45,990 nucleotides of DNA, taken from assembly GCA_029553545.1 (NCBI GenBank), contig JAKPKU010000208.1, positions 1-45,990 on the forward strand, written 5' to 3'. Positions 1 to 45,990 of the stretch are shown here, piece by piece (the stretch's first letter is position 1; every line of letters starts with the position of its first letter). This stretch comes from Candidatus Cloacimonadota bacterium. Its GTDB lineage: Bacteria > Cloacimonadota > Cloacimonadia > Cloacimonadales > WRIO01. Under the pieces are notes generated by a model. It worked only from the letters and a program-made list of their open reading frames with translations, did not search any database and was not told the DNA's origin. A program made the position numbers and the translations under genes.

Positions 1-140
1 GTCTATTTCTGAATCGATAAAGCTACCTGACATTGAACACCTCTTTTATTCTTTAATTAATGCCATTATATGATACCCTATATTATTGTCAAGTAATATT
101 TTAACTATATTTTTTGTCTGCTTTCTAATTCAAAGCTCTC
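1..140 (+). repeat. Block D repeat, left-edge copy
   Basis: Positions 1-140 match 40327-40440 closely. Both carry CTGAATCGATAAAGCTACCT near the start, then GAACACCTCTTTTATT, and both end in TCTAATTCAAAGCTCTC. The left-edge copy has about 25 extra bases in the middle. At 40327 this block directly follows the right end of a larger dispersed element (39995-40320), so position 1 probably lies just inside another copy whose main body is outside the window. The motif AATCAACACTCTC at 152-164 resembles the right end of that element. No coding sequence is apparent in 1-177. Confidence 0.75.
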
Positions 141-177
141 GATTTTGCAATAATCAACACTCTCTCTTTTTGTTTAT

Positions 178-218
178 AATAAAAAAAGCTCAGCCCATAA
201 AAACTGGGGCTGAGCTTT
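178..218 (-). terminator. Rho-independent terminator of metK
   Basis: A perfect 12-bp stem (185-196 with 207-218, AAAGCTCAGCCC and its complement) has a 10-nt loop. On the minus strand it is followed by a run of seven U. It lies 18 nt after the metK stop and ends the long minus-strand operon. Confidence 0.93.
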
Positions 219-235
219 ATGTTTATAAAAAACGT

Positions 236-1417
236 CTATTTTTTGATCAACCTGCGTATATCTTCAACCATATCAGTCTTTTCCCAAGTAAATTCTTCCA
301 GTTCTCTACCAAAGTGACCATAAGCGGCAGTCAGCTTATAGATTGGGCGGCGTAGTTTCAAGTGATTGATAATTCCTTCTGGAGTAAGGTTAAAGAGTTT
401 TCTAATGACGCTAACTATCTCGGCGTCTGAGTATTTGCTGGTGCCGAAGGTATTTACCAATAGAGAGACAGGTTCAGCCATACCTATTGCATAAGCCAAC
501 TGCACTTCAATTTCATGTGCCACGTCTGCTGCAACGAGGTTTTTGGCAATATAACGTGCCATATAAGCTGCACTTCTATCAACTTTAGAGGGATCTTTAC
601 CAGAGAAGGCGCCACCACCATGTCTGCCCATTCCGCCATAAGTATCGACGATAATCTTTCTACCTGTGAGTCCTGCATCGGCTTGTGGTCCACCAATGAC
701 GAAGCGCCCAGTTGGGTTTACATATATTTTTGTATTTTCATCAAGCATATTTTCAGGAACAACATGTTCAACAACATGTTTTCTGATATCATTTTGCAAT
801 TGTTCACGTGTTACATCTGGATTATGTTGGGCGGAGACGACGATAGTATCTACACGTACAGGCATATTATTATCATCATATTCTACAGTTACTTGTGTTT
901 TGCCATCAGGTCTCAAGTATGCGAGAATAGGCTTTGTATTTTCATCACCTTTTCTAACAAAAGCCAGTCTCTGTGCCAGCTTATGTGCCAAAGCGACAGG
1001 TAATGGCATAAGCTCAGGCGTCTCTCTCACAGCATAGCCAAACATCATTCCTTGATCGCCAGCACCCATTGCACGATTCTCAGCCACATCCACGCCCAAA
1101 GCGATATCAGGCGATTGTCTATCGATCGTTGTTAATACAGCGCATGTTTTATAATCTATTCCATAATCAGCTTCAGTATAGCCAATTTCTTTTATAGTAT
1201 TTCTAACTATTTCAGAAATGTCGGCATAGCAAGTGGTTGTAATTTCACCACCTACAAGCACTAATCCTGTAGTAATAAATGTTTCGCAAGCCACTCTTGC
1301 ATCAGGATCGCAATCAAAAATTGCATCTAATATAGCATCAGAAATCTGGTCAGCAACTTTGTCTGGATGACCTTCTGTAACGGATTCTGATGTAAAAACA
1401 TGTTGTTCTTTTACCAT
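236..1417 (-). CDS. metK: S-adenosylmethionine synthetase
   Basis: Makes S-adenosylmethionine from methionine and ATP in the cytosol. The 393-residue product has the normal family length. It shows the N-terminal GHPDK motif (residues 16-20), the ATP-site motif GAGDQG (118-123) and the glycine-rich segment [12 protein letters not shown] in the C-terminal half. The start at 1417 is chosen because GGAGG lies 7 nt upstream; the ATG four codons earlier (1429) lies before that ribosome site. It is the last gene of the operon, 19 nt after the bifunctional isomerase gene, and is followed by a strong terminator. No SAM riboswitch is visible upstream; the gap is too small to hold one. Confidence 0.97.
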
Positions 1418-1436
1418 GTTTACCTCCAATTTATCT

Positions 1437-2480
1437 TCATATATTTTCTTTCAAAAAATCAATAAACTTAATTGATGTCGGATTTGTATCATTAATTATT
1501 GCCAAATAATAGCTTATCATATCGCCGAGATAGATAAGTGAAAAAAGACGCACCATTGAATTATCGCCATCTGCAAAAAACTCAAGATACTCAATACCCT
1601 GTTTAGTCAAGAGCTTCTTAAACGCTGTCAGCCGTTTTTCATAGACTTCGTCTTCCGAGAAAAACTTCAATATAATAGGCATAAAATGCTGATTAAGCTT
1701 TGTATTTTCCCAAGCTTCAATCTCATTGTGATTCATTTCTGGAAAGGTGTGATAAAATGCTGGATACTTTGCATTCTCATTAATTTGACATTTCCAACGA
1801 TAAGCCACAGGAGCAAGCATTGGATTAGCCGCATAAATCAAGGGGATCTTTCCATTAATAGTTACTGCTGAGCTCTTGGCAAAGTTCAGCATAGTAGGTA
1901 TCTTATCGGTAAGGGCTCCTGCCTTTGTCATCAGTGAGGAGATCACACTTTTCACATTATTTGATTGATCTTCAACAATCCCTTGAATCTCCAATACTTT
2001 AATTATTGAAAAAAACAAATACGCTATTGCTGCGCGTGGTGGGAATCCCGGTCTAAGCTCAATTAATGGATAATTACTACTCAAGCATGCCTTGACCAAG
2101 CCCCCTGTTGTAATACCCCAAACCTTTGCCTTTGCCTCAACAGCTTTATTGAGGCAGGAGATAGTCTCTTCAGTATTGCCCGAATAAGAGCAAGCAATAA
2201 AAAGCGTATCTTCATCGCAACCTGATAATGAGTAGTCCTTTACGACTCTAATGTCAATATGTTTACCATACAGTGCTTGGATTATATCTCCAGCAATTGC
2301 TGAGCCACCCATGCCTGCAATAATAATTTTATTTACCGCACTTTTACAAGCTTTATCAATATTAGTAATTTTTGGTTCAAAATACGTCTGCCAAGCCTGC
2401 TCTGGCATATGAATAATCATATGCCCCATGCCTTCTTTATCAAGCTGTGCAATTGCATTAAGATCATCTAAATCTATCAT
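1437..2480 (-). CDS. Bifunctional phosphoglucose/phosphomannose isomerase
   Basis: A SIS-domain isomerase of 347 residues, of the type first described in archaea, which interconverts glucose-6-P or mannose-6-P with fructose-6-P. Residues 56-65 ([10 protein letters not shown]) and 98-106 (SYSGNTEET) are the two sugar-phosphate loops. The C-terminal part carries the HNEIEAWE motif of this family. Its ATG overlaps the pgi stop by 4 nt (ATGA), so the two are translationally coupled. Having this protein next to a classical pgi looks redundant. The phosphomannose activity may be the useful one here, feeding GDP-mannose or glycan synthesis, but that is inference. Confidence 0.9.
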
Positions 2481-3844
2481 ATTATTCGCCCATTTCTATT
2501 TTTTTCTTTGCTATATTTATTAATATCATCTGCTTCTTTTTCAAAGCCTTTCTTGCCCATCAGCGCATATGTAGCAATTTTGCCTGCTTCTACGCCAGGT
2601 TGATCGAGAGGGTTAATTTGCAAGAAATACCCTGCGATCACTGTTTGCATCTCATACAAGAAAATAAATTCACCGATATTTTCTTCCGTTATCTCAGGGA
2701 AAATGATATTACAATTTGCTCGTCCAGCATCTGTCAAAGCGATTTCTGTAGCCAATCTTTCTGCCAAGAGCAGTTCACTAATATTCTTATCTGCCAGATA
2801 ATTAACTTCATCAAGCAAAGGGAAGAGATTAGGTATCTGATAGTCAAAATCAAACTTTTCAACGGTAATAAAGCTGATCACTTTATCATTAGGACCTTCG
2901 GCATAGAGTTGTATTTGAGAATGCTGGTCTGTCGTTCCTAAAGCCTTTACTGGCGTCTGCCCCACCTCAATTTTCTTCCCATTAATGTTGTATCTTTTAC
3001 CCAAACTCTCTGCCCATAGTTGGCGATACCAATCTGCAAAATCATAGAGTGCATTAACATATGGCATCATCACTGAGATATTTTTCCCTTTTTTCATATA
3101 GAGATAATGAATCATTGCATTGAGATAAGCAGGGTTTTCCCAAATACTTTGCTTGGTGCATTTTTCTCTCATATTCTTTGCACCCTGTAATAGCGCATCA
3201 ATATCGACACCAATAAATGCTGAGGAGACCAAGCCCACATCGGTCAATACAGAAAAACGTCCGCCGACACTATCTGGCACGACAAAGGCTTTGTATCCAT
3301 CTTCATTGATTAGTTGTCTCAGAAAGCCCTTCTCCTTGTCTGTAGTGACAATAATCTGCTTTTTATAGCTATCGGGGCATTTTTTCTTTAGAATATCCAA
3401 GATGATTAAAAAAGTCGACATCGTCTCAGCTGTTGTTCCCGACTTAGTAATGACATTAAAGAGTGTTCTCTTCAGATCAATCTGACTCAAAATATCCTCT
3501 ATCATCAATGGATCGACATTATCCATCACATGCAGTCTTTTATTGAGTTTTTTCACGGTTTTTAATGCGCTATAAATGGCTTTATTGCCCAATGCTGAGC
3601 CTCCTATACCCAATACTACCATATCGTCATAATCGTCTCTAATTGAGTTGATATAGCTGGTAATATGCCCAATTTGATAATCGGGTAAATCATAAAAACC
3701 TAAGATATTTTGTGCATGTTCTTTTTTAAATCTCTCTCTTGCCAGATCGCAAAGATAAGAGTTATTTTCTATCTCAGCAGTAGTAATGCCATCAGCAATT
3801 TTGTTACTGTGCAAGAGGTTTGCATAGTCAAATCTTATACTCAT
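2477..3844 (-). CDS. pgi: Glucose-6-phosphate isomerase
   Basis: Classical phosphoglucose isomerase of glycolysis and gluconeogenesis. At 455 residues it belongs to the shorter, Bacillus-like class rather than the roughly 550-residue enterobacterial form. Visible motifs are GIGGSALGNKA near residue 80, TKSGTTAETMST in the sugar-phosphate loop and VGGRFSVLTDVGL, the family signature. AAGGAG precedes the start. It overlaps ptsI by 4 nt upstream and the bifunctional isomerase by 4 nt downstream, so it lies inside the PTS-protein operon. Confidence 0.95.
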   Translation of the reverse strand: MSIRFDYANLLHSNKIADGITTAEIENNSYLCDLARERFKKEHAQNILGFYDLPDYQIGHITSYINSIRDDYDDMVVLGIGGSALGNKAIYSALKTVKKLNKRLHVMDNVDPLMIEDILSQIDLKRTLFNVITKSGTTAETMSTFLIILDILKKKCPDSYKKQIIVTTDKEKGFLRQLINEDGYKAFVVPDSVGGRFSVLTDVGLVSSAFIGVDIDALLQGAKNMREKCTKQSIWENPAYLNAMIHYLYMKKGKNISVMMPYVNALYDFADWYRQLWAESLGKRYNINGKKIEVGQTPVKALGTTDQHSQIQLYAEGPNDKVISFITVEKFDFDYQIPNLFPLLDEVNYLADKNISELLLAERLATEIALTDAGRANCNIIFPEITEENIGEFIFLYEMQTVIAGYFLQINPLDQPGVEAGKIATYALMGKKGFEKEADDINKYSKEKNRNGRII

Positions 3845-5562
3845 ACCTTCTCCTTTTTCTCAATTATTTCCGTATTCATCTTGTCTATAGCTTCCTTCAT
3901 TTTGCCAGAGTCTCCGATATTAGTCAGAATGTCAGGGTAATCGACCAACTTTTGATAATTGATAGAGCTAATAAATCTTCTTGTTTTTAAAAGGCTGTGA
4001 GTGCTTACACTCAATTCTTGCACGCCAAACTTTAAGAGTAATCCTATAAAGCTCTCATTTGCAGCCAATTCTCCACATACAGCAATCATTATATTATTAC
4101 TTTTAGCTGCCTCAGCAGTCATCTTAATCAGTTTTAAAAATGCAGGGTGATAGGAATTATAAAGCCCTGCAATAGTTTCATTATTTCTATCAACAGCCAC
4201 AGTATACTGTAGCAAATCATTTGTCCCGATACTAAAGAAGTCTGATTCTTTTGCCAATTGATCGGCTATCAATGCTGCAGAAGGTATTTCGATCATTGTG
4301 CCAATTCTTATCTCTTGTTTATATTGTAATTCAGCTGCGCACTCCAGCACATAATCTTTAGCTTTACGAAATTCTTCGACAGAAGATACCAAAGGAAACA
4401 TAATCTGTAGATTGCCAAATTCAGCAGCACGCAGTATAGCCCTTATTTGTGTTTTAAAGATCTCAGGATATGTTAAAGAAAAGCGGATGCCACGACAGCC
4501 CAAGTACGGATTTATCTCTTGCAAATGTGGATACCACTTTGCCATTTTATCACCGCCAACATCGATAGTACGCACGATGACAGGCTTTTCTTTTGCTTGT
4601 TCTGACACAGCTTTATAAAACTCAAATAGTTCGTTTTCGGTGGGCAAGCTATCTCTGTCCATATAGAGAAATTCTGTTCTAAACAAGCCTATGCCATCAG
4701 CATTGTTTTGATTAACTATTTCCATTTCTTCGGGCATTTCAATATTTGCCATCAATTGTATCACTTTTCCATCAGCTGTGACAGTTGGTAGAGAAGAGAT
4801 ACTCTTTAGATTAGCCATTTCTTCGTTTTCTTTTGCCTTTTGCTCGTGATATTTATTTAAAAGTTTTTCATCAGGATTGACAAATACGATCCCTTGCTCA
4901 GCATCGAGAATCAAGTCATCACCATCTTTAATTTTTTGATTAAATTGTATTCCTGTAACGACAGGCAGGCTCATACCACGTGCCAAAATCACGGCATGCG
5001 ATGTTTTATTACCCTTGACAAGCACTAATCCCTGTACCTTTTTCTTGATAAGCTCCGCAATCATCGAGGGCGGGCAATCTCTCATCAAGACGATACTATC
5101 TTGATTCATTTCATCAATTATCAGGGAGCTTTTATTTTGCAAATGATTAATCAGTCGTTCATAAATATCTTGATAATCGCCAGCTCTTTCTGCATAAAAG
5201 ACATTTTTCATCTCTTTAAAAAAGCTAATTGTCTTATCAAAATAGATTTTTAAAGCATATTCCAAATTATGCAATTCTCTGGCGATCAAATCAAAGACGC
5301 CCTTTTGAATCTCTGGATCTGCGAGTATCATCTTATGTGCTTCAAAAATCTCTCTCTCTTCTTTTGCCTTGATAAACTGATCTAAGTGCTCATCAATATT
5401 CTTACTAATTGCCTCTATTGCAGAGATATATCGCCCTTGTTCTTTTTCTATTTCAGCTTGATCAATATGTCTCTTTTCTATTTCGATAGACTTATCTGAA
5501 ATAATAATTGCTTGACCTATACCGATCCCAGAAGAAACAGCGATACCCACAAGAGTTTGCAT
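3841..5562 (-). CDS. ptsI: PTS enzyme I (PEP-protein phosphotransferase)
   Basis: First kinase of the phosphotransferase relay: it takes phosphate from PEP and passes it to His15 of HPr. The 573-residue length is typical. The phosphorylated histidine is His189 in GNKTSHAVILARG, the same number as in E. coli EI. The C-terminal PEP-binding barrel has IGLFRTEFLYMDRD and the catalytic-cysteine motif CGELAA. The gene starts 2 nt after ptsH. No sugar-specific EII gene lies in the window, so the relay may be regulatory or may serve a permease encoded elsewhere. Confidence 0.95.
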   Translation of the reverse strand: MQTLVGIAVSSGIGIGQAIIISDKSIEIEKRHIDQAEIEKEQGRYISAIEAISKNIDEHLDQFIKAKEEREIFEAHKMILADPEIQKGVFDLIARELHNLEYALKIYFDKTISFFKEMKNVFYAERAGDYQDIYERLINHLQNKSSLIIDEMNQDSIVLMRDCPPSMIAELIKKKVQGLVLVKGNKTSHAVILARGMSLPVVTGIQFNQKIKDGDDLILDAEQGIVFVNPDEKLLNKYHEQKAKENEEMANLKSISSLPTVTADGKVIQLMANIEMPEEMEIVNQNNADGIGLFRTEFLYMDRDSLPTENELFEFYKAVSEQAKEKPVIVRTIDVGGDKMAKWYPHLQEINPYLGCRGIRFSLTYPEIFKTQIRAILRAAEFGNLQIMFPLVSSVEEFRKAKDYVLECAAELQYKQEIRIGTMIEIPSAALIADQLAKESDFFSIGTNDLLQYTVAVDRNNETIAGLYNSYHPAFLKLIKMTAEAAKSNNIMIAVCGELAANESFIGLLLKFGVQELSVSTHSLLKTRRFISSINYQKLVDYPDILTNIGDSGKMKEAIDKMNTEIIEKKEKV

Positions 5563-5564
5563 AC

Positions 5565-5828
5565 TTATTCACCAAACCTTTCTGCAAATAGTTTTTCTAC
5601 TTCTTTCAGTAAATATTCTTCATCTACCCCATCAATAATGAGCTCTATTTCAGACATGCATTCAGCTGCAAGCATCATAACACCCATAATACTTTTGCCA
5701 TTAATGGTCATATCATCTTTTCTAATATAAAAATCTGATCGAAATTGATTTGCCAACTTTACTAATAATGAAGATGGTCGTGCATGTAAGCCGAGAGGGT
5801 TTTGCACAATAATTTTTTTCTTAATCAT
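5565..5828 (-). CDS. ptsH: Phosphocarrier protein HPr
   Basis: Small phosphocarrier of 87 residues. His15 (GLHARPSS, residues 13-20) is the EI phosphorylation site. Ser46 (NGKSIMGVMML) is the regulatory site phosphorylated by HPr kinase. Both are present, which separates it from NPr-like paralogues that often lack the serine signature. It sits between hprK and ptsI, so kinase, target and donor are made together. Confidence 0.95.
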   Translation of the reverse strand: MIKKKIIVQNPLGLHARPSSLLVKLANQFRSDFYIRKDDMTINGKSIMGVMMLAAECMSEIELIIDGVDEEYLLKEVEKLFAERFGE

Positions 5829-5837
5829 AAATCACCT

Positions 5838-6800
5838 TTAATTATTTTGTGTATTAATCGTTCTTTGACGTGTTTTTTGTTGCATTTCTTCTGCAAGTTT
5901 TCTTTGCATTGCCTCTGCGCCATCATAGCCATAAGTCTTCAAGATATGGTTCATTGCGATAACTTCGATTATCACAGAAACGTTTTTACCTGGAGATACT
6001 GGCAAATAAATACATGGTATTTCCATACCCAAGTGCTCTGTATGCTGATTGGTTAGCCCTATTCGCTCATAATCCATGTTCTCACGCCACGGCATCAACT
6101 CAACTTGAATATCCACACGGCTCTCTTTTCTAATTGCTTCAATACCGAACATGCGCTCCACATCGATAATGCCCACGCCCCTTATTTCCATAAAGTGCCC
6201 AATATCTTTAGTCGAAAAGCCAAAGAGTTTGTCATCTTGTTGTTTCAAACGAACCACATCATCAGTGATGAGTCTGTGTTTTCTTTCGATTAATTCAAGT
6301 GCGCATTCACTTTTCCCAATTCCACTACGCCCTGTCAACAATACGCCAACGCCAAAGACTTCGACCAAAGTTCCATGCACAGACTGATCTGGTGAAAAAT
6401 AATCACGTAGAAAGCGGCTTAGTCCCCAATATAATTTTTCAGTTGAAAGTCTACTGACAATGATTGGTATACTTTTTTCATTAGCAATAAAGTCCATTTG
6501 GCTTGGTACAGACAAGCCTTTGGAAACCACAAAGCAGGGAATATTCATGGTCATCATTTCTTCCAGTCTATCATACAAGACGTCTTCTGGCAGAGATTGC
6601 AAATAGCTGATTTCTGTTTCGCCCAATAATTGTATTCTCTGATTCGGGAATCTATCAAAAAAGCCTGACAAAGCCAGTCCTGGCCTATGAATATGTGGCT
6701 CGACTATCTTTTTATCTGTAGATAGTGAGTCGGTAATAATTGACAAGACAAACCGTTGTTTACACAAGTCAAAAAAATCATTAATACTCAATTCTTTCAT
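5838..6800 (-). CDS. hprK: HPr kinase/phosphorylase
   Basis: Adds or removes phosphate on HPr Ser46. The 320-residue protein has an N-terminal DRTGG-like domain and a C-terminal kinase with P-loop GRSGIGKS (157-164). A histidine precedes it at the usual catalytic position (142), and the family signature MEIRGVGIIDV follows. A good ribosome site (GAGGAGG) lies 9 nt before the ATG. In Firmicutes this enzyme drives catabolite repression through CcpA. In Gram-negative bacteria with incomplete PTS it lies near rpoN, as here, and has other regulatory roles. No ccpA-like gene is seen. Confidence 0.95.
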   Translation of the reverse strand: MKELSINDFFDLCKQRFVLSIITDSLSTDKKIVEPHIHRPGLALSGFFDRFPNQRIQLLGETEISYLQSLPEDVLYDRLEEMMTMNIPCFVVSKGLSVPSQMDFIANEKSIPIIVSRLSTEKLYWGLSRFLRDYFSPDQSVHGTLVEVFGVGVLLTGRSGIGKSECALELIERKHRLITDDVVRLKQQDDKLFGFSTKDIGHFMEIRGVGIIDVERMFGIEAIRKESRVDIQVELMPWRENMDYERIGLTNQHTEHLGMEIPCIYLPVSPGKNVSVIIEVIAMNHILKTYGYDGAEAMQRKLAEEMQQKTRQRTINTQNN

Positions 6801-6819
6801 AAACTACCAACCTCCTCAT

Positions 6820-6890
6820 TTTAGAGAAACAGGGCAACTAAAAACAAGCTGCCCTATCATTTAATTAATTAGTAAGCGAGACTTACTGTT
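6820..6890 (-). terminator. Two hairpins between hpf and hprK
   Basis: In the 96-nt gap two hairpins can form on the minus strand: AGTAAG/CTTACT just after the hpf stop, then GGGCAGC/GTTGCCC (7 bp with one GU). Neither is followed by a strong U run, so partial termination or mRNA processing is likelier than a full stop. This is the only real gap in the run from rpoN to metK apart from the lpdA-hpf gap. Confidence 0.4.
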
Positions 6891-6896
6891 GATCTT

Positions 6897-7430
6897 TTAT
6901 GGCTCAATAAGATTATAGTGATCGTTATTCTTTTTCACTAATACGTTGATTTTATCACTTTCCACATTTCTAAAAATGAAATATTCTTCATCAAGTTCTG
7001 CAAACTTATCCATAGCTTCATTGACAGATAGTATTTCTGCAATAATTCTCTTTGTTCTCACTACCTTTTTAGCTTTGGCGTCTTGATTGCTCTCATAAAG
7101 GTTTGCATAAGCAAAATCAGTATCTTTCTTAAGACTGCGTTTTTGATGATCGGTGACTTTGTCTTTGAGCTTTTTCACCTGTGCTTCCATGTTTTCAACT
7201 GCTTCGTCAATTGCAAGATACATGTCCATTTGTGTTGCCTGGCTTTGTAAATTAAATCGTGATGCATGCAAAGACATATCAACAATGTTTCTGCTATTTT
7301 CAAGTGTGAGAGTCATATGAACATTGATGATTTGATCAAAATAGCGAGTTAGTTTTTCACAAGCATCTTCAACATAAGTTCGAATTGCCTTGGTTAATTC
7401 AAAATGGCGAGCTGTAATTGTAATCTGCAT
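6897..7430 (-). CDS. hpf: Ribosome hibernation promoting factor, long form
   Basis: The 177-residue protein has the N-terminal S30AE/YfiA fold (MQITITARHFELT...) and a separate C-terminal domain ending NVLVKKNNDHYNLIEP. That tail is typical of long HPF, which dimerises ribosomes into 100S particles by itself. The start is placed at 7430 because AAAGGGG precedes that ATG; the longer frame from 7463 adds residues unlike the family. Hpf next to rpoN is a very common arrangement. A short perfect hairpin (7452-7471) lies upstream of the ribosome site. Confidence 0.94.
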   Translation of the reverse strand: MQITITARHFELTKAIRTYVEDACEKLTRYFDQIINVHMTLTLENSRNIVDMSLHASRFNLQSQATQMDMYLAIDEAVENMEAQVKKLKDKVTDHQKRSLKKDTDFAYANLYESNQDAKAKKVVRTKRIIAEILSVNEAMDKFAELDEEYFIFRNVESDKINVLVKKNNDHYNLIEP

Positions 7431-7491
7431 ATTGTACCCCTTTCTTTTTAAGGATATCAACAATGATATCCAGTCTTATTAATAATATAAT

Positions 7492-8892
7492 TTAAACTAT
7501 ATGAATTGCAAATTTATGTAAGTCTTCTATAGATTCCATCACACATTCGGATAATGTTGGATGAGCAAAAACTACCTTCTCAATGCTCTCTGCGCTTGAT
7601 TTGGTATTAATAATAAAAGATGCCTGTGCAATTATCTCTGTGGCTGCTGGACCGATAATATGCATGCCAACAATGGTGCCGCTCTCTTTGTCGGCAATAG
7701 TCTTTACAAAACCAAAATTATTGCCCATGCCAAGCGATTTACCATTTGCTGCATATGGAAATTTACCGATCAAGATCTCTCCATATTGCTCTTGTGCCTG
7801 TTTTTCTGTTAAACCACACGAAGCAAGCTCTGGATTAGTAAAAACGCAACGAGGTATATTATGATAAATCAATTCTTCTTGAGCCACCTTTTCTCCATTC
7901 AGCTCACCATTAATCAATTCTGCTACGCGTAAACCTTGTTTACTTGCTGTATGTGCAAGCTGCATTTTCCCTGTAATATCGCCTATAGAGAAGACATTAT
8001 GCTCATTGGTGCGGCATTGTTCATCAATAACAATAAAGCCTCTTTCTCTGCCAACTTCAAAGCCTTCCAGAGTGATATCGCAAACGGGCTGACGTCCTAC
8101 TGCCACCAAGACTTTTTCTGCTTCGGTAGACTTACCATTAGCTAAGCTAAGCATCACTTTTCCATCAGCAATTTCTGCTTTTTCTACGCCTACTCTTAAG
8201 TTGATTTTGATACCGAGTTTTTTCAAGCCCAATGCTAATCTTCTTGAAATTTCTGTATCTTCTGTGGCAATCAGTTCAGGTAAAAACTCAATTATCTCCA
8301 CCTTTGTGCCAAATTGTGCAAATATCGAAGCAAATTCACAGCCGATCACGCCACCACCGATGATAGCGAGACTCTCAGGCATCTGCTCAATATTCAAAAT
8401 ATCATTTGATGATAAGATATGTTTACCGTCAAATGGCATAAAAGGCAATTCTTTGGGTATTGATCCTGTTGCCAAAACTATATAATCGACACTACATTGT
8501 GCCTCATTATCTGCAAAAATAGTGTATTTACCATCGTGTTTAACTATCTTTTCTACCTTTTTATTTATCATAGGTATATTTCTTTTCTTAAAAATATACT
8601 CAATGCCAGACACGAGCTTTTCAACTACTTCTGCCTTGCGTTGATATACTTTTGAAAAATCAAGTTTTGGTGCATCAACTTCGATGCCAAACTCTGCAGA
8701 CTGCTTTATTTCTGCAAATAAATCAGCAGATTTGACTAAGGCTTTTGTGGGTATGCAGCCCCAATTCAAGCACACGCCGCCAAGTCTTTCTTTTTCAAAG
8801 CAAACTGTGCTAATATTATATTGGCTAAGGCGTATAGCTGTTTCATAACCGCCAGGACCGCCTCCAATTACTGCAACTTGATAATGTTCCAT
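7492..8892 (-). CDS. lpdA: Dihydrolipoyl dehydrogenase (E3)
   Basis: FAD-dependent pyridine nucleotide-disulfide oxidoreductase of 466 residues, which reoxidises lipoyl groups of 2-oxoacid dehydrogenase or glycine cleavage complexes. GGGPGG (10-15) binds FAD, and the redox-active disulfide is Cys41/Cys46 in GGVCLNWGCIPTK. A second dinucleotide motif (GGGVIGCE) and the C-terminal HPTLSE histidine motif are present. Its start overlaps the rpoN stop by one base. Its partner complexes are not in the window, although an unlinked gcvT-like gene is. Confidence 0.94.
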   Translation of the reverse strand: MEHYQVAVIGGGPGGYETAIRLSQYNISTVCFEKERLGGVCLNWGCIPTKALVKSADLFAEIKQSAEFGIEVDAPKLDFSKVYQRKAEVVEKLVSGIEYIFKKRNIPMINKKVEKIVKHDGKYTIFADNEAQCSVDYIVLATGSIPKELPFMPFDGKHILSSNDILNIEQMPESLAIIGGGVIGCEFASIFAQFGTKVEIIEFLPELIATEDTEISRRLALGLKKLGIKINLRVGVEKAEIADGKVMLSLANGKSTEAEKVLVAVGRQPVCDITLEGFEVGRERGFIVIDEQCRTNEHNVFSIGDITGKMQLAHTASKQGLRVAELINGELNGEKVAQEELIYHNIPRCVFTNPELASCGLTEKQAQEQYGEILIGKFPYAANGKSLGMGNNFGFVKTIADKESGTIVGMHIIGPAATEIIAQASFIINTKSSAESIEKVVFAHPTLSECVMESIEDLHKFAIHIV

Positions 8893-10331
8893 TATTTTCT
8901 CCTTAAACGACTATTTGGTATTTGAAGTTCCTCACGATACTTCGCAATTACGCGTCGAGAAACGCTTATCCCTCTTTCTTTGAGGATATTTACGATAAAC
9001 TGATCACTCAATGGCGATCTCTTATCTTCTTTTTCTATTAATTCTGAAATCTGTATTTGCACATTTTGTTTCGATACAGCATCATAATTCTTATCTTTAC
9101 CTGCGGCAGAGCAAAAGAAATCTTTCAAACACATGATGCCAAATGGTGTATCGGCGTATTTGAGCTTAACCACACGTGAAATTGTCGATTCATTTACATT
9201 CAAATCGCTGGCAATCACAGAATAAGTTAGGGGTTCAAGTATCCCTGAATTATTGTAAAAGAAGTCTTTTTGATAGTTTATAATCGATCTCATAACGCGC
9301 TCCAGCGTACGGCTTCGCATATAAATAGATTTTATCAAAAACCTGGCAGAGTTGACCTTGGAGCGAATATAATTTAAGGCAACTTTATCGCCTGCCGATT
9401 CAGATAGCATTGTACGGTAATGTCTGCTCAGAGTTATTCTTGGCACATAATTATCATTTATTATAATCTCATATTCACCAGCAATTTTTCTGACAATCAC
9501 ATCTGGCACGATATAGCTTGCTTTTGAGCTATTTAGCCTTATGCCTGGTTTGGGGTCAAGTTGCGAGATCCTCTCTCTATACGACATTACTTCCTTTTCT
9601 GTAATATCATATTTTGTAGCAATATTTTGAAATCGTCGATAAATAAGATCATTAAAATCATGACGGATAATACTAAGCAAAACCAAATCCTGAAGCTCAT
9701 ACGGCTCAAGTTGAGCGATCAGGCATTCAGCCAGAGTTCGTGCTGTGATACCCTTTGGTTTGGTCTGCAAAATCTTTTGATGTATTCGATTAGCGCGTTT
9801 GGGGCTAAGCCCATATTCAGCGCCCTTTTCTTCAATATTATAATCTTCAGGCAAAAACCCATATTCATTTGTGCTTTCGACAAGCTCAAAGGCAAAGTCT
9901 TTTTCTTGCTCGCTAATGGGATATTCATCGATCAAATCAGTAAAGATGCGTTGGAGATTATCATCAGCTTTGATATAGTTTTCCATGTTTGCAGACTCAT
10001 TTTCATAGCTTTTTGAGGAATACTCGCGTTCATCATTGTATTCATTCCAACTATCCAAAATCTCGCTCAATTCTTTTACTTCGTCCAGAGTTTCACTCAT
10101 CTCACCATCCGGGTCTTTAATTTCAGCACCCGTTTCTTCTAAATAGCTATTTTCATCGTCATATTCTTCAGAGAGTTCGAGCAGAGGGTTTTGAACAATT
10201 TCATTTTTCAAAGCCAATTCCAATTCGATCAATGGCAATGCCAGCATCTTCAGAGATTGAATCATCTGAGGTTTTAGAGTAAGCTCTTGGGTTTGTCTTA
10301 GATTGATTGTTTGCGATATTTTTTGATTCAT
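8892..10331 (-). CDS. rpoN: RNA polymerase sigma-54 factor
   Basis: Directs RNA polymerase to -24/-12 promoters that need an AAA+ activator. The 479-residue protein starts with the Gln/Leu-rich region I (QTQELTLKPQMIQSLKML), then an acidic linker rich in Asp/Glu (about 60-120) and the core-binding region. It ends with the RpoN box SRRVIAKYREEL (from about residue 458), which reads the -24 element. It lies 12 nt after lptB, the standard lptB-rpoN-hpf order. A close match to its target promoter precedes the flagellar operon at 27920-27935. Confidence 0.97.
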   Translation of the reverse strand: MNQKISQTINLRQTQELTLKPQMIQSLKMLALPLIELELALKNEIVQNPLLELSEEYDDENSYLEETGAEIKDPDGEMSETLDEVKELSEILDSWNEYNDEREYSSKSYENESANMENYIKADDNLQRIFTDLIDEYPISEQEKDFAFELVESTNEYGFLPEDYNIEEKGAEYGLSPKRANRIHQKILQTKPKGITARTLAECLIAQLEPYELQDLVLLSIIRHDFNDLIYRRFQNIATKYDITEKEVMSYRERISQLDPKPGIRLNSSKASYIVPDVIVRKIAGEYEIIINDNYVPRITLSRHYRTMLSESAGDKVALNYIRSKVNSARFLIKSIYMRSRTLERVMRSIINYQKDFFYNNSGILEPLTYSVIASDLNVNESTISRVVKLKYADTPFGIMCLKDFFCSAAGKDKNYDAVSKQNVQIQISELIEKEDKRSPLSDQFIVNILKERGISVSRRVIAKYREELQIPNSRLRRK

Positions 10332-10343
10332 GTTTTGCCTTTA

Positions 10344-11084
10344 TTATACAAACACGGGATTTAAAAAGCGATCGCCAAGATATAGCTTGCGTGCATCTGG
10401 ATCATTTATCAATTCTTTTGATGTGCCTGAAATCAATATTTTACCTTGAAAGATAATATAAGATCGTTGCGTGATAGACAGTGTATCAGCGACATTATGG
10501 TCTGAAATAAATATGCCCATATTCTTCTCTTCTTTTAACTTGATAATAATGTTTTGAATATCAGCCACAGCGATAGGATCAACACCTGCAAATGGCTCGT
10601 CCATTAATAAAAAAGAAGGGTTACTCACCAGTGAGCGTGTAATTTCAAGCTTTCGTCTCTCACCTCCAGAGAGTGTATAAGCCTTTTGCTTTGCCAGTGG
10701 AGTAAGATTAAGCTCTGCCAAATACTCTTCCAGCTTCACTTTTCGCTCTGCACGATTATAAGGCATTGTCTCTAAAATAGCCATAATATTGTCTTCAACT
10801 GATAATTTATGAAAGATAGAGGGCTGTTGTGCAAGATAAGCCATACCCAGTTGACAACGCTTATACATCGGCTTTTTGGTTATATCAATATCATTGAAAT
10901 AGACCTTGCCTGCATTGGGTTTTGCCAAACCCAATATCATATAAAATGTTGTCGACTTCCCAGCTCCGTTGGGACCTAAGATACCAACAATCTCGCCCTG
11001 CTTTATTTCAAAGCTAATGTCATTGACGACACTCTTCTTCCCGTAGGTTTTTGATAGATTTTGTACTTTAATTATATTATTCAT
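10344..11084 (-). CDS. lptB: LPS export ABC transporter ATPase LptB
   Basis: Cytoplasmic ATPase that powers lipopolysaccharide extraction by LptFGC. The 246-residue protein has Walker A GPNGAGKST (37-45), ABC signature LSGGERR (138-144) and Walker B LLMDEP (159-164). Adjacency to rpoN supports LptB over LivG-type paralogues. lptA and lptC are not directly upstream. The ATG has no Shine-Dalgarno sequence and sits exactly where the upstream promoter should start transcription, so the mRNA may be leaderless. Confidence 0.92.
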   Translation of the reverse strand: MNNIIKVQNLSKTYGKKSVVNDISFEIKQGEIVGILGPNGAGKSTTFYMILGLAKPNAGKVYFNDIDITKKPMYKRCQLGMAYLAQQPSIFHKLSVEDNIMAILETMPYNRAERKVKLEEYLAELNLTPLAKQKAYTLSGGERRKLEITRSLVSNPSFLLMDEPFAGVDPIAVADIQNIIIKLKEEKNMGIFISDHNVADTLSITQRSYIIFQGKILISGTSKELINDPDARKLYLGDRFLNPVFV

Positions 11085-11090
11085 AAATAT

Positions 11091-11119
11091 AGAATATCTA
11101 ATTACAGCTATTTTGTCAA
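11091..11119 (-). promoter_or_regulatory. Sigma-70 type promoter of lptB, leaderless
   Basis: On the minus strand TTGACA (11114-11119) is followed by a 17-nt spacer and TATTCT (11091-11096). Only six bases separate the -10 from the ATG at 11084, so the predicted +1 is the A of the start codon. Confidence 0.75.
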
Positions 11120-11151
11120 TCTTTTTTTTACTATTTATGAAAATACATTAA

Positions 11152-11436
11152 TAGGGTGCTGCTTAATAAACCAAAATATCTTATAGAAGGATAAAACTGA
11201 ATTAAGATTTAAAACAGAACCTTCTATATATATAGGGCTTATAAAATGGGTTTTTTGAAAAAATATTTTCATCTAAATTAGCAGAAGCCTACTACGAGCG
11301 GGTTTAGAGGTGATTATTTTTTGTGCCAACAACTATCCTTTGTTGGTTCAGATCAATTACATTTCATCTCTCAATCCTAAGCTTTCTGTATTATTAAAGT
11401 CTGCAAACCTGGATTACGCATTATTCGACACTCTCA
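11152..11436 (+). repeat. Dispersed intergenic element, copy A
   Basis: About 285 bp in the divergent gap between lptB and gcvT. It is similar along most of its length to 40040-40320 and to the reverse complement of 28111-28384. Shared landmarks are CTATATATAT, then GCCTACTACGAGCG, then CAACTATCCTT, then GATCAATTACATTTCATC, ending CACTCTC. Two hairpins can form: AACC with GGTT around 11218-11252 followed by a T run, and GCCAAC with GTTGGT at 11325-11347. It has no open reading frame of note. The rest of the 470-base gap holds only the lptB and gcvT promoters. Confidence 0.85.
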
Positions 11437-11491
11437 TGAATCATAAGTGGCGCTAAAATAAACTAAAAATGTAAGGTTACTCAAAAAGTAT

Positions 11492-11520
11492 TTGACAAAA
11501 ATAAGAGATTAAATTACTAT
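11492..11520 (+). promoter_or_regulatory. Sigma-70 type promoter of gcvT-like gene
   Basis: TTGACA at 11492-11497 and TACTAT at 11515-11520 are spaced by 17 nt. An overlapping TATAAT at 11518 has a 20-nt spacer. Transcription would begin near 11527, just before the ribosome site AAGGAG at 11541-11549. Confidence 0.75.
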
Positions 11521-11554
11521 AATTTTAAAATAATATACTATGAAGGAGTTTATA

Positions 11555-12940
11555 ATGACAGTAATCGGAAAACCTTTCCCTACAGAGATTCGCAAGACTG
11601 CGGTTTATGATATTGAAGAATGGTATCAAAAATTATTAGCAGAGAGGCTCGATCGCCCATATCAAGCGATTCAAAGAAGTAATTTTGGACAATATGACAT
11701 GGCAGTTCACTATCTCACCTCTGTTTTAGAAGAAGCGAAAGCAATTGATAAAGTTGCTCTTTTCAATATCGATCATATGGCTCAAATCCAGTTTGCTGGT
11801 AAAGATGCTTGTGCTCTTTTAGATCGCGTTTTGCCTGGTAATATGGGTAGCATGACTATTGGGCAGTGCAAATACACCTTGCTCTTAAATGAAAATGGCA
11901 CAGTACGTGATGACATGATTGTGATGCGGGTTAGTGATGATAAATTTATTCTCGTTATCAATGCTGGACACGACATAACAGGCAAAGAAATAGTCGATAA
12001 TAAAGAAATTACATATCTATCAGACGCAGATTTTATCCTCCAATATAAAAAAGAAGGGGAAGAAGTTTTTGTAACTGACTTGTCTGATGATTTGGTCAAG
12101 ATAGACGTTCAAGGTCCACTTTCAATGAAAGTTATTCGCGAAGTCTTTGGCGATGCTGCTTTAAAGAATCGCAAAAACCCTGACAAATGGATGGGCTTCT
12201 TCTCATTTAATGAAATTGAGATAGATGGACAAACTTTCTATTTTAGCCGTACTGGCTATACAAACCGCTGGGGTTGGGAAATCTATATTCCACATTCAGT
12301 TGGTGTAGATTATTTCAAAAAGCTTATTCTTAATGTATTAGATAAGGGTGGTTTCCTGGTAGGGCTTGGTGGTCGTGATGAAAATCGCCTTTCTGCGGGT
12401 AATGCAGGCTTGCCACTTATGGGCAGCGAATATGACGGACTTCATACTCCAACAAATGCGCCTCTCTTTGATGCAGCTGTTGATATGACCAAAGATACAT
12501 TTGTCGGCAAAGCCGCTCTTGAAAAAGATATTGCAAGTAAATGCGATAAAAAGATGGTCGTTATTATCTCTGAAGGAAATGCTGTTGGTAAGGCTGTTTA
12601 CCTTGATGGAAAGAGATTAGGTTCGATGACTTCGTCAATCATTTCTCCCAATGTCTCCCAAGAAAAGCGAGAATATATCGGAACCACACGTAAGAACGTT
12701 TTAGCAGAAAATGGTACTGCAGCGATCGGTTTAGCTTGGCTGTATAATAATCCTTTTGAAAAAGATGAAAATGGCGCTGATATCGTAGTCAAAGATGACC
12801 AAGCTGTTCGCATTAAAGTCGATCTTTATAAAGAAGTTGATGGACAACCATCAGGCAAACCTATCCTTGGTTATATTAGTGGCGATGGTATCTGTGTTTC
12901 CACTTCTGCCAAAGCTTTGAAAAACATAGAAAATCTATAA
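11555..12940 (+). CDS. gcvT: GcvT-family aminomethyltransferase
   Basis: Tetrahydrofolate-dependent aminomethyltransferase family (T protein of glycine cleavage). The N-terminal folate-binding fold shows NGTVRDDMIVMRV, equivalent to the region with the catalytic aspartate, and the C-terminal half has GRDENRLSAGNAGLPLMG. At 461 residues it is about 100 longer than typical GcvT, with extra sequence at both ends. No gcvH, gcvP or dedicated lpd gene adjoins it, so a distinct folate-linked demethylation or methyl transfer is possible. The start at 11555 uses AAGGAG; an in-frame ATG at 11540 overlaps that site. The DUF3467 gene follows at once. Confidence 0.85.
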   Translation: MTVIGKPFPTEIRKTAVYDIEEWYQKLLAERLDRPYQAIQRSNFGQYDMAVHYLTSVLEEAKAIDKVALFNIDHMAQIQFAGKDACALLDRVLPGNMGSMTIGQCKYTLLLNENGTVRDDMIVMRVSDDKFILVINAGHDITGKEIVDNKEITYLSDADFILQYKKEGEEVFVTDLSDDLVKIDVQGPLSMKVIREVFGDAALKNRKNPDKWMGFFSFNEIEIDGQTFYFSRTGYTNRWGWEIYIPHSVGVDYFKKLILNVLDKGGFLVGLGGRDENRLSAGNAGLPLMGSEYDGLHTPTNAPLFDAAVDMTKDTFVGKAALEKDIASKCDKKMVVIISEGNAVGKAVYLDGKRLGSMTSSIISPNVSQEKREYIGTTRKNVLAENGTAAIGLAWLYNNPFEKDENGADIVVKDDQAVRIKVDLYKEVDGQPSGKPILGYISGDGICVSTSAKALKNIENL

Positions 12941-12958
12941 ATGAACTGGAGACCTTTT

Positions 12959-13276
12959 ATGAATAAACAACAACCACCTCAGCAGCAAACTCTTAATGTC
13001 CAAATCGACCAACAAGTCGGTGAGGGCGTGTATGCAAACTTTTTTATGATAGTTAATTCTGACTCTGAGTTTGTTTTGGACTTCGGTAGAGTCGTACCTG
13101 GAATGCCCAATGCTAAGATCTATAGCAGAGTGATCACAAATCCACAACATGCAAAACAACTCTTAAAGCTTTTGGAAAAGAATGTCGATGCATTCGAAAA
13201 ACAGTTTGGTGAAATAAAAATTCCAAACTTACCAAATCAAGACAATAAGAATATTGGGTTTCATCCTGTAAAATAA
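12959..13276 (+). CDS. DUF3467 family protein
   Basis: Small 105-residue protein matching the DUF3467 pattern: YANFFMIVNSDSEFVLDFGRVVPG, then an ITNPQHAKQLLKLLEKNV helix, and a low-complexity Gln/Pro start. Its function is unknown. The start at 12959 follows GGAGA by 9 nt; a frame-compatible ATG at 12941 abuts the gcvT stop but has no ribosome site. It appears to be the second gene of the gcvT-like transcript and ends at a strong terminator. Confidence 0.8.
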   Translation: MNKQQPPQQQTLNVQIDQQVGEGVYANFFMIVNSDSEFVLDFGRVVPGMPNAKIYSRVITNPQHAKQLLKLLEKNVDAFEKQFGEIKIPNLPNQDNKNIGFHPVK

Positions 13277-13294
13277 CAAAAAATGAATATGAAA

Positions 13295-13320
13295 AAAGGC
13301 AGCTCGAAAGAGCTGCCTTT
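13295..13320. terminator. Bidirectional terminator, DUF3467 and rpsA
   Basis: An 11-bp perfect stem (AAAGGCAGCTC and its complement) with a GAAA/TTTC loop. It is followed by T-rich sequence on the plus strand and a run of six T on the minus strand, so it serves both convergent transcripts. Confidence 0.93.
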
Positions 13321-13336
13321 AATTTTTATATAGAGA

Positions 13337-15274
13337 TCAATCAGTTTCTTCTGTTGGGGTCTCTGGTACTTCTTCGGTTACTGGAGCTGCTTCTACTTCT
13401 ACAGGAGTTTCTTCTACAGGTGCTTCCTCTACAGGTGCAGCTTCCTCAACTTCTGGTTCATGGTATTCAACAGGAGATGGAATTTCAGCATCGTGCATAT
13501 CCATATCATCATCTTGATCGTCAAATTCAGGAGCTGATCCAGTTCTTTCGATAATTCTATCACGATGAATCTTTTGATACTCTTTCATTAAGTTCTTTTC
13601 TCTGCTGAAGAACCAAGCTTTTACGCTCAAGATTAATCTGCGATTATCTTTGTCAATTTCGATAATTTTCATATCGAGTTCTTCATTGACATCAAAGGCA
13701 TCTTCTGGCTTATTAATCTTTGGAACTGCGAGATGAGAAATAGGGATAAATCCTTCTATATAAGTGTCGTCAAAAGGTATATCGACCAAAATTCCTTTTG
13801 TGATGCATTTTGCAATCTTTCCTCTTACTTCAGTATTGACAGGAAGGGTCTCTTCAATGCTATCCCATGGATCTGGGTGTAATTGTTTGATACCGAGAGC
13901 GATACGATGTAATAATCTATCTATTGATAGGACGACAGCTTCAATTTCTTGACCTTTTTTGAGCACTTCTTTTGGATGATAAATGCGTTTTGTCCAAGAG
14001 ATATCAGAGATATGGATCAATCCGTCGATATCTTCTTCTAATTCCACAAAAGCACCAAAATCTGTGAGGTTTTTAATTTTGCGTTTTACAATAGTTCCAA
14101 TAGGATATCTTTCTTCTATAGTGAGCCATGGATCAGGGAACATTTGTTTGATACCGAGTGAGATACGTTGATCATCTTTTGAAACTTTTAATACAATTGC
14201 TTCAACTACTTCGTCTTCTTTCAAGTATTGTTTTGGATTGGTAACTTTCTTTGTCCAGGAGATTTCTGAAACGTGAACAAGCCCTTCAACACCAGGTTCA
14301 ATCTCGATAAATGCGCCATAGTTTTCAATATTTACGACTTTACCTTTAACTTTTGTACCTTCAGGGTATTTATTTTCAATATTTTCCCATGGATGTGGCA
14401 CTAATTGTTTTAAACCGAGCGATACTCTTTGGTTTTCCTCATCATAATTGATTACTTTTACTTTTACTTTATTGCCGATATTGAGCATTTCTGAAGGGTG
14501 TTTAATTCTACCCCATGACATATCAGTCAAGTGCAATAGACCATCAATACCGCCTAAATCAATGAATGCGCCGTAATCAGTAATATTTTTTACTTCGCCA
14601 TCAAGCTCAGCATCGATGATAATTTTGTCTTTGAGAAGGTCCATTTTGCTTTGTTGTTCTTCTTCAAGGACCTGTTTTCTTGAGACAATAATATTCTTTT
14701 TGTCTTCATCAATTTTTATGATTTTTAGTTGGGTTTCTTTTCCAATAAATTGGTCAAGATTTGGTACGTTTTTTAGTGCGACTTGTGAGCCAGGCAAAAA
14801 GGCATCGATACCTAAAACTTCCACCATCATGCCACCTTTAACACGACGCGTGAATACACCTGTAATAATCTCATCTTTGTCATGAATTTCTTGTAATTTT
14901 TCCAGGTTAAGGATAAAATCAGCACGGCGCTTTGATAGTCTTGGCTTACCGCTTCCATCTTCAGATGATACTATATACACTTTGATAATATCATTTTTTT
15001 CAGGTGGTTTGTTGTTAAACTCATTAATAGGGATTGATGCTTCTGATTTTGAGTGGATATCAACAAGCACTTCTCTTTCATTAACACTAACAACTCTCGC
15101 ATCAACAATTTGTTTTGGTTCAACTCTGCTCAAAGATTCATTCAAGAGCTCTTCCATTGTAAGATGTTCAGCGGTCTCAACTGCCTTGCTTTGTTCGTTA
15201 GCTTCGACGATTTTGTTAACTTCATTTTCTTCTGGAATGAGATCCTTTGGGTCTTTTTGATCGTTAACGTTCAT
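13337..15274 (-). CDS. rpsA: 30S ribosomal protein S1
   Basis: mRNA-binding ribosomal protein of 645 residues with six S1 domains. The central ones are recognised by DYGAFIDLGGIDGLLHL, NYGAFIEIEPGVEGLVHV and DFGAFVELEEDIDGLIHI. About 75 acidic residue-rich positions follow the last domain (Glu/Pro/Val/Thr, with repeated PVEE units), and the N-terminal extension is also acidic. AGGAGG precedes the ATG, which lies inside the end of ispH (11-nt overlap). In some clostridia IspH and S1 are fused; here they remain separate but coupled. Confidence 0.95.
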   Translation of the reverse strand: MNVNDQKDPKDLIPEENEVNKIVEANEQSKAVETAEHLTMEELLNESLSRVEPKQIVDARVVSVNEREVLVDIHSKSEASIPINEFNNKPPEKNDIIKVYIVSSEDGSGKPRLSKRRADFILNLEKLQEIHDKDEIITGVFTRRVKGGMMVEVLGIDAFLPGSQVALKNVPNLDQFIGKETQLKIIKIDEDKKNIIVSRKQVLEEEQQSKMDLLKDKIIIDAELDGEVKNITDYGAFIDLGGIDGLLHLTDMSWGRIKHPSEMLNIGNKVKVKVINYDEENQRVSLGLKQLVPHPWENIENKYPEGTKVKGKVVNIENYGAFIEIEPGVEGLVHVSEISWTKKVTNPKQYLKEDEVVEAIVLKVSKDDQRISLGIKQMFPDPWLTIEERYPIGTIVKRKIKNLTDFGAFVELEEDIDGLIHISDISWTKRIYHPKEVLKKGQEIEAVVLSIDRLLHRIALGIKQLHPDPWDSIEETLPVNTEVRGKIAKCITKGILVDIPFDDTYIEGFIPISHLAVPKINKPEDAFDVNEELDMKIIEIDKDNRRLILSVKAWFFSREKNLMKEYQKIHRDRIIERTGSAPEFDDQDDDMDMHDAEIPSPVEYHEPEVEEAAPVEEAPVEETPVEVEAAPVTEEVPETPTEETD

Positions 15275-16166
15275 TTATTTCCTCCTTATAACCGGGAATA
15301 TCATGGACACTTTTTATGATAATGTCTGAGTTCCCAACGATTTTATTTATTTTATTATATACGTCCAAAATAATCCAGTCAGGAGTTGATGCTCCAGCTG
15401 TTAATCCTATGGTATTATGGTTTTTAAACCAACTATCTTCTATTTCATCAGCGGTTTCTATATGATATGTTTTTGTATAATTAGAACATAGAGTGGCTAA
15501 CATTTTTGTATTAGAGCTATTCTTGCCACCAATTACCACCATAAGATCAGCTATCTTTGCTAACTCTACAGTTGCATCTTGTCTAATATTTGTTGCATTG
15601 CAAATGGTATTAAACACTCTTAATTCATTGCAACGATTTATTAAAAACACTACTAATCTTTCCAGGTTTTGTTCATTTTGTGTTGTTTGACAGATGATTG
15701 CACATTTGCCAAATCTGCTGTTTTCAAATCTTGAAAAGTCTTTATTTACAATATGGTATTCATTCTTTATATATGATTTTAAAGCAATTATTTCAGGGTG
15801 CTCTGGATTGCCAAGAATAAAAATTGTATATTTCTCAATATCCGCAAGCTTAGCATAATCAAAAGCTTTTGAAACATATGGGCAAGTAGCATCAATGACT
15901 GGGATCCCTTTGTTTTGCAATTCATTTTTTTCGGTTAAAGGGATACCATGAGATCTGATTACAATTGCCTTGTCAGTCACTTCTGGCATGCTATTAATCT
16001 CCTCAACACCTTTTTCTTTAAGGGCAGAGACCATTTGTGGATTGTGGATAATAGGACCCCAAGTGTTTATGTTTTTATGAATAAGAGCTGCTTCTTCTGC
16101 CATTTTTATCGCCCTTTTTACTCCAAAACAAAAACCTGAGTTCTTTGCTATTAAAATTTTTGTCAT
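15264..16166 (-). CDS. ispH: 4-hydroxy-3-methylbut-2-enyl diphosphate reductase
   Basis: Last step of the MEP isoprenoid pathway, making IPP and DMAPP with a [4Fe-4S] cluster. The 300-residue protein carries the three conserved cluster cysteines: Cys13 in GFCFGVKRA, one in DATCPYVSKA and one in CNATNIRQDA. The loop TAGASTPDW is the family's C-terminal substrate motif. It sits between plsC and rpsA in the well-known cmk-plsC-ispH-rpsA order. Confidence 0.96.
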   Translation of the reverse strand: MTKILIAKNSGFCFGVKRAIKMAEEAALIHKNINTWGPIIHNPQMVSALKEKGVEEINSMPEVTDKAIVIRSHGIPLTEKNELQNKGIPVIDATCPYVSKAFDYAKLADIEKYTIFILGNPEHPEIIALKSYIKNEYHIVNKDFSRFENSRFGKCAIICQTTQNEQNLERLVVFLINRCNELRVFNTICNATNIRQDATVELAKIADLMVVIGGKNSSNTKMLATLCSNYTKTYHIETADEIEDSWFKNHNTIGLTAGASTPDWIILDVYNKINKIVGNSDIIIKSVHDIPGYKEEINER

Positions 16167-16208
16167 ATCTTTGAAATTAATCTTTCTGTTTAAATAAGAT
16201 GATCATCT

Positions 16209-16823
16209 TTATGAAGCCTTATGTTCTGACTCAAAAGAGTTAAGCGCCTTAATCTTTTCAAATATGTCATTCGATATTAATTGATATTTTTCTTTATTGT
16301 CTGCCAAATTATCATAAGATGACAGCATTATTGTTTCACCGATTATTATTTGCACTTTTTTTAATCTGAAGAGACAGCTAAAATGCTTTGTAGAATTTGC
16401 AATATGAACTGGTACAATGTCCTTTTTTACGGCTAATGCAATCATGCCAATGCCTGGTTTTGCCACTTTTCCATTACGTGTACCTTGTGGGAAAATAAGC
16501 ATGGAATGACCATTATTTAAGACGGAAATGCATTTCTTGATAGCGCTAATATCCATCTTGCCACGCTTGATAGGAATTGCATTAAATGTAGATAATATTT
16601 TGCCCATTATTTTGTTTTTAAATAGCTCTGATTTTGCCAAAAAATAGATTTCAAGAGGCAAAACTGATCCTATAAAAGGCGGGTCGAAGTTAGATACATG
16701 ATTAGAAGCAATAACTTTCCCTCCAAGCGTATCTAATCGCTCTTTATTGATGATCTCATAAGGTGCGAATATTTTCATTAAACATCTTATGAATGATGTT
16801 GTAGCCCTATAAATCTTACGCAA
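16209..16823 (-). CDS. plsC: 1-acylglycerol-3-phosphate O-acyltransferase
   Basis: Membrane-associated acyltransferase of 204 residues that converts lysophosphatidic to phosphatidic acid. The catalytic NHxxxxD motif is NHVSNFD (residues 41-47), and the phosphate-binding motif FPQGTRN is near residue 113. It overlaps the end of cmk by 8 nt, so translation is coupled. Paralogues with the same motif can act on other acyl acceptors, but the cluster supports plsC. Confidence 0.9.
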   Translation of the reverse strand: MRKIYRATTSFIRCLMKIFAPYEIINKERLDTLGGKVIASNHVSNFDPPFIGSVLPLEIYFLAKSELFKNKIMGKILSTFNAIPIKRGKMDISAIKKCISVLNNGHSMLIFPQGTRNGKVAKPGIGMIALAVKKDIVPVHIANSTKHFSCLFRLKKVQIIIGETIMLSSYDNLADNKEKYQLISNDIFEKIKALNSFESEHKAS

Positions 16824-17490
16824 CTTTTTCCCTTATCTTTTTTAAAATAAAGTCAACTTGTTCTTCGATTGACATGGTTGTCGTATTAACTTCAACAGCA
16901 TCATTTGCTTTGAGAAGTGGTGCTATATCACGGTTGGCGTCATTTGCATCACGCCATGCAAGCTCTTCTTTTAATTGTTCATAATCTACTTCAAGCCCTT
17001 TTTCTTGCATTTCCAATTGACGTCTTTTAGTCCTTGCATCGAGAGTTGCGACCATAAAAAACTTAAAATCAGCTTTTGGAAATACAAATGAACCTATATC
17101 TCGTCCATCCATTATTACGCTATCATTTTTTGCCATTTCTCTTTGTAGATACACCATACGATGTCTCACATTGGCAATTGTTGCAATTTCTGATGCTTTT
17201 TGGCTCACTTCTGGAGTACGAATTAAGTCGGTTATATCGCGGTTGTTTAAGAATATTAAGTTTTTATTATCAATGGTTTTAAAAAGGATATCAATTTTAT
17301 TTAACATATCCTCTACGCTGCTTACATCCTTGAGATTTGTATTATGCTCTATCGCATATAAAGCGCATGCACGGTACATTGCACCTGTGTCAATATACAA
17401 AAATTTTAATTCTTCTGCCAGCCTTTTCGCTGTTGTGCTTTTACCAGAAGCTGCTGGACCATCAATTGCTATAATAATATTTTTTCCCAT
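16816..17490 (-). CDS. cmk: Cytidylate kinase
   Basis: Phosphorylates CMP and dCMP. The 224-residue product starts MGKNIIIAIDGP and carries the P-loop GPAASGKST at residues 11-19, IDTGAMYRA and MDGRDIGSFVFP, all family signatures. The open frame continues to 17631, but the predicted transcription start near 17511 excludes that extension. ATG at 17490 or 17499 fits best; neither has a strong ribosome site. It is the first gene of the cmk-plsC-ispH-rpsA operon. Confidence 0.94.
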   Translation of the reverse strand: MGKNIIIAIDGPAASGKSTTAKRLAEELKFLYIDTGAMYRACALYAIEHNTNLKDVSSVEDMLNKIDILFKTIDNKNLIFLNNRDITDLIRTPEVSQKASEIATIANVRHRMVYLQREMAKNDSVIMDGRDIGSFVFPKADFKFFMVATLDARTKRRQLEMQEKGLEVDYEQLKEELAWRDANDANRDIAPLLKANDAVEVNTTTMSIEEQVDFILKKIREKVA

Positions 17491-17517
17491 AATACTCATT
17501 TCACTATATAATAATCC

Positions 17518-17546
17518 ATAATATATTTTTAACTCATTTTTGTCAA
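17518..17546 (-). promoter_or_regulatory. Sigma-70 type promoter of cmk operon
   Basis: Minus strand TTGACA (17541-17546), 17-nt spacer, TATTAT (17518-17523). The predicted start is near 17511, leaving a 5' leader of only about 11-20 nt before cmk. Confidence 0.8.
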
Positions 17547-17850
17547 TTACTTTTTTATACAGATGAAAGATTTTTTTATAAATTGAATTAATATCAAATC
17601 TTTTGTTTGATTCATGACCAAAATTACGCATTGAAATGGATTATTAAAATGTAAATATGAGAAATGATCTTCTATTCGTAAAGATTAGGTTAAAGGGCTG
17701 AATATTATGCATATTAGAACACCCGTTATGTCTGAGCTCGAAATATAGTGAAATTGCTACAATTTTGCAAAATAATAAATCAACAAATCTCCATTACTTA
17801 AAAATAAAGATAAAATGGCACGACTCTCTTTACTCTTAAAAATTCTCAAA
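17547..17850. other. Intergenic, nothing recognised
   Basis: AT-rich sequence between the cmk promoter and a repeat. Neither strand carries a convincing gene, RNA gene or terminator here. Confidence 0.6.
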
Positions 17851-17967
17851 AAATCTCCCTTTCACTCCCTTTCGATTCCTTTAAGATTACCTTTCATTCT
17901 CCAAGATAGCAAGGGGAATGTAAAGGGAATCACATAGGCATCTTATTGATATATATGCATATACAAA
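17851..17967 (+). repeat. Phased TTCCTTT repeat element, copy 1
   Basis: Shares a 50-bp identical core (17888-17937) with 43186-43235, and weaker similarity on both sides. Left of the core are four 10-11-bp units resembling TYCCTTTCRA, one per helical turn. Inside the core, CCTTTCATTCTCC can pair with GGGGAATGTAAAGG across a short AAGATAGCAA loop with one bulge. It lies upstream of the FGE lipoprotein promoter. No coding potential is seen. Confidence 0.85.
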
Positions 17968-18110
17968 ATCGAGCATAATTTGAGAGAAAGAAGTGAAAAA
18001 TAGGATCTAATAATAGCATTTATTTGATTTTTTTGAGCACCCAAAATAGCAAAATTTGAACATTTTTTGGATTATTATTTTATTATATGTTAATTATGAT
18101 AAATAATTGC

Positions 18111-18139
18111 TTGACAAATAATTCTTATTCTGCTATAAA
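18111..18139 (+). promoter_or_regulatory. Sigma-70 type promoter of FGE lipoprotein
   Basis: TTGACA (18111-18116), 17-nt spacer, TATAAA (18134-18139). The near-consensus ribosome site AGGAGG at 18156-18161 suggests strong expression. Confidence 0.85.
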
Positions 18140-18166
18140 TTATTACAAGAAAAAAAGGAGGCGGAA

Positions 18167-19048
18167 ATGGTTACCCAAATTGGTAAGAAAGTTGTTTGTA
18201 AAAAAAGTTTAAGGGTTGGTAGGTTGTTAACGGTTTTCACTTTACTTGGTGTGTTATTATTAGTAATAGCAGGTTGTTCGAAGAAGATGCCAGAGAATAT
18301 GGTTTTTGTTAAGGGTGGTACGTTTCAAATGGGAACAGATGAAGTTTTAGAAGTTGGCTTTTTTGATGAACCAGGAGACATGTTTGAAGGAGCTAAGCCA
18401 ACCCACCCAGTTAAAGTATCTTCATTCTATATAAGCAAATACGAGGTAACTCAAAGTGAATGGAAAGATATAATGGGTAAAAATCCATCTACAAATCAAG
18501 GCGATAATTTGCCAGTAGAATCAGTGTCATGGAATGAAGCCGTATATTTTTGCAATCAAAAGTCATTAAGAGAGGGCTTGACACCCGCTTATACAATTAA
18601 TGGTGATGATGTGAGCTGCGATTGGGGCGTAAATGGTTATCGTTTACCAACAGAAGCCGAGTGGGAATATGCAGCAAAAGGCGGAAATAAATCTAAGGGC
18701 TTTTTGTTTGCTGGGTCCAATAACATAAACGAAGTTGCATGGTATACGGGTAATTCTGATGAGGTCACACATGCTGTAGGAACAAAATCACCTAATGAAT
18801 TAGGACTATATGATATGAGTGGTAATGTTTGGGAATGGTGTTGGGATATCGTTGATGAAAATTATTATCAAAATAGTCCTAAAGACAACCCCAGAGGACC
18901 AGAAAAAGGAGATGAACGAGTTTTACGTGGTGGTGCATATGTATTTATCTCTTATGATGGTGAGGATTGCAGAATTCCAGTTCGTTTTCCAACAGAAAGT
19001 GAGGTAAACTTTCCGATTTTTGGATTACGTTTAGCAAGAACAAAATAA
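18167..19048 (+). CDS. FGE-sulfatase domain lipoprotein
   Basis: A 293-residue exported lipoprotein. A basic N-terminus and hydrophobic stretch end in the lipobox LVIAGC (lipidated Cys37). The rest is a formylglycine-generating-enzyme/SUMF1-like fold: GGTFQMGTDE, PVKVSSFYISKYEVTQSEW, PVESVSWNEAVYFCN, YRLPTEAEWEYAAKGG, GNVWEWCWD and RVLRGGAYV. No sulfatase is nearby, and most such bacterial lipoproteins are not proven formylglycine enzymes; some relatives bind peptides or act in surface complexes. It is monocistronic, with a strong promoter and its own terminator. Confidence 0.88.
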   Translation: MVTQIGKKVVCKKSLRVGRLLTVFTLLGVLLLVIAGCSKKMPENMVFVKGGTFQMGTDEVLEVGFFDEPGDMFEGAKPTHPVKVSSFYISKYEVTQSEWKDIMGKNPSTNQGDNLPVESVSWNEAVYFCNQKSLREGLTPAYTINGDDVSCDWGVNGYRLPTEAEWEYAAKGGNKSKGFLFAGSNNINEVAWYTGNSDEVTHAVGTKSPNELGLYDMSGNVWEWCWDIVDENYYQNSPKDNPRGPEKGDERVLRGGAYVFISYDGEDCRIPVRFPTESEVNFPIFGLRLARTK

Positions 19049-19088
19049 GATAAACACATTGTTTTTTTAGCAAAATTTACTATGTAAT

Positions 19089-19150
19089 GCCATATCACAG
19101 TTACTTTAGTTGTGAAATAATCATACTTGGTAATTGAGATATGGCTTTTT
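19089..19150 (+). terminator. Terminator of FGE lipoprotein gene
   Basis: GCCATATC (19089-19096) pairs with GATATGGC (19138-19145), followed by five T. The long loop contains its own CACA/TGTG pairing, so a branched structure is possible. Confidence 0.65.
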
Positions 19151-19193
19151 ATATTGCTAAAATAAAAAAAAACTTCTTGACAAAACAACTTGA

Positions 19194-20699
<1,506 letters not shown>

Positions 20700-20710
20700 A
20701 AAAGAATTTG

Positions 20711-20740
20711 AGCCGTTGGCTATATGCTGACGGCTTTTTT
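20711..20740 (+). terminator. Rho-independent terminator of guaB
   Basis: A 10-bp stem with two GU pairs (AGCCGTTGGC with GCTGACGGCT), a TATAT loop and six T. It ends 11 nt before the next gene's ATG. Confidence 0.92.
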
Positions 20741-20751
20741 AAATAATTAAT

Positions 20752-21654
20752 ATGTTTAATGAAAAAGATATTGCTCAAATAAATCGTTATAAGTATTATT
20801 TAAGAACTGAACGTGGTATCAATGAGCTGAGTATATCTTTTTATCTTAGTGATTTAGAGCAATTCTTAACTTGGGCAGGGAAGGTGGTTGCTGATATCGA
20901 TTGCCCTGATATTATTGCTTATATGTCAAGCCTTTATGATGCACCACTTGAGTCCTCATCAATGGCAAGAAAACGCAGCTCTCTCAAGTCCTTCTTTGAC
21001 TATCTTGTGGAAAATGATTACCCTACAAAAGTTGATTTTGATAGGATACCCTCAATCAAATTGAGCCGCTATGTCCCCGATATCTTGAGTGTGGACGAGA
21101 TGTTTCACCTTTTAGATTCCATCGAGGTGGAAAGCGATCTTGGTATAAGAAATAGAGCTATTATCGAATTTATGTATGCGACAGGCGTACGCGTGTCTGA
21201 GATGCTGAATATTGGTTTGGGTGACTTGATGTTTAGTCAAGAGCTGATCAAGGTGACAGGTAAAGGTAATAAACAGAGAATTATACCTATCAATGATACA
21301 GCAATAGAATGGGTAAATTATTATTTAAAAACAGCAAGATTGAATTTGAAAAAAGACGGTATTACAAACATTATTTTTTTAAACTACAACGGCAAGCCAA
21401 TGACACGCATGGGCTTTTGGAAAGTATTACAAAAAGTCGCTTTAGAAGCAGGCATTGCCAAAAAAATAAGCCCACACACTTTAAGACACTCCTTTGCCAG
21501 CCATCTCTTGGAAGCTGGAGCCAACTTGAGAATCGTGCAAGAACTTTTGGGGCATGCTTCGATACAAACCACAGAAATATACACCCATATTGATTTGAAA
21601 TTTATACAAGAAGAACATGCACTCTACCACCCATCTAATAGGCGTGGCAAGTGA
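20752..21654 (+). CDS. Tyrosine recombinase, XerC/XerD family
   Basis: A 300-residue site-specific recombinase. The N-terminal SAM-like core-binding domain covers about 1-90. The catalytic domain shows Arg147 in ATGVRVSEML, the HxxR box in SPHTLRHSFASHLL, and LLGHASIQTTEIYTH with the nucleophilic tyrosine. The length and lack of mobile-element neighbours suggest a chromosome-dimer resolution Xer protein, but XerC and XerD cannot be told apart here. The ATG has no Shine-Dalgarno and begins right after the guaB terminator. TTGGCT with a 17-18-nt spacer and TAAATA would place +1 at the ATG. Confidence 0.9.
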   Translation: MFNEKDIAQINRYKYYLRTERGINELSISFYLSDLEQFLTWAGKVVADIDCPDIIAYMSSLYDAPLESSSMARKRSSLKSFFDYLVENDYPTKVDFDRIPSIKLSRYVPDILSVDEMFHLLDSIEVESDLGIRNRAIIEFMYATGVRVSEMLNIGLGDLMFSQELIKVTGKGNKQRIIPINDTAIEWVNYYLKTARLNLKKDGITNIIFLNYNGKPMTRMGFWKVLQKVALEAGIAKKISPHTLRHSFASHLLEAGANLRIVQELLGHASIQTTEIYTHIDLKFIQEEHALYHPSNRRGK

Positions 21655-21666
21655 TCTGCTTGTTTT

Positions 21667-21721
21667 GAAAAAACACTCTCCGTCCCTGGAGACAATTAGA
21701 ATCCCTTCTATGTGTTTTTTC
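21667..21721. terminator. Bidirectional terminator, xer and fliW
   Basis: A perfect 10-bp inverted repeat (GAAAAAACAC at 21667-21676 and GTGTTTTTTC at 21712-21721) encloses a second small hairpin TCTCC/GGAGA (21677-21692). Each strand ends in a T run, so it fits the convergent genes. Confidence 0.7.
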
Positions 21722-21723
21722 AT

Positions 21724-22173
21724 TTAACCCATCGCGACTAAAGCTTCTTCATCGTTTAGCAGGCGGTGCTTGATATTATACTCATTATTATCAATTACCA
21801 ATTGTTTTGCAAGGCGGTTCTTTGTATTAATCAATAGGGGTCCTTTGAGGTTTGCAGTCATCTTGATAGGGTCTTTTGGCACTGTTACGATAACTAAAAT
21901 TAAAGCATCTTCTTCGCTTTGAATATTGATGTCAGCAAGATCTTTACGATATGCATCGATCATATAATCGGGCTTAAAGAGGTTTGGATTGGTTACGACA
22001 AAAGCAAGTGTTGGATCATCGAGCGACTGTAACCATTTTAGCGGTGAATTATCGTCAGTATTAATAAGTGCATAATTTGTTAGCTCTGGGAAACCTAATA
22101 TCCCATTAGCAAAAGTGATGATTGTTTCATCAGAGATTTCAATCTCTCCAAATCTTGTAGTGTAGGCATTCAT
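21724..22173 (-). CDS. fliW: Flagellar assembly factor FliW
   Basis: A 149-residue protein with the family start RFGEIEISDETIITFANGILGFPELTNYALI. FliW binds either flagellin or CsrA; free flagellin releases FliW to inhibit CsrA, tuning flagellin translation. AAGGAG precedes the ATG. It is the last gene of the flagellar operon, 16 nt after flgL, with csrA one gene further upstream, so both halves of the switch are co-transcribed. Confidence 0.95.
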   Translation of the reverse strand: MNAYTTRFGEIEISDETIITFANGILGFPELTNYALINTDDNSPLKWLQSLDDPTLAFVVTNPNLFKPDYMIDAYRKDLADINIQSEEDALILVIVTVPKDPIKMTANLKGPLLINTKNRLAKQLVIDNNEYNIKHRLLNDEEALVAMG

Positions 22174-22189
22174 TTTCTTTCTCCTTCTA

Positions 22190-23383
22190 TTATTTTAAAA
22201 TGCTTAAAAGGTTTAATGGGAACACTCTCCCCATAGTGGTGATTGAAGCATTTAAAGCGTTTTCTACCATTGATATTTGACTAAGAACATCGATGATATT
22301 TACTTTTTCAATGCTTTGTACATGATCTAAAACATTGTCGCTAAGCGCTATTAGATTGTTTTGTGTGATTTCTAAACGGTTGAGATTAATACCAGTCTGA
22401 GTAACTTTTGATTGAATCTCTGAATGCATAGTATCCAGTTCTTCAACTGACTGTGCAATTTCATTGAAGTTATGTGACATAAGAGCATTTTTTAGTTTGT
22501 AAATGCTGTCAAAAAAGCCACTATCTTCAAAGATCTCTTTGCCACTGATATTAGTGTCGATTTTACTATTGAAATTCGTATTGAAAGATATCTTGGCACC
22601 ATCTCCTTGATAATTACCTAATGCAACTTGAACCATAAAAGTGTCGCCTTGAACAAAATCATTGTCTGTAAAATCAAGATAAACACCTGAATCGCTGCCA
22701 TCACTGTTTGAGATATTCATTCTTAAGCTGGTAAATGACTGAGCATCAGACCATGTTTGTCCATTATCATCAGAGATTTGGTAAGCTGTAGTATCTGCAT
22801 TTGCCTCATCGCCCACATGCCCGTCTTGCACAAAGCGCACAATATAGGTTTTATTACTGGTGCCAGTATATTCACCTGACGAGGTAACTATACCCTCATA
22901 TGCATTTTCTGCAGCAGCATAAGGTGTGAGGATTCTTGCACTATTGCTATAAGCAGGAGAATTGTTCTTATAACCTGCAAAAATATAGCGATCATTGATT
23001 TTGGTATTGGCAATATTCATAGCTTCTTCCAAGAATTGATCAATCTGCTGAGCGGCAATATCCATCTCGACTGGCGTTGTTGTTTCTTGGGCATTTGATT
23101 GAGCAAATTCACGTACCTTTACAATCAAATCTTGCAATTGCCCAAGAGCATTGTCAGCACCATTTAGGTAGTTTTTAGCCTCCTCAATATTCTCCAAATA
23201 CTGAGTATATGCGCTTTGCTGAGACTTTAAAACTGTGCTTACAGATAGTCCTTTTGCGTCATCAGAGGGATTATTAATTCTCTTTTCTGTTGCAACTTGC
23301 TCGTTAATCTTCTGATAATCAGCCACATTTTTATTGAGAGTGCTGAGCATTGTATTGAACATAGCATTTGTGGTGATACGCAT
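22190..23383 (-). CDS. flgL: Flagellar hook-associated protein 3 (hook-filament junction)
   Basis: Junction protein between hook and filament. At 397 residues it has the flagellin-like N-terminal coiled coil (MRITTNAMFNTMLSTLNKNV...QVATEKRINNPSDDAKG) and the matching C-terminal helix (VSQISMVENALNASITTMGRV). The middle contains a variable domain with YIFAGYKNNSPAY. AAGGAG precedes the start. It lies between csrA and fliW rather than directly after flgK. Confidence 0.94.
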   Translation of the reverse strand: MRITTNAMFNTMLSTLNKNVADYQKINEQVATEKRINNPSDDAKGLSVSTVLKSQQSAYTQYLENIEEAKNYLNGADNALGQLQDLIVKVREFAQSNAQETTTPVEMDIAAQQIDQFLEEAMNIANTKINDRYIFAGYKNNSPAYSNSARILTPYAAAENAYEGIVTSSGEYTGTSNKTYIVRFVQDGHVGDEANADTTAYQISDDNGQTWSDAQSFTSLRMNISNSDGSDSGVYLDFTDNDFVQGDTFMVQVALGNYQGDGAKISFNTNFNSKIDTNISGKEIFEDSGFFDSIYKLKNALMSHNFNEIAQSVEELDTMHSEIQSKVTQTGINLNRLEITQNNLIALSDNVLDHVQSIEKVNIIDVLSQISMVENALNASITTMGRVFPLNLLSILK

Positions 23384-23399
23384 TCTTAACTCCTTGTTG

Positions 23400-23648
23400 T
23401 TATAATTGTTTAATTTTCCCAGAAAGTATCTTATTAAGGTCTTCTAAGCTGTTTGTCTTTTGCGCTAATTGAGCTGCAGCTTGATTCTCTTTTAAGATTC
23501 TTTCATACACTTCTTTACGATAGATTGTTGTGTTTTTGGGTGCCAAAACGCCTATTCTGGCAGAGCCTTTGTTAATGTCTGTGATGACTATTTCTATGTC
23601 ATCTCCGATTCGAATCGATTCGCCTTGTTTACGTGTTAATACTAACAT
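23400..23648 (-). CDS. csrA: Carbon storage regulator CsrA
   Basis: RNA-binding dimer of 82 residues that recognises GGA in hairpin loops near ribosome sites. MLVLTRKQGESIRIGDDI and SARIGVLAPKNTTIYRKEVYERI are the signature strands, with the RNA-contacting Arg in YRKEVYERI. The C-terminal 25 residues (Gln/Ala-rich then Lys) are an ordinary extension. It is placed between flgK and flgL, an insertion that interrupts the usual flgK-flgL pair. The known partner FliW is two genes downstream. Confidence 0.96.
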   Translation of the reverse strand: MLVLTRKQGESIRIGDDIEIVITDINKGSARIGVLAPKNTTIYRKEVYERILKENQAAAQLAQKTNSLEDLNKILSGKIKQL

Positions 23649-23703
23649 AATTCACCTTCCCTGGTCTTTCTTTGATTATTGCTTCGTGCAAATAAAGTTT
23701 TCA

Positions 23704-25080
23704 TTACACTAACCCTAAAACTACTTTTATCATATCATCTGCCATGCTAATTATCTTTGCAGCAGCTTGATACATTTGTTGATATTTTATTAAATCGGCT
23801 GTCTCTTCATTTAAAGACACACCTTTAATTGAATCTCTAAACTTATCTATTTGTTCAGTAACCATTGCCTGGTTCTCTTTTTTAATATTCGTATTATTTA
23901 CATCACTACCAATTGAATAAACGAAATTGGCATAGGCTTGTGAGACACTCATTTGACCATCGACAATAGGCTCATTTCTAAGATTAGCTATGGCAAGGGC
24001 AATCTCATTATCTCCAGAAGCGCCTGAGCGTGAGGTTGCTAATTTATTTGAATCATTTAGAATGGTATTGCTCACTCTAAAATCTTTTGCTCCATTAGAA
24101 GAGGTTTCAAAGAAGTAATGACCTTGCTCGCTATTGGCTGTTAAATCATGACCTTGTAAATGTATTTCATTTACTTTTTCTTTGATTGTGTCAGCTATTT
24201 TATCAAGCTGATTTAAATAGCCTGGAACTACATTATCACGTAAGTCAATTAAACTTAATAGTTCCCCGCTATTTAAACCGTTAATTTTGTCGAGATTCTT
24301 TTTCCAAACAAGATTATGCACGGTAACCCCATTGTTAGTGCTTTCTTCAAAGCCTATCTGATTGCATGATTTACCATCAACAATCTGATCACTACCGAGA
24401 TAAACGATCTTTTGTCCATAATCATTTACTTTGACAGACACATTACCATATGTAGCTAATTCGTCCATTAATAAGTCAAACTTGTCAAGCAAGTCATTTG
24501 GCTCATATATTTGCCCAATTGTAAAATTAATACCTTCTGATAGATCTGCAAGCTCTTGGGCGATTTGATTGATTCTTGTTACACTATTGATTAGTTCGTC
24601 ATCGATTGAGCTGATATAACCAGATAAATCACTATGAAGCCTGTTAAATTCATCTGTCATCTGCTCAGCATTGTTTATCACGTCCATTCTGTATGCCTGG
24701 CTTGTTGGATTACTCGATAAAGAGTCCCATGAACTAAAAAACTTATCGATTTTATTGCTCAAACCAAAGTCTGATGGTTCGTTTAACACTGTTTCTAACT
24801 TTTCAAGAACTTCTGATCTCTTGTCCCAAAAACCAAATAAAGACTGATTATTTCTGAAATTAATATCTAAAAATTCATCTCTCACTCGCTCAACACTTTG
24901 GATATAAACACCTGTACCTATCGTGCCATATGGATATTCGATTGGCAGCCCGCTTTCTTGGACTACCTTTTGGCGTGAGTAACCAGGAGTATTAACATTT
25001 GAGATATTATGAGAAGTTGTCTCAATATGCTTTTCTGTGACTTGTAGTGCCCTCTTACCTAATGAGATTAGTTGAAACAT
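23704..25080 (-). CDS. flgK: Flagellar hook-associated protein 1
   Basis: First hook-filament junction protein, 458 residues. The N-terminus has the rod/hook signature (HIETTSHNISNVNTPGYSRQKVV), and the C-terminus has the axial helix NEETADLIKYQQMYQAAAKIISMADDMI. Its middle domain lacks the large inserts of some relatives. AGAGGT lies upstream of the ATG, which is 3 nt after the preceding small gene. Confidence 0.95.
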   Translation of the reverse strand: MFQLISLGKRALQVTEKHIETTSHNISNVNTPGYSRQKVVQESGLPIEYPYGTIGTGVYIQSVERVRDEFLDINFRNNQSLFGFWDKRSEVLEKLETVLNEPSDFGLSNKIDKFFSSWDSLSSNPTSQAYRMDVINNAEQMTDEFNRLHSDLSGYISSIDDELINSVTRINQIAQELADLSEGINFTIGQIYEPNDLLDKFDLLMDELATYGNVSVKVNDYGQKIVYLGSDQIVDGKSCNQIGFEESTNNGVTVHNLVWKKNLDKINGLNSGELLSLIDLRDNVVPGYLNQLDKIADTIKEKVNEIHLQGHDLTANSEQGHYFFETSSNGAKDFRVSNTILNDSNKLATSRSGASGDNEIALAIANLRNEPIVDGQMSVSQAYANFVYSIGSDVNNTNIKKENQAMVTEQIDKFRDSIKGVSLNEETADLIKYQQMYQAAAKIISMADDMIKVVLGLV

Positions 25081-25083
25081 AGC

Positions 25084-25335
25084 TTACCTCTTTACGTATA
25101 CATTGTTAAATAGCTCTGGCGTGTTTGCTAAACCTTTGATAAATATTCTTTGTATATTTAAATCCCCTTGCTTGCAATCAGCTTGATCATGTTTGCATAG
25201 TCGATTAATCTGGTGCTCAATTGGGTCCTTGTATGGGAAAATCATTGTGGGTATTACGTTTTGAGCAACCATTACTGTACTCGAATTTTCTTTGATCAAA
25301 ATCACATTTTTCTTTTGCAAGAGAAGGTTTAACAT
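25084..25335 (-). CDS. Unknown 83-residue protein in flagellar operon
   Basis: I do not recognise this protein. It has 83 residues, a hydrophobic start (MLNLLLQKKNVILI), two cysteines in LCKHDQADCKQGD and a basic end. Support for a real gene comes from packing (2-nt gap after the flgN-like gene, 3 nt before flgK) and a ribosome site AGGTG 5 nt before the ATG. The position next to flgN is where FlgM often lies, but the sequence lacks the FlgM C-terminal anti-sigma motif, and no fliA is seen. Confidence 0.65.
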   Translation of the reverse strand: MLNLLLQKKNVILIKENSSTVMVAQNVIPTMIFPYKDPIEHQINRLCKHDQADCKQGDLNIQRIFIKGLANTPELFNNVYVKR

Positions 25336-25337
25336 GA

Positions 25338-25838
25338 TTACACCTGCTTATTTAATAAAATTGAATTGTGTTTTGCTGGAATCATGCCGACACGGCTATA
25401 AACTCTGTCTTTGTCGATCATATCTGCAATCATTTCAAGATTGTCACCAACGAGAGTTAAACCAGTCTTGATAAGCTCTTTATTGGCTTCAGATATTTTG
25501 TTGATTCTTTGCAAAGTGTTTGAAAAGGTTTTGAAGAAAAGCATTGCTTGCTCCTTGTGCACGTCTTCCTCTAATACTTCAAATAGGTTCTTCAAGCTAT
25601 TTTGGTCAACAGTCATGTCTTTTAGGGCAAGTATGTTTTCCATCAAATCTTGTCGGACAACGGTATGTTTGTGCGCTCTGCTAATTAATAGAGCAATTTG
25701 TTGACTGATTTTCTGGAACTTTTTTATATTCCATTCGATCAGTGAAATCTTTTGATCTTCGAGGCATAGTGATACTTCTTGGTATGCTGCAATTTCTTCT
25801 TCCCATGCTCGAAAGAAATCTTTTAAGAGGGCTTCCAT
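25338..25838 (-). CDS. flgN: FlgN-like flagellar chaperone
   Basis: A 166-residue, almost entirely helical protein that fits FlgN, the export chaperone for FlgK and FlgL. It has heptad-like spacing, a first helix with EEEIAAYQEVSLCLEDQK, and a position between flgJ and flgK. FlgN proteins are poorly conserved, so the call relies largely on context and helical character. AAGGAG precedes the ATG. Confidence 0.7.
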   Translation of the reverse strand: MEALLKDFFRAWEEEIAAYQEVSLCLEDQKISLIEWNIKKFQKISQQIALLISRAHKHTVVRQDLMENILALKDMTVDQNSLKNLFEVLEEDVHKEQAMLFFKTFSNTLQRINKISEANKELIKTGLTLVGDNLEMIADMIDKDRVYSRVGMIPAKHNSILLNKQV

Positions 25839-25855
25839 AATAATCTCCTTCTACT

Positions 25856-26686
25856 TTATAAAGTGTTTTTAAAACGCATTACATTGCGAATATAATTCTT
25901 TGTCTCTTTAAACGGTGGTACACCATTATACCGTGTAACATTGCCAGGACCTGCATTATATGCTGCCAAAGCAAGCTCATTAGATTTGAATTTATTGAGT
26001 TGTTGCTTCAAATATTTTGCACCAGCCATAATGTTTTCTTCTGGGTTAAATGGATCTTTAACGCCCAGATCATTTGCTGTGCCGTCCATCAATTGCATCA
26101 AACCTTTTGCACCTACAGGTGATACAGCTTTATGATTACCATAACTTTCTTGTGCTATAACTGCCTTGATAAGGCTCTTGTCAATGTCATATTTATCTGC
26201 TGCTTTATTAATAATAGGCTCATATCGATCAAGTCTTGCCATCAATGTTTTTGGTAGGGCTGCATTATCTTGGGCTTGCTGAGATTGAACTGGTTCAGAA
26301 ATGCGTTTTTCAATCTTTCTTTGTAATAGTTCAAGTGAATTGTTTTTAGGCATTTTACTATAGTCATTTTTCAACTGTCTCACAATCATGTCTGACAAGC
26401 CTAAGGACTGGTTTTTTGACATCATATCACTGATGCTATCGATATACATGTCTTGATAAAAGTCTGAGCCTGCTTCTGAACCAAAAAACCCACCTGAATC
26501 AAGAGACTTAGTCATTTCTGAAAACATCATTTTTACCATAATCTTTTCAAATTCAACTGCTGCTTCTTTGATCTTTGTGTCACTATCTAAGCTTGCATCT
26601 TGAAGATTAGTAGCTTTCTCTAAGTTTTGTTTTGCAACCTGTTGAGAATAGGTGTTTTTGAATTCTTGAATACTCATATTTGACAT
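25856..26686 (-). CDS. flgJ: FlgJ rod-binding domain fused to lytic transglycosylase
   Basis: The 276-residue protein has two parts. Residues about 38-105 are the FlgJ rod-cap domain (FEKIMVKMMFSEMTKSL...GFFGSEAGSDFYQDMYID). Residues about 155-276 are an SLT/GH23 transglycosylase with catalytic Glu180 in VIAQESYGNHKAVS, then GAKGLMQLM and AAYNAGPGNVTRY. Enterobacterial FlgJ instead carries a GH73 glucosaminidase. The fusion would localise peptidoglycan cleavage to the growing rod. No signal peptide is seen, consistent with flagellar type III export. Confidence 0.93.
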   Translation of the reverse strand: MSNMSIQEFKNTYSQQVAKQNLEKATNLQDASLDSDTKIKEAAVEFEKIMVKMMFSEMTKSLDSGGFFGSEAGSDFYQDMYIDSISDMMSKNQSLGLSDMIVRQLKNDYSKMPKNNSLELLQRKIEKRISEPVQSQQAQDNAALPKTLMARLDRYEPIINKAADKYDIDKSLIKAVIAQESYGNHKAVSPVGAKGLMQLMDGTANDLGVKDPFNPEENIMAGAKYLKQQLNKFKSNELALAAYNAGPGNVTRYNGVPPFKETKNYIRNVMRFKNTL

Positions 26687-26695
26687 GACATTCTC

Positions 26696-27775
26696 CTACA
26701 TTATCTTCAGCTCTGCCTGTAAAGCGCCAGCCTGTTTGATCGATTGAAAAATTGATATTAAATCACGTGGCGAAACCTTAATTGCATTTAAAGCACGAGC
26801 CAAATCTTCTACTGTTGCTGTTTCCATTGTAATCACACGGGCATCTTCTGTAGCAGTGATATTTGAGCTTTCACTCTCTGTGCTATAAGGACCAACTTGA
26901 GCACGGTTTGTCTTTGTCTCAACTTGAATTACCAAATTGCCATGAGCAATAGCAATCTCATTTATTCTCACATTTCCACCTGCTACGATTGTACCTGTTC
27001 TCTCATTGATGACCACAATGGCGCTTTGCTCAGGAACGACCCTTAGATTTTCTACTGTAGAGATAAAATTAATCAAATTATTACGTACCAAAACTGAGTC
27101 TGGAACGCTGATAGAAATAGTCCTGGCATCATAAGCATTAGCTATTCTACCACGATAAATGCTATTGATATTGGTCACAATTTTCTGTGCTGTAGTAAAA
27201 TCTGCCTGATTTAATACGAGGTTTAATTCACCATTGATGAGCATTTTATTCTCTACTTCCAGCTCTAAAACGGCGCCATTAGGTATACGCCCCACATTTG
27301 TATAATTCTTTCTCATCTTTGTATTTCGAATCTCTTCATTAAAGCCACCAAAAGAGACAGGACCTTGCGCTAAAGCATATTTTTTATTGTCTTGTCCGAT
27401 AAGCGGAGACATGAGTAAAACACCGCCTTCAAGGCTCTTAGCATCACCGATAGACGACACATTGACATCAAAGCGCGAGCCAGCTTTCATAAAAGGAGGC
27501 ATCGTTGCAGTAATCATCACAGCCGCTACATTATTTGGTCTGATTCTATTGATAGGCACAGTTATACCAAAGTGCTCAAGCATGTTCATAATAGACTGAA
27601 TAGTCATTTGTGAGCTCGTGCCATCGCCAGTACCTTGTAGGCCGACAACAAGTCCATAACCTATTAATTCTTTTGATTCAATTCCAGAAAAAGAGGAAAT
27701 ATCTTTTAGTCGGCTTTGTGCTGATAAGCTAAGCGCTATCAAGATTAAAGCTGTGAGTAAAGTTAATTTCTTCAT
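26696..27775 (-). CDS. flgI: Flagellar P-ring protein
   Basis: Periplasmic P-ring subunit of 359 residues. It has a cleavable signal peptide (MKKLTLLTALILIALSLSAQ), then RLKDISSFSGIESKELIGYGLVVGLQGTGD, a highly conserved FlgI start, and the end LARALNAIKVSPRDLISIFQ. The start at 27775 follows GGAGA by 6-7 nt; an ATG four codons earlier overlaps that site. It is the first gene after the sigma-54 promoter. flgH (L ring) is absent from the window. Confidence 0.95.
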   Translation of the reverse strand: MKKLTLLTALILIALSLSAQSRLKDISSFSGIESKELIGYGLVVGLQGTGDGTSSQMTIQSIMNMLEHFGITVPINRIRPNNVAAVMITATMPPFMKAGSRFDVNVSSIGDAKSLEGGVLLMSPLIGQDNKKYALAQGPVSFGGFNEEIRNTKMRKNYTNVGRIPNGAVLELEVENKMLINGELNLVLNQADFTTAQKIVTNINSIYRGRIANAYDARTISISVPDSVLVRNNLINFISTVENLRVVPEQSAIVVINERTGTIVAGGNVRINEIAIAHGNLVIQVETKTNRAQVGPYSTESESSNITATEDARVITMETATVEDLARALNAIKVSPRDLISIFQSIKQAGALQAELKIM

Positions 27776-27818
27776 TTTTGTCTCCATTTATTATCTTTTC
27801 TTTTTTTTTAAAGGAAAA

Positions 27819-27835
27819 GGGGAAAACGTTTCCCC
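27819..27835 (-). promoter_or_regulatory. Hairpin in flgI leader
   Basis: GGGGAAAACGTTTCCCC forms a 7-bp stem with a 3-nt loop about 45 nt before the flgI start. On the minus strand it is followed by a U-rich stretch, so it could act as an attenuator, a stabiliser or a DNA operator (it is nearly palindromic). Confidence 0.5.
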
Positions 27836-27919
27836 TAAATACCGAACCGAATGGGCGTCCCCAGTTTTGAGAGGTGCTAAGTTGTTTTGTTTGTCACTCT
27901 ATCATTGCGCTATTAAATT

Positions 27920-27935
27920 GCAATGGCTGTGCCAA
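27920..27935 (-). promoter_or_regulatory. Sigma-54 (-24/-12) promoter of flagellar operon
   Basis: Minus strand reads TTGGCACAGCCATTGCA, against the consensus TTGGCACG-N4-TTGCW. Both the GG and GC dinucleotides are present at the exact spacing. It lies about 145 nt upstream of flgI and points at it. The rpoN gene is in the same window. Confidence 0.85.
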
Positions 27936-28110
27936 TGGTTTACTGCATGATTATATATTTGATATATAGGTAGATAGAAGATTCTATCAAAAGAATATTC
28001 CCTTCTTTAAGACAAGAGATACGGAAGAATTTTCCTTTTGAACTTGTTGTGCAAGAAATCAATATAGCTTGAAAATAGCCTTATTTTGCTCTTAGAGGAC
28101 TACACAAAAA

Positions 28111-28384
28111 GAGGGTGTTGATTAATTCATAATTAAGGTTTACAGGCTTGATGAATACTGAAAACAGAGAACAGAGGGATGAAATATTATTGATCTGAGC
28201 CAGCGAAGGATAATTGTTGGCAAAGAAAAATCATCTCTAAACTCGCTTATAGTAGGCATCTGCTGAAATAGGTGAAAATAGCTTTCGAAAAACACCATTT
28301 TATAAGCCCTATATATATAGAGGGTGATGTTTTTATTTATGATTCTGCTTTATTCTTTTATCAGTTATTTTTGTTACTATGCAA
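28111..28384 (-). repeat. Dispersed intergenic element, copy B (inverted)
   Basis: Its reverse complement aligns with the copies at 11152 and 39995 along most of its length: GCAGATGCCTACTAT, GCGAGTTTAGA, TTATCCTT, CAGATCAAT and the right end AATTAATCAACACCCTC. The left end is lost or diverged near the end of the lamin-tail gene. Hairpins at 28289-28334 (CACC/GGTG) and 28199-28221 (GCCAGC/GTTGGC on the plus strand) match in place those of the other copies but use different bases. It fills most of the gap between the lamin-tail gene and the flagellar promoter. Confidence 0.85.
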
Positions 28385-28418
28385 AAGATTCTTTTTTGTT
28401 TGTTTTTACCTATGAAGG

Positions 28419-30797
28419 CTAATAACCAATTATTATTTTATCTCTCTTTTTCAAGAGATTGCGTCCATTCTTCCCTGCCTCAAGGTAGATTGGATAGACA
28501 CCTGGCAGTAGGCTTTTCCCACTCTTATTCTTTCCATCCCAAATAATAGTGTAATACCCATCATTGTAAATGCCACAAGTAATCTCTCTAATCTTATTGC
28601 CATTTATATCAAAGATAATCGCCTTGAAAGTCACATCGCTTTCTGTGCTGTAAAGCGATATATTACACTGCTCTGAGCGATATGGAGAAAATCGCTGTGG
28701 AGAAATAATCACTTTTTTTTCTGAGTCTGGATTAGAAATATACAGTGAATTCTGTGCACCAATTGTGTGTGAGTTTCTGCTCGGACCCCAATTTTGCTCT
28801 GTTGCAATGGCATTTGAAAACTTTCTTTCAATCGACACGCCTTTTTCTTTACTCCAACTCGGTTGATAAGTGAATTGCTCTATAATATTGCCATAATTGT
28901 CTGTGAAAGTGAGTTGCTCTCCCTGATTAGAGAGATTTGGCAAACCATAAAAAATGGGCACGCTCTCGAGGTCATAAGTGTTTTTTAACCAGATTGTATC
29001 ATTGCGTGTAGGTGCAATAATTATGTACTCAGAAGCGATCGCTGGGAATCTGACAAAGCTATTCGAATCATAGAGGTAGAGACTATCTATCTCTGCAAAA
29101 TAGTCATTTGTTTTGATCTCAATCCACTCAGGTTCACCACTTTTTGGATTGTACATGATCTCATTAATAACCCAAGGTAGTTTATCGCTCAACCATGCAT
29201 TTTGTTGTGTTATTAAAAGCTCATTACCATTGTGTTCATAGCTCAAACAATAGTCATAAAAAGTATAGGCGTTGGAGTTCCAGCCAGTGTTTATATCAAT
29301 AGATAGCTCATCAATTACATAAAAAACATCTTCATAAATCAACTGAATTGCATCATGGTTTTGTGTCTCATAGAGTTCAATCTTGATCTCACATGGTTGG
29401 GCATTATTTATTAAGTGTAATGTATGAATCAAAGAGTCATTATTTTGAGATATTAGGACTTTTTCAAAGATTATATCGCCACCACTTTGCTGATTAGCAT
29501 TTGCTTCTCCAGGGCTCGCTCCATAAGGTGAAATGCTTTTTATCCAGACAATTTCATCATTTACAATATGCCTTTCAAGAGAAACACCTTTGGGAGTAGA
29601 GTTTGCTGAATATGACATAGAATCAACCTTAACATCGCCATATAAATACAGCGTTATGCCATCGCCATTATTATTAAGCGTTGCCCAAGAGGTTGTTTGA
29701 ATCACTTTATCTTCTACTAAATGGGGATAATTAAGTAATAAAGAGGCTTTGTCTGGGCATAAAACTATATATTCACTTGCGCCTATCTCCCCAATACACT
29801 TTGTCTTTGAGCCAGACAAATCAATAATCACTGCATCATCCAAAACAACCGTGCTATCAGACTTATTATATAGTTCAATCCACTCAGGGTTACCAGTATT
29901 TGGAGAATGCATCACCTCATTAATCAAAATTGGAGACTCTCCTATTAAGAAATTACCAACAAAAGTATTGTTTTCTAAGTATGAATCATTGTGACAATGA
30001 GCAATGATTTTCAGATTGTGAATGCCTGTGGATAAGTTGTCGAAATTTGTGAATAAAATGCATTCATTATTTTCGTCGAATAAGTTAACAGGTTGTAAGT
30101 CACTGATATTATAGTCAATTATATACTCTATACAAATTGCTGATGCTGGCACATCAATTGTGGATAAGTTGTGTATAACAGTGCTTAAATACACACAATT
30201 TGCAACTGTATTTATCGAAACAGAAGCTATTTCAATATCGACAAAATCGGTGTTTGAAAAACCAGGAGTAGTAATATCTGATATATGCCAATCATCGATG
30301 GAATTGCTGTCATAGCCATCTATTCTCCTGGCAACAGACTTGCCTGTTTCGATTGAGGGAAACATTTCAATAGCAGGGTCATTCTCATCATCAGCTAAAT
30401 CATTGCTATTGGGTGAGTCATAAACAAAAGTGTCTGTATAAGATTCATCCTGACTGATTAATCTTATTGCATCGCTTGCAGAGCCCCCATTTTGGAAGCT
30501 GAGGTTTGCGTAGAAATCTGCATTGGGTATGTTTTTTTCAGCAATTAAAAGAAAAGTAAATGGTGCTAAGATAAACTCAGGAAACACAAAGTTATTGGTA
30601 AATCTTGTACCTGCAGACTGGATTTTCCAGCCATGAAGGCTTACGGGGTCGAGAGAATTGTTATACAACTCTATCCATTCATTACCCTCATCAGCACCTA
30701 CGGGGTCGATCATTATTTCATTGATAACCACTTCAGCAAAAATAGAATTAAGATACAATAATAATACTAATCCGACAAGTAAGGCTATTTTACGCAT
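28419..30797 (-). CDS. Lamin-tail-domain surface protein
   Basis: Secreted 792-residue protein with a signal peptide (about 1-21). It has at least three lamin-tail domains, beginning near residue 22 (VVINEIMIDPVGADEGNEWIE), residue 290 (ILINEVMHSPNTGNPEWIE) and residue 545 (WVINEIMYNPKSGEPEWIE). A CARDB-like segment lies after the first domain. The C-terminal 90 residues look like a FlgD-type Ig fold (FDINGNKIREI...WDGKNKSGKSLLPGVYPIYLEAG), common as a cell-surface anchoring or sorting module in FCB-group bacteria. The role is unknown. It follows a lipoprotein gene by 24 nt. Confidence 0.85.
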   Translation of the reverse strand: MRKIALLVGLVLLLYLNSIFAEVVINEIMIDPVGADEGNEWIELYNNSLDPVSLHGWKIQSAGTRFTNNFVFPEFILAPFTFLLIAEKNIPNADFYANLSFQNGGSASDAIRLISQDESYTDTFVYDSPNSNDLADDENDPAIEMFPSIETGKSVARRIDGYDSNSIDDWHISDITTPGFSNTDFVDIEIASVSINTVANCVYLSTVIHNLSTIDVPASAICIEYIIDYNISDLQPVNLFDENNECILFTNFDNLSTGIHNLKIIAHCHNDSYLENNTFVGNFLIGESPILINEVMHSPNTGNPEWIELYNKSDSTVVLDDAVIIDLSGSKTKCIGEIGASEYIVLCPDKASLLLNYPHLVEDKVIQTTSWATLNNNGDGITLYLYGDVKVDSMSYSANSTPKGVSLERHIVNDEIVWIKSISPYGASPGEANANQQSGGDIIFEKVLISQNNDSLIHTLHLINNAQPCEIKIELYETQNHDAIQLIYEDVFYVIDELSIDINTGWNSNAYTFYDYCLSYEHNGNELLITQQNAWLSDKLPWVINEIMYNPKSGEPEWIEIKTNDYFAEIDSLYLYDSNSFVRFPAIASEYIIIAPTRNDTIWLKNTYDLESVPIFYGLPNLSNQGEQLTFTDNYGNIIEQFTYQPSWSKEKGVSIERKFSNAIATEQNWGPSRNSHTIGAQNSLYISNPDSEKKVIISPQRFSPYRSEQCNISLYSTESDVTFKAIIFDINGNKIREITCGIYNDGYYTIIWDGKNKSGKSLLPGVYPIYLEAGKNGRNLLKKRDKIIIGY

Positions 30798-30821
30798 GCT
30801 GCAAACTAAGCAGGTTCATTA

Positions 30822-31433
30822 TTATTCTATTTCAATCACATATTGGTTATCAATATTCAGCACTGTCGACTCATCTCCAAAGTACTGCACAGCCCCAAAC
30901 TCATCTCTCACTTCAAATTTATAATAAAAATAAGCGGGGTTTTCAAAGTTTACAGTGCAGGCAGGCAGCCTGAACCACTGCGAGCTATTTGGCAAGATAT
31001 CTTCTTCAATTTGTTCGCTGGAAGTATTAACATGATCTGCATAATACTGCTTGTAAAAAAGGCTGCCAATACTCTTGTTTGAATGGTTGATAATCTTGAG
31101 ACTTGCTCTATTTGGATTTAAAAAAGCCTTTAGTGTTTTCCCTGGTTTGATAGTAATTGTAGTTTCAGTGACTTCTTTTTCGCCATCTTCCAAGACAAAT
31201 GCTTCCCCCTCTATTTGGATCAAATAGTCTCTATTTGACGAGCTAAACATCATTTCTTTATCAGTTGTAAGAGTGTGAGTGACTTGTTGCATGCCACTAA
31301 GCACATAATCGTTATTGTTCAAGGTATAGTAGACATTATGTTGGCTTCTGTTTATTATATTAAAATCGCCATCTTTTGCACAAGCTGACAATAGAGTCAG
31401 AGCGACAATGATTATAAAATATGCTTTTTTCAT
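30822..31433 (-). CDS. Lipoprotein of unknown function
   Basis: A 203-residue protein with a clear lipoprotein signal: basic start, hydrophobic core and the lipobox LLSAC. The rest is beta-rich with no motif I recognise (segments such as FNIINRSQHNVYYTLNNNDY). The start at 31433 has GGAG 7 nt upstream and lies 1 nt after the pseudo-receiver gene; a frame-compatible ATG at 31454 lies before that ribosome site. It is probably co-transcribed with its neighbours. Confidence 0.8.
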   Translation of the reverse strand: MKKAYFIIIVALTLLSACAKDGDFNIINRSQHNVYYTLNNNDYVLSGMQQVTHTLTTDKEMMFSSSNRDYLIQIEGEAFVLEDGEKEVTETTITIKPGKTLKAFLNPNRASLKIINHSNKSIGSLFYKQYYADHVNTSSEQIEEDILPNSSQWFRLPACTVNFENPAYFYYKFEVRDEFGAVQYFGDESTVLNIDNQYVIEIE

Positions 31434-31434
31434 T

Positions 31435-32535
31435 TTAATCTCCATATATAGCATTTATATGATTTAAAAGGGTTTTTCCGTTTACGGGTTTGTCTACGAT
31501 CGCTTTAACATTAATCCCCTTAAGGTCGTCGATTTTCAAATCGCTTTGTGGTAATTTTGTTATTATTATGGGGCATTTACTTGTTTTAATTAAGTCAAGA
31601 TGCTCGGTAAGGCTTTCACCATGAGTTAATTCATTGAGTATCAACAAGGCAGGTGGAAATTGTAGAATGGTATCAGGTAAATGTGCGAGGTTTAATATTT
31701 GCACTATTTTAAGCTTCTGCCTTTTTGATAAAAACTCAGTGATATATTCAGTTACAGACATTTTTTCGTCATAAACAATGATGTATTTATGCTCTGGATT
31801 AATTATCTCATAGGTCTCCTCTGGAAGAGCATTATTATGGTTTTCAACAGTGTAAATTAAATTAGGATTATTTCTGGCAAAGTCATAAATAAAATATCGT
31901 TCAATAGCTTGTTTAGCATATTCTGTGTATAAGTATTTCTCAAAGCCAAACACTCCTTTTTGCACCCTGAAAAAAGCTCCAGAAACCATAATACTTTCAA
32001 AAGGCAGTTTTATTTCTATATTATAGATCATTCGACCATTATAATCTTTATAATAGTGTTCAAAGTCAGCTTTGAAATGGATCTCATTCATACTAATAAA
32101 GCTTGCTTTCCTATATTCTGGCAGGTCTTTTAACTTAAAGATTACGCTAATATTGTCCTCTGCTTTAGGCATCACAGTATATGCTTTTTGAGTATATGAT
32201 ATTGTTTGAGGTATTGTAAAGATGTATATTCTTGGGTTTGAGGCAATATCAACTTGGATAAATTCAGCATCAAAATCAATTGAATATTCATCGTAATTAT
32301 AAATAGAGTTGATATGAAAAGTGTAACTATTCTTAGGGCGCAGATTCAGGTTATTTTTGATTGGAGAAAATTCTTTTAAGTAAAGAAACTGAGAGCATTT
32401 TACCAGATTGGACAAAGTAATTCTATTATTTACAGTAGTCGATAAAACATGATTTGATGTAGAAATGTTTTGCAAAAATTGTTCTATGTCATTTCTTTTT
32501 TTGATCTTTTGTCCTGAGTTTTTAGCGAATAACAT
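31435..32535 (-). CDS. Protein with C-terminal pseudo-receiver domain
   Basis: A 366-residue protein. The N-terminal ~235 residues are beta-rich, possibly PilZ/YcgR-like in layout but lacking clear RxxxR and DxSxxG motifs. Residues about 249-366 resemble a response-regulator receiver: acidic pair Asp256/Glu257 (IVYDEK), Thr326 (PIIIT) and Lys349 (VDKP) align, but the phosphoacceptor position is Asn301 (LLILNEL). It probably does not accept phosphate. No ribosome site is visible, and a terminator hairpin for eno lies just upstream. Confidence 0.65.
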   Translation of the reverse strand: MLFAKNSGQKIKKRNDIEQFLQNISTSNHVLSTTVNNRITLSNLVKCSQFLYLKEFSPIKNNLNLRPKNSYTFHINSIYNYDEYSIDFDAEFIQVDIASNPRIYIFTIPQTISYTQKAYTVMPKAEDNISVIFKLKDLPEYRKASFISMNEIHFKADFEHYYKDYNGRMIYNIEIKLPFESIMVSGAFFRVQKGVFGFEKYLYTEYAKQAIERYFIYDFARNNPNLIYTVENHNNALPEETYEIINPEHKYIIVYDEKMSVTEYITEFLSKRQKLKIVQILNLAHLPDTILQFPPALLILNELTHGESLTEHLDLIKTSKCPIIITKLPQSDLKIDDLKGINVKAIVDKPVNGKTLLNHINAIYGD

Positions 32536-32546
32536 TTTTCAAAAGT

Positions 32547-32568
32547 AAGCAGGGCATAAGCCCTGCTT
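32547..32568 (-). terminator. Terminator of eno
   Basis: A 9-bp perfect stem AAGCAGGGC/GCCCTGCTT with a 4-nt loop, 9 nt after the eno stop, followed on the minus strand by TACTTTTG. The U run is imperfect, so some readthrough into the next gene is likely. Confidence 0.75.
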
Positions 32569-32577
32569 TTGTCTTCT

Positions 32578-33873
<1,296 letters not shown>

Positions 33874-33876
33874 TTA

Positions 33877-34824
33877 TTATTGTTTAAATATTTCACTTAA
33901 TGATTTTATTGAACCTAATAAAGCGCTTGATTCATATGGCAATACAACTGTTTTGTCGCCCTTTTGAATCAAATCACCAAAGGCATTAATATATTTTACT
34001 GCAAGCATATAGTGTGCAGGGTCTGTCTTGGTAGATTCCACAGCAACTGCCACTTTTTTGATTGCTTCAGCTTCGGCTTGAGCTACGATTAATTTAGACT
34101 CAGCTTGTCCTTCTGCACGTGTAATAGCTGCAATTTTATCACCTTCAGCAACAGTAACTTGCGCCTGTTTTTCACCTTCAGCATCGAGTATTTTTGCTCT
34201 CTTATCTCGTTCTGCTCGCATTTGTTTTTCCATTGCTGCACGTATTTCACGTGGTGGATTAATGTCTTGCAATTCCACACGATTCACCTTAACTCCCCAC
34301 TTATCAGAAGCAACATCGAGGATATCTCTCAGCTTGGAGTTGATTGTATCTCTTGAAGTTAAAGTTTTATCAAGATCAAGTTCACCAATCACGTTACGCA
34401 AGGTTGTTTGAGTTAATTTCTCGATAGCATCAGGCAAATTATTTATCTCATAAATAGCCTTGAAAGGGTCTGTCACTTGAAAGTAAACTAATGCATTGAT
34501 CTCAATTGACACATTATCAGAGGTAATCACATTTTGCTTTGGGAAATCATAGACTGTCTCACGCAGATCCATGCGATGTGCCACTGTTTGTTGGATATAC
34601 TTATTTCCTTTAAAGTCTTCTTTCACATAGCGCCAATTGAAATGACGTGGTTTATCTACGACGGGCCAAATAATATGCAAGCCACTTGTTAGCGTTTTAT
34701 GATAGCGACCGAGTCTTTCTACAATTATTACTTCAGCTTGTTGGACAACTTTCAATCCTTTTGATGCAAGAATTAGCACAAAAATAATCAACACGATTAT
34801 CATATAAAAGCCTGATAAAATCAT
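33877..34824 (-). CDS. SPFH-domain protein (stomatin/slipin-like, QmcA type)
   Basis: Membrane-anchored SPFH protein of 315 residues. One N-terminal transmembrane helix is followed by the SPFH domain (VVQQAEVIIVERLGRYHKTL...) and a charged Ala/Glu/Lys coiled coil (KILDAEGEKQAQVTVAEGDK, then AEGQAESKLIVAQAEAEA). Such proteins form large oligomeric membrane cages. It overlaps nfeD by 4 nt, the usual slipin-NfeD pairing. Confidence 0.93.
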   Translation of the reverse strand: MILSGFYMIIVLIIFVLILASKGLKVVQQAEVIIVERLGRYHKTLTSGLHIIWPVVDKPRHFNWRYVKEDFKGNKYIQQTVAHRMDLRETVYDFPKQNVITSDNVSIEINALVYFQVTDPFKAIYEINNLPDAIEKLTQTTLRNVIGELDLDKTLTSRDTINSKLRDILDVASDKWGVKVNRVELQDINPPREIRAAMEKQMRAERDKRAKILDAEGEKQAQVTVAEGDKIAAITRAEGQAESKLIVAQAEAEAIKKVAVAVESTKTDPAHYMLAVKYINAFGDLIQKGDKTVVLPYESSALLGSIKSLSEIFKQ

Positions 34825-35261
34825 TTTTCCTCCTTTGGTATAACGATTGCCTTATTACCTTCTATTTCTGTAATTGTGACTAATGTCCCTTCTTTAATCT
34901 CATCAATATCAATCTCAAAAACAGCAGACCATTCTTCGCTATCTATTTTGACATATCCTCTGCCATTTCTGGGAATAGTTTTTGTAACGATACCATGTTT
35001 ACCAATTAGTGCAAAAACATTACTTTCTGCTGAATCTGGTCTGATAATTGTTTTTGCAAATCTTTTCATTAATAAAAAAGATAGGAAAGTAGCTATTGCA
35101 TAAATTGCTAATTGCACCAACGTATAATCTTCTAAGAAATAAGCCAATAAACCTGTCAAGATTGCTCCTGTTCCAAAGCTAAAGAAAAAGAAGCCAGGCG
35201 TGAATATTTCGATAATGAAACAGATAATTCCAAACGCTATCCATGCAATCCATGCTGTCAT
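34821..35261 (-). CDS. NfeD-family membrane protein, short form
   Basis: A 146-residue protein with about three transmembrane helices (to roughly residue 65) and a C-terminal OB fold (IGKHGIVTKTIPRNGRGYVKIDSEEWSAVF). It lacks the protease domain of long NfeD. It pairs with the SPFH protein encoded next to it and probably assembles with it in membrane microdomains. Confidence 0.92.
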   Translation of the reverse strand: MTAWIAWIAFGIICFIIEIFTPGFFFFSFGTGAILTGLLAYFLEDYTLVQLAIYAIATFLSFLLMKRFAKTIIRPDSAESNVFALIGKHGIVTKTIPRNGRGYVKIDSEEWSAVFEIDIDEIKEGTLVTITEIEGNKAIVIPKEEK

Positions 35262-35273
35262 ATTACCCTCCTT

Positions 35274-36212
35274 TTATTTTTTATTTTCTGTAGAGGTAAC
35301 CTCTGTTTTTTCTCCTGTTGTTGGATCTTTATAGATTCTCTTTACTTTTCTTTTACTATTACTTCCGTATCTACCGTAGCTATAGCCGCCATAGCTACTG
35401 GAAGAACCATATTTATAGCTGCCATAAGACTTGCCTCCGCCCTTACCTTTAGATGTGCGAATACCAAGAATGGACATAAGAACCAAAATACCATTAATCA
35501 CAAAAAGAATAACAAAAGTGCCAATTATTAAACCAATAAGTGCAACACCAAATGTTACAGCAATATTAGTCGATTTAGAAAACAAACTTTTGATTGCTGA
35601 GGGCTTTGTACCGATACTCAAAAACAGCAAATTGTTCTGCTTATTATGATTAACTGTCTTTAGTTGAACTTCCAAGCTATCAATAGTTTTTTGGACAAGA
35701 TTCAAACTCTCTCTAAGTCTATCAGATGTATAAGCTTGTTTAGTTTTTTCAAGATCTGTCAAATACTTGTTTTTTAATTTGATATTGATATCAAGTCTTT
35801 GTTGTAAATCAGCATCAAATTCAGCGTTTTTCTTTGTGTCTTCTTTTTTATTTCCAGCGCTTGGATAATTGCGTATTTCAGACAAAATGTCATCATAATC
35901 TGATTCATTTATCTCTGCTAAAAACACTAATGATGTTGCTGATTGTTCTTTTTTTAAGACGCTGACTGTCTCTTTACTGCTGATATTGTCAATCATTTTC
36001 AAAAAAACTGATAAACTATCTACATTAAACTCTATACTCGTACGTATAAAATTAGATGACTTATTAAATTCCCGTTTGGTCTCTTTAGCTACGCTATTCT
36101 CACTGTCTTTGCCTCGGAAAAAGTTAGTTCTTGCTAACAAAACAGCCCCTAATATAATAACTACTGCAATTAATAGTTTAAATTGTCTTGAGAATTTTAA
36201 TCTCATATTCAT
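35274..36212 (-). CDS. DUF4349-like membrane protein with Gly/Ser/Tyr tail
   Basis: A 312-residue protein with an N-terminal membrane anchor (about 10-27), a periplasmic region with a coiled coil (about 130-185: LKNKYLTDLEKTKQAYTSDR), and a second transmembrane helix (about 217-245). The cytosolic tail is low complexity (KGGGKSYGSYKYGSSSSYGG) and ends basic/acidic. The layout fits DUF4349 proteins, though I am not certain. The ATG overlaps the recN stop (ATGA), and nfeD follows 12 nt later. Confidence 0.7.
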   Translation of the reverse strand: MNMRLKFSRQFKLLIAVVIILGAVLLARTNFFRGKDSENSVAKETKREFNKSSNFIRTSIEFNVDSLSVFLKMIDNISSKETVSVLKKEQSATSLVFLAEINESDYDDILSEIRNYPSAGNKKEDTKKNAEFDADLQQRLDINIKLKNKYLTDLEKTKQAYTSDRLRESLNLVQKTIDSLEVQLKTVNHNKQNNLLFLSIGTKPSAIKSLFSKSTNIAVTFGVALIGLIIGTFVILFVINGILVLMSILGIRTSKGKGGGKSYGSYKYGSSSSYGGYSYGRYGSNSKRKVKRIYKDPTTGEKTEVTSTENKK

Positions 36213-37915
36213 ACTTTTTTATCTCCTCTTTTCAATAATTCTTTTGCATGGTTGAGTGAGCTTTCGGATAAATCACCAGAAAGCATTCTGGCTATCTCAT
36301 CTTGTCTGTTATTCAGATCCAGCTCTTCAACTTTAATCTCTGTAATTTCACCCTGGTTATCTTTTTTGATCAGATAGTGATTATTTGCATAAGAAGCGAC
36401 TTGTGCAAGGTGCGTAATGCAAATAACTTGATGATATTCACTGATCTTTTGTATATACTGTCCAAGCATATCTGCTGTTTTGCCCCCAATACCAGAATCA
36501 ATCTCATCAAATATTATCGTCTGTGGAGGCAAGTTTTCTGCTAAAATCTTCTTTATCACCAAAAGCAATCTTGATAATTCACCTCCTGACGCAGAATGCT
36601 TTAATGACTGAAGCTGACCTCCTTTATTAGCATTAAATAAAAACTCCACTTGATCATAACCCGTTTCTTTTATATTCACAACTATGTTTAGTTTATCATT
36701 ACAAAAACCTTCGATCTTGTCAACTACTATTTTAATATTTGCTTCAGGAATTGCTAAATCTTGCAAATTTTGTTCTATTTCATAAGCAAATGCCGTTGCT
36801 GCTTGAGTTCTTTGCTTGCTTAAATACTCAGCCTTTTCTTGCATATCTTTGCCTAATTGTTCTATTTCTTGGGTGATTTTGTTGATTTTATCTTTTTGTG
36901 ATTGATGTTCTTGTAAATAGCTCTGCATCTCTTCTTTAAATTGTATAATCTCGGCAATACTTCGCTTATACTTATTCTTGATATTGAGCAATGCTTTTAG
37001 CCTCTCTTCAACCTCGTCAAGCCTCTCCTGATCAAGATAGATCTCCCCTGGCACTTGTCTGGATATCTGAATCAAATCATCAAAATGCACTAAAATAGAG
37101 TCCAAATGCTCACTTTGCTCTCCGATCAACTTATTTAACTTGGCAAAGTGCGTAATACTATGTGCAAAAGAAGATATTTGATCATAAATTGAGTTTTCTC
37201 TTTCATAAAAAGTATCATTTAGCTCTTGATTTATATCCAAAATCTCTTGGGCATTATTTAATACCTGATATTCTGCGTCCAAATCCTCTTCTTCTTCAAC
37301 TTTCAGCTTCAACTCTTCAATTTCATTAATCTGATACTCGTATAGTCTAATCTTATCTTCGCTCTTTTTTTCATCTTCAATCAGCTTTTTATGCTCGCGT
37401 AGCTTGCTTTGATAGTTATAATAGACCTTAGAAAATTCCTCTCTCTCTTTACCAAGCTTCGCAAAATGATCAAGACATAGCAGTTGAAAATCCTCATTTA
37501 ACAGTAATTGTTGATCTCTTTGCCCATGGAAATCAAAAAGTGAATCTCTAAACTCTTTAATAATAGCATTTGTCACTCTGCGCCCATTTAGAAAAGAAGA
37601 CGACCTTCCATCAGGCTGTATCTCTCTTAAGAAGAATATCTCGCCTTCGCTTGTATCTATTTCATACTTTTCTATCAATCTGTTCAACTCTGCATTATGC
37701 TTATTAATCGAAAAAATGGCTGATAAGCTTGCTTTTTCTTGCTGATTTCGTAGTATATTTCCCTTTGCTTGTCCTCCCATGATCAAGTGTATCGCACCAA
37801 CAATTACCGATTTACCTGCGCCAGTCTCGCCTGTCAATGCTTGAAATCCCTGAGAGAAATCAAGTTTTAATGATTTTACTAAAATAAAGTTATTTAATTC
37901 AAGATAATTTAACAT
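36209..37915 (-). CDS. recN: DNA repair protein RecN
   Basis: SMC-like ATPase of 568 residues acting in double-strand break repair. It has Walker A GETGAGKS (29-36), long coiled-coil arms around residues 150-370, signature HSASGGELSRLLL and Walker B TIIFDEIDSGIGG. It lies between nadK (8 nt upstream) and the DUF4349-like gene (4-nt overlap). nadK-recN is a common pair. Confidence 0.96.
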   Translation of the reverse strand: MLNYLELNNFILVKSLKLDFSQGFQALTGETGAGKSVIVGAIHLIMGGQAKGNILRNQQEKASLSAIFSINKHNAELNRLIEKYEIDTSEGEIFFLREIQPDGRSSSFLNGRRVTNAIIKEFRDSLFDFHGQRDQQLLLNEDFQLLCLDHFAKLGKEREEFSKVYYNYQSKLREHKKLIEDEKKSEDKIRLYEYQINEIEELKLKVEEEEDLDAEYQVLNNAQEILDINQELNDTFYERENSIYDQISSFAHSITHFAKLNKLIGEQSEHLDSILVHFDDLIQISRQVPGEIYLDQERLDEVEERLKALLNIKNKYKRSIAEIIQFKEEMQSYLQEHQSQKDKINKITQEIEQLGKDMQEKAEYLSKQRTQAATAFAYEIEQNLQDLAIPEANIKIVVDKIEGFCNDKLNIVVNIKETGYDQVEFLFNANKGGQLQSLKHSASGGELSRLLLVIKKILAENLPPQTIIFDEIDSGIGGKTADMLGQYIQKISEYHQVICITHLAQVASYANNHYLIKKDNQGEITEIKVEELDLNNRQDEIARMLSGDLSESSLNHAKELLKRGDKKV

Positions 37916-37923
37916 CTATTCCT

Positions 37924-38817
37924 CTAAATCTTACCCATATTCAACTTTTTTCTCAAAATCTGATAAAAAGTCTTATGAGATAGTTTTATAAAGCTCATCT
38001 TTTTATTCGAGCGTTTTATTATAATCTTATCCTTTGACTGCAATTGCACTATATTTATCCCATCAACCTGTAAAACAGTGGATGAATGTGGCTCTTCAAG
38101 CTTGAATTGCAAGGTATTTTCTGCATTAAACACCATGGGGCGAATAGACAAAACATGCGGACTCAATGAGTTTACGACCATAGCCTCCATATCTGGTGAA
38201 ATAATAGGTCCACCAGATGACATTGAATAGGCGGTCGAGCCCGTCGGTGTAGAGATAATTATCCCATCACAACGTGCCTTATAAACATAGCGCTTATTTG
38301 AAAACAACCTAATTGTAATCAACTTAGAAAGCTCGCCCTTATAAATCACAGCATCATTTAGGGCAGGCATATCGACGATTTTGACTCTATTACGATAGAC
38401 AGACACATCCAAAAGCATGCGTTTTTCTTTCTGATATTTACCCTTTAATAGATTATTTAATGAGGGTATCAAATCTTCAATATTACCATCAGTCAAAAAC
38501 CCCAATTTTCCCATATTAAAGCCTAAAACAGGCGCATTCATCTCCAGAGTAAAGTGCATTGCACGCAAGATTGTGCCATCGCCTCCAAAGACTAATATAT
38601 AGTCTGGCTGAACATGAGACACTCGTTGATCCTTCTGCAAATCAGTTATTCTTATTGCACTTTCGCATGCATCTTTATTTTGTAAAATACATGGTTCTAA
38701 TTCTTCGTCTATATCGAATTGATAAAAATAACAACTCTTTGCAAAATTGTTCATCAACTCTTTGATAATGCTCTCTACATCAACATTAATCCTAAAAACC
38801 AAAGCGATTTTTTTCAT
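37924..38817 (-). CDS. nadK: NAD kinase
   Basis: Phosphorylates NAD to NADP. The 297-residue protein carries the GGDGT motif (78-82), NMGKLGFL, and the glycine-rich TPTGSTAYSMSSGGP loop that binds NAD. Its ATG overlaps the rsgA stop by 4 nt, so translation is coupled. Confidence 0.96.
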   Translation of the reverse strand: MKKIALVFRINVDVESIIKELMNNFAKSCYFYQFDIDEELEPCILQNKDACESAIRITDLQKDQRVSHVQPDYILVFGGDGTILRAMHFTLEMNAPVLGFNMGKLGFLTDGNIEDLIPSLNNLLKGKYQKEKRMLLDVSVYRNRVKIVDMPALNDAVIYKGELSKLITIRLFSNKRYVYKARCDGIIISTPTGSTAYSMSSGGPIISPDMEAMVVNSLSPHVLSIRPMVFNAENTLQFKLEEPHSSTVLQVDGINIVQLQSKDKIIIKRSNKKMSFIKLSHKTFYQILRKKLNMGKI

Positions 38818-39899
38818 AAAGACTCCACAATTCTTAAATAAGACTCATATCTCTCTGTTGGTATTTCCGTTCCTACATGGTCAAGCACGGCACAATGTTC
38901 TTCATGAGTATGACTGCAATCAGGGAAAAAACAAAACTGTGCATAGTGTGCAAACCCCGGGAAATTCATGGGCAAAAGGTTCTTATGTTCTGCACTCAAG
39001 GCAAGTGTTTTAATACCTGGTGTATCGATCAAATGCCCTCCAAAAGACCAATCTATCATCTCAGAATGACTGGTAGTATGTTGCCCTTTATGATGCGTTA
39101 GGCTCACATCTCCAACTTTTAATTGTAAGCTTGGCTCGATAGCATTTATTAATGAGCTCTTCCCCGTACCAGAATGTCCAGTAAACACGCTATCTTTGTT
39201 CTTAAGCATTGATTTTAATTCTTCAATCCCAAAATTCTCCTGCTCTTTATTGGCTGTAGTAAAAACGACTTGATAGCCATTTATTTCATAATACTTACAT
39301 TCTTCTTTAATCGCATCCAAATCTTCGGCAAGGTCAACCTTATTGACACAAATCGCAGCATTTATTTGACTTATCTCTGCAAGGCATAAATATCGATCTA
39401 TCAATCCTGAGTTAAAAAATGGGTTATTACATGAAACAACGATTATTATCTGATCAATATTTGCGACAATTGCAATCTCGCGTTCCATGTTGGCGCTGCT
39501 CACATAGCGTGATAGACTATTTCTGCGGGGCTTAATTTCTTCAATACGATAATTATCTTTCTCTTGCATATCAATCATCACATAATCACCCACGCAAACA
39601 GGATTATGGCTTTCAAACTCCAAATAGCGCAAACGACCACTGAGCGTGCAATTACTCAAAACCCCATTAATATTTACAACATAAGAATAATTGGTCTGCA
39701 TCAGCACAATTCGCCCCTCGACCAAGTCAAGATTACTCTTTTGTGAAAACCTGCCACGATCATAAGTTCGTCTAAAAGTTTTAGTCTGACTCTCATCTTT
39801 CTCTTGAAAATCATATATGTCATCTAAATCTTCTACTTGGGTGTTTTTCAATTTAACTCCCTTCCCTCTTGTGACGAACTTATCTCTCTTTTTATTCAT
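38814..39899 (-). CDS. rsgA: Ribosome small subunit-dependent GTPase A
   Basis: Circularly permuted GTPase that aids late 30S maturation. The 361-residue protein has a basic N-terminus, an OB fold (about 60-130), G4 NKVD before G1 GHSGTGKSSLINAI (the permuted order), and a C-terminal zinc site (CFFPDCSHTHEEHC). The start at 39899 has GGAG 8 nt upstream; the longer GTG start at 39908 overlaps it. First gene of its operon. Confidence 0.95.
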   Translation of the reverse strand: MNKKRDKFVTRGKGVKLKNTQVEDLDDIYDFQEKDESQTKTFRRTYDRGRFSQKSNLDLVEGRIVLMQTNYSYVVNINGVLSNCTLSGRLRYLEFESHNPVCVGDYVMIDMQEKDNYRIEEIKPRRNSLSRYVSSANMEREIAIVANIDQIIIVVSCNNPFFNSGLIDRYLCLAEISQINAAICVNKVDLAEDLDAIKEECKYYEINGYQVVFTTANKEQENFGIEELKSMLKNKDSVFTGHSGTGKSSLINAIEPSLQLKVGDVSLTHHKGQHTTSHSEMIDWSFGGHLIDTPGIKTLALSAEHKNLLPMNFPGFAHYAQFCFFPDCSHTHEEHCAVLDHVGTEIPTERYESYLRIVESL

Positions 39900-39918
39900 T
39901 AGTTGCACTCCTAAATTC

Positions 39919-39947
39919 TAAATATTAAAAATGCCTTTACGTGTCAA
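39919..39947 (-). promoter_or_regulatory. Sigma-70 type promoter of rsgA operon
   Basis: Minus strand TTGACA (39942-39947), 17-nt spacer, TATTTA (39919-39924); +1 near 39912, leaving a leader of about 13 nt. Confidence 0.8.
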
Positions 39948-39994
39948 TAAAATTGTATTAGTTTTTTTTGTGTTTAAAATTCGACATCTGCTTA

Positions 39995-40320
39995 GAGGGT
40001 GAACATTATCATGCAAAGCCTACTAATTAAGAATAAGGCATGAGGCTGTTTCATAGTAAACAAAATAGCTTATAAAAGAATAAAGCAGAATCATAAATTA
40101 AATCAACCCCCCTCTATATATTGGCAGGACAAAATGGGGGTTTTTAACTATTTTCATCTAAATCAGCAGATGCCTACTACGAGCGAGTTTAGATGTGATT
40201 TTTTTTCGTAACAACAACTATCCTTAATTGAATGAGATCAATTACATTTCATCTCTCAATTCTCAGCTTTCAGTATTATTCAAATCTGTAAACCTGAATT
40301 ATGTATTAATCAACACCCTC
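39995..40320 (+). repeat. Dispersed intergenic element, copy C
   Basis: Longest copy of the element. The part homologous to the other two runs from about 40040. GAGGGTG at 39995 and CACCCTC at 40314-40320 form possible terminal inverted repeats. Internal landmarks are GCCTACTACGAGCGAGTTTAG, CAACTATCCTT and GATCAATTACATTTCATC. A hairpin AACCCCC/GGGGGTT at 40105-40142 followed by T resembles a terminator. It occupies most of the gap between rsgA and the small membrane protein, together with the following block D. Confidence 0.85.
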
Positions 40321-40326
40321 AATACT

Positions 40327-40440
40327 GTCTGTTTCTGAATCGATAAAGCTACCTGACTTTGAACACCTCTTTTATTTTTTAATTTGTGCCATGTGATATA
40401 TTAGCTATAATTTTTGTCTGTTTTCTAATTCAAAGCTCTC
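40327..40440 (+). repeat. Block D repeat, second copy
   Basis: Matches 1-140 with few substitutions and one ~25-base deletion. It starts 6 bases after the right end of the element at 39995-40320 and ends shortly before the terminator of the small membrane-protein gene. It is not attached to the copies at 11152 or 28111. Confidence 0.75.
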
Positions 40441-40451
40441 ATATTTTTTCA

Positions 40452-40496
40452 AATAAAAAAAGTATCAAGCTCTAAGATTAACTTAAAACTTGATAC
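40452..40496 (-). terminator. Terminator of small membrane protein gene
   Basis: GTATCAAG (40462-40469) pairs with CTTGATAC (40489-40496), with an inner TAAG/CTTA pairing, and is followed on the minus strand by seven U. It is 22 nt after the stop. Confidence 0.9.
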
Positions 40497-40518
40497 ATAT
40501 TATTAGGTTTTTTTGTGT

Positions 40519-40815
40519 TTATTTTAAATTTGAAAATTTCCAAAAAAGGAATCCAACAAGAATCACAGTTATAACATTCGCTAAAATTAATACAAGCCAA
40601 TTACGAACGTGTTTTTTTTTATCAGGATCGTATAAAGGAGACTTAATATGATTAATTTTATTATGAATAAAAAACAATGACACCCCCATAACAACTAATA
40701 AATTGTTAAAAATACCTAAGTATGGATGAGGTTTCTGGACATGAATAATAGTTGTTATTATCCAAATAACAAAACATACAATACCTAAACTATTATAGAT
40801 ATTTATTTTTTTCAT
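40519..40815 (-). CDS. Small membrane protein of unknown function
   Basis: A 98-residue protein with about three hydrophobic helices (near residues 8-28, 38-53 and 75-92) and a basic loop HNKINHIKSPLYDPDKKKHVRN between the second and third. No family is recognised. The start at 40815 follows AAGGAG by 7 nt; the longer frame to 40866 adds residues before that site. It is monocistronic with its own terminator. Confidence 0.75.
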   Translation of the reverse strand: MKKINIYNSLGIVCFVIWIITTIIHVQKPHPYLGIFNNLLVVMGVSLFFIHNKINHIKSPLYDPDKKKHVRNWLVLILANVITVILVGFLFWKFSNLK

Positions 40816-41056
40816 AATAAGCTCCTTTATTAATCTGTACTGGATTTTGCATCTGATTAATGTCATTTTTCTTTTTCATTTTTATAGCCTCATCTTATAT
40901 AAAGATATATTTAAATAAATAATGAGAAATGTCAAGATCTAATTTCCGAAACTGCATTATTTTTTCTATGTGTTAGAGCAGCTCTCAAAATGATTATAAC
41001 TCTCGAAAAATAAATAAGTTCTGTTTATATATTAAGAAGGGCTCTAATATTTCTCT

Positions 41057-41098
41057 ATCGTTTTTTCGGAAAAACGGTTGAAAAAGCGAAAAAACGAT
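41057..41098. repeat. Nested inverted repeat
   Basis: ATCGTTTTTTCG (41057-41068) and CGAAAAAACGAT (41087-41098) form a perfect 12-bp inverted repeat. The left arm can instead fold into CGTTTTTTCGGAAAAACG (41059-41076), so two hairpins are mutually exclusive. It lies about 240 nt upstream of the small membrane protein gene in an otherwise featureless gap (40867-41126). Confidence 0.8.
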
Positions 41099-41126
41099 TT
41101 GAAGCTTATTATTTCATTTATTAATT

Positions 41127-41160
41127 AACGAGGACTAACAGTATTGAGTTAGTCCTTGTT
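41127..41160. terminator. Hairpin after the 120-residue protein gene
   Basis: A 13-bp stem with one GU (AACGAGGACTAAC with GTTAGTCCTTGTT, 8-nt loop) starts 19 nt beyond the stop at 41180. It is probably the terminator of the two-gene unit, though the following sequence is A/T mixed rather than a clean U run. Confidence 0.65.
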
Positions 41161-41179
41161 ATATAATATCTTTTGTAAA

Positions 41180-41542
41180 TTAGTTTGAAACTTTATCAGT
41201 TTGTAACTCTGATATAACTTCAAGAAGAGCTTCTCTAATTTGATTATAATTTGGCAAGTCTTCAGAAAAAGTAATAGATATACCCGAATCATTATTAATT
41301 CTATCTGTCATTTCTTTAGAGAGAATAGACTTCATCTTATCTGTCACCTCACCGTTAAATTCATTTAGTTCAGATCCACACAAATCTTTAACCAGTGGCA
41401 TAGCTCTTGTTTTCAATTTTTCAATAAAGTCATCATTTGATTGACCAGGTTCACGTTTTAAATCAGATGATAATAATTTCTTCAATAAATTTTTCAATTC
41501 ATCATGAGTTTGTAACGTAGTCTGCTTATCATTTTGTAACAT
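41180..41542 (-). CDS. Unknown soluble 120-residue protein
   Basis: Not recognised. It is mostly helical and charged, with no signal peptide or membrane segment: MLQNDKQTTLQTHDELKNLL, SNDDFIEKLKTRAMPLVKDL and a C-terminal helix YNQIREALLEVISELQTD. The start at 41542 has AGGAGG 4-5 nt upstream; an open frame extends to 41635 but overlaps the upstream gene. It follows the lipoprotein gene by 8 nt, so the two form a pair. Confidence 0.75.
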   Translation of the reverse strand: MLQNDKQTTLQTHDELKNLLKKLLSSDLKREPGQSNDDFIEKLKTRAMPLVKDLCGSELNEFNGEVTDKMKSILSKEMTDRINNDSGISITFSEDLPNYNQIREALLEVISELQTDKVSN

Positions 41543-41550
41543 ATCTCCTC

Positions 41551-42003
41551 CTATTTCTCTAAGATATAAATTTTCCCATAAACAAAAATATAGTAGGCAT
41601 AATCTCCTTCTATAACAACAATATCCAAAGTACAAGGGTCAGTATTACTATCAATAATACCATCAACCAAAATGGATGTAGCAGAGAATAGTTCAGTAAT
41701 TGTCATTTTGCCTTCAGCAACGAGGTCTAAATTATCAAGTATGTACTGTAAAGCTTCAATGTAAGCTTTTGAATTATTTGAATTAGCTAATCTTGAAGTA
41801 ATTAGAGCCTCTAATGTTTTTAAATCTGTACCTTTCGATGCTAACTTAAAAAGGACTTTAAAATGTATAAATTCATCGTTATGGATATTTTTACCAATAA
41901 TTAAAGAATCTGAGGTTGCATACTTGGTACTAAGTTGAGAAAAATCACATTGTTCGATCTCTGTCGTTTTTGACATACATCCTGTTAATAATCCGAAAAC
42001 CAT
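41551..42003 (-). CDS. Lipoprotein of unknown function, start uncertain
   Basis: From ATG 42003 the product is 150 residues and begins MVFGLLTGC, a lipobox with far too short a signal. The frame stays open upstream, and its 16 extra codons to 42051 give KKSNLLRLLIFSVL, completing a normal lipoprotein signal. No ATG, GTG or TTG lies there; an ATA at 42051 stands 7 nt after AGGAAG. So either a non-AUG start is used or an ATG was lost. The mature part (DFSQLSTKYATSDSLIIGKN...) is unrecognised. Confidence 0.7.
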   Translation of the reverse strand: MVFGLLTGCMSKTTEIEQCDFSQLSTKYATSDSLIIGKNIHNDEFIHFKVLFKLASKGTDLKTLEALITSRLANSNNSKAYIEALQYILDNLDLVAEGKMTITELFSATSILVDGIIDSNTDPCTLDIVVIEGDYAYYIFVYGKIYILEK

Positions 42004-42051
42004 TAAAACAGAAAAAATTAACAGTCTTAATAAATTACTTTTTTTGATTAT

Positions 42052-42383
42052 TTTAATACTTCCTGATTAGTTCATCTTTAGAGTTATAACTCATTAATTA
42101 GATTTGTTTAGCGTATTATGCTCTATTTTTTAAGTAATATAATCTTAGTAATTAGTTTTATATAGTAGTTTTTTTTGTCAATAACTTTTTTGATTTTTTT
42201 ATAACGACTTTAGCTTTTTTTTGCTACTTTAACAGAAATTGTCTGAGTACCAATAGTTAAATAAAACTGTTTCAGAAGAAATTTTAAATTATTATAGACA
42301 TATTACATTTAAAGCAAAAATGCAATAATAATTGTTCTTGTCTAAATATTATTTTAGTTTTGTTATTGGCAGAAAATTTATTC
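42052..42383. other. Intergenic, nothing recognised
   Basis: Very AT-rich. A TTGACA on the minus strand (42177-42182) may be the -35 of the lipoprotein pair, but no -10 is properly spaced. Confidence 0.5.
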
Positions 42384-42593
42384 CTATTTAAATATCCTAA
42401 ACCGCATAGCCATTTCACCAATGATGTTTACATTTATCACTTCTTCTTCTGATAAAACGATAATATCGAATTTCATATTGAAGGGCAAGAGAAAAACTTG
42501 TCTGCGTTTTTCATCGTATTGAACTTTCAATAAGGTGATGCCATCAGTAGTTCTAATCACATTGGCTTTTCTTGAGAGGTTGAACCAGTCATC
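42384..42593 (-). pseudogene. Gene remnant next to tmRNA
   Basis: An open frame of 69 codons with protein-like composition and a normal stop, but without an initiator: it opens straight from an upstream TGA (42594-42596) into DDWFNLSRKANVIRTTDG and ends EVINVNIIGEMAMRFRIFK. Codon use and residue mix look coding, with alternating charged and hydrophobic strands. I read it as the 3' end of a lost gene. The family is not recognised. Confidence 0.5.
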
Positions 42594-42618
42594 TCATTTA
42601 TCATTATAAATTTAATTT

Positions 42619-42961
42619 TGGTGGAGGTGGCGGGAATTGAACCCGCGTCCAAAAATATGTCAACTACCAAATCTACGTGTGTAGTTGTTTTTGAGTCTTG
42701 GCAATCCTTTTAAAACAATCAAAAATGGGGACCACCCAGCCTGTGAATTTCCCTTTCACCTACAGACTTTGGTAAAAAGTAGCAACAATGAATGACAATC
42801 TTTTCAGAGCACGTTGCCATCTCATCAAGACCGTAGCTGACTTAAGCAGCTAATGCGAAATTATCGTTTGCATTTATGCGTTCCAACCAGTTTAACGGGT
42901 AGGTTAGCTCCCCGACACGCATCAATAATCCACTCTATCCCTGTCGAATCCATTCACCCCC
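42619..42961 (-). ncRNA. ssrA: Transfer-messenger RNA
   Basis: Rescues stalled ribosomes. The 343-nt one-piece tmRNA starts GGGGGTGAATGGATTCGACA and ends with the T arm GCGGGTTCAATTCCCGC and an encoded CCA. The 5' GGGGGTG pairs with CACCTCC at the 3' end (one GU), giving the alanine-type acceptor stem. The tag frame is 42842-42871: resume codon GCA, peptide ANDNFALAA, stop TAA. The ends are set by the acceptor stem. Confidence 0.97.
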
Positions 42962-42978
42962 GTGAATGCATTAATGAC

Positions 42979-43006
42979 AAAATAATTAATAAAGGACTTT
43001 TGTCAA
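42979..43006 (-). promoter_or_regulatory. Promoter of ssrA
   Basis: Minus strand TTGACA (43001-43006), 16-nt spacer, TATTTT (42979-42984). It predicts a short 5' leader of about 11 nt removed by RNase P. Confidence 0.7.
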
Positions 43007-43148
43007 ATTAAATTTGCTAATATTTTTAATAAATCAAAATCTCTCTGATTAATGAATGAGCATAATAAACAAATACCAAATTGAGATAGTATTATTTCTC
43101 AAAATAATGATAGCAAGGCTCAACTTCTATATCTCAAAAACCCACAAT

Positions 43149-43264
43149 AAATCTCCTTTGGATTTCCTTTAGATTCCTATAAGACTACCTTTCATTCTCC
43201 AAGATAGCAAGGGGAATGTAAAGGGAATCACATAGACATATCATTGATAATTAGTCATATACAA
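43149..43264 (+). repeat. Phased TTCCTTT repeat element, copy 2
   Basis: Same orientation as 17851-17967 and identical over 43186-43235. The left side again has 10-12-bp units (TCTCCTTTGGA, TTTCCTTTAGA, TTCCTATAAGAC, TACCTTTCA), though individual bases differ from copy 1. The hairpin pairing CCTTTCATTCTCC with GGGGAATGTAAAGG is fully kept. It lies between tmRNA and tRNA-Phe. Confidence 0.85.
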
Positions 43265-43647
43265 CAATATACTGAAAATCTGAGAATAGATAAAAAAACA
43301 GCAACAGATAACAGGATTATTTGCTTTTTTTGGAGTGTTGAATAATAAAATAAAGTAAGTTTAAACTGTATTTTTTACATATTGTTTTTTGTGTAACAGC
43401 CCTATAAAATTTGAGCTGAGAAAATCAATCCATTATTAAAAATGAAATACTTGCCCAACAGTTATTTTTTTTGTATTGAGCTTTTAAAACACAAATAACA
43501 TTAAAAGTGCGCTTTTACCAATAAGAGTAAAAAATTAATCAATAAAAGGTGACTTATACGCTTTTATAATGCTTATTACATTTCACCTATTTTTCAAGTG
43601 TTTAGTGATCAAAAAAGATAATTTATTTGCCAAAGCACAAATTTATC
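43265..43647. other. Intergenic, nothing recognised
   Basis: AT-rich sequence between the repeat and the tRNA-Phe promoter region. No gene, RNA or strong hairpin was found. Confidence 0.5.
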
Positions 43648-43699
43648 TTGACACAAAAACTGCATTATGTTTTTTGTAACTACATACATAGCGTGTCTT

Positions 43700-43775
43700 G
43701 GCGAGATAGCTCAGTCGGTAGAGCAGAGGCCTGAAAAGCCTTGTGTCCCCAGTTCAAGTCTGGGTCACGCCACCA
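43700..43775 (+). tRNA. tRNA-Phe (GAA)
   Basis: 76 nt with encoded CCA. The anticodon loop CTGAAAA gives GAA. D stem GCTC/GAGC, anticodon stem GAGGC/GCCTT and T stem CCCAG/CTGGG all pair. The acceptor stem GGCGAGA/TCACGCC has one A-A mismatch at 5-68. TTGACA at 43648-43653 is a possible -35, but no clear -10 is spaced from it. Confidence 0.96.
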
Positions 43776-43781
43776 TAAATT

Positions 43782-43809
43782 AAAAGCACCTGCTTCAGGT
43801 GCTTTTTTT
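43782..43809 (+). terminator. Terminator of tRNA-Phe
   Basis: An 11-bp perfect stem AAAAGCACCTG/CAGGTGCTTTT with a 3-nt loop, then T. It starts 7 nt after the CCA end. Confidence 0.95.
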
Positions 43810-43815
43810 ATTGTA

Positions 43816-43848
43816 TAAAAAAAGTGGTGACTAAACAAAGCCACCACT
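43816..43848 (-). terminator. Terminator of chemoreceptor gene
   Basis: AGTGGTG/CACCACT stem with an inner CT/AG pair, followed by seven U on the minus strand. It lies 26 nt after the stop. Confidence 0.9.
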
Positions 43849-43873
43849 ATATAAAGACCTATATTACACTCTT

Positions 43874-45778
43874 TTATACTTTAAATTTACTAACCATTGC
43901 CTTCAAAGACACAGCCATCTCGTTCATCTTATTTGCTGTAACATTTAGTTGATCGGCAGCGTTTGCTGTATCTTGTGCAACTGTATTTACTTGATTAATA
44001 CTTTCAGCAATGCTCGTCATGCCCTGTGTAATTTCTTCTGTATTTTCTGCAATTTCACTTACGCCTTCGCTTGTTTCTCTTGAACTATCAGCAACCATTT
44101 GAGCTGTTTGTGAAGTAATTGCGGCATTTTTGGCAATTTCATTTACTCCTTGACTCATCTCAACAATACTATTGTCAATGTTTACAACAGCCTTGCCAAT
44201 ACCGCCTGCAAGATTATTTACATCGGTACTTTCATTTGCAGCAATCGCAATTGATGAAGCAATTTCTGAAACAGTAGCCGTTTGCTCTTCCACGCTTGAA
44301 GCTATACTTGCACTAATTGCATTGAGATTGGTGATAATATCTTTGACATCATTAATCGATTTAACACTGTCATCTGTGGCATTTTGCATATAATTAATCT
44401 TCTCTTGAATCTGTGCGGTTGCCTCAACTGTTTGTCTTGCCAAAGCTTTCACTTCATTTGCTACAACAGCAAAACCCTTACCTGCTTCACCAGCGCTTGC
44501 AGCCTCAATAGTAGCATTTAAGGCGAGCATATTTGTCTGATCAGAAATATCATCAATCAACCTAATCACATTACCAATTTCAATAGCGCTTTGCCTTAAT
44601 ATTTCCATTACTTCAGAGGTCTGTTGTGTTTTCTTTTCTGCATCATTTGATATTTGACTCGCTGTGAGGGTATTTTTAGCCACTTCTTGTAATGAGGCGC
44701 TCATCTCTTCAATTGCTGAAGCGGTAGTGTTTGTACTGTGGGTAATATGTTCAACTTTCCCAAACATGTCTGTTATAGATCGATTCACCAAACCGACTTC
44801 ACCAACGATAGACTTAATATTGGTAGAAGCTTCCTCTGCAGAGGCTGCAACAGTATTAATACCAGCTGACATATTGTGCATCTCCTCGGCAACCTTTTGT
44901 ACATTGTTTGCTGCTTGCTCTGAAGCAGAGGAAATAGTAGAGGTGCTTGATGTTATTTCTTCAGATGTTGCTGCAACAGTTTCTATTTGAGCACCCATAT
45001 CAGACGACGCCCTTGCAAGTTGTGTTGAATATACAGACATATTTTCAGCAGATTCAGCTAATGTATTTGCATTATTTATTAAATCTTTAATCATAGTTCT
45101 GACACTTACTATCATCTCCTGATACGAATGAGATAATTTGCCAAATTCATCATTACGCTCCAAGCATTCGCTTGGCAAATCATGTGAAAAGTCACCCTTT
45201 GCACGTGATACTACGTCTTTTACTATTTTAACTATTGGCTTAATAATACCACTTGCGGTAATCTGAGCCAAGATATAAGATACAACAAAGCCCAGTATTG
45301 TTAAAATAATTGCTATGAGTAATAGAGTATTAGCCAAACTAACATCTTTCATCATGGTTTGATCGGTAACAGCTTCAGAGTTTGCCTCTAAAGCATCTAA
45401 AGTATTGCCAAATTGCTCAGAAATTGGAATCATTTTTGTTGTAATTGTTCGATATTGCTCATTTAATTCTTTTTTTGTTTGCTCATCATAAGTATCAGTT
45501 AATTCAATAATAATTTTCTCAAGATCATTATAGATATTTCGCCATGCTTGATAGTCTATATCTATCTGATTTGCCAGCTGTTGACCTTTCTCACTTATCC
45601 TATGAATATCTTTAATGAAAGAAAATGTTGCATTGACTATCTCCCAGCTCTTTGCCCTTTCTTCTAATATTCTCTTATACTCTTGCTGAGAATTAGGAAT
45701 AAACTCATAGTTCATTACATCAAGTGTTTGCGCTCTAATAACCATCCTTTCCTTGTTGAGTTTGCCTAAAGCTACCAC
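43874..45778 (-). CDS. Methyl-accepting chemotaxis protein, 5' end truncated
   Basis: 634 residues from a GTG at 45778. It has a helical 4HB-type ligand domain ([20 protein letters not shown]...), one transmembrane helix (about 146-170), HAMP (about 170-225) and a long signalling coiled coil whose tip is [28 protein letters not shown]. No CheR-binding pentapeptide ends it. Homology to the family continues upstream of the GTG ([15 protein letters not shown]..., the end of TM1), but a stop at 45863-45865 cuts it and no start with a ribosome site exists. TM1 and the initiator are therefore missing. It is likely a decaying gene. Confidence 0.85.
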
Positions 45779-45990
45779 ATCAGGGATTCGATTATGTGCT
45801 ACAAAATTAAAATCATTCTTTACGCGATAGAAACCAAATATTGCAAAACCGAGACTTTTGATTTAGAAATTTACAAAAAAAGTGAGAATATAATACCCTA
45901 ATTTAAGCTAAATCTGTACTTTTTTGTCAGAAATCTATGTATTTTGGAGCTTTTTTACCTCCCTTTTGTTGGTCTATCCAAAATTTGGAC

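Follow-up and report, generated by a model that had tools for sequence, protein, structure and literature searches.

The closest described systems are the IS-derived bacterial MITEs, i.e., Correia in Neisseria, MITEAba12 in Acinetobacter, BrickBuilt in Porphyromonas and the QMITEs in Coxiella. The element analyzed here resembles them in being short, AT-rich and gene-less, in having terminal inverted repeats and target duplications, and in occurring in many, mostly intergenic copies that nest (PMC10969869). In pneumococci, the intergenic repeats BOX, RUP and SPRITE are small and occur in clusters, inserted in each other, SPRITE being terminator-like (PMC10969869). In a full-text search of the open-licence literature, no study of MITEs in Cloacimonadota came up. 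Judged by its termini, target duplication, copy number and partner IS, the present element appears to be a new family of the usual bacterial MITE kind.

The window, by which we mean the whole stretch of 45,990 nucleotides that was analyzed, comes from a Candidatus Cloacimonadota bacterium (assembly GCA_029553545.1, contig JAKPKU010000208.1). A sequence-only reading of this DNA had described three non-coding intergenic copies of one element; indeed, three intergenic, gene-less repeats are present close to the places and strands given there, although several boundaries were corrected (Table 1). The same reading had proposed a search of the genome for more copies, and the family extends far beyond three. 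With copy A as the query, at least 41 matches were found in the host genome (2.88 Mb, 268 contigs), the others being 76 to 85% identical; the best 40 of 165 candidates were scored in full, so that 41 is a lower bound. A profile run over the fetched sequence returned 83 hits, counting partial ones, of which exactly three fall in the window. The consensus MITE is about 281 bp long and has no gene inside. No match to the element was found among viral contigs, phages or plasmids.

Table 1. Coordinates of the MITE copies, their parts and neighboring features in the window.
Feature	Coordinates	Strand	Remark
MITE copy A, full length	11152..11435	+	Flanks ATTAA / ATGAA, 4/5 bases alike
Left terminal inverted repeat, copy A	11152..11161	+	TAGGGTGCTG; family consensus GAGGCTGTTG
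Core repeat in copy A	11215..11322	+	Also found outside MITEs
Hairpin 1 of the sequence-only reading, copy A (AACC ... GGTT)	11218..11252	+	Covariation unsupported
Hairpin 2 of the sequence-only reading, copy A (GCCAAC ... GTTGGT)	11325..11347	+	Not conserved as a stem
Right terminal inverted repeat, copy A	11426..11435	+	CGACACTCTC; consensus CAACACCCTC
MITE copy B, full length	28111..28391	-	Left end decayed, GAATCTTTTG; no TSD recognizable
Core repeat in copy B	28222..28328	-	
MITE copy C, full length	40042..40320	+	Abuts decayed fragment of second IS5-like element; no TSD recognizable
Left terminal inverted repeat, copy C	40042..40051	+	GAGGCTGTTT
Core repeat in copy C	40103..40206	+	
Right terminal inverted repeat, copy C	40311..40320	+	CAACACCCTC
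Decayed 5' fragment of second IS5-like element	40320..40441	-	End GAGAGCTTTGAATTAGAAA; directly adjoins copy C
tmRNA gene	42619..42961	-	
tRNA gene	43700..43772	+	

The MITE is bounded by an imperfect, 10-bp terminal inverted repeat (GAGGCTGTTG / GAGGGTGTTG), and its consensus ends are GAGGCTGTTGCATAGTA and, reverse complemented, GAGGGTGTTGATTAATG. Inverted termini had been suspected from GAGGGTG and CACYCTC at the ends of the copies. The inverted termini are real, but the GAGGGTG at 39995, earlier read as the start of copy C, is no element end, the true left end being the GAGGCTGTTT at 40042. The end pattern was present at 145 sites in the host genome compared with 5 for a reversed-pattern control, and at 9 sites compared with 3 in a congener, Candidatus Cloacimonadota LW2 Bin 16_7. 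For 34 full-length copies, identity between the two flanks at 5 bp was 0.61 compared with 0.41 after shuffling (z 5.4; 0/2000 shuffles), while no excess was seen at 3, 4, 6, 7 or 8 bp, and perfect 5-bp duplications were found at 7/34. A young, 315-bp subfamily has a mutual identity of 93 to 95% and still-fresh duplications. No clean empty site of copies A and B was found in the congener, since the genes flanking them lie apart there.

A candidate source of mobility resides in the same genome. At the start of contig C117 lies a DDE_Tnp_1 transposase fragment whose best model is the IS5 family NF033581; its score of 109.9 falls short of the curated cut-off (140), because the assembled part is C-terminal only. 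No complete transposase could be read, as the IS is broken across contigs. IS ends GAGGGTGTTGCATAGTC and GAGGGTGTTGAATAAAG, near-identical in sequence, were found at 5 and 8 contig ends, respectively, and the IS is present in at least 8 copies. On C117, the GAGGGTGTTGAATAAAG end, but for one substitution, runs straight into the transposase, and we take this transposase to belong to the IS with ends GAGGGTGTTGCATAGTC and GAGGGTGTTGAATAAAG. These correspond to the left and right ends of the MITE, respectively, with the same left-right asymmetry. When contigs C92 and C32 were joined around one IS copy, minus a duplication ATAAT, an open frame was restored that, by eye, ends in a FlgD-like domain, and at contigs C62 and C130 an IS duplication TACTT was seen by eye; the 5-bp duplication is thus common to MITE and IS. 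The earlier suggestion of a MITE-like mobile element with terminal inverted repeats was borne out by copy number, termini, 5-bp target duplications and the partner IS.

Our preferred reading, which we hold with high confidence, is that of a gene-less MITE with the ends of an IS5-family IS that is probably moved in trans and carries an older core repeat. The MITE has the termini of the resident IS5-family insertion sequence, GAGG(G/C)TGTTG-, and the IS transposase would most likely mobilize it in trans, a step that we infer because MITE and IS have common asymmetric ends and 5-bp duplications; a transposase of the C117 type is the most likely agent. Insertion duplicates 5 bp at targets that are rich in AT and lie mostly between genes; a recurrent one is the TATATATA of the element's own core. 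The central part, about 105 bp, would be an older dispersed repeat that the MITE now carries. In a separate observation, the partner IS was found to have given rise, by internal deletion, to a 101-bp derivative at one locus (L050, G000:C235:3603-3703), which is flanked by a perfect 5-bp duplication (AAGTT) and is a second, younger MITE type.

Seven separate IS or MITE ends start within the TATATATA of the core (contigs C7, C44, C91, C93, C148, C173 and C185; loci L044, L070, L057, L046, L062, L049 and L073, respectively), which looks like an insertion hotspot. With this part of the core as a recurrent target, the elements nest in one another. It was also observed that the GAGAGCTTTGAATTAGAAA end of the second IS5-like element, which adjoins copy C, lies beside or within other MITE copies (L021, L190, L192, L193 and L195), and the second IS5-like and MITE families therefore nest mutually.

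In the sequence-only reading, paired changes between the hairpins of the three copies had been taken as a sign of selection, i.e., of a mobile element whose hairpins are maintained as structured RNA or as a cruciform. Some single copies do fold well. However, with dozens of copies covariation did not rise above chance, an outcome that the sequence-only reading itself had named as refuting it: an R-scape-like test of our own making, run against a phylogenetic null, detected no significant covariation between columns, whether among 45 elements, among 109 cores or among 35 diverged order-level sequences, and its best-scoring positions were linked by subfamily. We also used an arm-swap test, in which the pairing strength of a copy's own two arms is compared with that of arms dealt out between copies, on six stems, and in each genome 1275 arm pairs were scanned. 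For hairpin 2, own arms paired no better than shuffled ones (z -0.2; 44 copies). For hairpin 1, own arms paired slightly better in the host genome (z -2.2; 6/400), as selected structure would have it, but subfamily structure alone can produce such a z value; elsewhere, z was +0.8 in the congener and +0.8 at order level. These tests have limited power on young copies, but the order-level set of 35 diverged sequences was flat too (z 0.07 and 0.80). The remaining stems showed nothing consistent, and the arm-pair scan was negative or within noise.

Folding gave the same outcome, with zero common pairs in RNAalifold and folding z-scores near zero (-0.7 and -0.2). Rfam, raised earlier as a source of an alternative identity, gave no match. 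The paired change that had been seen in hairpin 2 between copies A and B did not hold up either: none of the 44 copies examined has a stronger duplex than copy A (-10.9), which is why the three-copy sample misled, and the GCCAAC/GCTGGC of copy B includes an A.C mismatch. CCCTCT/AGAGCGGG and GCCT/AGGC, two other pairings that seemed promising on inspection, failed when tested as well. On present data, the RNA-structure claim is largely refuted, and we consider it very improbable that the hairpins are selected as structured RNA or cruciform.

The core itself (about 105 bp, element positions about 60 to 168) also exists without the MITE arms. It is more conserved (0.925) than the arms (0.88 and 0.84) and ends in a T run. 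In the host genome at least 65 core matches were counted, those inside MITEs among them, and the congener has 43; the host total, like that of the family, is a lower bound. The copies are flanked by unrelated sequence, and in both genomes they lie in either orientation to the genes. Other genera of the order also carry the first approximately 45 bp, in the form CCCTCYATATATATA..GG..RACAAAA; genomes G068, G054 and G079, which were outside the model-building set, matched this motif at E values of 3e-10 to 3e-6, weaker order-level matches being near chance level. No target duplication was detected at core-only copies, on which ground we rejected a core that transposes by itself and duplicates its target, and no stable or conserved fold of the core was supported by RNAalifold or the folding z-scores.

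Two further observations concern the surroundings and forms of the core. Only a few bases after many of the cores come wordy filler repeats (ACGCAGATTACGC, AACAGCGAACTACAACGAAC, CACAGAGAAACACAGAG and CAACACACC), in the host genus as well as in distant genera of the order (L241, L242, L243, L229, L152, L155, L161 and L164). The congener contains tandem core pairs, as well as two core forms, ACGCAGGACAAAA and ATGCGTCCGAAAA, in one genome (L034/L037 and L035).

One frame of the core is without a stop in 44/69 copies, as might be expected for a remnant of coding sequence. However, the 34 differences between the host and congener consensus sequences are split 12/12/10 over the codon phases, with no codon-phase bias, and on this ground a coding core was ruled out; such an origin is scarcely credible. 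The core is conserved as sequence, neither as base-paired structure nor as a reading frame.

We regard the core as a putative older dispersed repeat, mobile or functional, that is now MITE-borne. It might be a functional DNA or RNA site under selection (protein-binding site, promoter or terminator), of which the MITE merely spreads copies. The higher conservation of the core than of the arms, the high copy number in two species, the presence of the first approximately 45 bp in other genera and the T run at its end would fit such a site, but the mixed orientation to genes in both genomes and the absence of a stable or conserved fold argue against it, and the species-specific forms suggest amplification over site-by-site conservation; we therefore find a selected site doubtful. 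A cis-regulatory leader of fixed orientation was ruled out by the mixed orientation.

The evidence is about evenly balanced on whether the core is an independent old mobile element, or its relic, that spread before the MITE captured it. The 43 congener copies with unrelated flanks, the species-specific sequence forms and the occurrence of cores in both orientations point to mobility, whereas core-only copies have no detectable target duplication and no mobilizing protein was identified. Taken as a whole, we propose only tentatively that Cloacimonadota have in this core a DNA unit not described before, functional or mobile, which was kept across genera, was amplified to dozens of copies in one genus, was captured by the MITE and is now being redistributed by it.

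What had appeared to be a new structured RNA element now looks like a MITE family of the ordinary sort, for which a partner IS was identified, and the case illustrates that three copies picked by eye can suggest a covariation that is absent from dozens. The remaining puzzle is a dispersed motif whose primary sequence is kept across several genera of uncultured bacteria and which is repeatedly used for insertion. With respect to known systems, the transposase fragment places the resident IS among the IS5-family insertion sequences (NF033581), and the ends of this IS are those of the MITE, while the MITE differs from such an IS in having no transposase gene. REP elements and BIMEs are likewise dispersed, short intergenic repeats of high copy number in both orientations, but the present core is about 105 bp long and a short palindromic hairpin unit is not supported. 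Mutual insertion is shared with BOX, RUP and SPRITE, and the T runs are at first sight SPRITE-like, although a stable terminator fold is unsupported in the present element. Compared with Correia, MITEAba12, BrickBuilt and the QMITEs, to which it is likened by description, not by sequence, the present family has a Cloacimonadota IS5-family partner and 5-bp duplications, and the middle of the MITE is a repeat that also exists alone.

Follow-up and report, generated by a model that had tools for sequence, protein, structure and literature searches.

The leader of the flgI operon and an RNA element behind the last flagellin gene of an array make up a new RNA element pair in Candidatus Cloacimonadota, well supported as complementary and co-changing. 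From these sequences we consider it probable that the flagellin 3′ untranslated region (3′UTR) is a riboregulator of the flgI–csrA–fliW operon, FliX-like in its logic, and they suggest that the filament message would talk back to an earlier flagellar operon in these uncultured bacteria. The pair is a candidate for a connection by which the last flagellar tier would act post-transcriptionally on the middle one in an uncultured phylum.

The flgI operon and its sigma-54 promoter

The window, meaning the whole stretch of 45,990 nucleotides that was analysed, is contig C191 of a genome (G000) of 2.88 Mb in 268 contigs. The genes under discussion and their promoter are the following:

8892..10331, minus strand: rpoN (sigma-54), by Pfam, with three sigma-54 domains
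21724..22173, minus strand: fliW, by Pfam
22190..23383, minus strand: flgL-like gene, by its Flagellin_N domain and position
23400..23648, minus strand: csrA, by Pfam
23704..25080, minus strand: flgK, by Pfam
25084..25335, minus strand: 83-aa open reading frame (ORF) between flgN and flgK, without a Pfam match
25338..25838, minus strand: flgN, by Pfam
25856..26686, minus strand: flgJ (rod-binding and SLT domains), by Pfam
26696..27775, minus strand: flgI, P-ring protein (Pfam FlgI, 2e-118), with a probable start at MKKLT
27919..27935, minus strand: sigma-54 promoter with −24/−12 elements TTGGCAC-N5-TTGCA, read from the sequence and kept before flgI in relatives

Pfam confirms the names that the first-pass annotation had given to flgI, flgJ, flgN, flgK, csrA and fliW, and the rpoN gene that it had placed in the same window is present. 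For flgL, the domain and the position agree with the name given and are the two supports for it. The FlgI of a Candidatus Cloacimonadota metagenome-assembled genome (MAG) is 89% identical to that of the window. An alternative flgI ATG at 27787 overlaps the Shine–Dalgarno sequence. ORFs resembling PTS enzyme I, HPr, an HPr kinase and a ribosome hibernation factor, named from reading their translations, adjoin rpoN (3841–7463, 8892–10331). Upstream of flgI, positions 28419–30797 encode a 792-aa protein with lamin-tail domains and a FlgD-like Ig domain, which is perhaps secreted. The window also holds a tmRNA at 42619–42961 and a tRNA gene at 43700–43772.

The near-consensus sigma-54 site with invariant GG and GC, first reported at 27920–27935, is real in sequence and was correctly located, and is in fact one base longer. 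Read directly, the minus strand from 27935 to 27919 is TTGGCACAGCCATTGCA, with the GG and GC of the −24/−12 elements correctly spaced. Such a site is improbable by chance: the exact pattern TTGGCACN5TTGCW occurs in the window only here, and one of 100 dinucleotide shuffles contained it (mean 0.01). The flgI site is likewise the sole match without mismatches to TGGCAC-N5-TTGCW. When two mismatches are allowed, the window has 33 matches against 23.1 expected, as many as were reached by 3 of 100 shuffles, so that weak sigma-54 matches carry little meaning. The flgI site ends 144 bases upstream of the probable ATG start (27775), and the transcript would start near 27908, about 12 bases past the −12 GC.

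The promoter is kept in relatives. All ten flgI leaders with upstream DNA (our own and nine from eight relatives) have a sigma-54 site, nine of them, our own included, matching all ten fixed bases; the site in genome G013 deviates at two of these and could be due to chance. An ordinary, real sigma-54 promoter that is conserved in relatives is well supported by these comparisons.

Nine exact sigma-54 sites were found in the genome, and four of the nine lie directly before flagellar operons. The scan for further flagellar sites, named as a check when the promoter was first reported, thus turned up three more operons of this kind. The exact sites are:

C191: before the flgI operon
C250: before two rod genes, flgB/flgC-like by Pfam
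C146: before a flgF-like gene, with flgA two genes further
C7: before fliJ, with flgD further along
C90: before a TPR/glycosyltransferase gene
C28: beside a PrpR-like activator
C46 (one) and C83 (two): within coding sequence

The remaining gene names in the flagellar operons with such sites come from reading translations only, and a small ORF behind flgC in the C250 operon has no Pfam match. At up to one mismatch the genome has 149 sites against 15 for the reversed pattern, a control that holds CG dinucleotides and may therefore give a low count. Contig C83 (L004, L005) carries ABC-permease-like and secreted-protein-like ORFs, named from translations, that look foreign, and it may be contamination of the MAG.

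Control by an activator of the FlrC/FleQ type had also been proposed. The genome encodes nine full sigma-54 activators, in addition to one weak partial match, and six of the nine carry a receiver domain, as in NtrC/FlrC. No FleQ-type domain was listed among the nine at E 1e-5, and the first-pass interpretation as a whole is supported in part. Among the flagellar contigs that were fetched, a local search tied only one activator, of the TPR type, to flagellar genes; it lies near fliJ in our own genome.

A conserved segment in the flgI leader

The first-pass annotation overlooked a conserved element in the leader behind this promoter. Its parts are as follows:

27776..27918, minus strand: flgI leader, about 130 nt, from the sequence
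27867..27881, minus strand: segment A, CTTAGCACCTCTCAA, complementary to TTGAGAGGTGCTAGG of the flagellin 3′UTR element
27841..27857, minus strand: segment B, CGCCCATTCGGTTCGGT, complementary to ACCGAACCGGATGGGCG of the flagellin 3′UTR element with one G-U
27818..27836, minus strand: terminator-like hairpin, AGGGGAAACGTTTTCCCCT then TTTCCTTT, 4 nt past segment B

Comparison of the leader among relatives shows one unchanging block, CCCATYYGGTTCGGT, which here falls inside 27857–27841, while the rest varies. Segment B lies 59–160 bases past the promoter in the leaders in which it was located. A scan found a terminator-like hairpin after B in five of ten leaders and none in the other five (two of G002 and those of G003, G006 and G010). 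The G010 leader has a 4-bp stem and a T run, below the scan threshold, and in G006 it is the start codon, 16 nt past the end of segment B, that follows in place of a hairpin. The flgI leader of G003 is 47 nt long and without B; this genome is 64% complete. Two flgI genes occur in G002 (C52/L043 and C69/L050), each with an exact sigma-54 site and a B-like motif. The G007 leader (L046) contains two direct copies of TTTGTTTATTACGAAAGATAT, the second of which is the segment matched to the flagellin 3′UTR.

The motif CCYATYYGGTTYGG was searched for in 15 genomes. Exactly two copies occur in each of six (G000, G001, G006, G007, G010 and G013), one in the flgI leader and the other on the opposite strand just behind flagellin, so that ACCGAACCRRATGGG, which is complementary to the leader, is part of the flagellin message. 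G121 has a single copy, inside a protease-like ORF, and the motif is absent from the other eight genomes, namely G002, G003, G015 and G118, which have flgI, and four without flgI. A search of plasmid DNA with the flgI leader gave no match, and Rfam at relaxed thresholds returned only sub-threshold matches for the leader and 13 loci.

A structured element in the flagellin 3′UTR

The partner of the leader is an element of about 117 nt behind the last flagellin gene of an array, conserved in seven genomes of six genera in an alignment of the flagellin strand. In our own genome it is located outside the window:

C146 of G000, 26489..26370: flagellin 3′UTR element

A covariance model built from the seven copies found one match each in 8 of 124 Cloacimonadota genomes. 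The eighth, G005, was outside the training set, and its element again lies behind flagellin. The two hairpins of the element are 97.8% paired, with a covariation of 0.352 that was reached by none of 500 shuffles and by none of the slid controls, the structure having been derived from the same seven sequences that were scored. G-U combinations fill 20 cells of the hairpins and A-C one, which identifies the flagellin strand as the folding RNA strand. An intrinsic terminator follows 55–119 nt past the seed motif in six of the eight genomes; none was found behind the element in G006 and G010. Judged from sequence, the element would lie within the flagellin transcript.

A match to flgI was found in 11 of the 124 genomes, and seven of the 11 have the element. 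G015 has both the leader and the flagellin part in altered form. In G005 the element is present and no match to flgI was found. G002 has no element, one of its flagellin contigs ending about 150 bases past the gene and the second being without the element within 800 bases. G118 and G121 come from a different family within the class, and their flgI is 41% identical. A search for the G005 leader and the G002 and G003 partners listed 37 places; of the seven loci read among them, one was the known G015 leader and the other six had no sigma-54 site and looked unrelated.

No Rfam family, riboswitches included, scored above its gathering score on the leader or on the element as searched in six genomes (those other than G015 and G005). 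The sole overlap with the element was PrrF in G013 (L061), with an E value of 0.16 and 31.2 bits where the gathering score is 90. A small protein gene in the flagellin 3′UTR was considered and rejected, as the frame is not kept and differs or breaks in six of the eight genomes. The same ORF start and ribosome site occur only in G000 and G001; confined to this genus, the ORF has 33 codons in L072 (G000) and 32 in L073 (G001) and overlaps the element in the latter's 5′ half.

Complementarity and joint change of the two RNAs

Pairing was computed as ungapped helices between each leader and its own flagellin 3′UTR, RNAduplex on whole leaders being too unspecific with RNAs of such length. Helix B is present in all seven genomes that have both parts, six of which had been chosen through the motif and one, G015, had not. 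It scores 41.5–46, and 200 leader shuffles per genome gave maxima of 31.5–40.5, each under the helix B score of the same genome. In its 13-nt core, 85 of 91 cells are Watson–Crick, six are G-U and none is mismatched, a count that the degenerate motif pattern favours; all six G-U cells have U in the leader and G in flagellin. At one pair position G015 carries C-G and the other six U-A, and the change is seen in both RNAs as well as in the arm of the flagellin hairpin: its flagellin RNA reads ACCAGACGG against CTGTCTGG in the leader, and the other six read GATGG against an A in the leader at this place.

Outside B, the best helix tends to fit the cognate RNA. The best cognate helix there scores 35.5 in G000, 32 in G001, 44 in G006 (19 pairs with G-U), 47 in G007 and 54 in G015 (22 perfect pairs). 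It is weak in G013 (27.5), and that of G010 is not cognate-best (23.5 against 32.0 with the RNA of G007). G001 is nearly identical to G000 and was dropped for a permutation test over six genera, in which the cognate assignment of these helices ranks first of 720 (sum 231.5, next 222.0, mean 151.6) and a same-strand control 235th. Adding G001 back gives the cognate assignment a shared first place (rank 2 of 5040), since G000 and G001 are interchangeable. Segments A and B stand in the same 5′–3′ order in both RNAs. The two helices therefore do not stem from one inverted copy, and both in one complex would need a kissing or looped geometry. Complementarity and co-change of leader and element are thus the well-supported part of the analysis.

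Could segment B instead be bound as DNA by the flagellar activator, as an enhancer? Some FlrC, FleQ and FlbD sites sit downstream of the promoter, and the distance of B from the promoter would suit such a site. We consider this quite unlikely, since the exact pattern occurs only twice in our own genome and is hence absent from the flgB, flgF and fliJ sigma-54 promoters, all 18 flagellin spacers lack a sigma-54 site at up to two mismatches, and a protein site would not predict a cognate second helix.

Related motifs in flagellin 5′ leaders

Sense-strand sequence related to the reverse complement of the element stands in the spacers upstream of some flagellin genes; 7 of 25 flagellin 5′ leaders align with that reverse complement at more than five points over the best of 20 shuffles. 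The element may also pair with these leaders, for which the evidence is weaker than for flgI. The spacers would also fit a motif, GGTTYGGT...CAGCAGATTT, that is shared with the flgI leader and recognised in the same orientation by an RNA-binding protein, and in the predicted fold of several leaders (e.g. G000_L106_8316 and G001_L117_5783) the motif pairs next to the Shine–Dalgarno sequence. Against such a protein, which we consider an improbable account, it is the flagellin strand that folds in the copy behind flagellin, whereas the shared motif lies on the other strand, and a cognate second helix is obtained in antisense alone. Sense copies in the spacers and an inverted copy behind an array of tandem paralogues could, furthermore, recall DNA recombination sites, with inverted copies around flagellin genes serving inversion or exchange. 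This we regard as very improbable, as the copies of a single genome agree only partly with one another, and the flgI leader and the co-change would be left unexplained. Antisense pairing between flagellin RNA and flgI leader remains the reading that we prefer.

In 12 of the 25 flagellin leaders, a count made without a shuffle control, AAGGA stands in the loop of a small hairpin, an arrangement that we take to resemble CsrA sites. Hairpins such as TTACAAGGATGTAA and GGCAAGGAAGCC are seen, together with AAGGAGG ribosome sites, in G000 (C170, L106:7097–7110) and in other flagellin leaders. By analogy the AAGGA hairpins look like CsrA sites, and we liken their loops to the GGA motifs described in the available part of a study of Campylobacter jejuni (PMC4894983).

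A proposed mechanism

We infer an encounter of the two RNAs inside the cell, with flagellin as the regulator, flgI as the target and repression by early termination. The sigma-54 promoter would start a flgI–flgJ–flgN–flgK–csrA–flgL–fliW transcript, and its leader would be the target of the structured RNA in the 3′UTR of the last flagellin. The flagellin RNA would present the seed CUAACCGAACC beside a hairpin, and the seed would meet GGUUCGG in segment B. Seed pairing could then invade the flagellin hairpin, and a second helix would form with segment A. An abundant flagellin message would in this way turn down the earlier operon, including csrA and fliW. As B is followed so closely by the terminator-like hairpin, or in G006 by the start codon, pairing would most likely lower the expression of the operon.

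Folding of partial transcripts with B blocked freed the 5′ arm of the hairpin in five of six genomes, which would make termination easier. The drop caused by blocking B was matched by 7 of 100 shuffles and is weakly above chance, and direct pairing of B with the 5′ arm was not above shuffles (48 of 150). At equilibrium the terminator forms at 0.92–0.99 in the six leaders folded, with B blocked or free. Given the weak shuffle controls, repression by early termination is a choice among options rather than a result; an antiterminator model was likewise rejected as a result on these controls and kept as a suggestion.

The same parts could also work in reverse, the sigma-54 leader being ended early at its terminator and acting as a small RNA on the 3′UTR of flagellin mRNA. 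Complementarity itself is directionless, half of the leaders have the terminator-like hairpin and G010 a short stem with a T run, and the leader hairpins form with a probability of at least 0.92 in the six that were folded. We nevertheless think this direction unlikely. Conservation extends along the entire flagellin element, which has covarying hairpins of its own, whereas the leader is conserved mainly in A, B and the hairpin, so that the element looks like the regulator and the leader like the target; moreover, the scan found no terminator in the other half of the leaders.

With flagellin RNA as the regulator, the timing of its synthesis is of interest. FliA is present, and a loose sigma-28 pattern occurs in 3 of 18 flagellin spacers (e.g. 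TAAAGTTATTGCAAAGATAACCGATA in G001) and not in the others, which makes late transcription of flagellin plausible. Hfq, on which RIL-seq rests, gave no match in our own genome, which is rated 100% complete. We more tentatively propose that flagellin mRNA may have two functions, its 3′ tail being a conserved antisense hub of flagellated Cloacimonadota whose seed helix would be universal and whose second helix would evolve fast and be species-specific. The partners of the hub would be the sigma-54 flgI leader and the flagellin 5′ leaders, and the late filament mRNA would report to the middle operon, with csrA and fliW, apparently free of Hfq.

Comparison with known systems

No description of this element was found in the literature searched, nor any work there joining 'Cloacimonadota' and 'small RNA'. 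The available text on Cloacimonadota in PMC13082233 has a single passage on flagellar gene enrichment, and that of PMC8542988 mentions flagella or motility only for Omnitrophota. RpoN promoters precede basal-body and hook genes in Proteobacteria, according to the accessible part of a review (PMC3930126), and the promoters found here resemble those hierarchies, in Cloacimonadota. The pair of segments is named and can be swapped, which makes for a sharp prediction. The flgI leader of G005, in particular, would contain CC[CT]ACCTGGTTCGG and the reverse complement of ATCTCTCGTTGATAA.

In attenuation of the pT181 type, antisense RNA pairs with a leader next to a terminator. The present case would differ in that the antisense is encoded in trans, and attenuation is only proposed here. 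In C. jejuni, the sRNAs CJnc230 (FlmE) and CJnc170 (FlmR) are tied to the RpoN and FliA tiers, as the sections available describe (PMC11187230). They resemble the element as sRNAs connected with tiers of the flagellar hierarchy, and differ in their host genes and in their targets, flgM and Cj1387c. Also in C. jejuni, the flaA mRNA titrates CsrA and thereby influences further flagellar mRNAs, and the flgI leader there binds CsrA, to judge from the available part of that study (PMC4894983). The likeness is that of a flagellin mRNA acting on flagellar mRNAs, with csrA and fliW in the operon here; in contrast, flaA titrates CsrA via its 5′ leader, with no base pairing from a 3′UTR.

The closest likeness in logic is FliX, an sRNA from the fliC 3′UTR of Escherichia coli that base-pairs with other mRNAs; in the portions of the work at hand, its pairing is inside coding sequences (fliC and the S10 operon), and its over-expression leads to fewer flagella and to lower flgB and fliL promoter activity (PMC10578931). 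Both are RNAs from a flagellin 3′UTR that pair with other mRNAs, as predicted here, and the two were set beside each other by description. The partner here differs from those of FliX (PMC10578931, as far as the text at hand goes) in being a 5′ leader behind a sigma-54 promoter, paired through two predicted helices, in a genome in which Hfq was not found. This suggests that flagellin-tail RNAs may exist as regulators far from enterobacteria. By analogy, the predicted regulator shares its logic with known flagellar RNA regulators and differs from them in partner, place and phylum.
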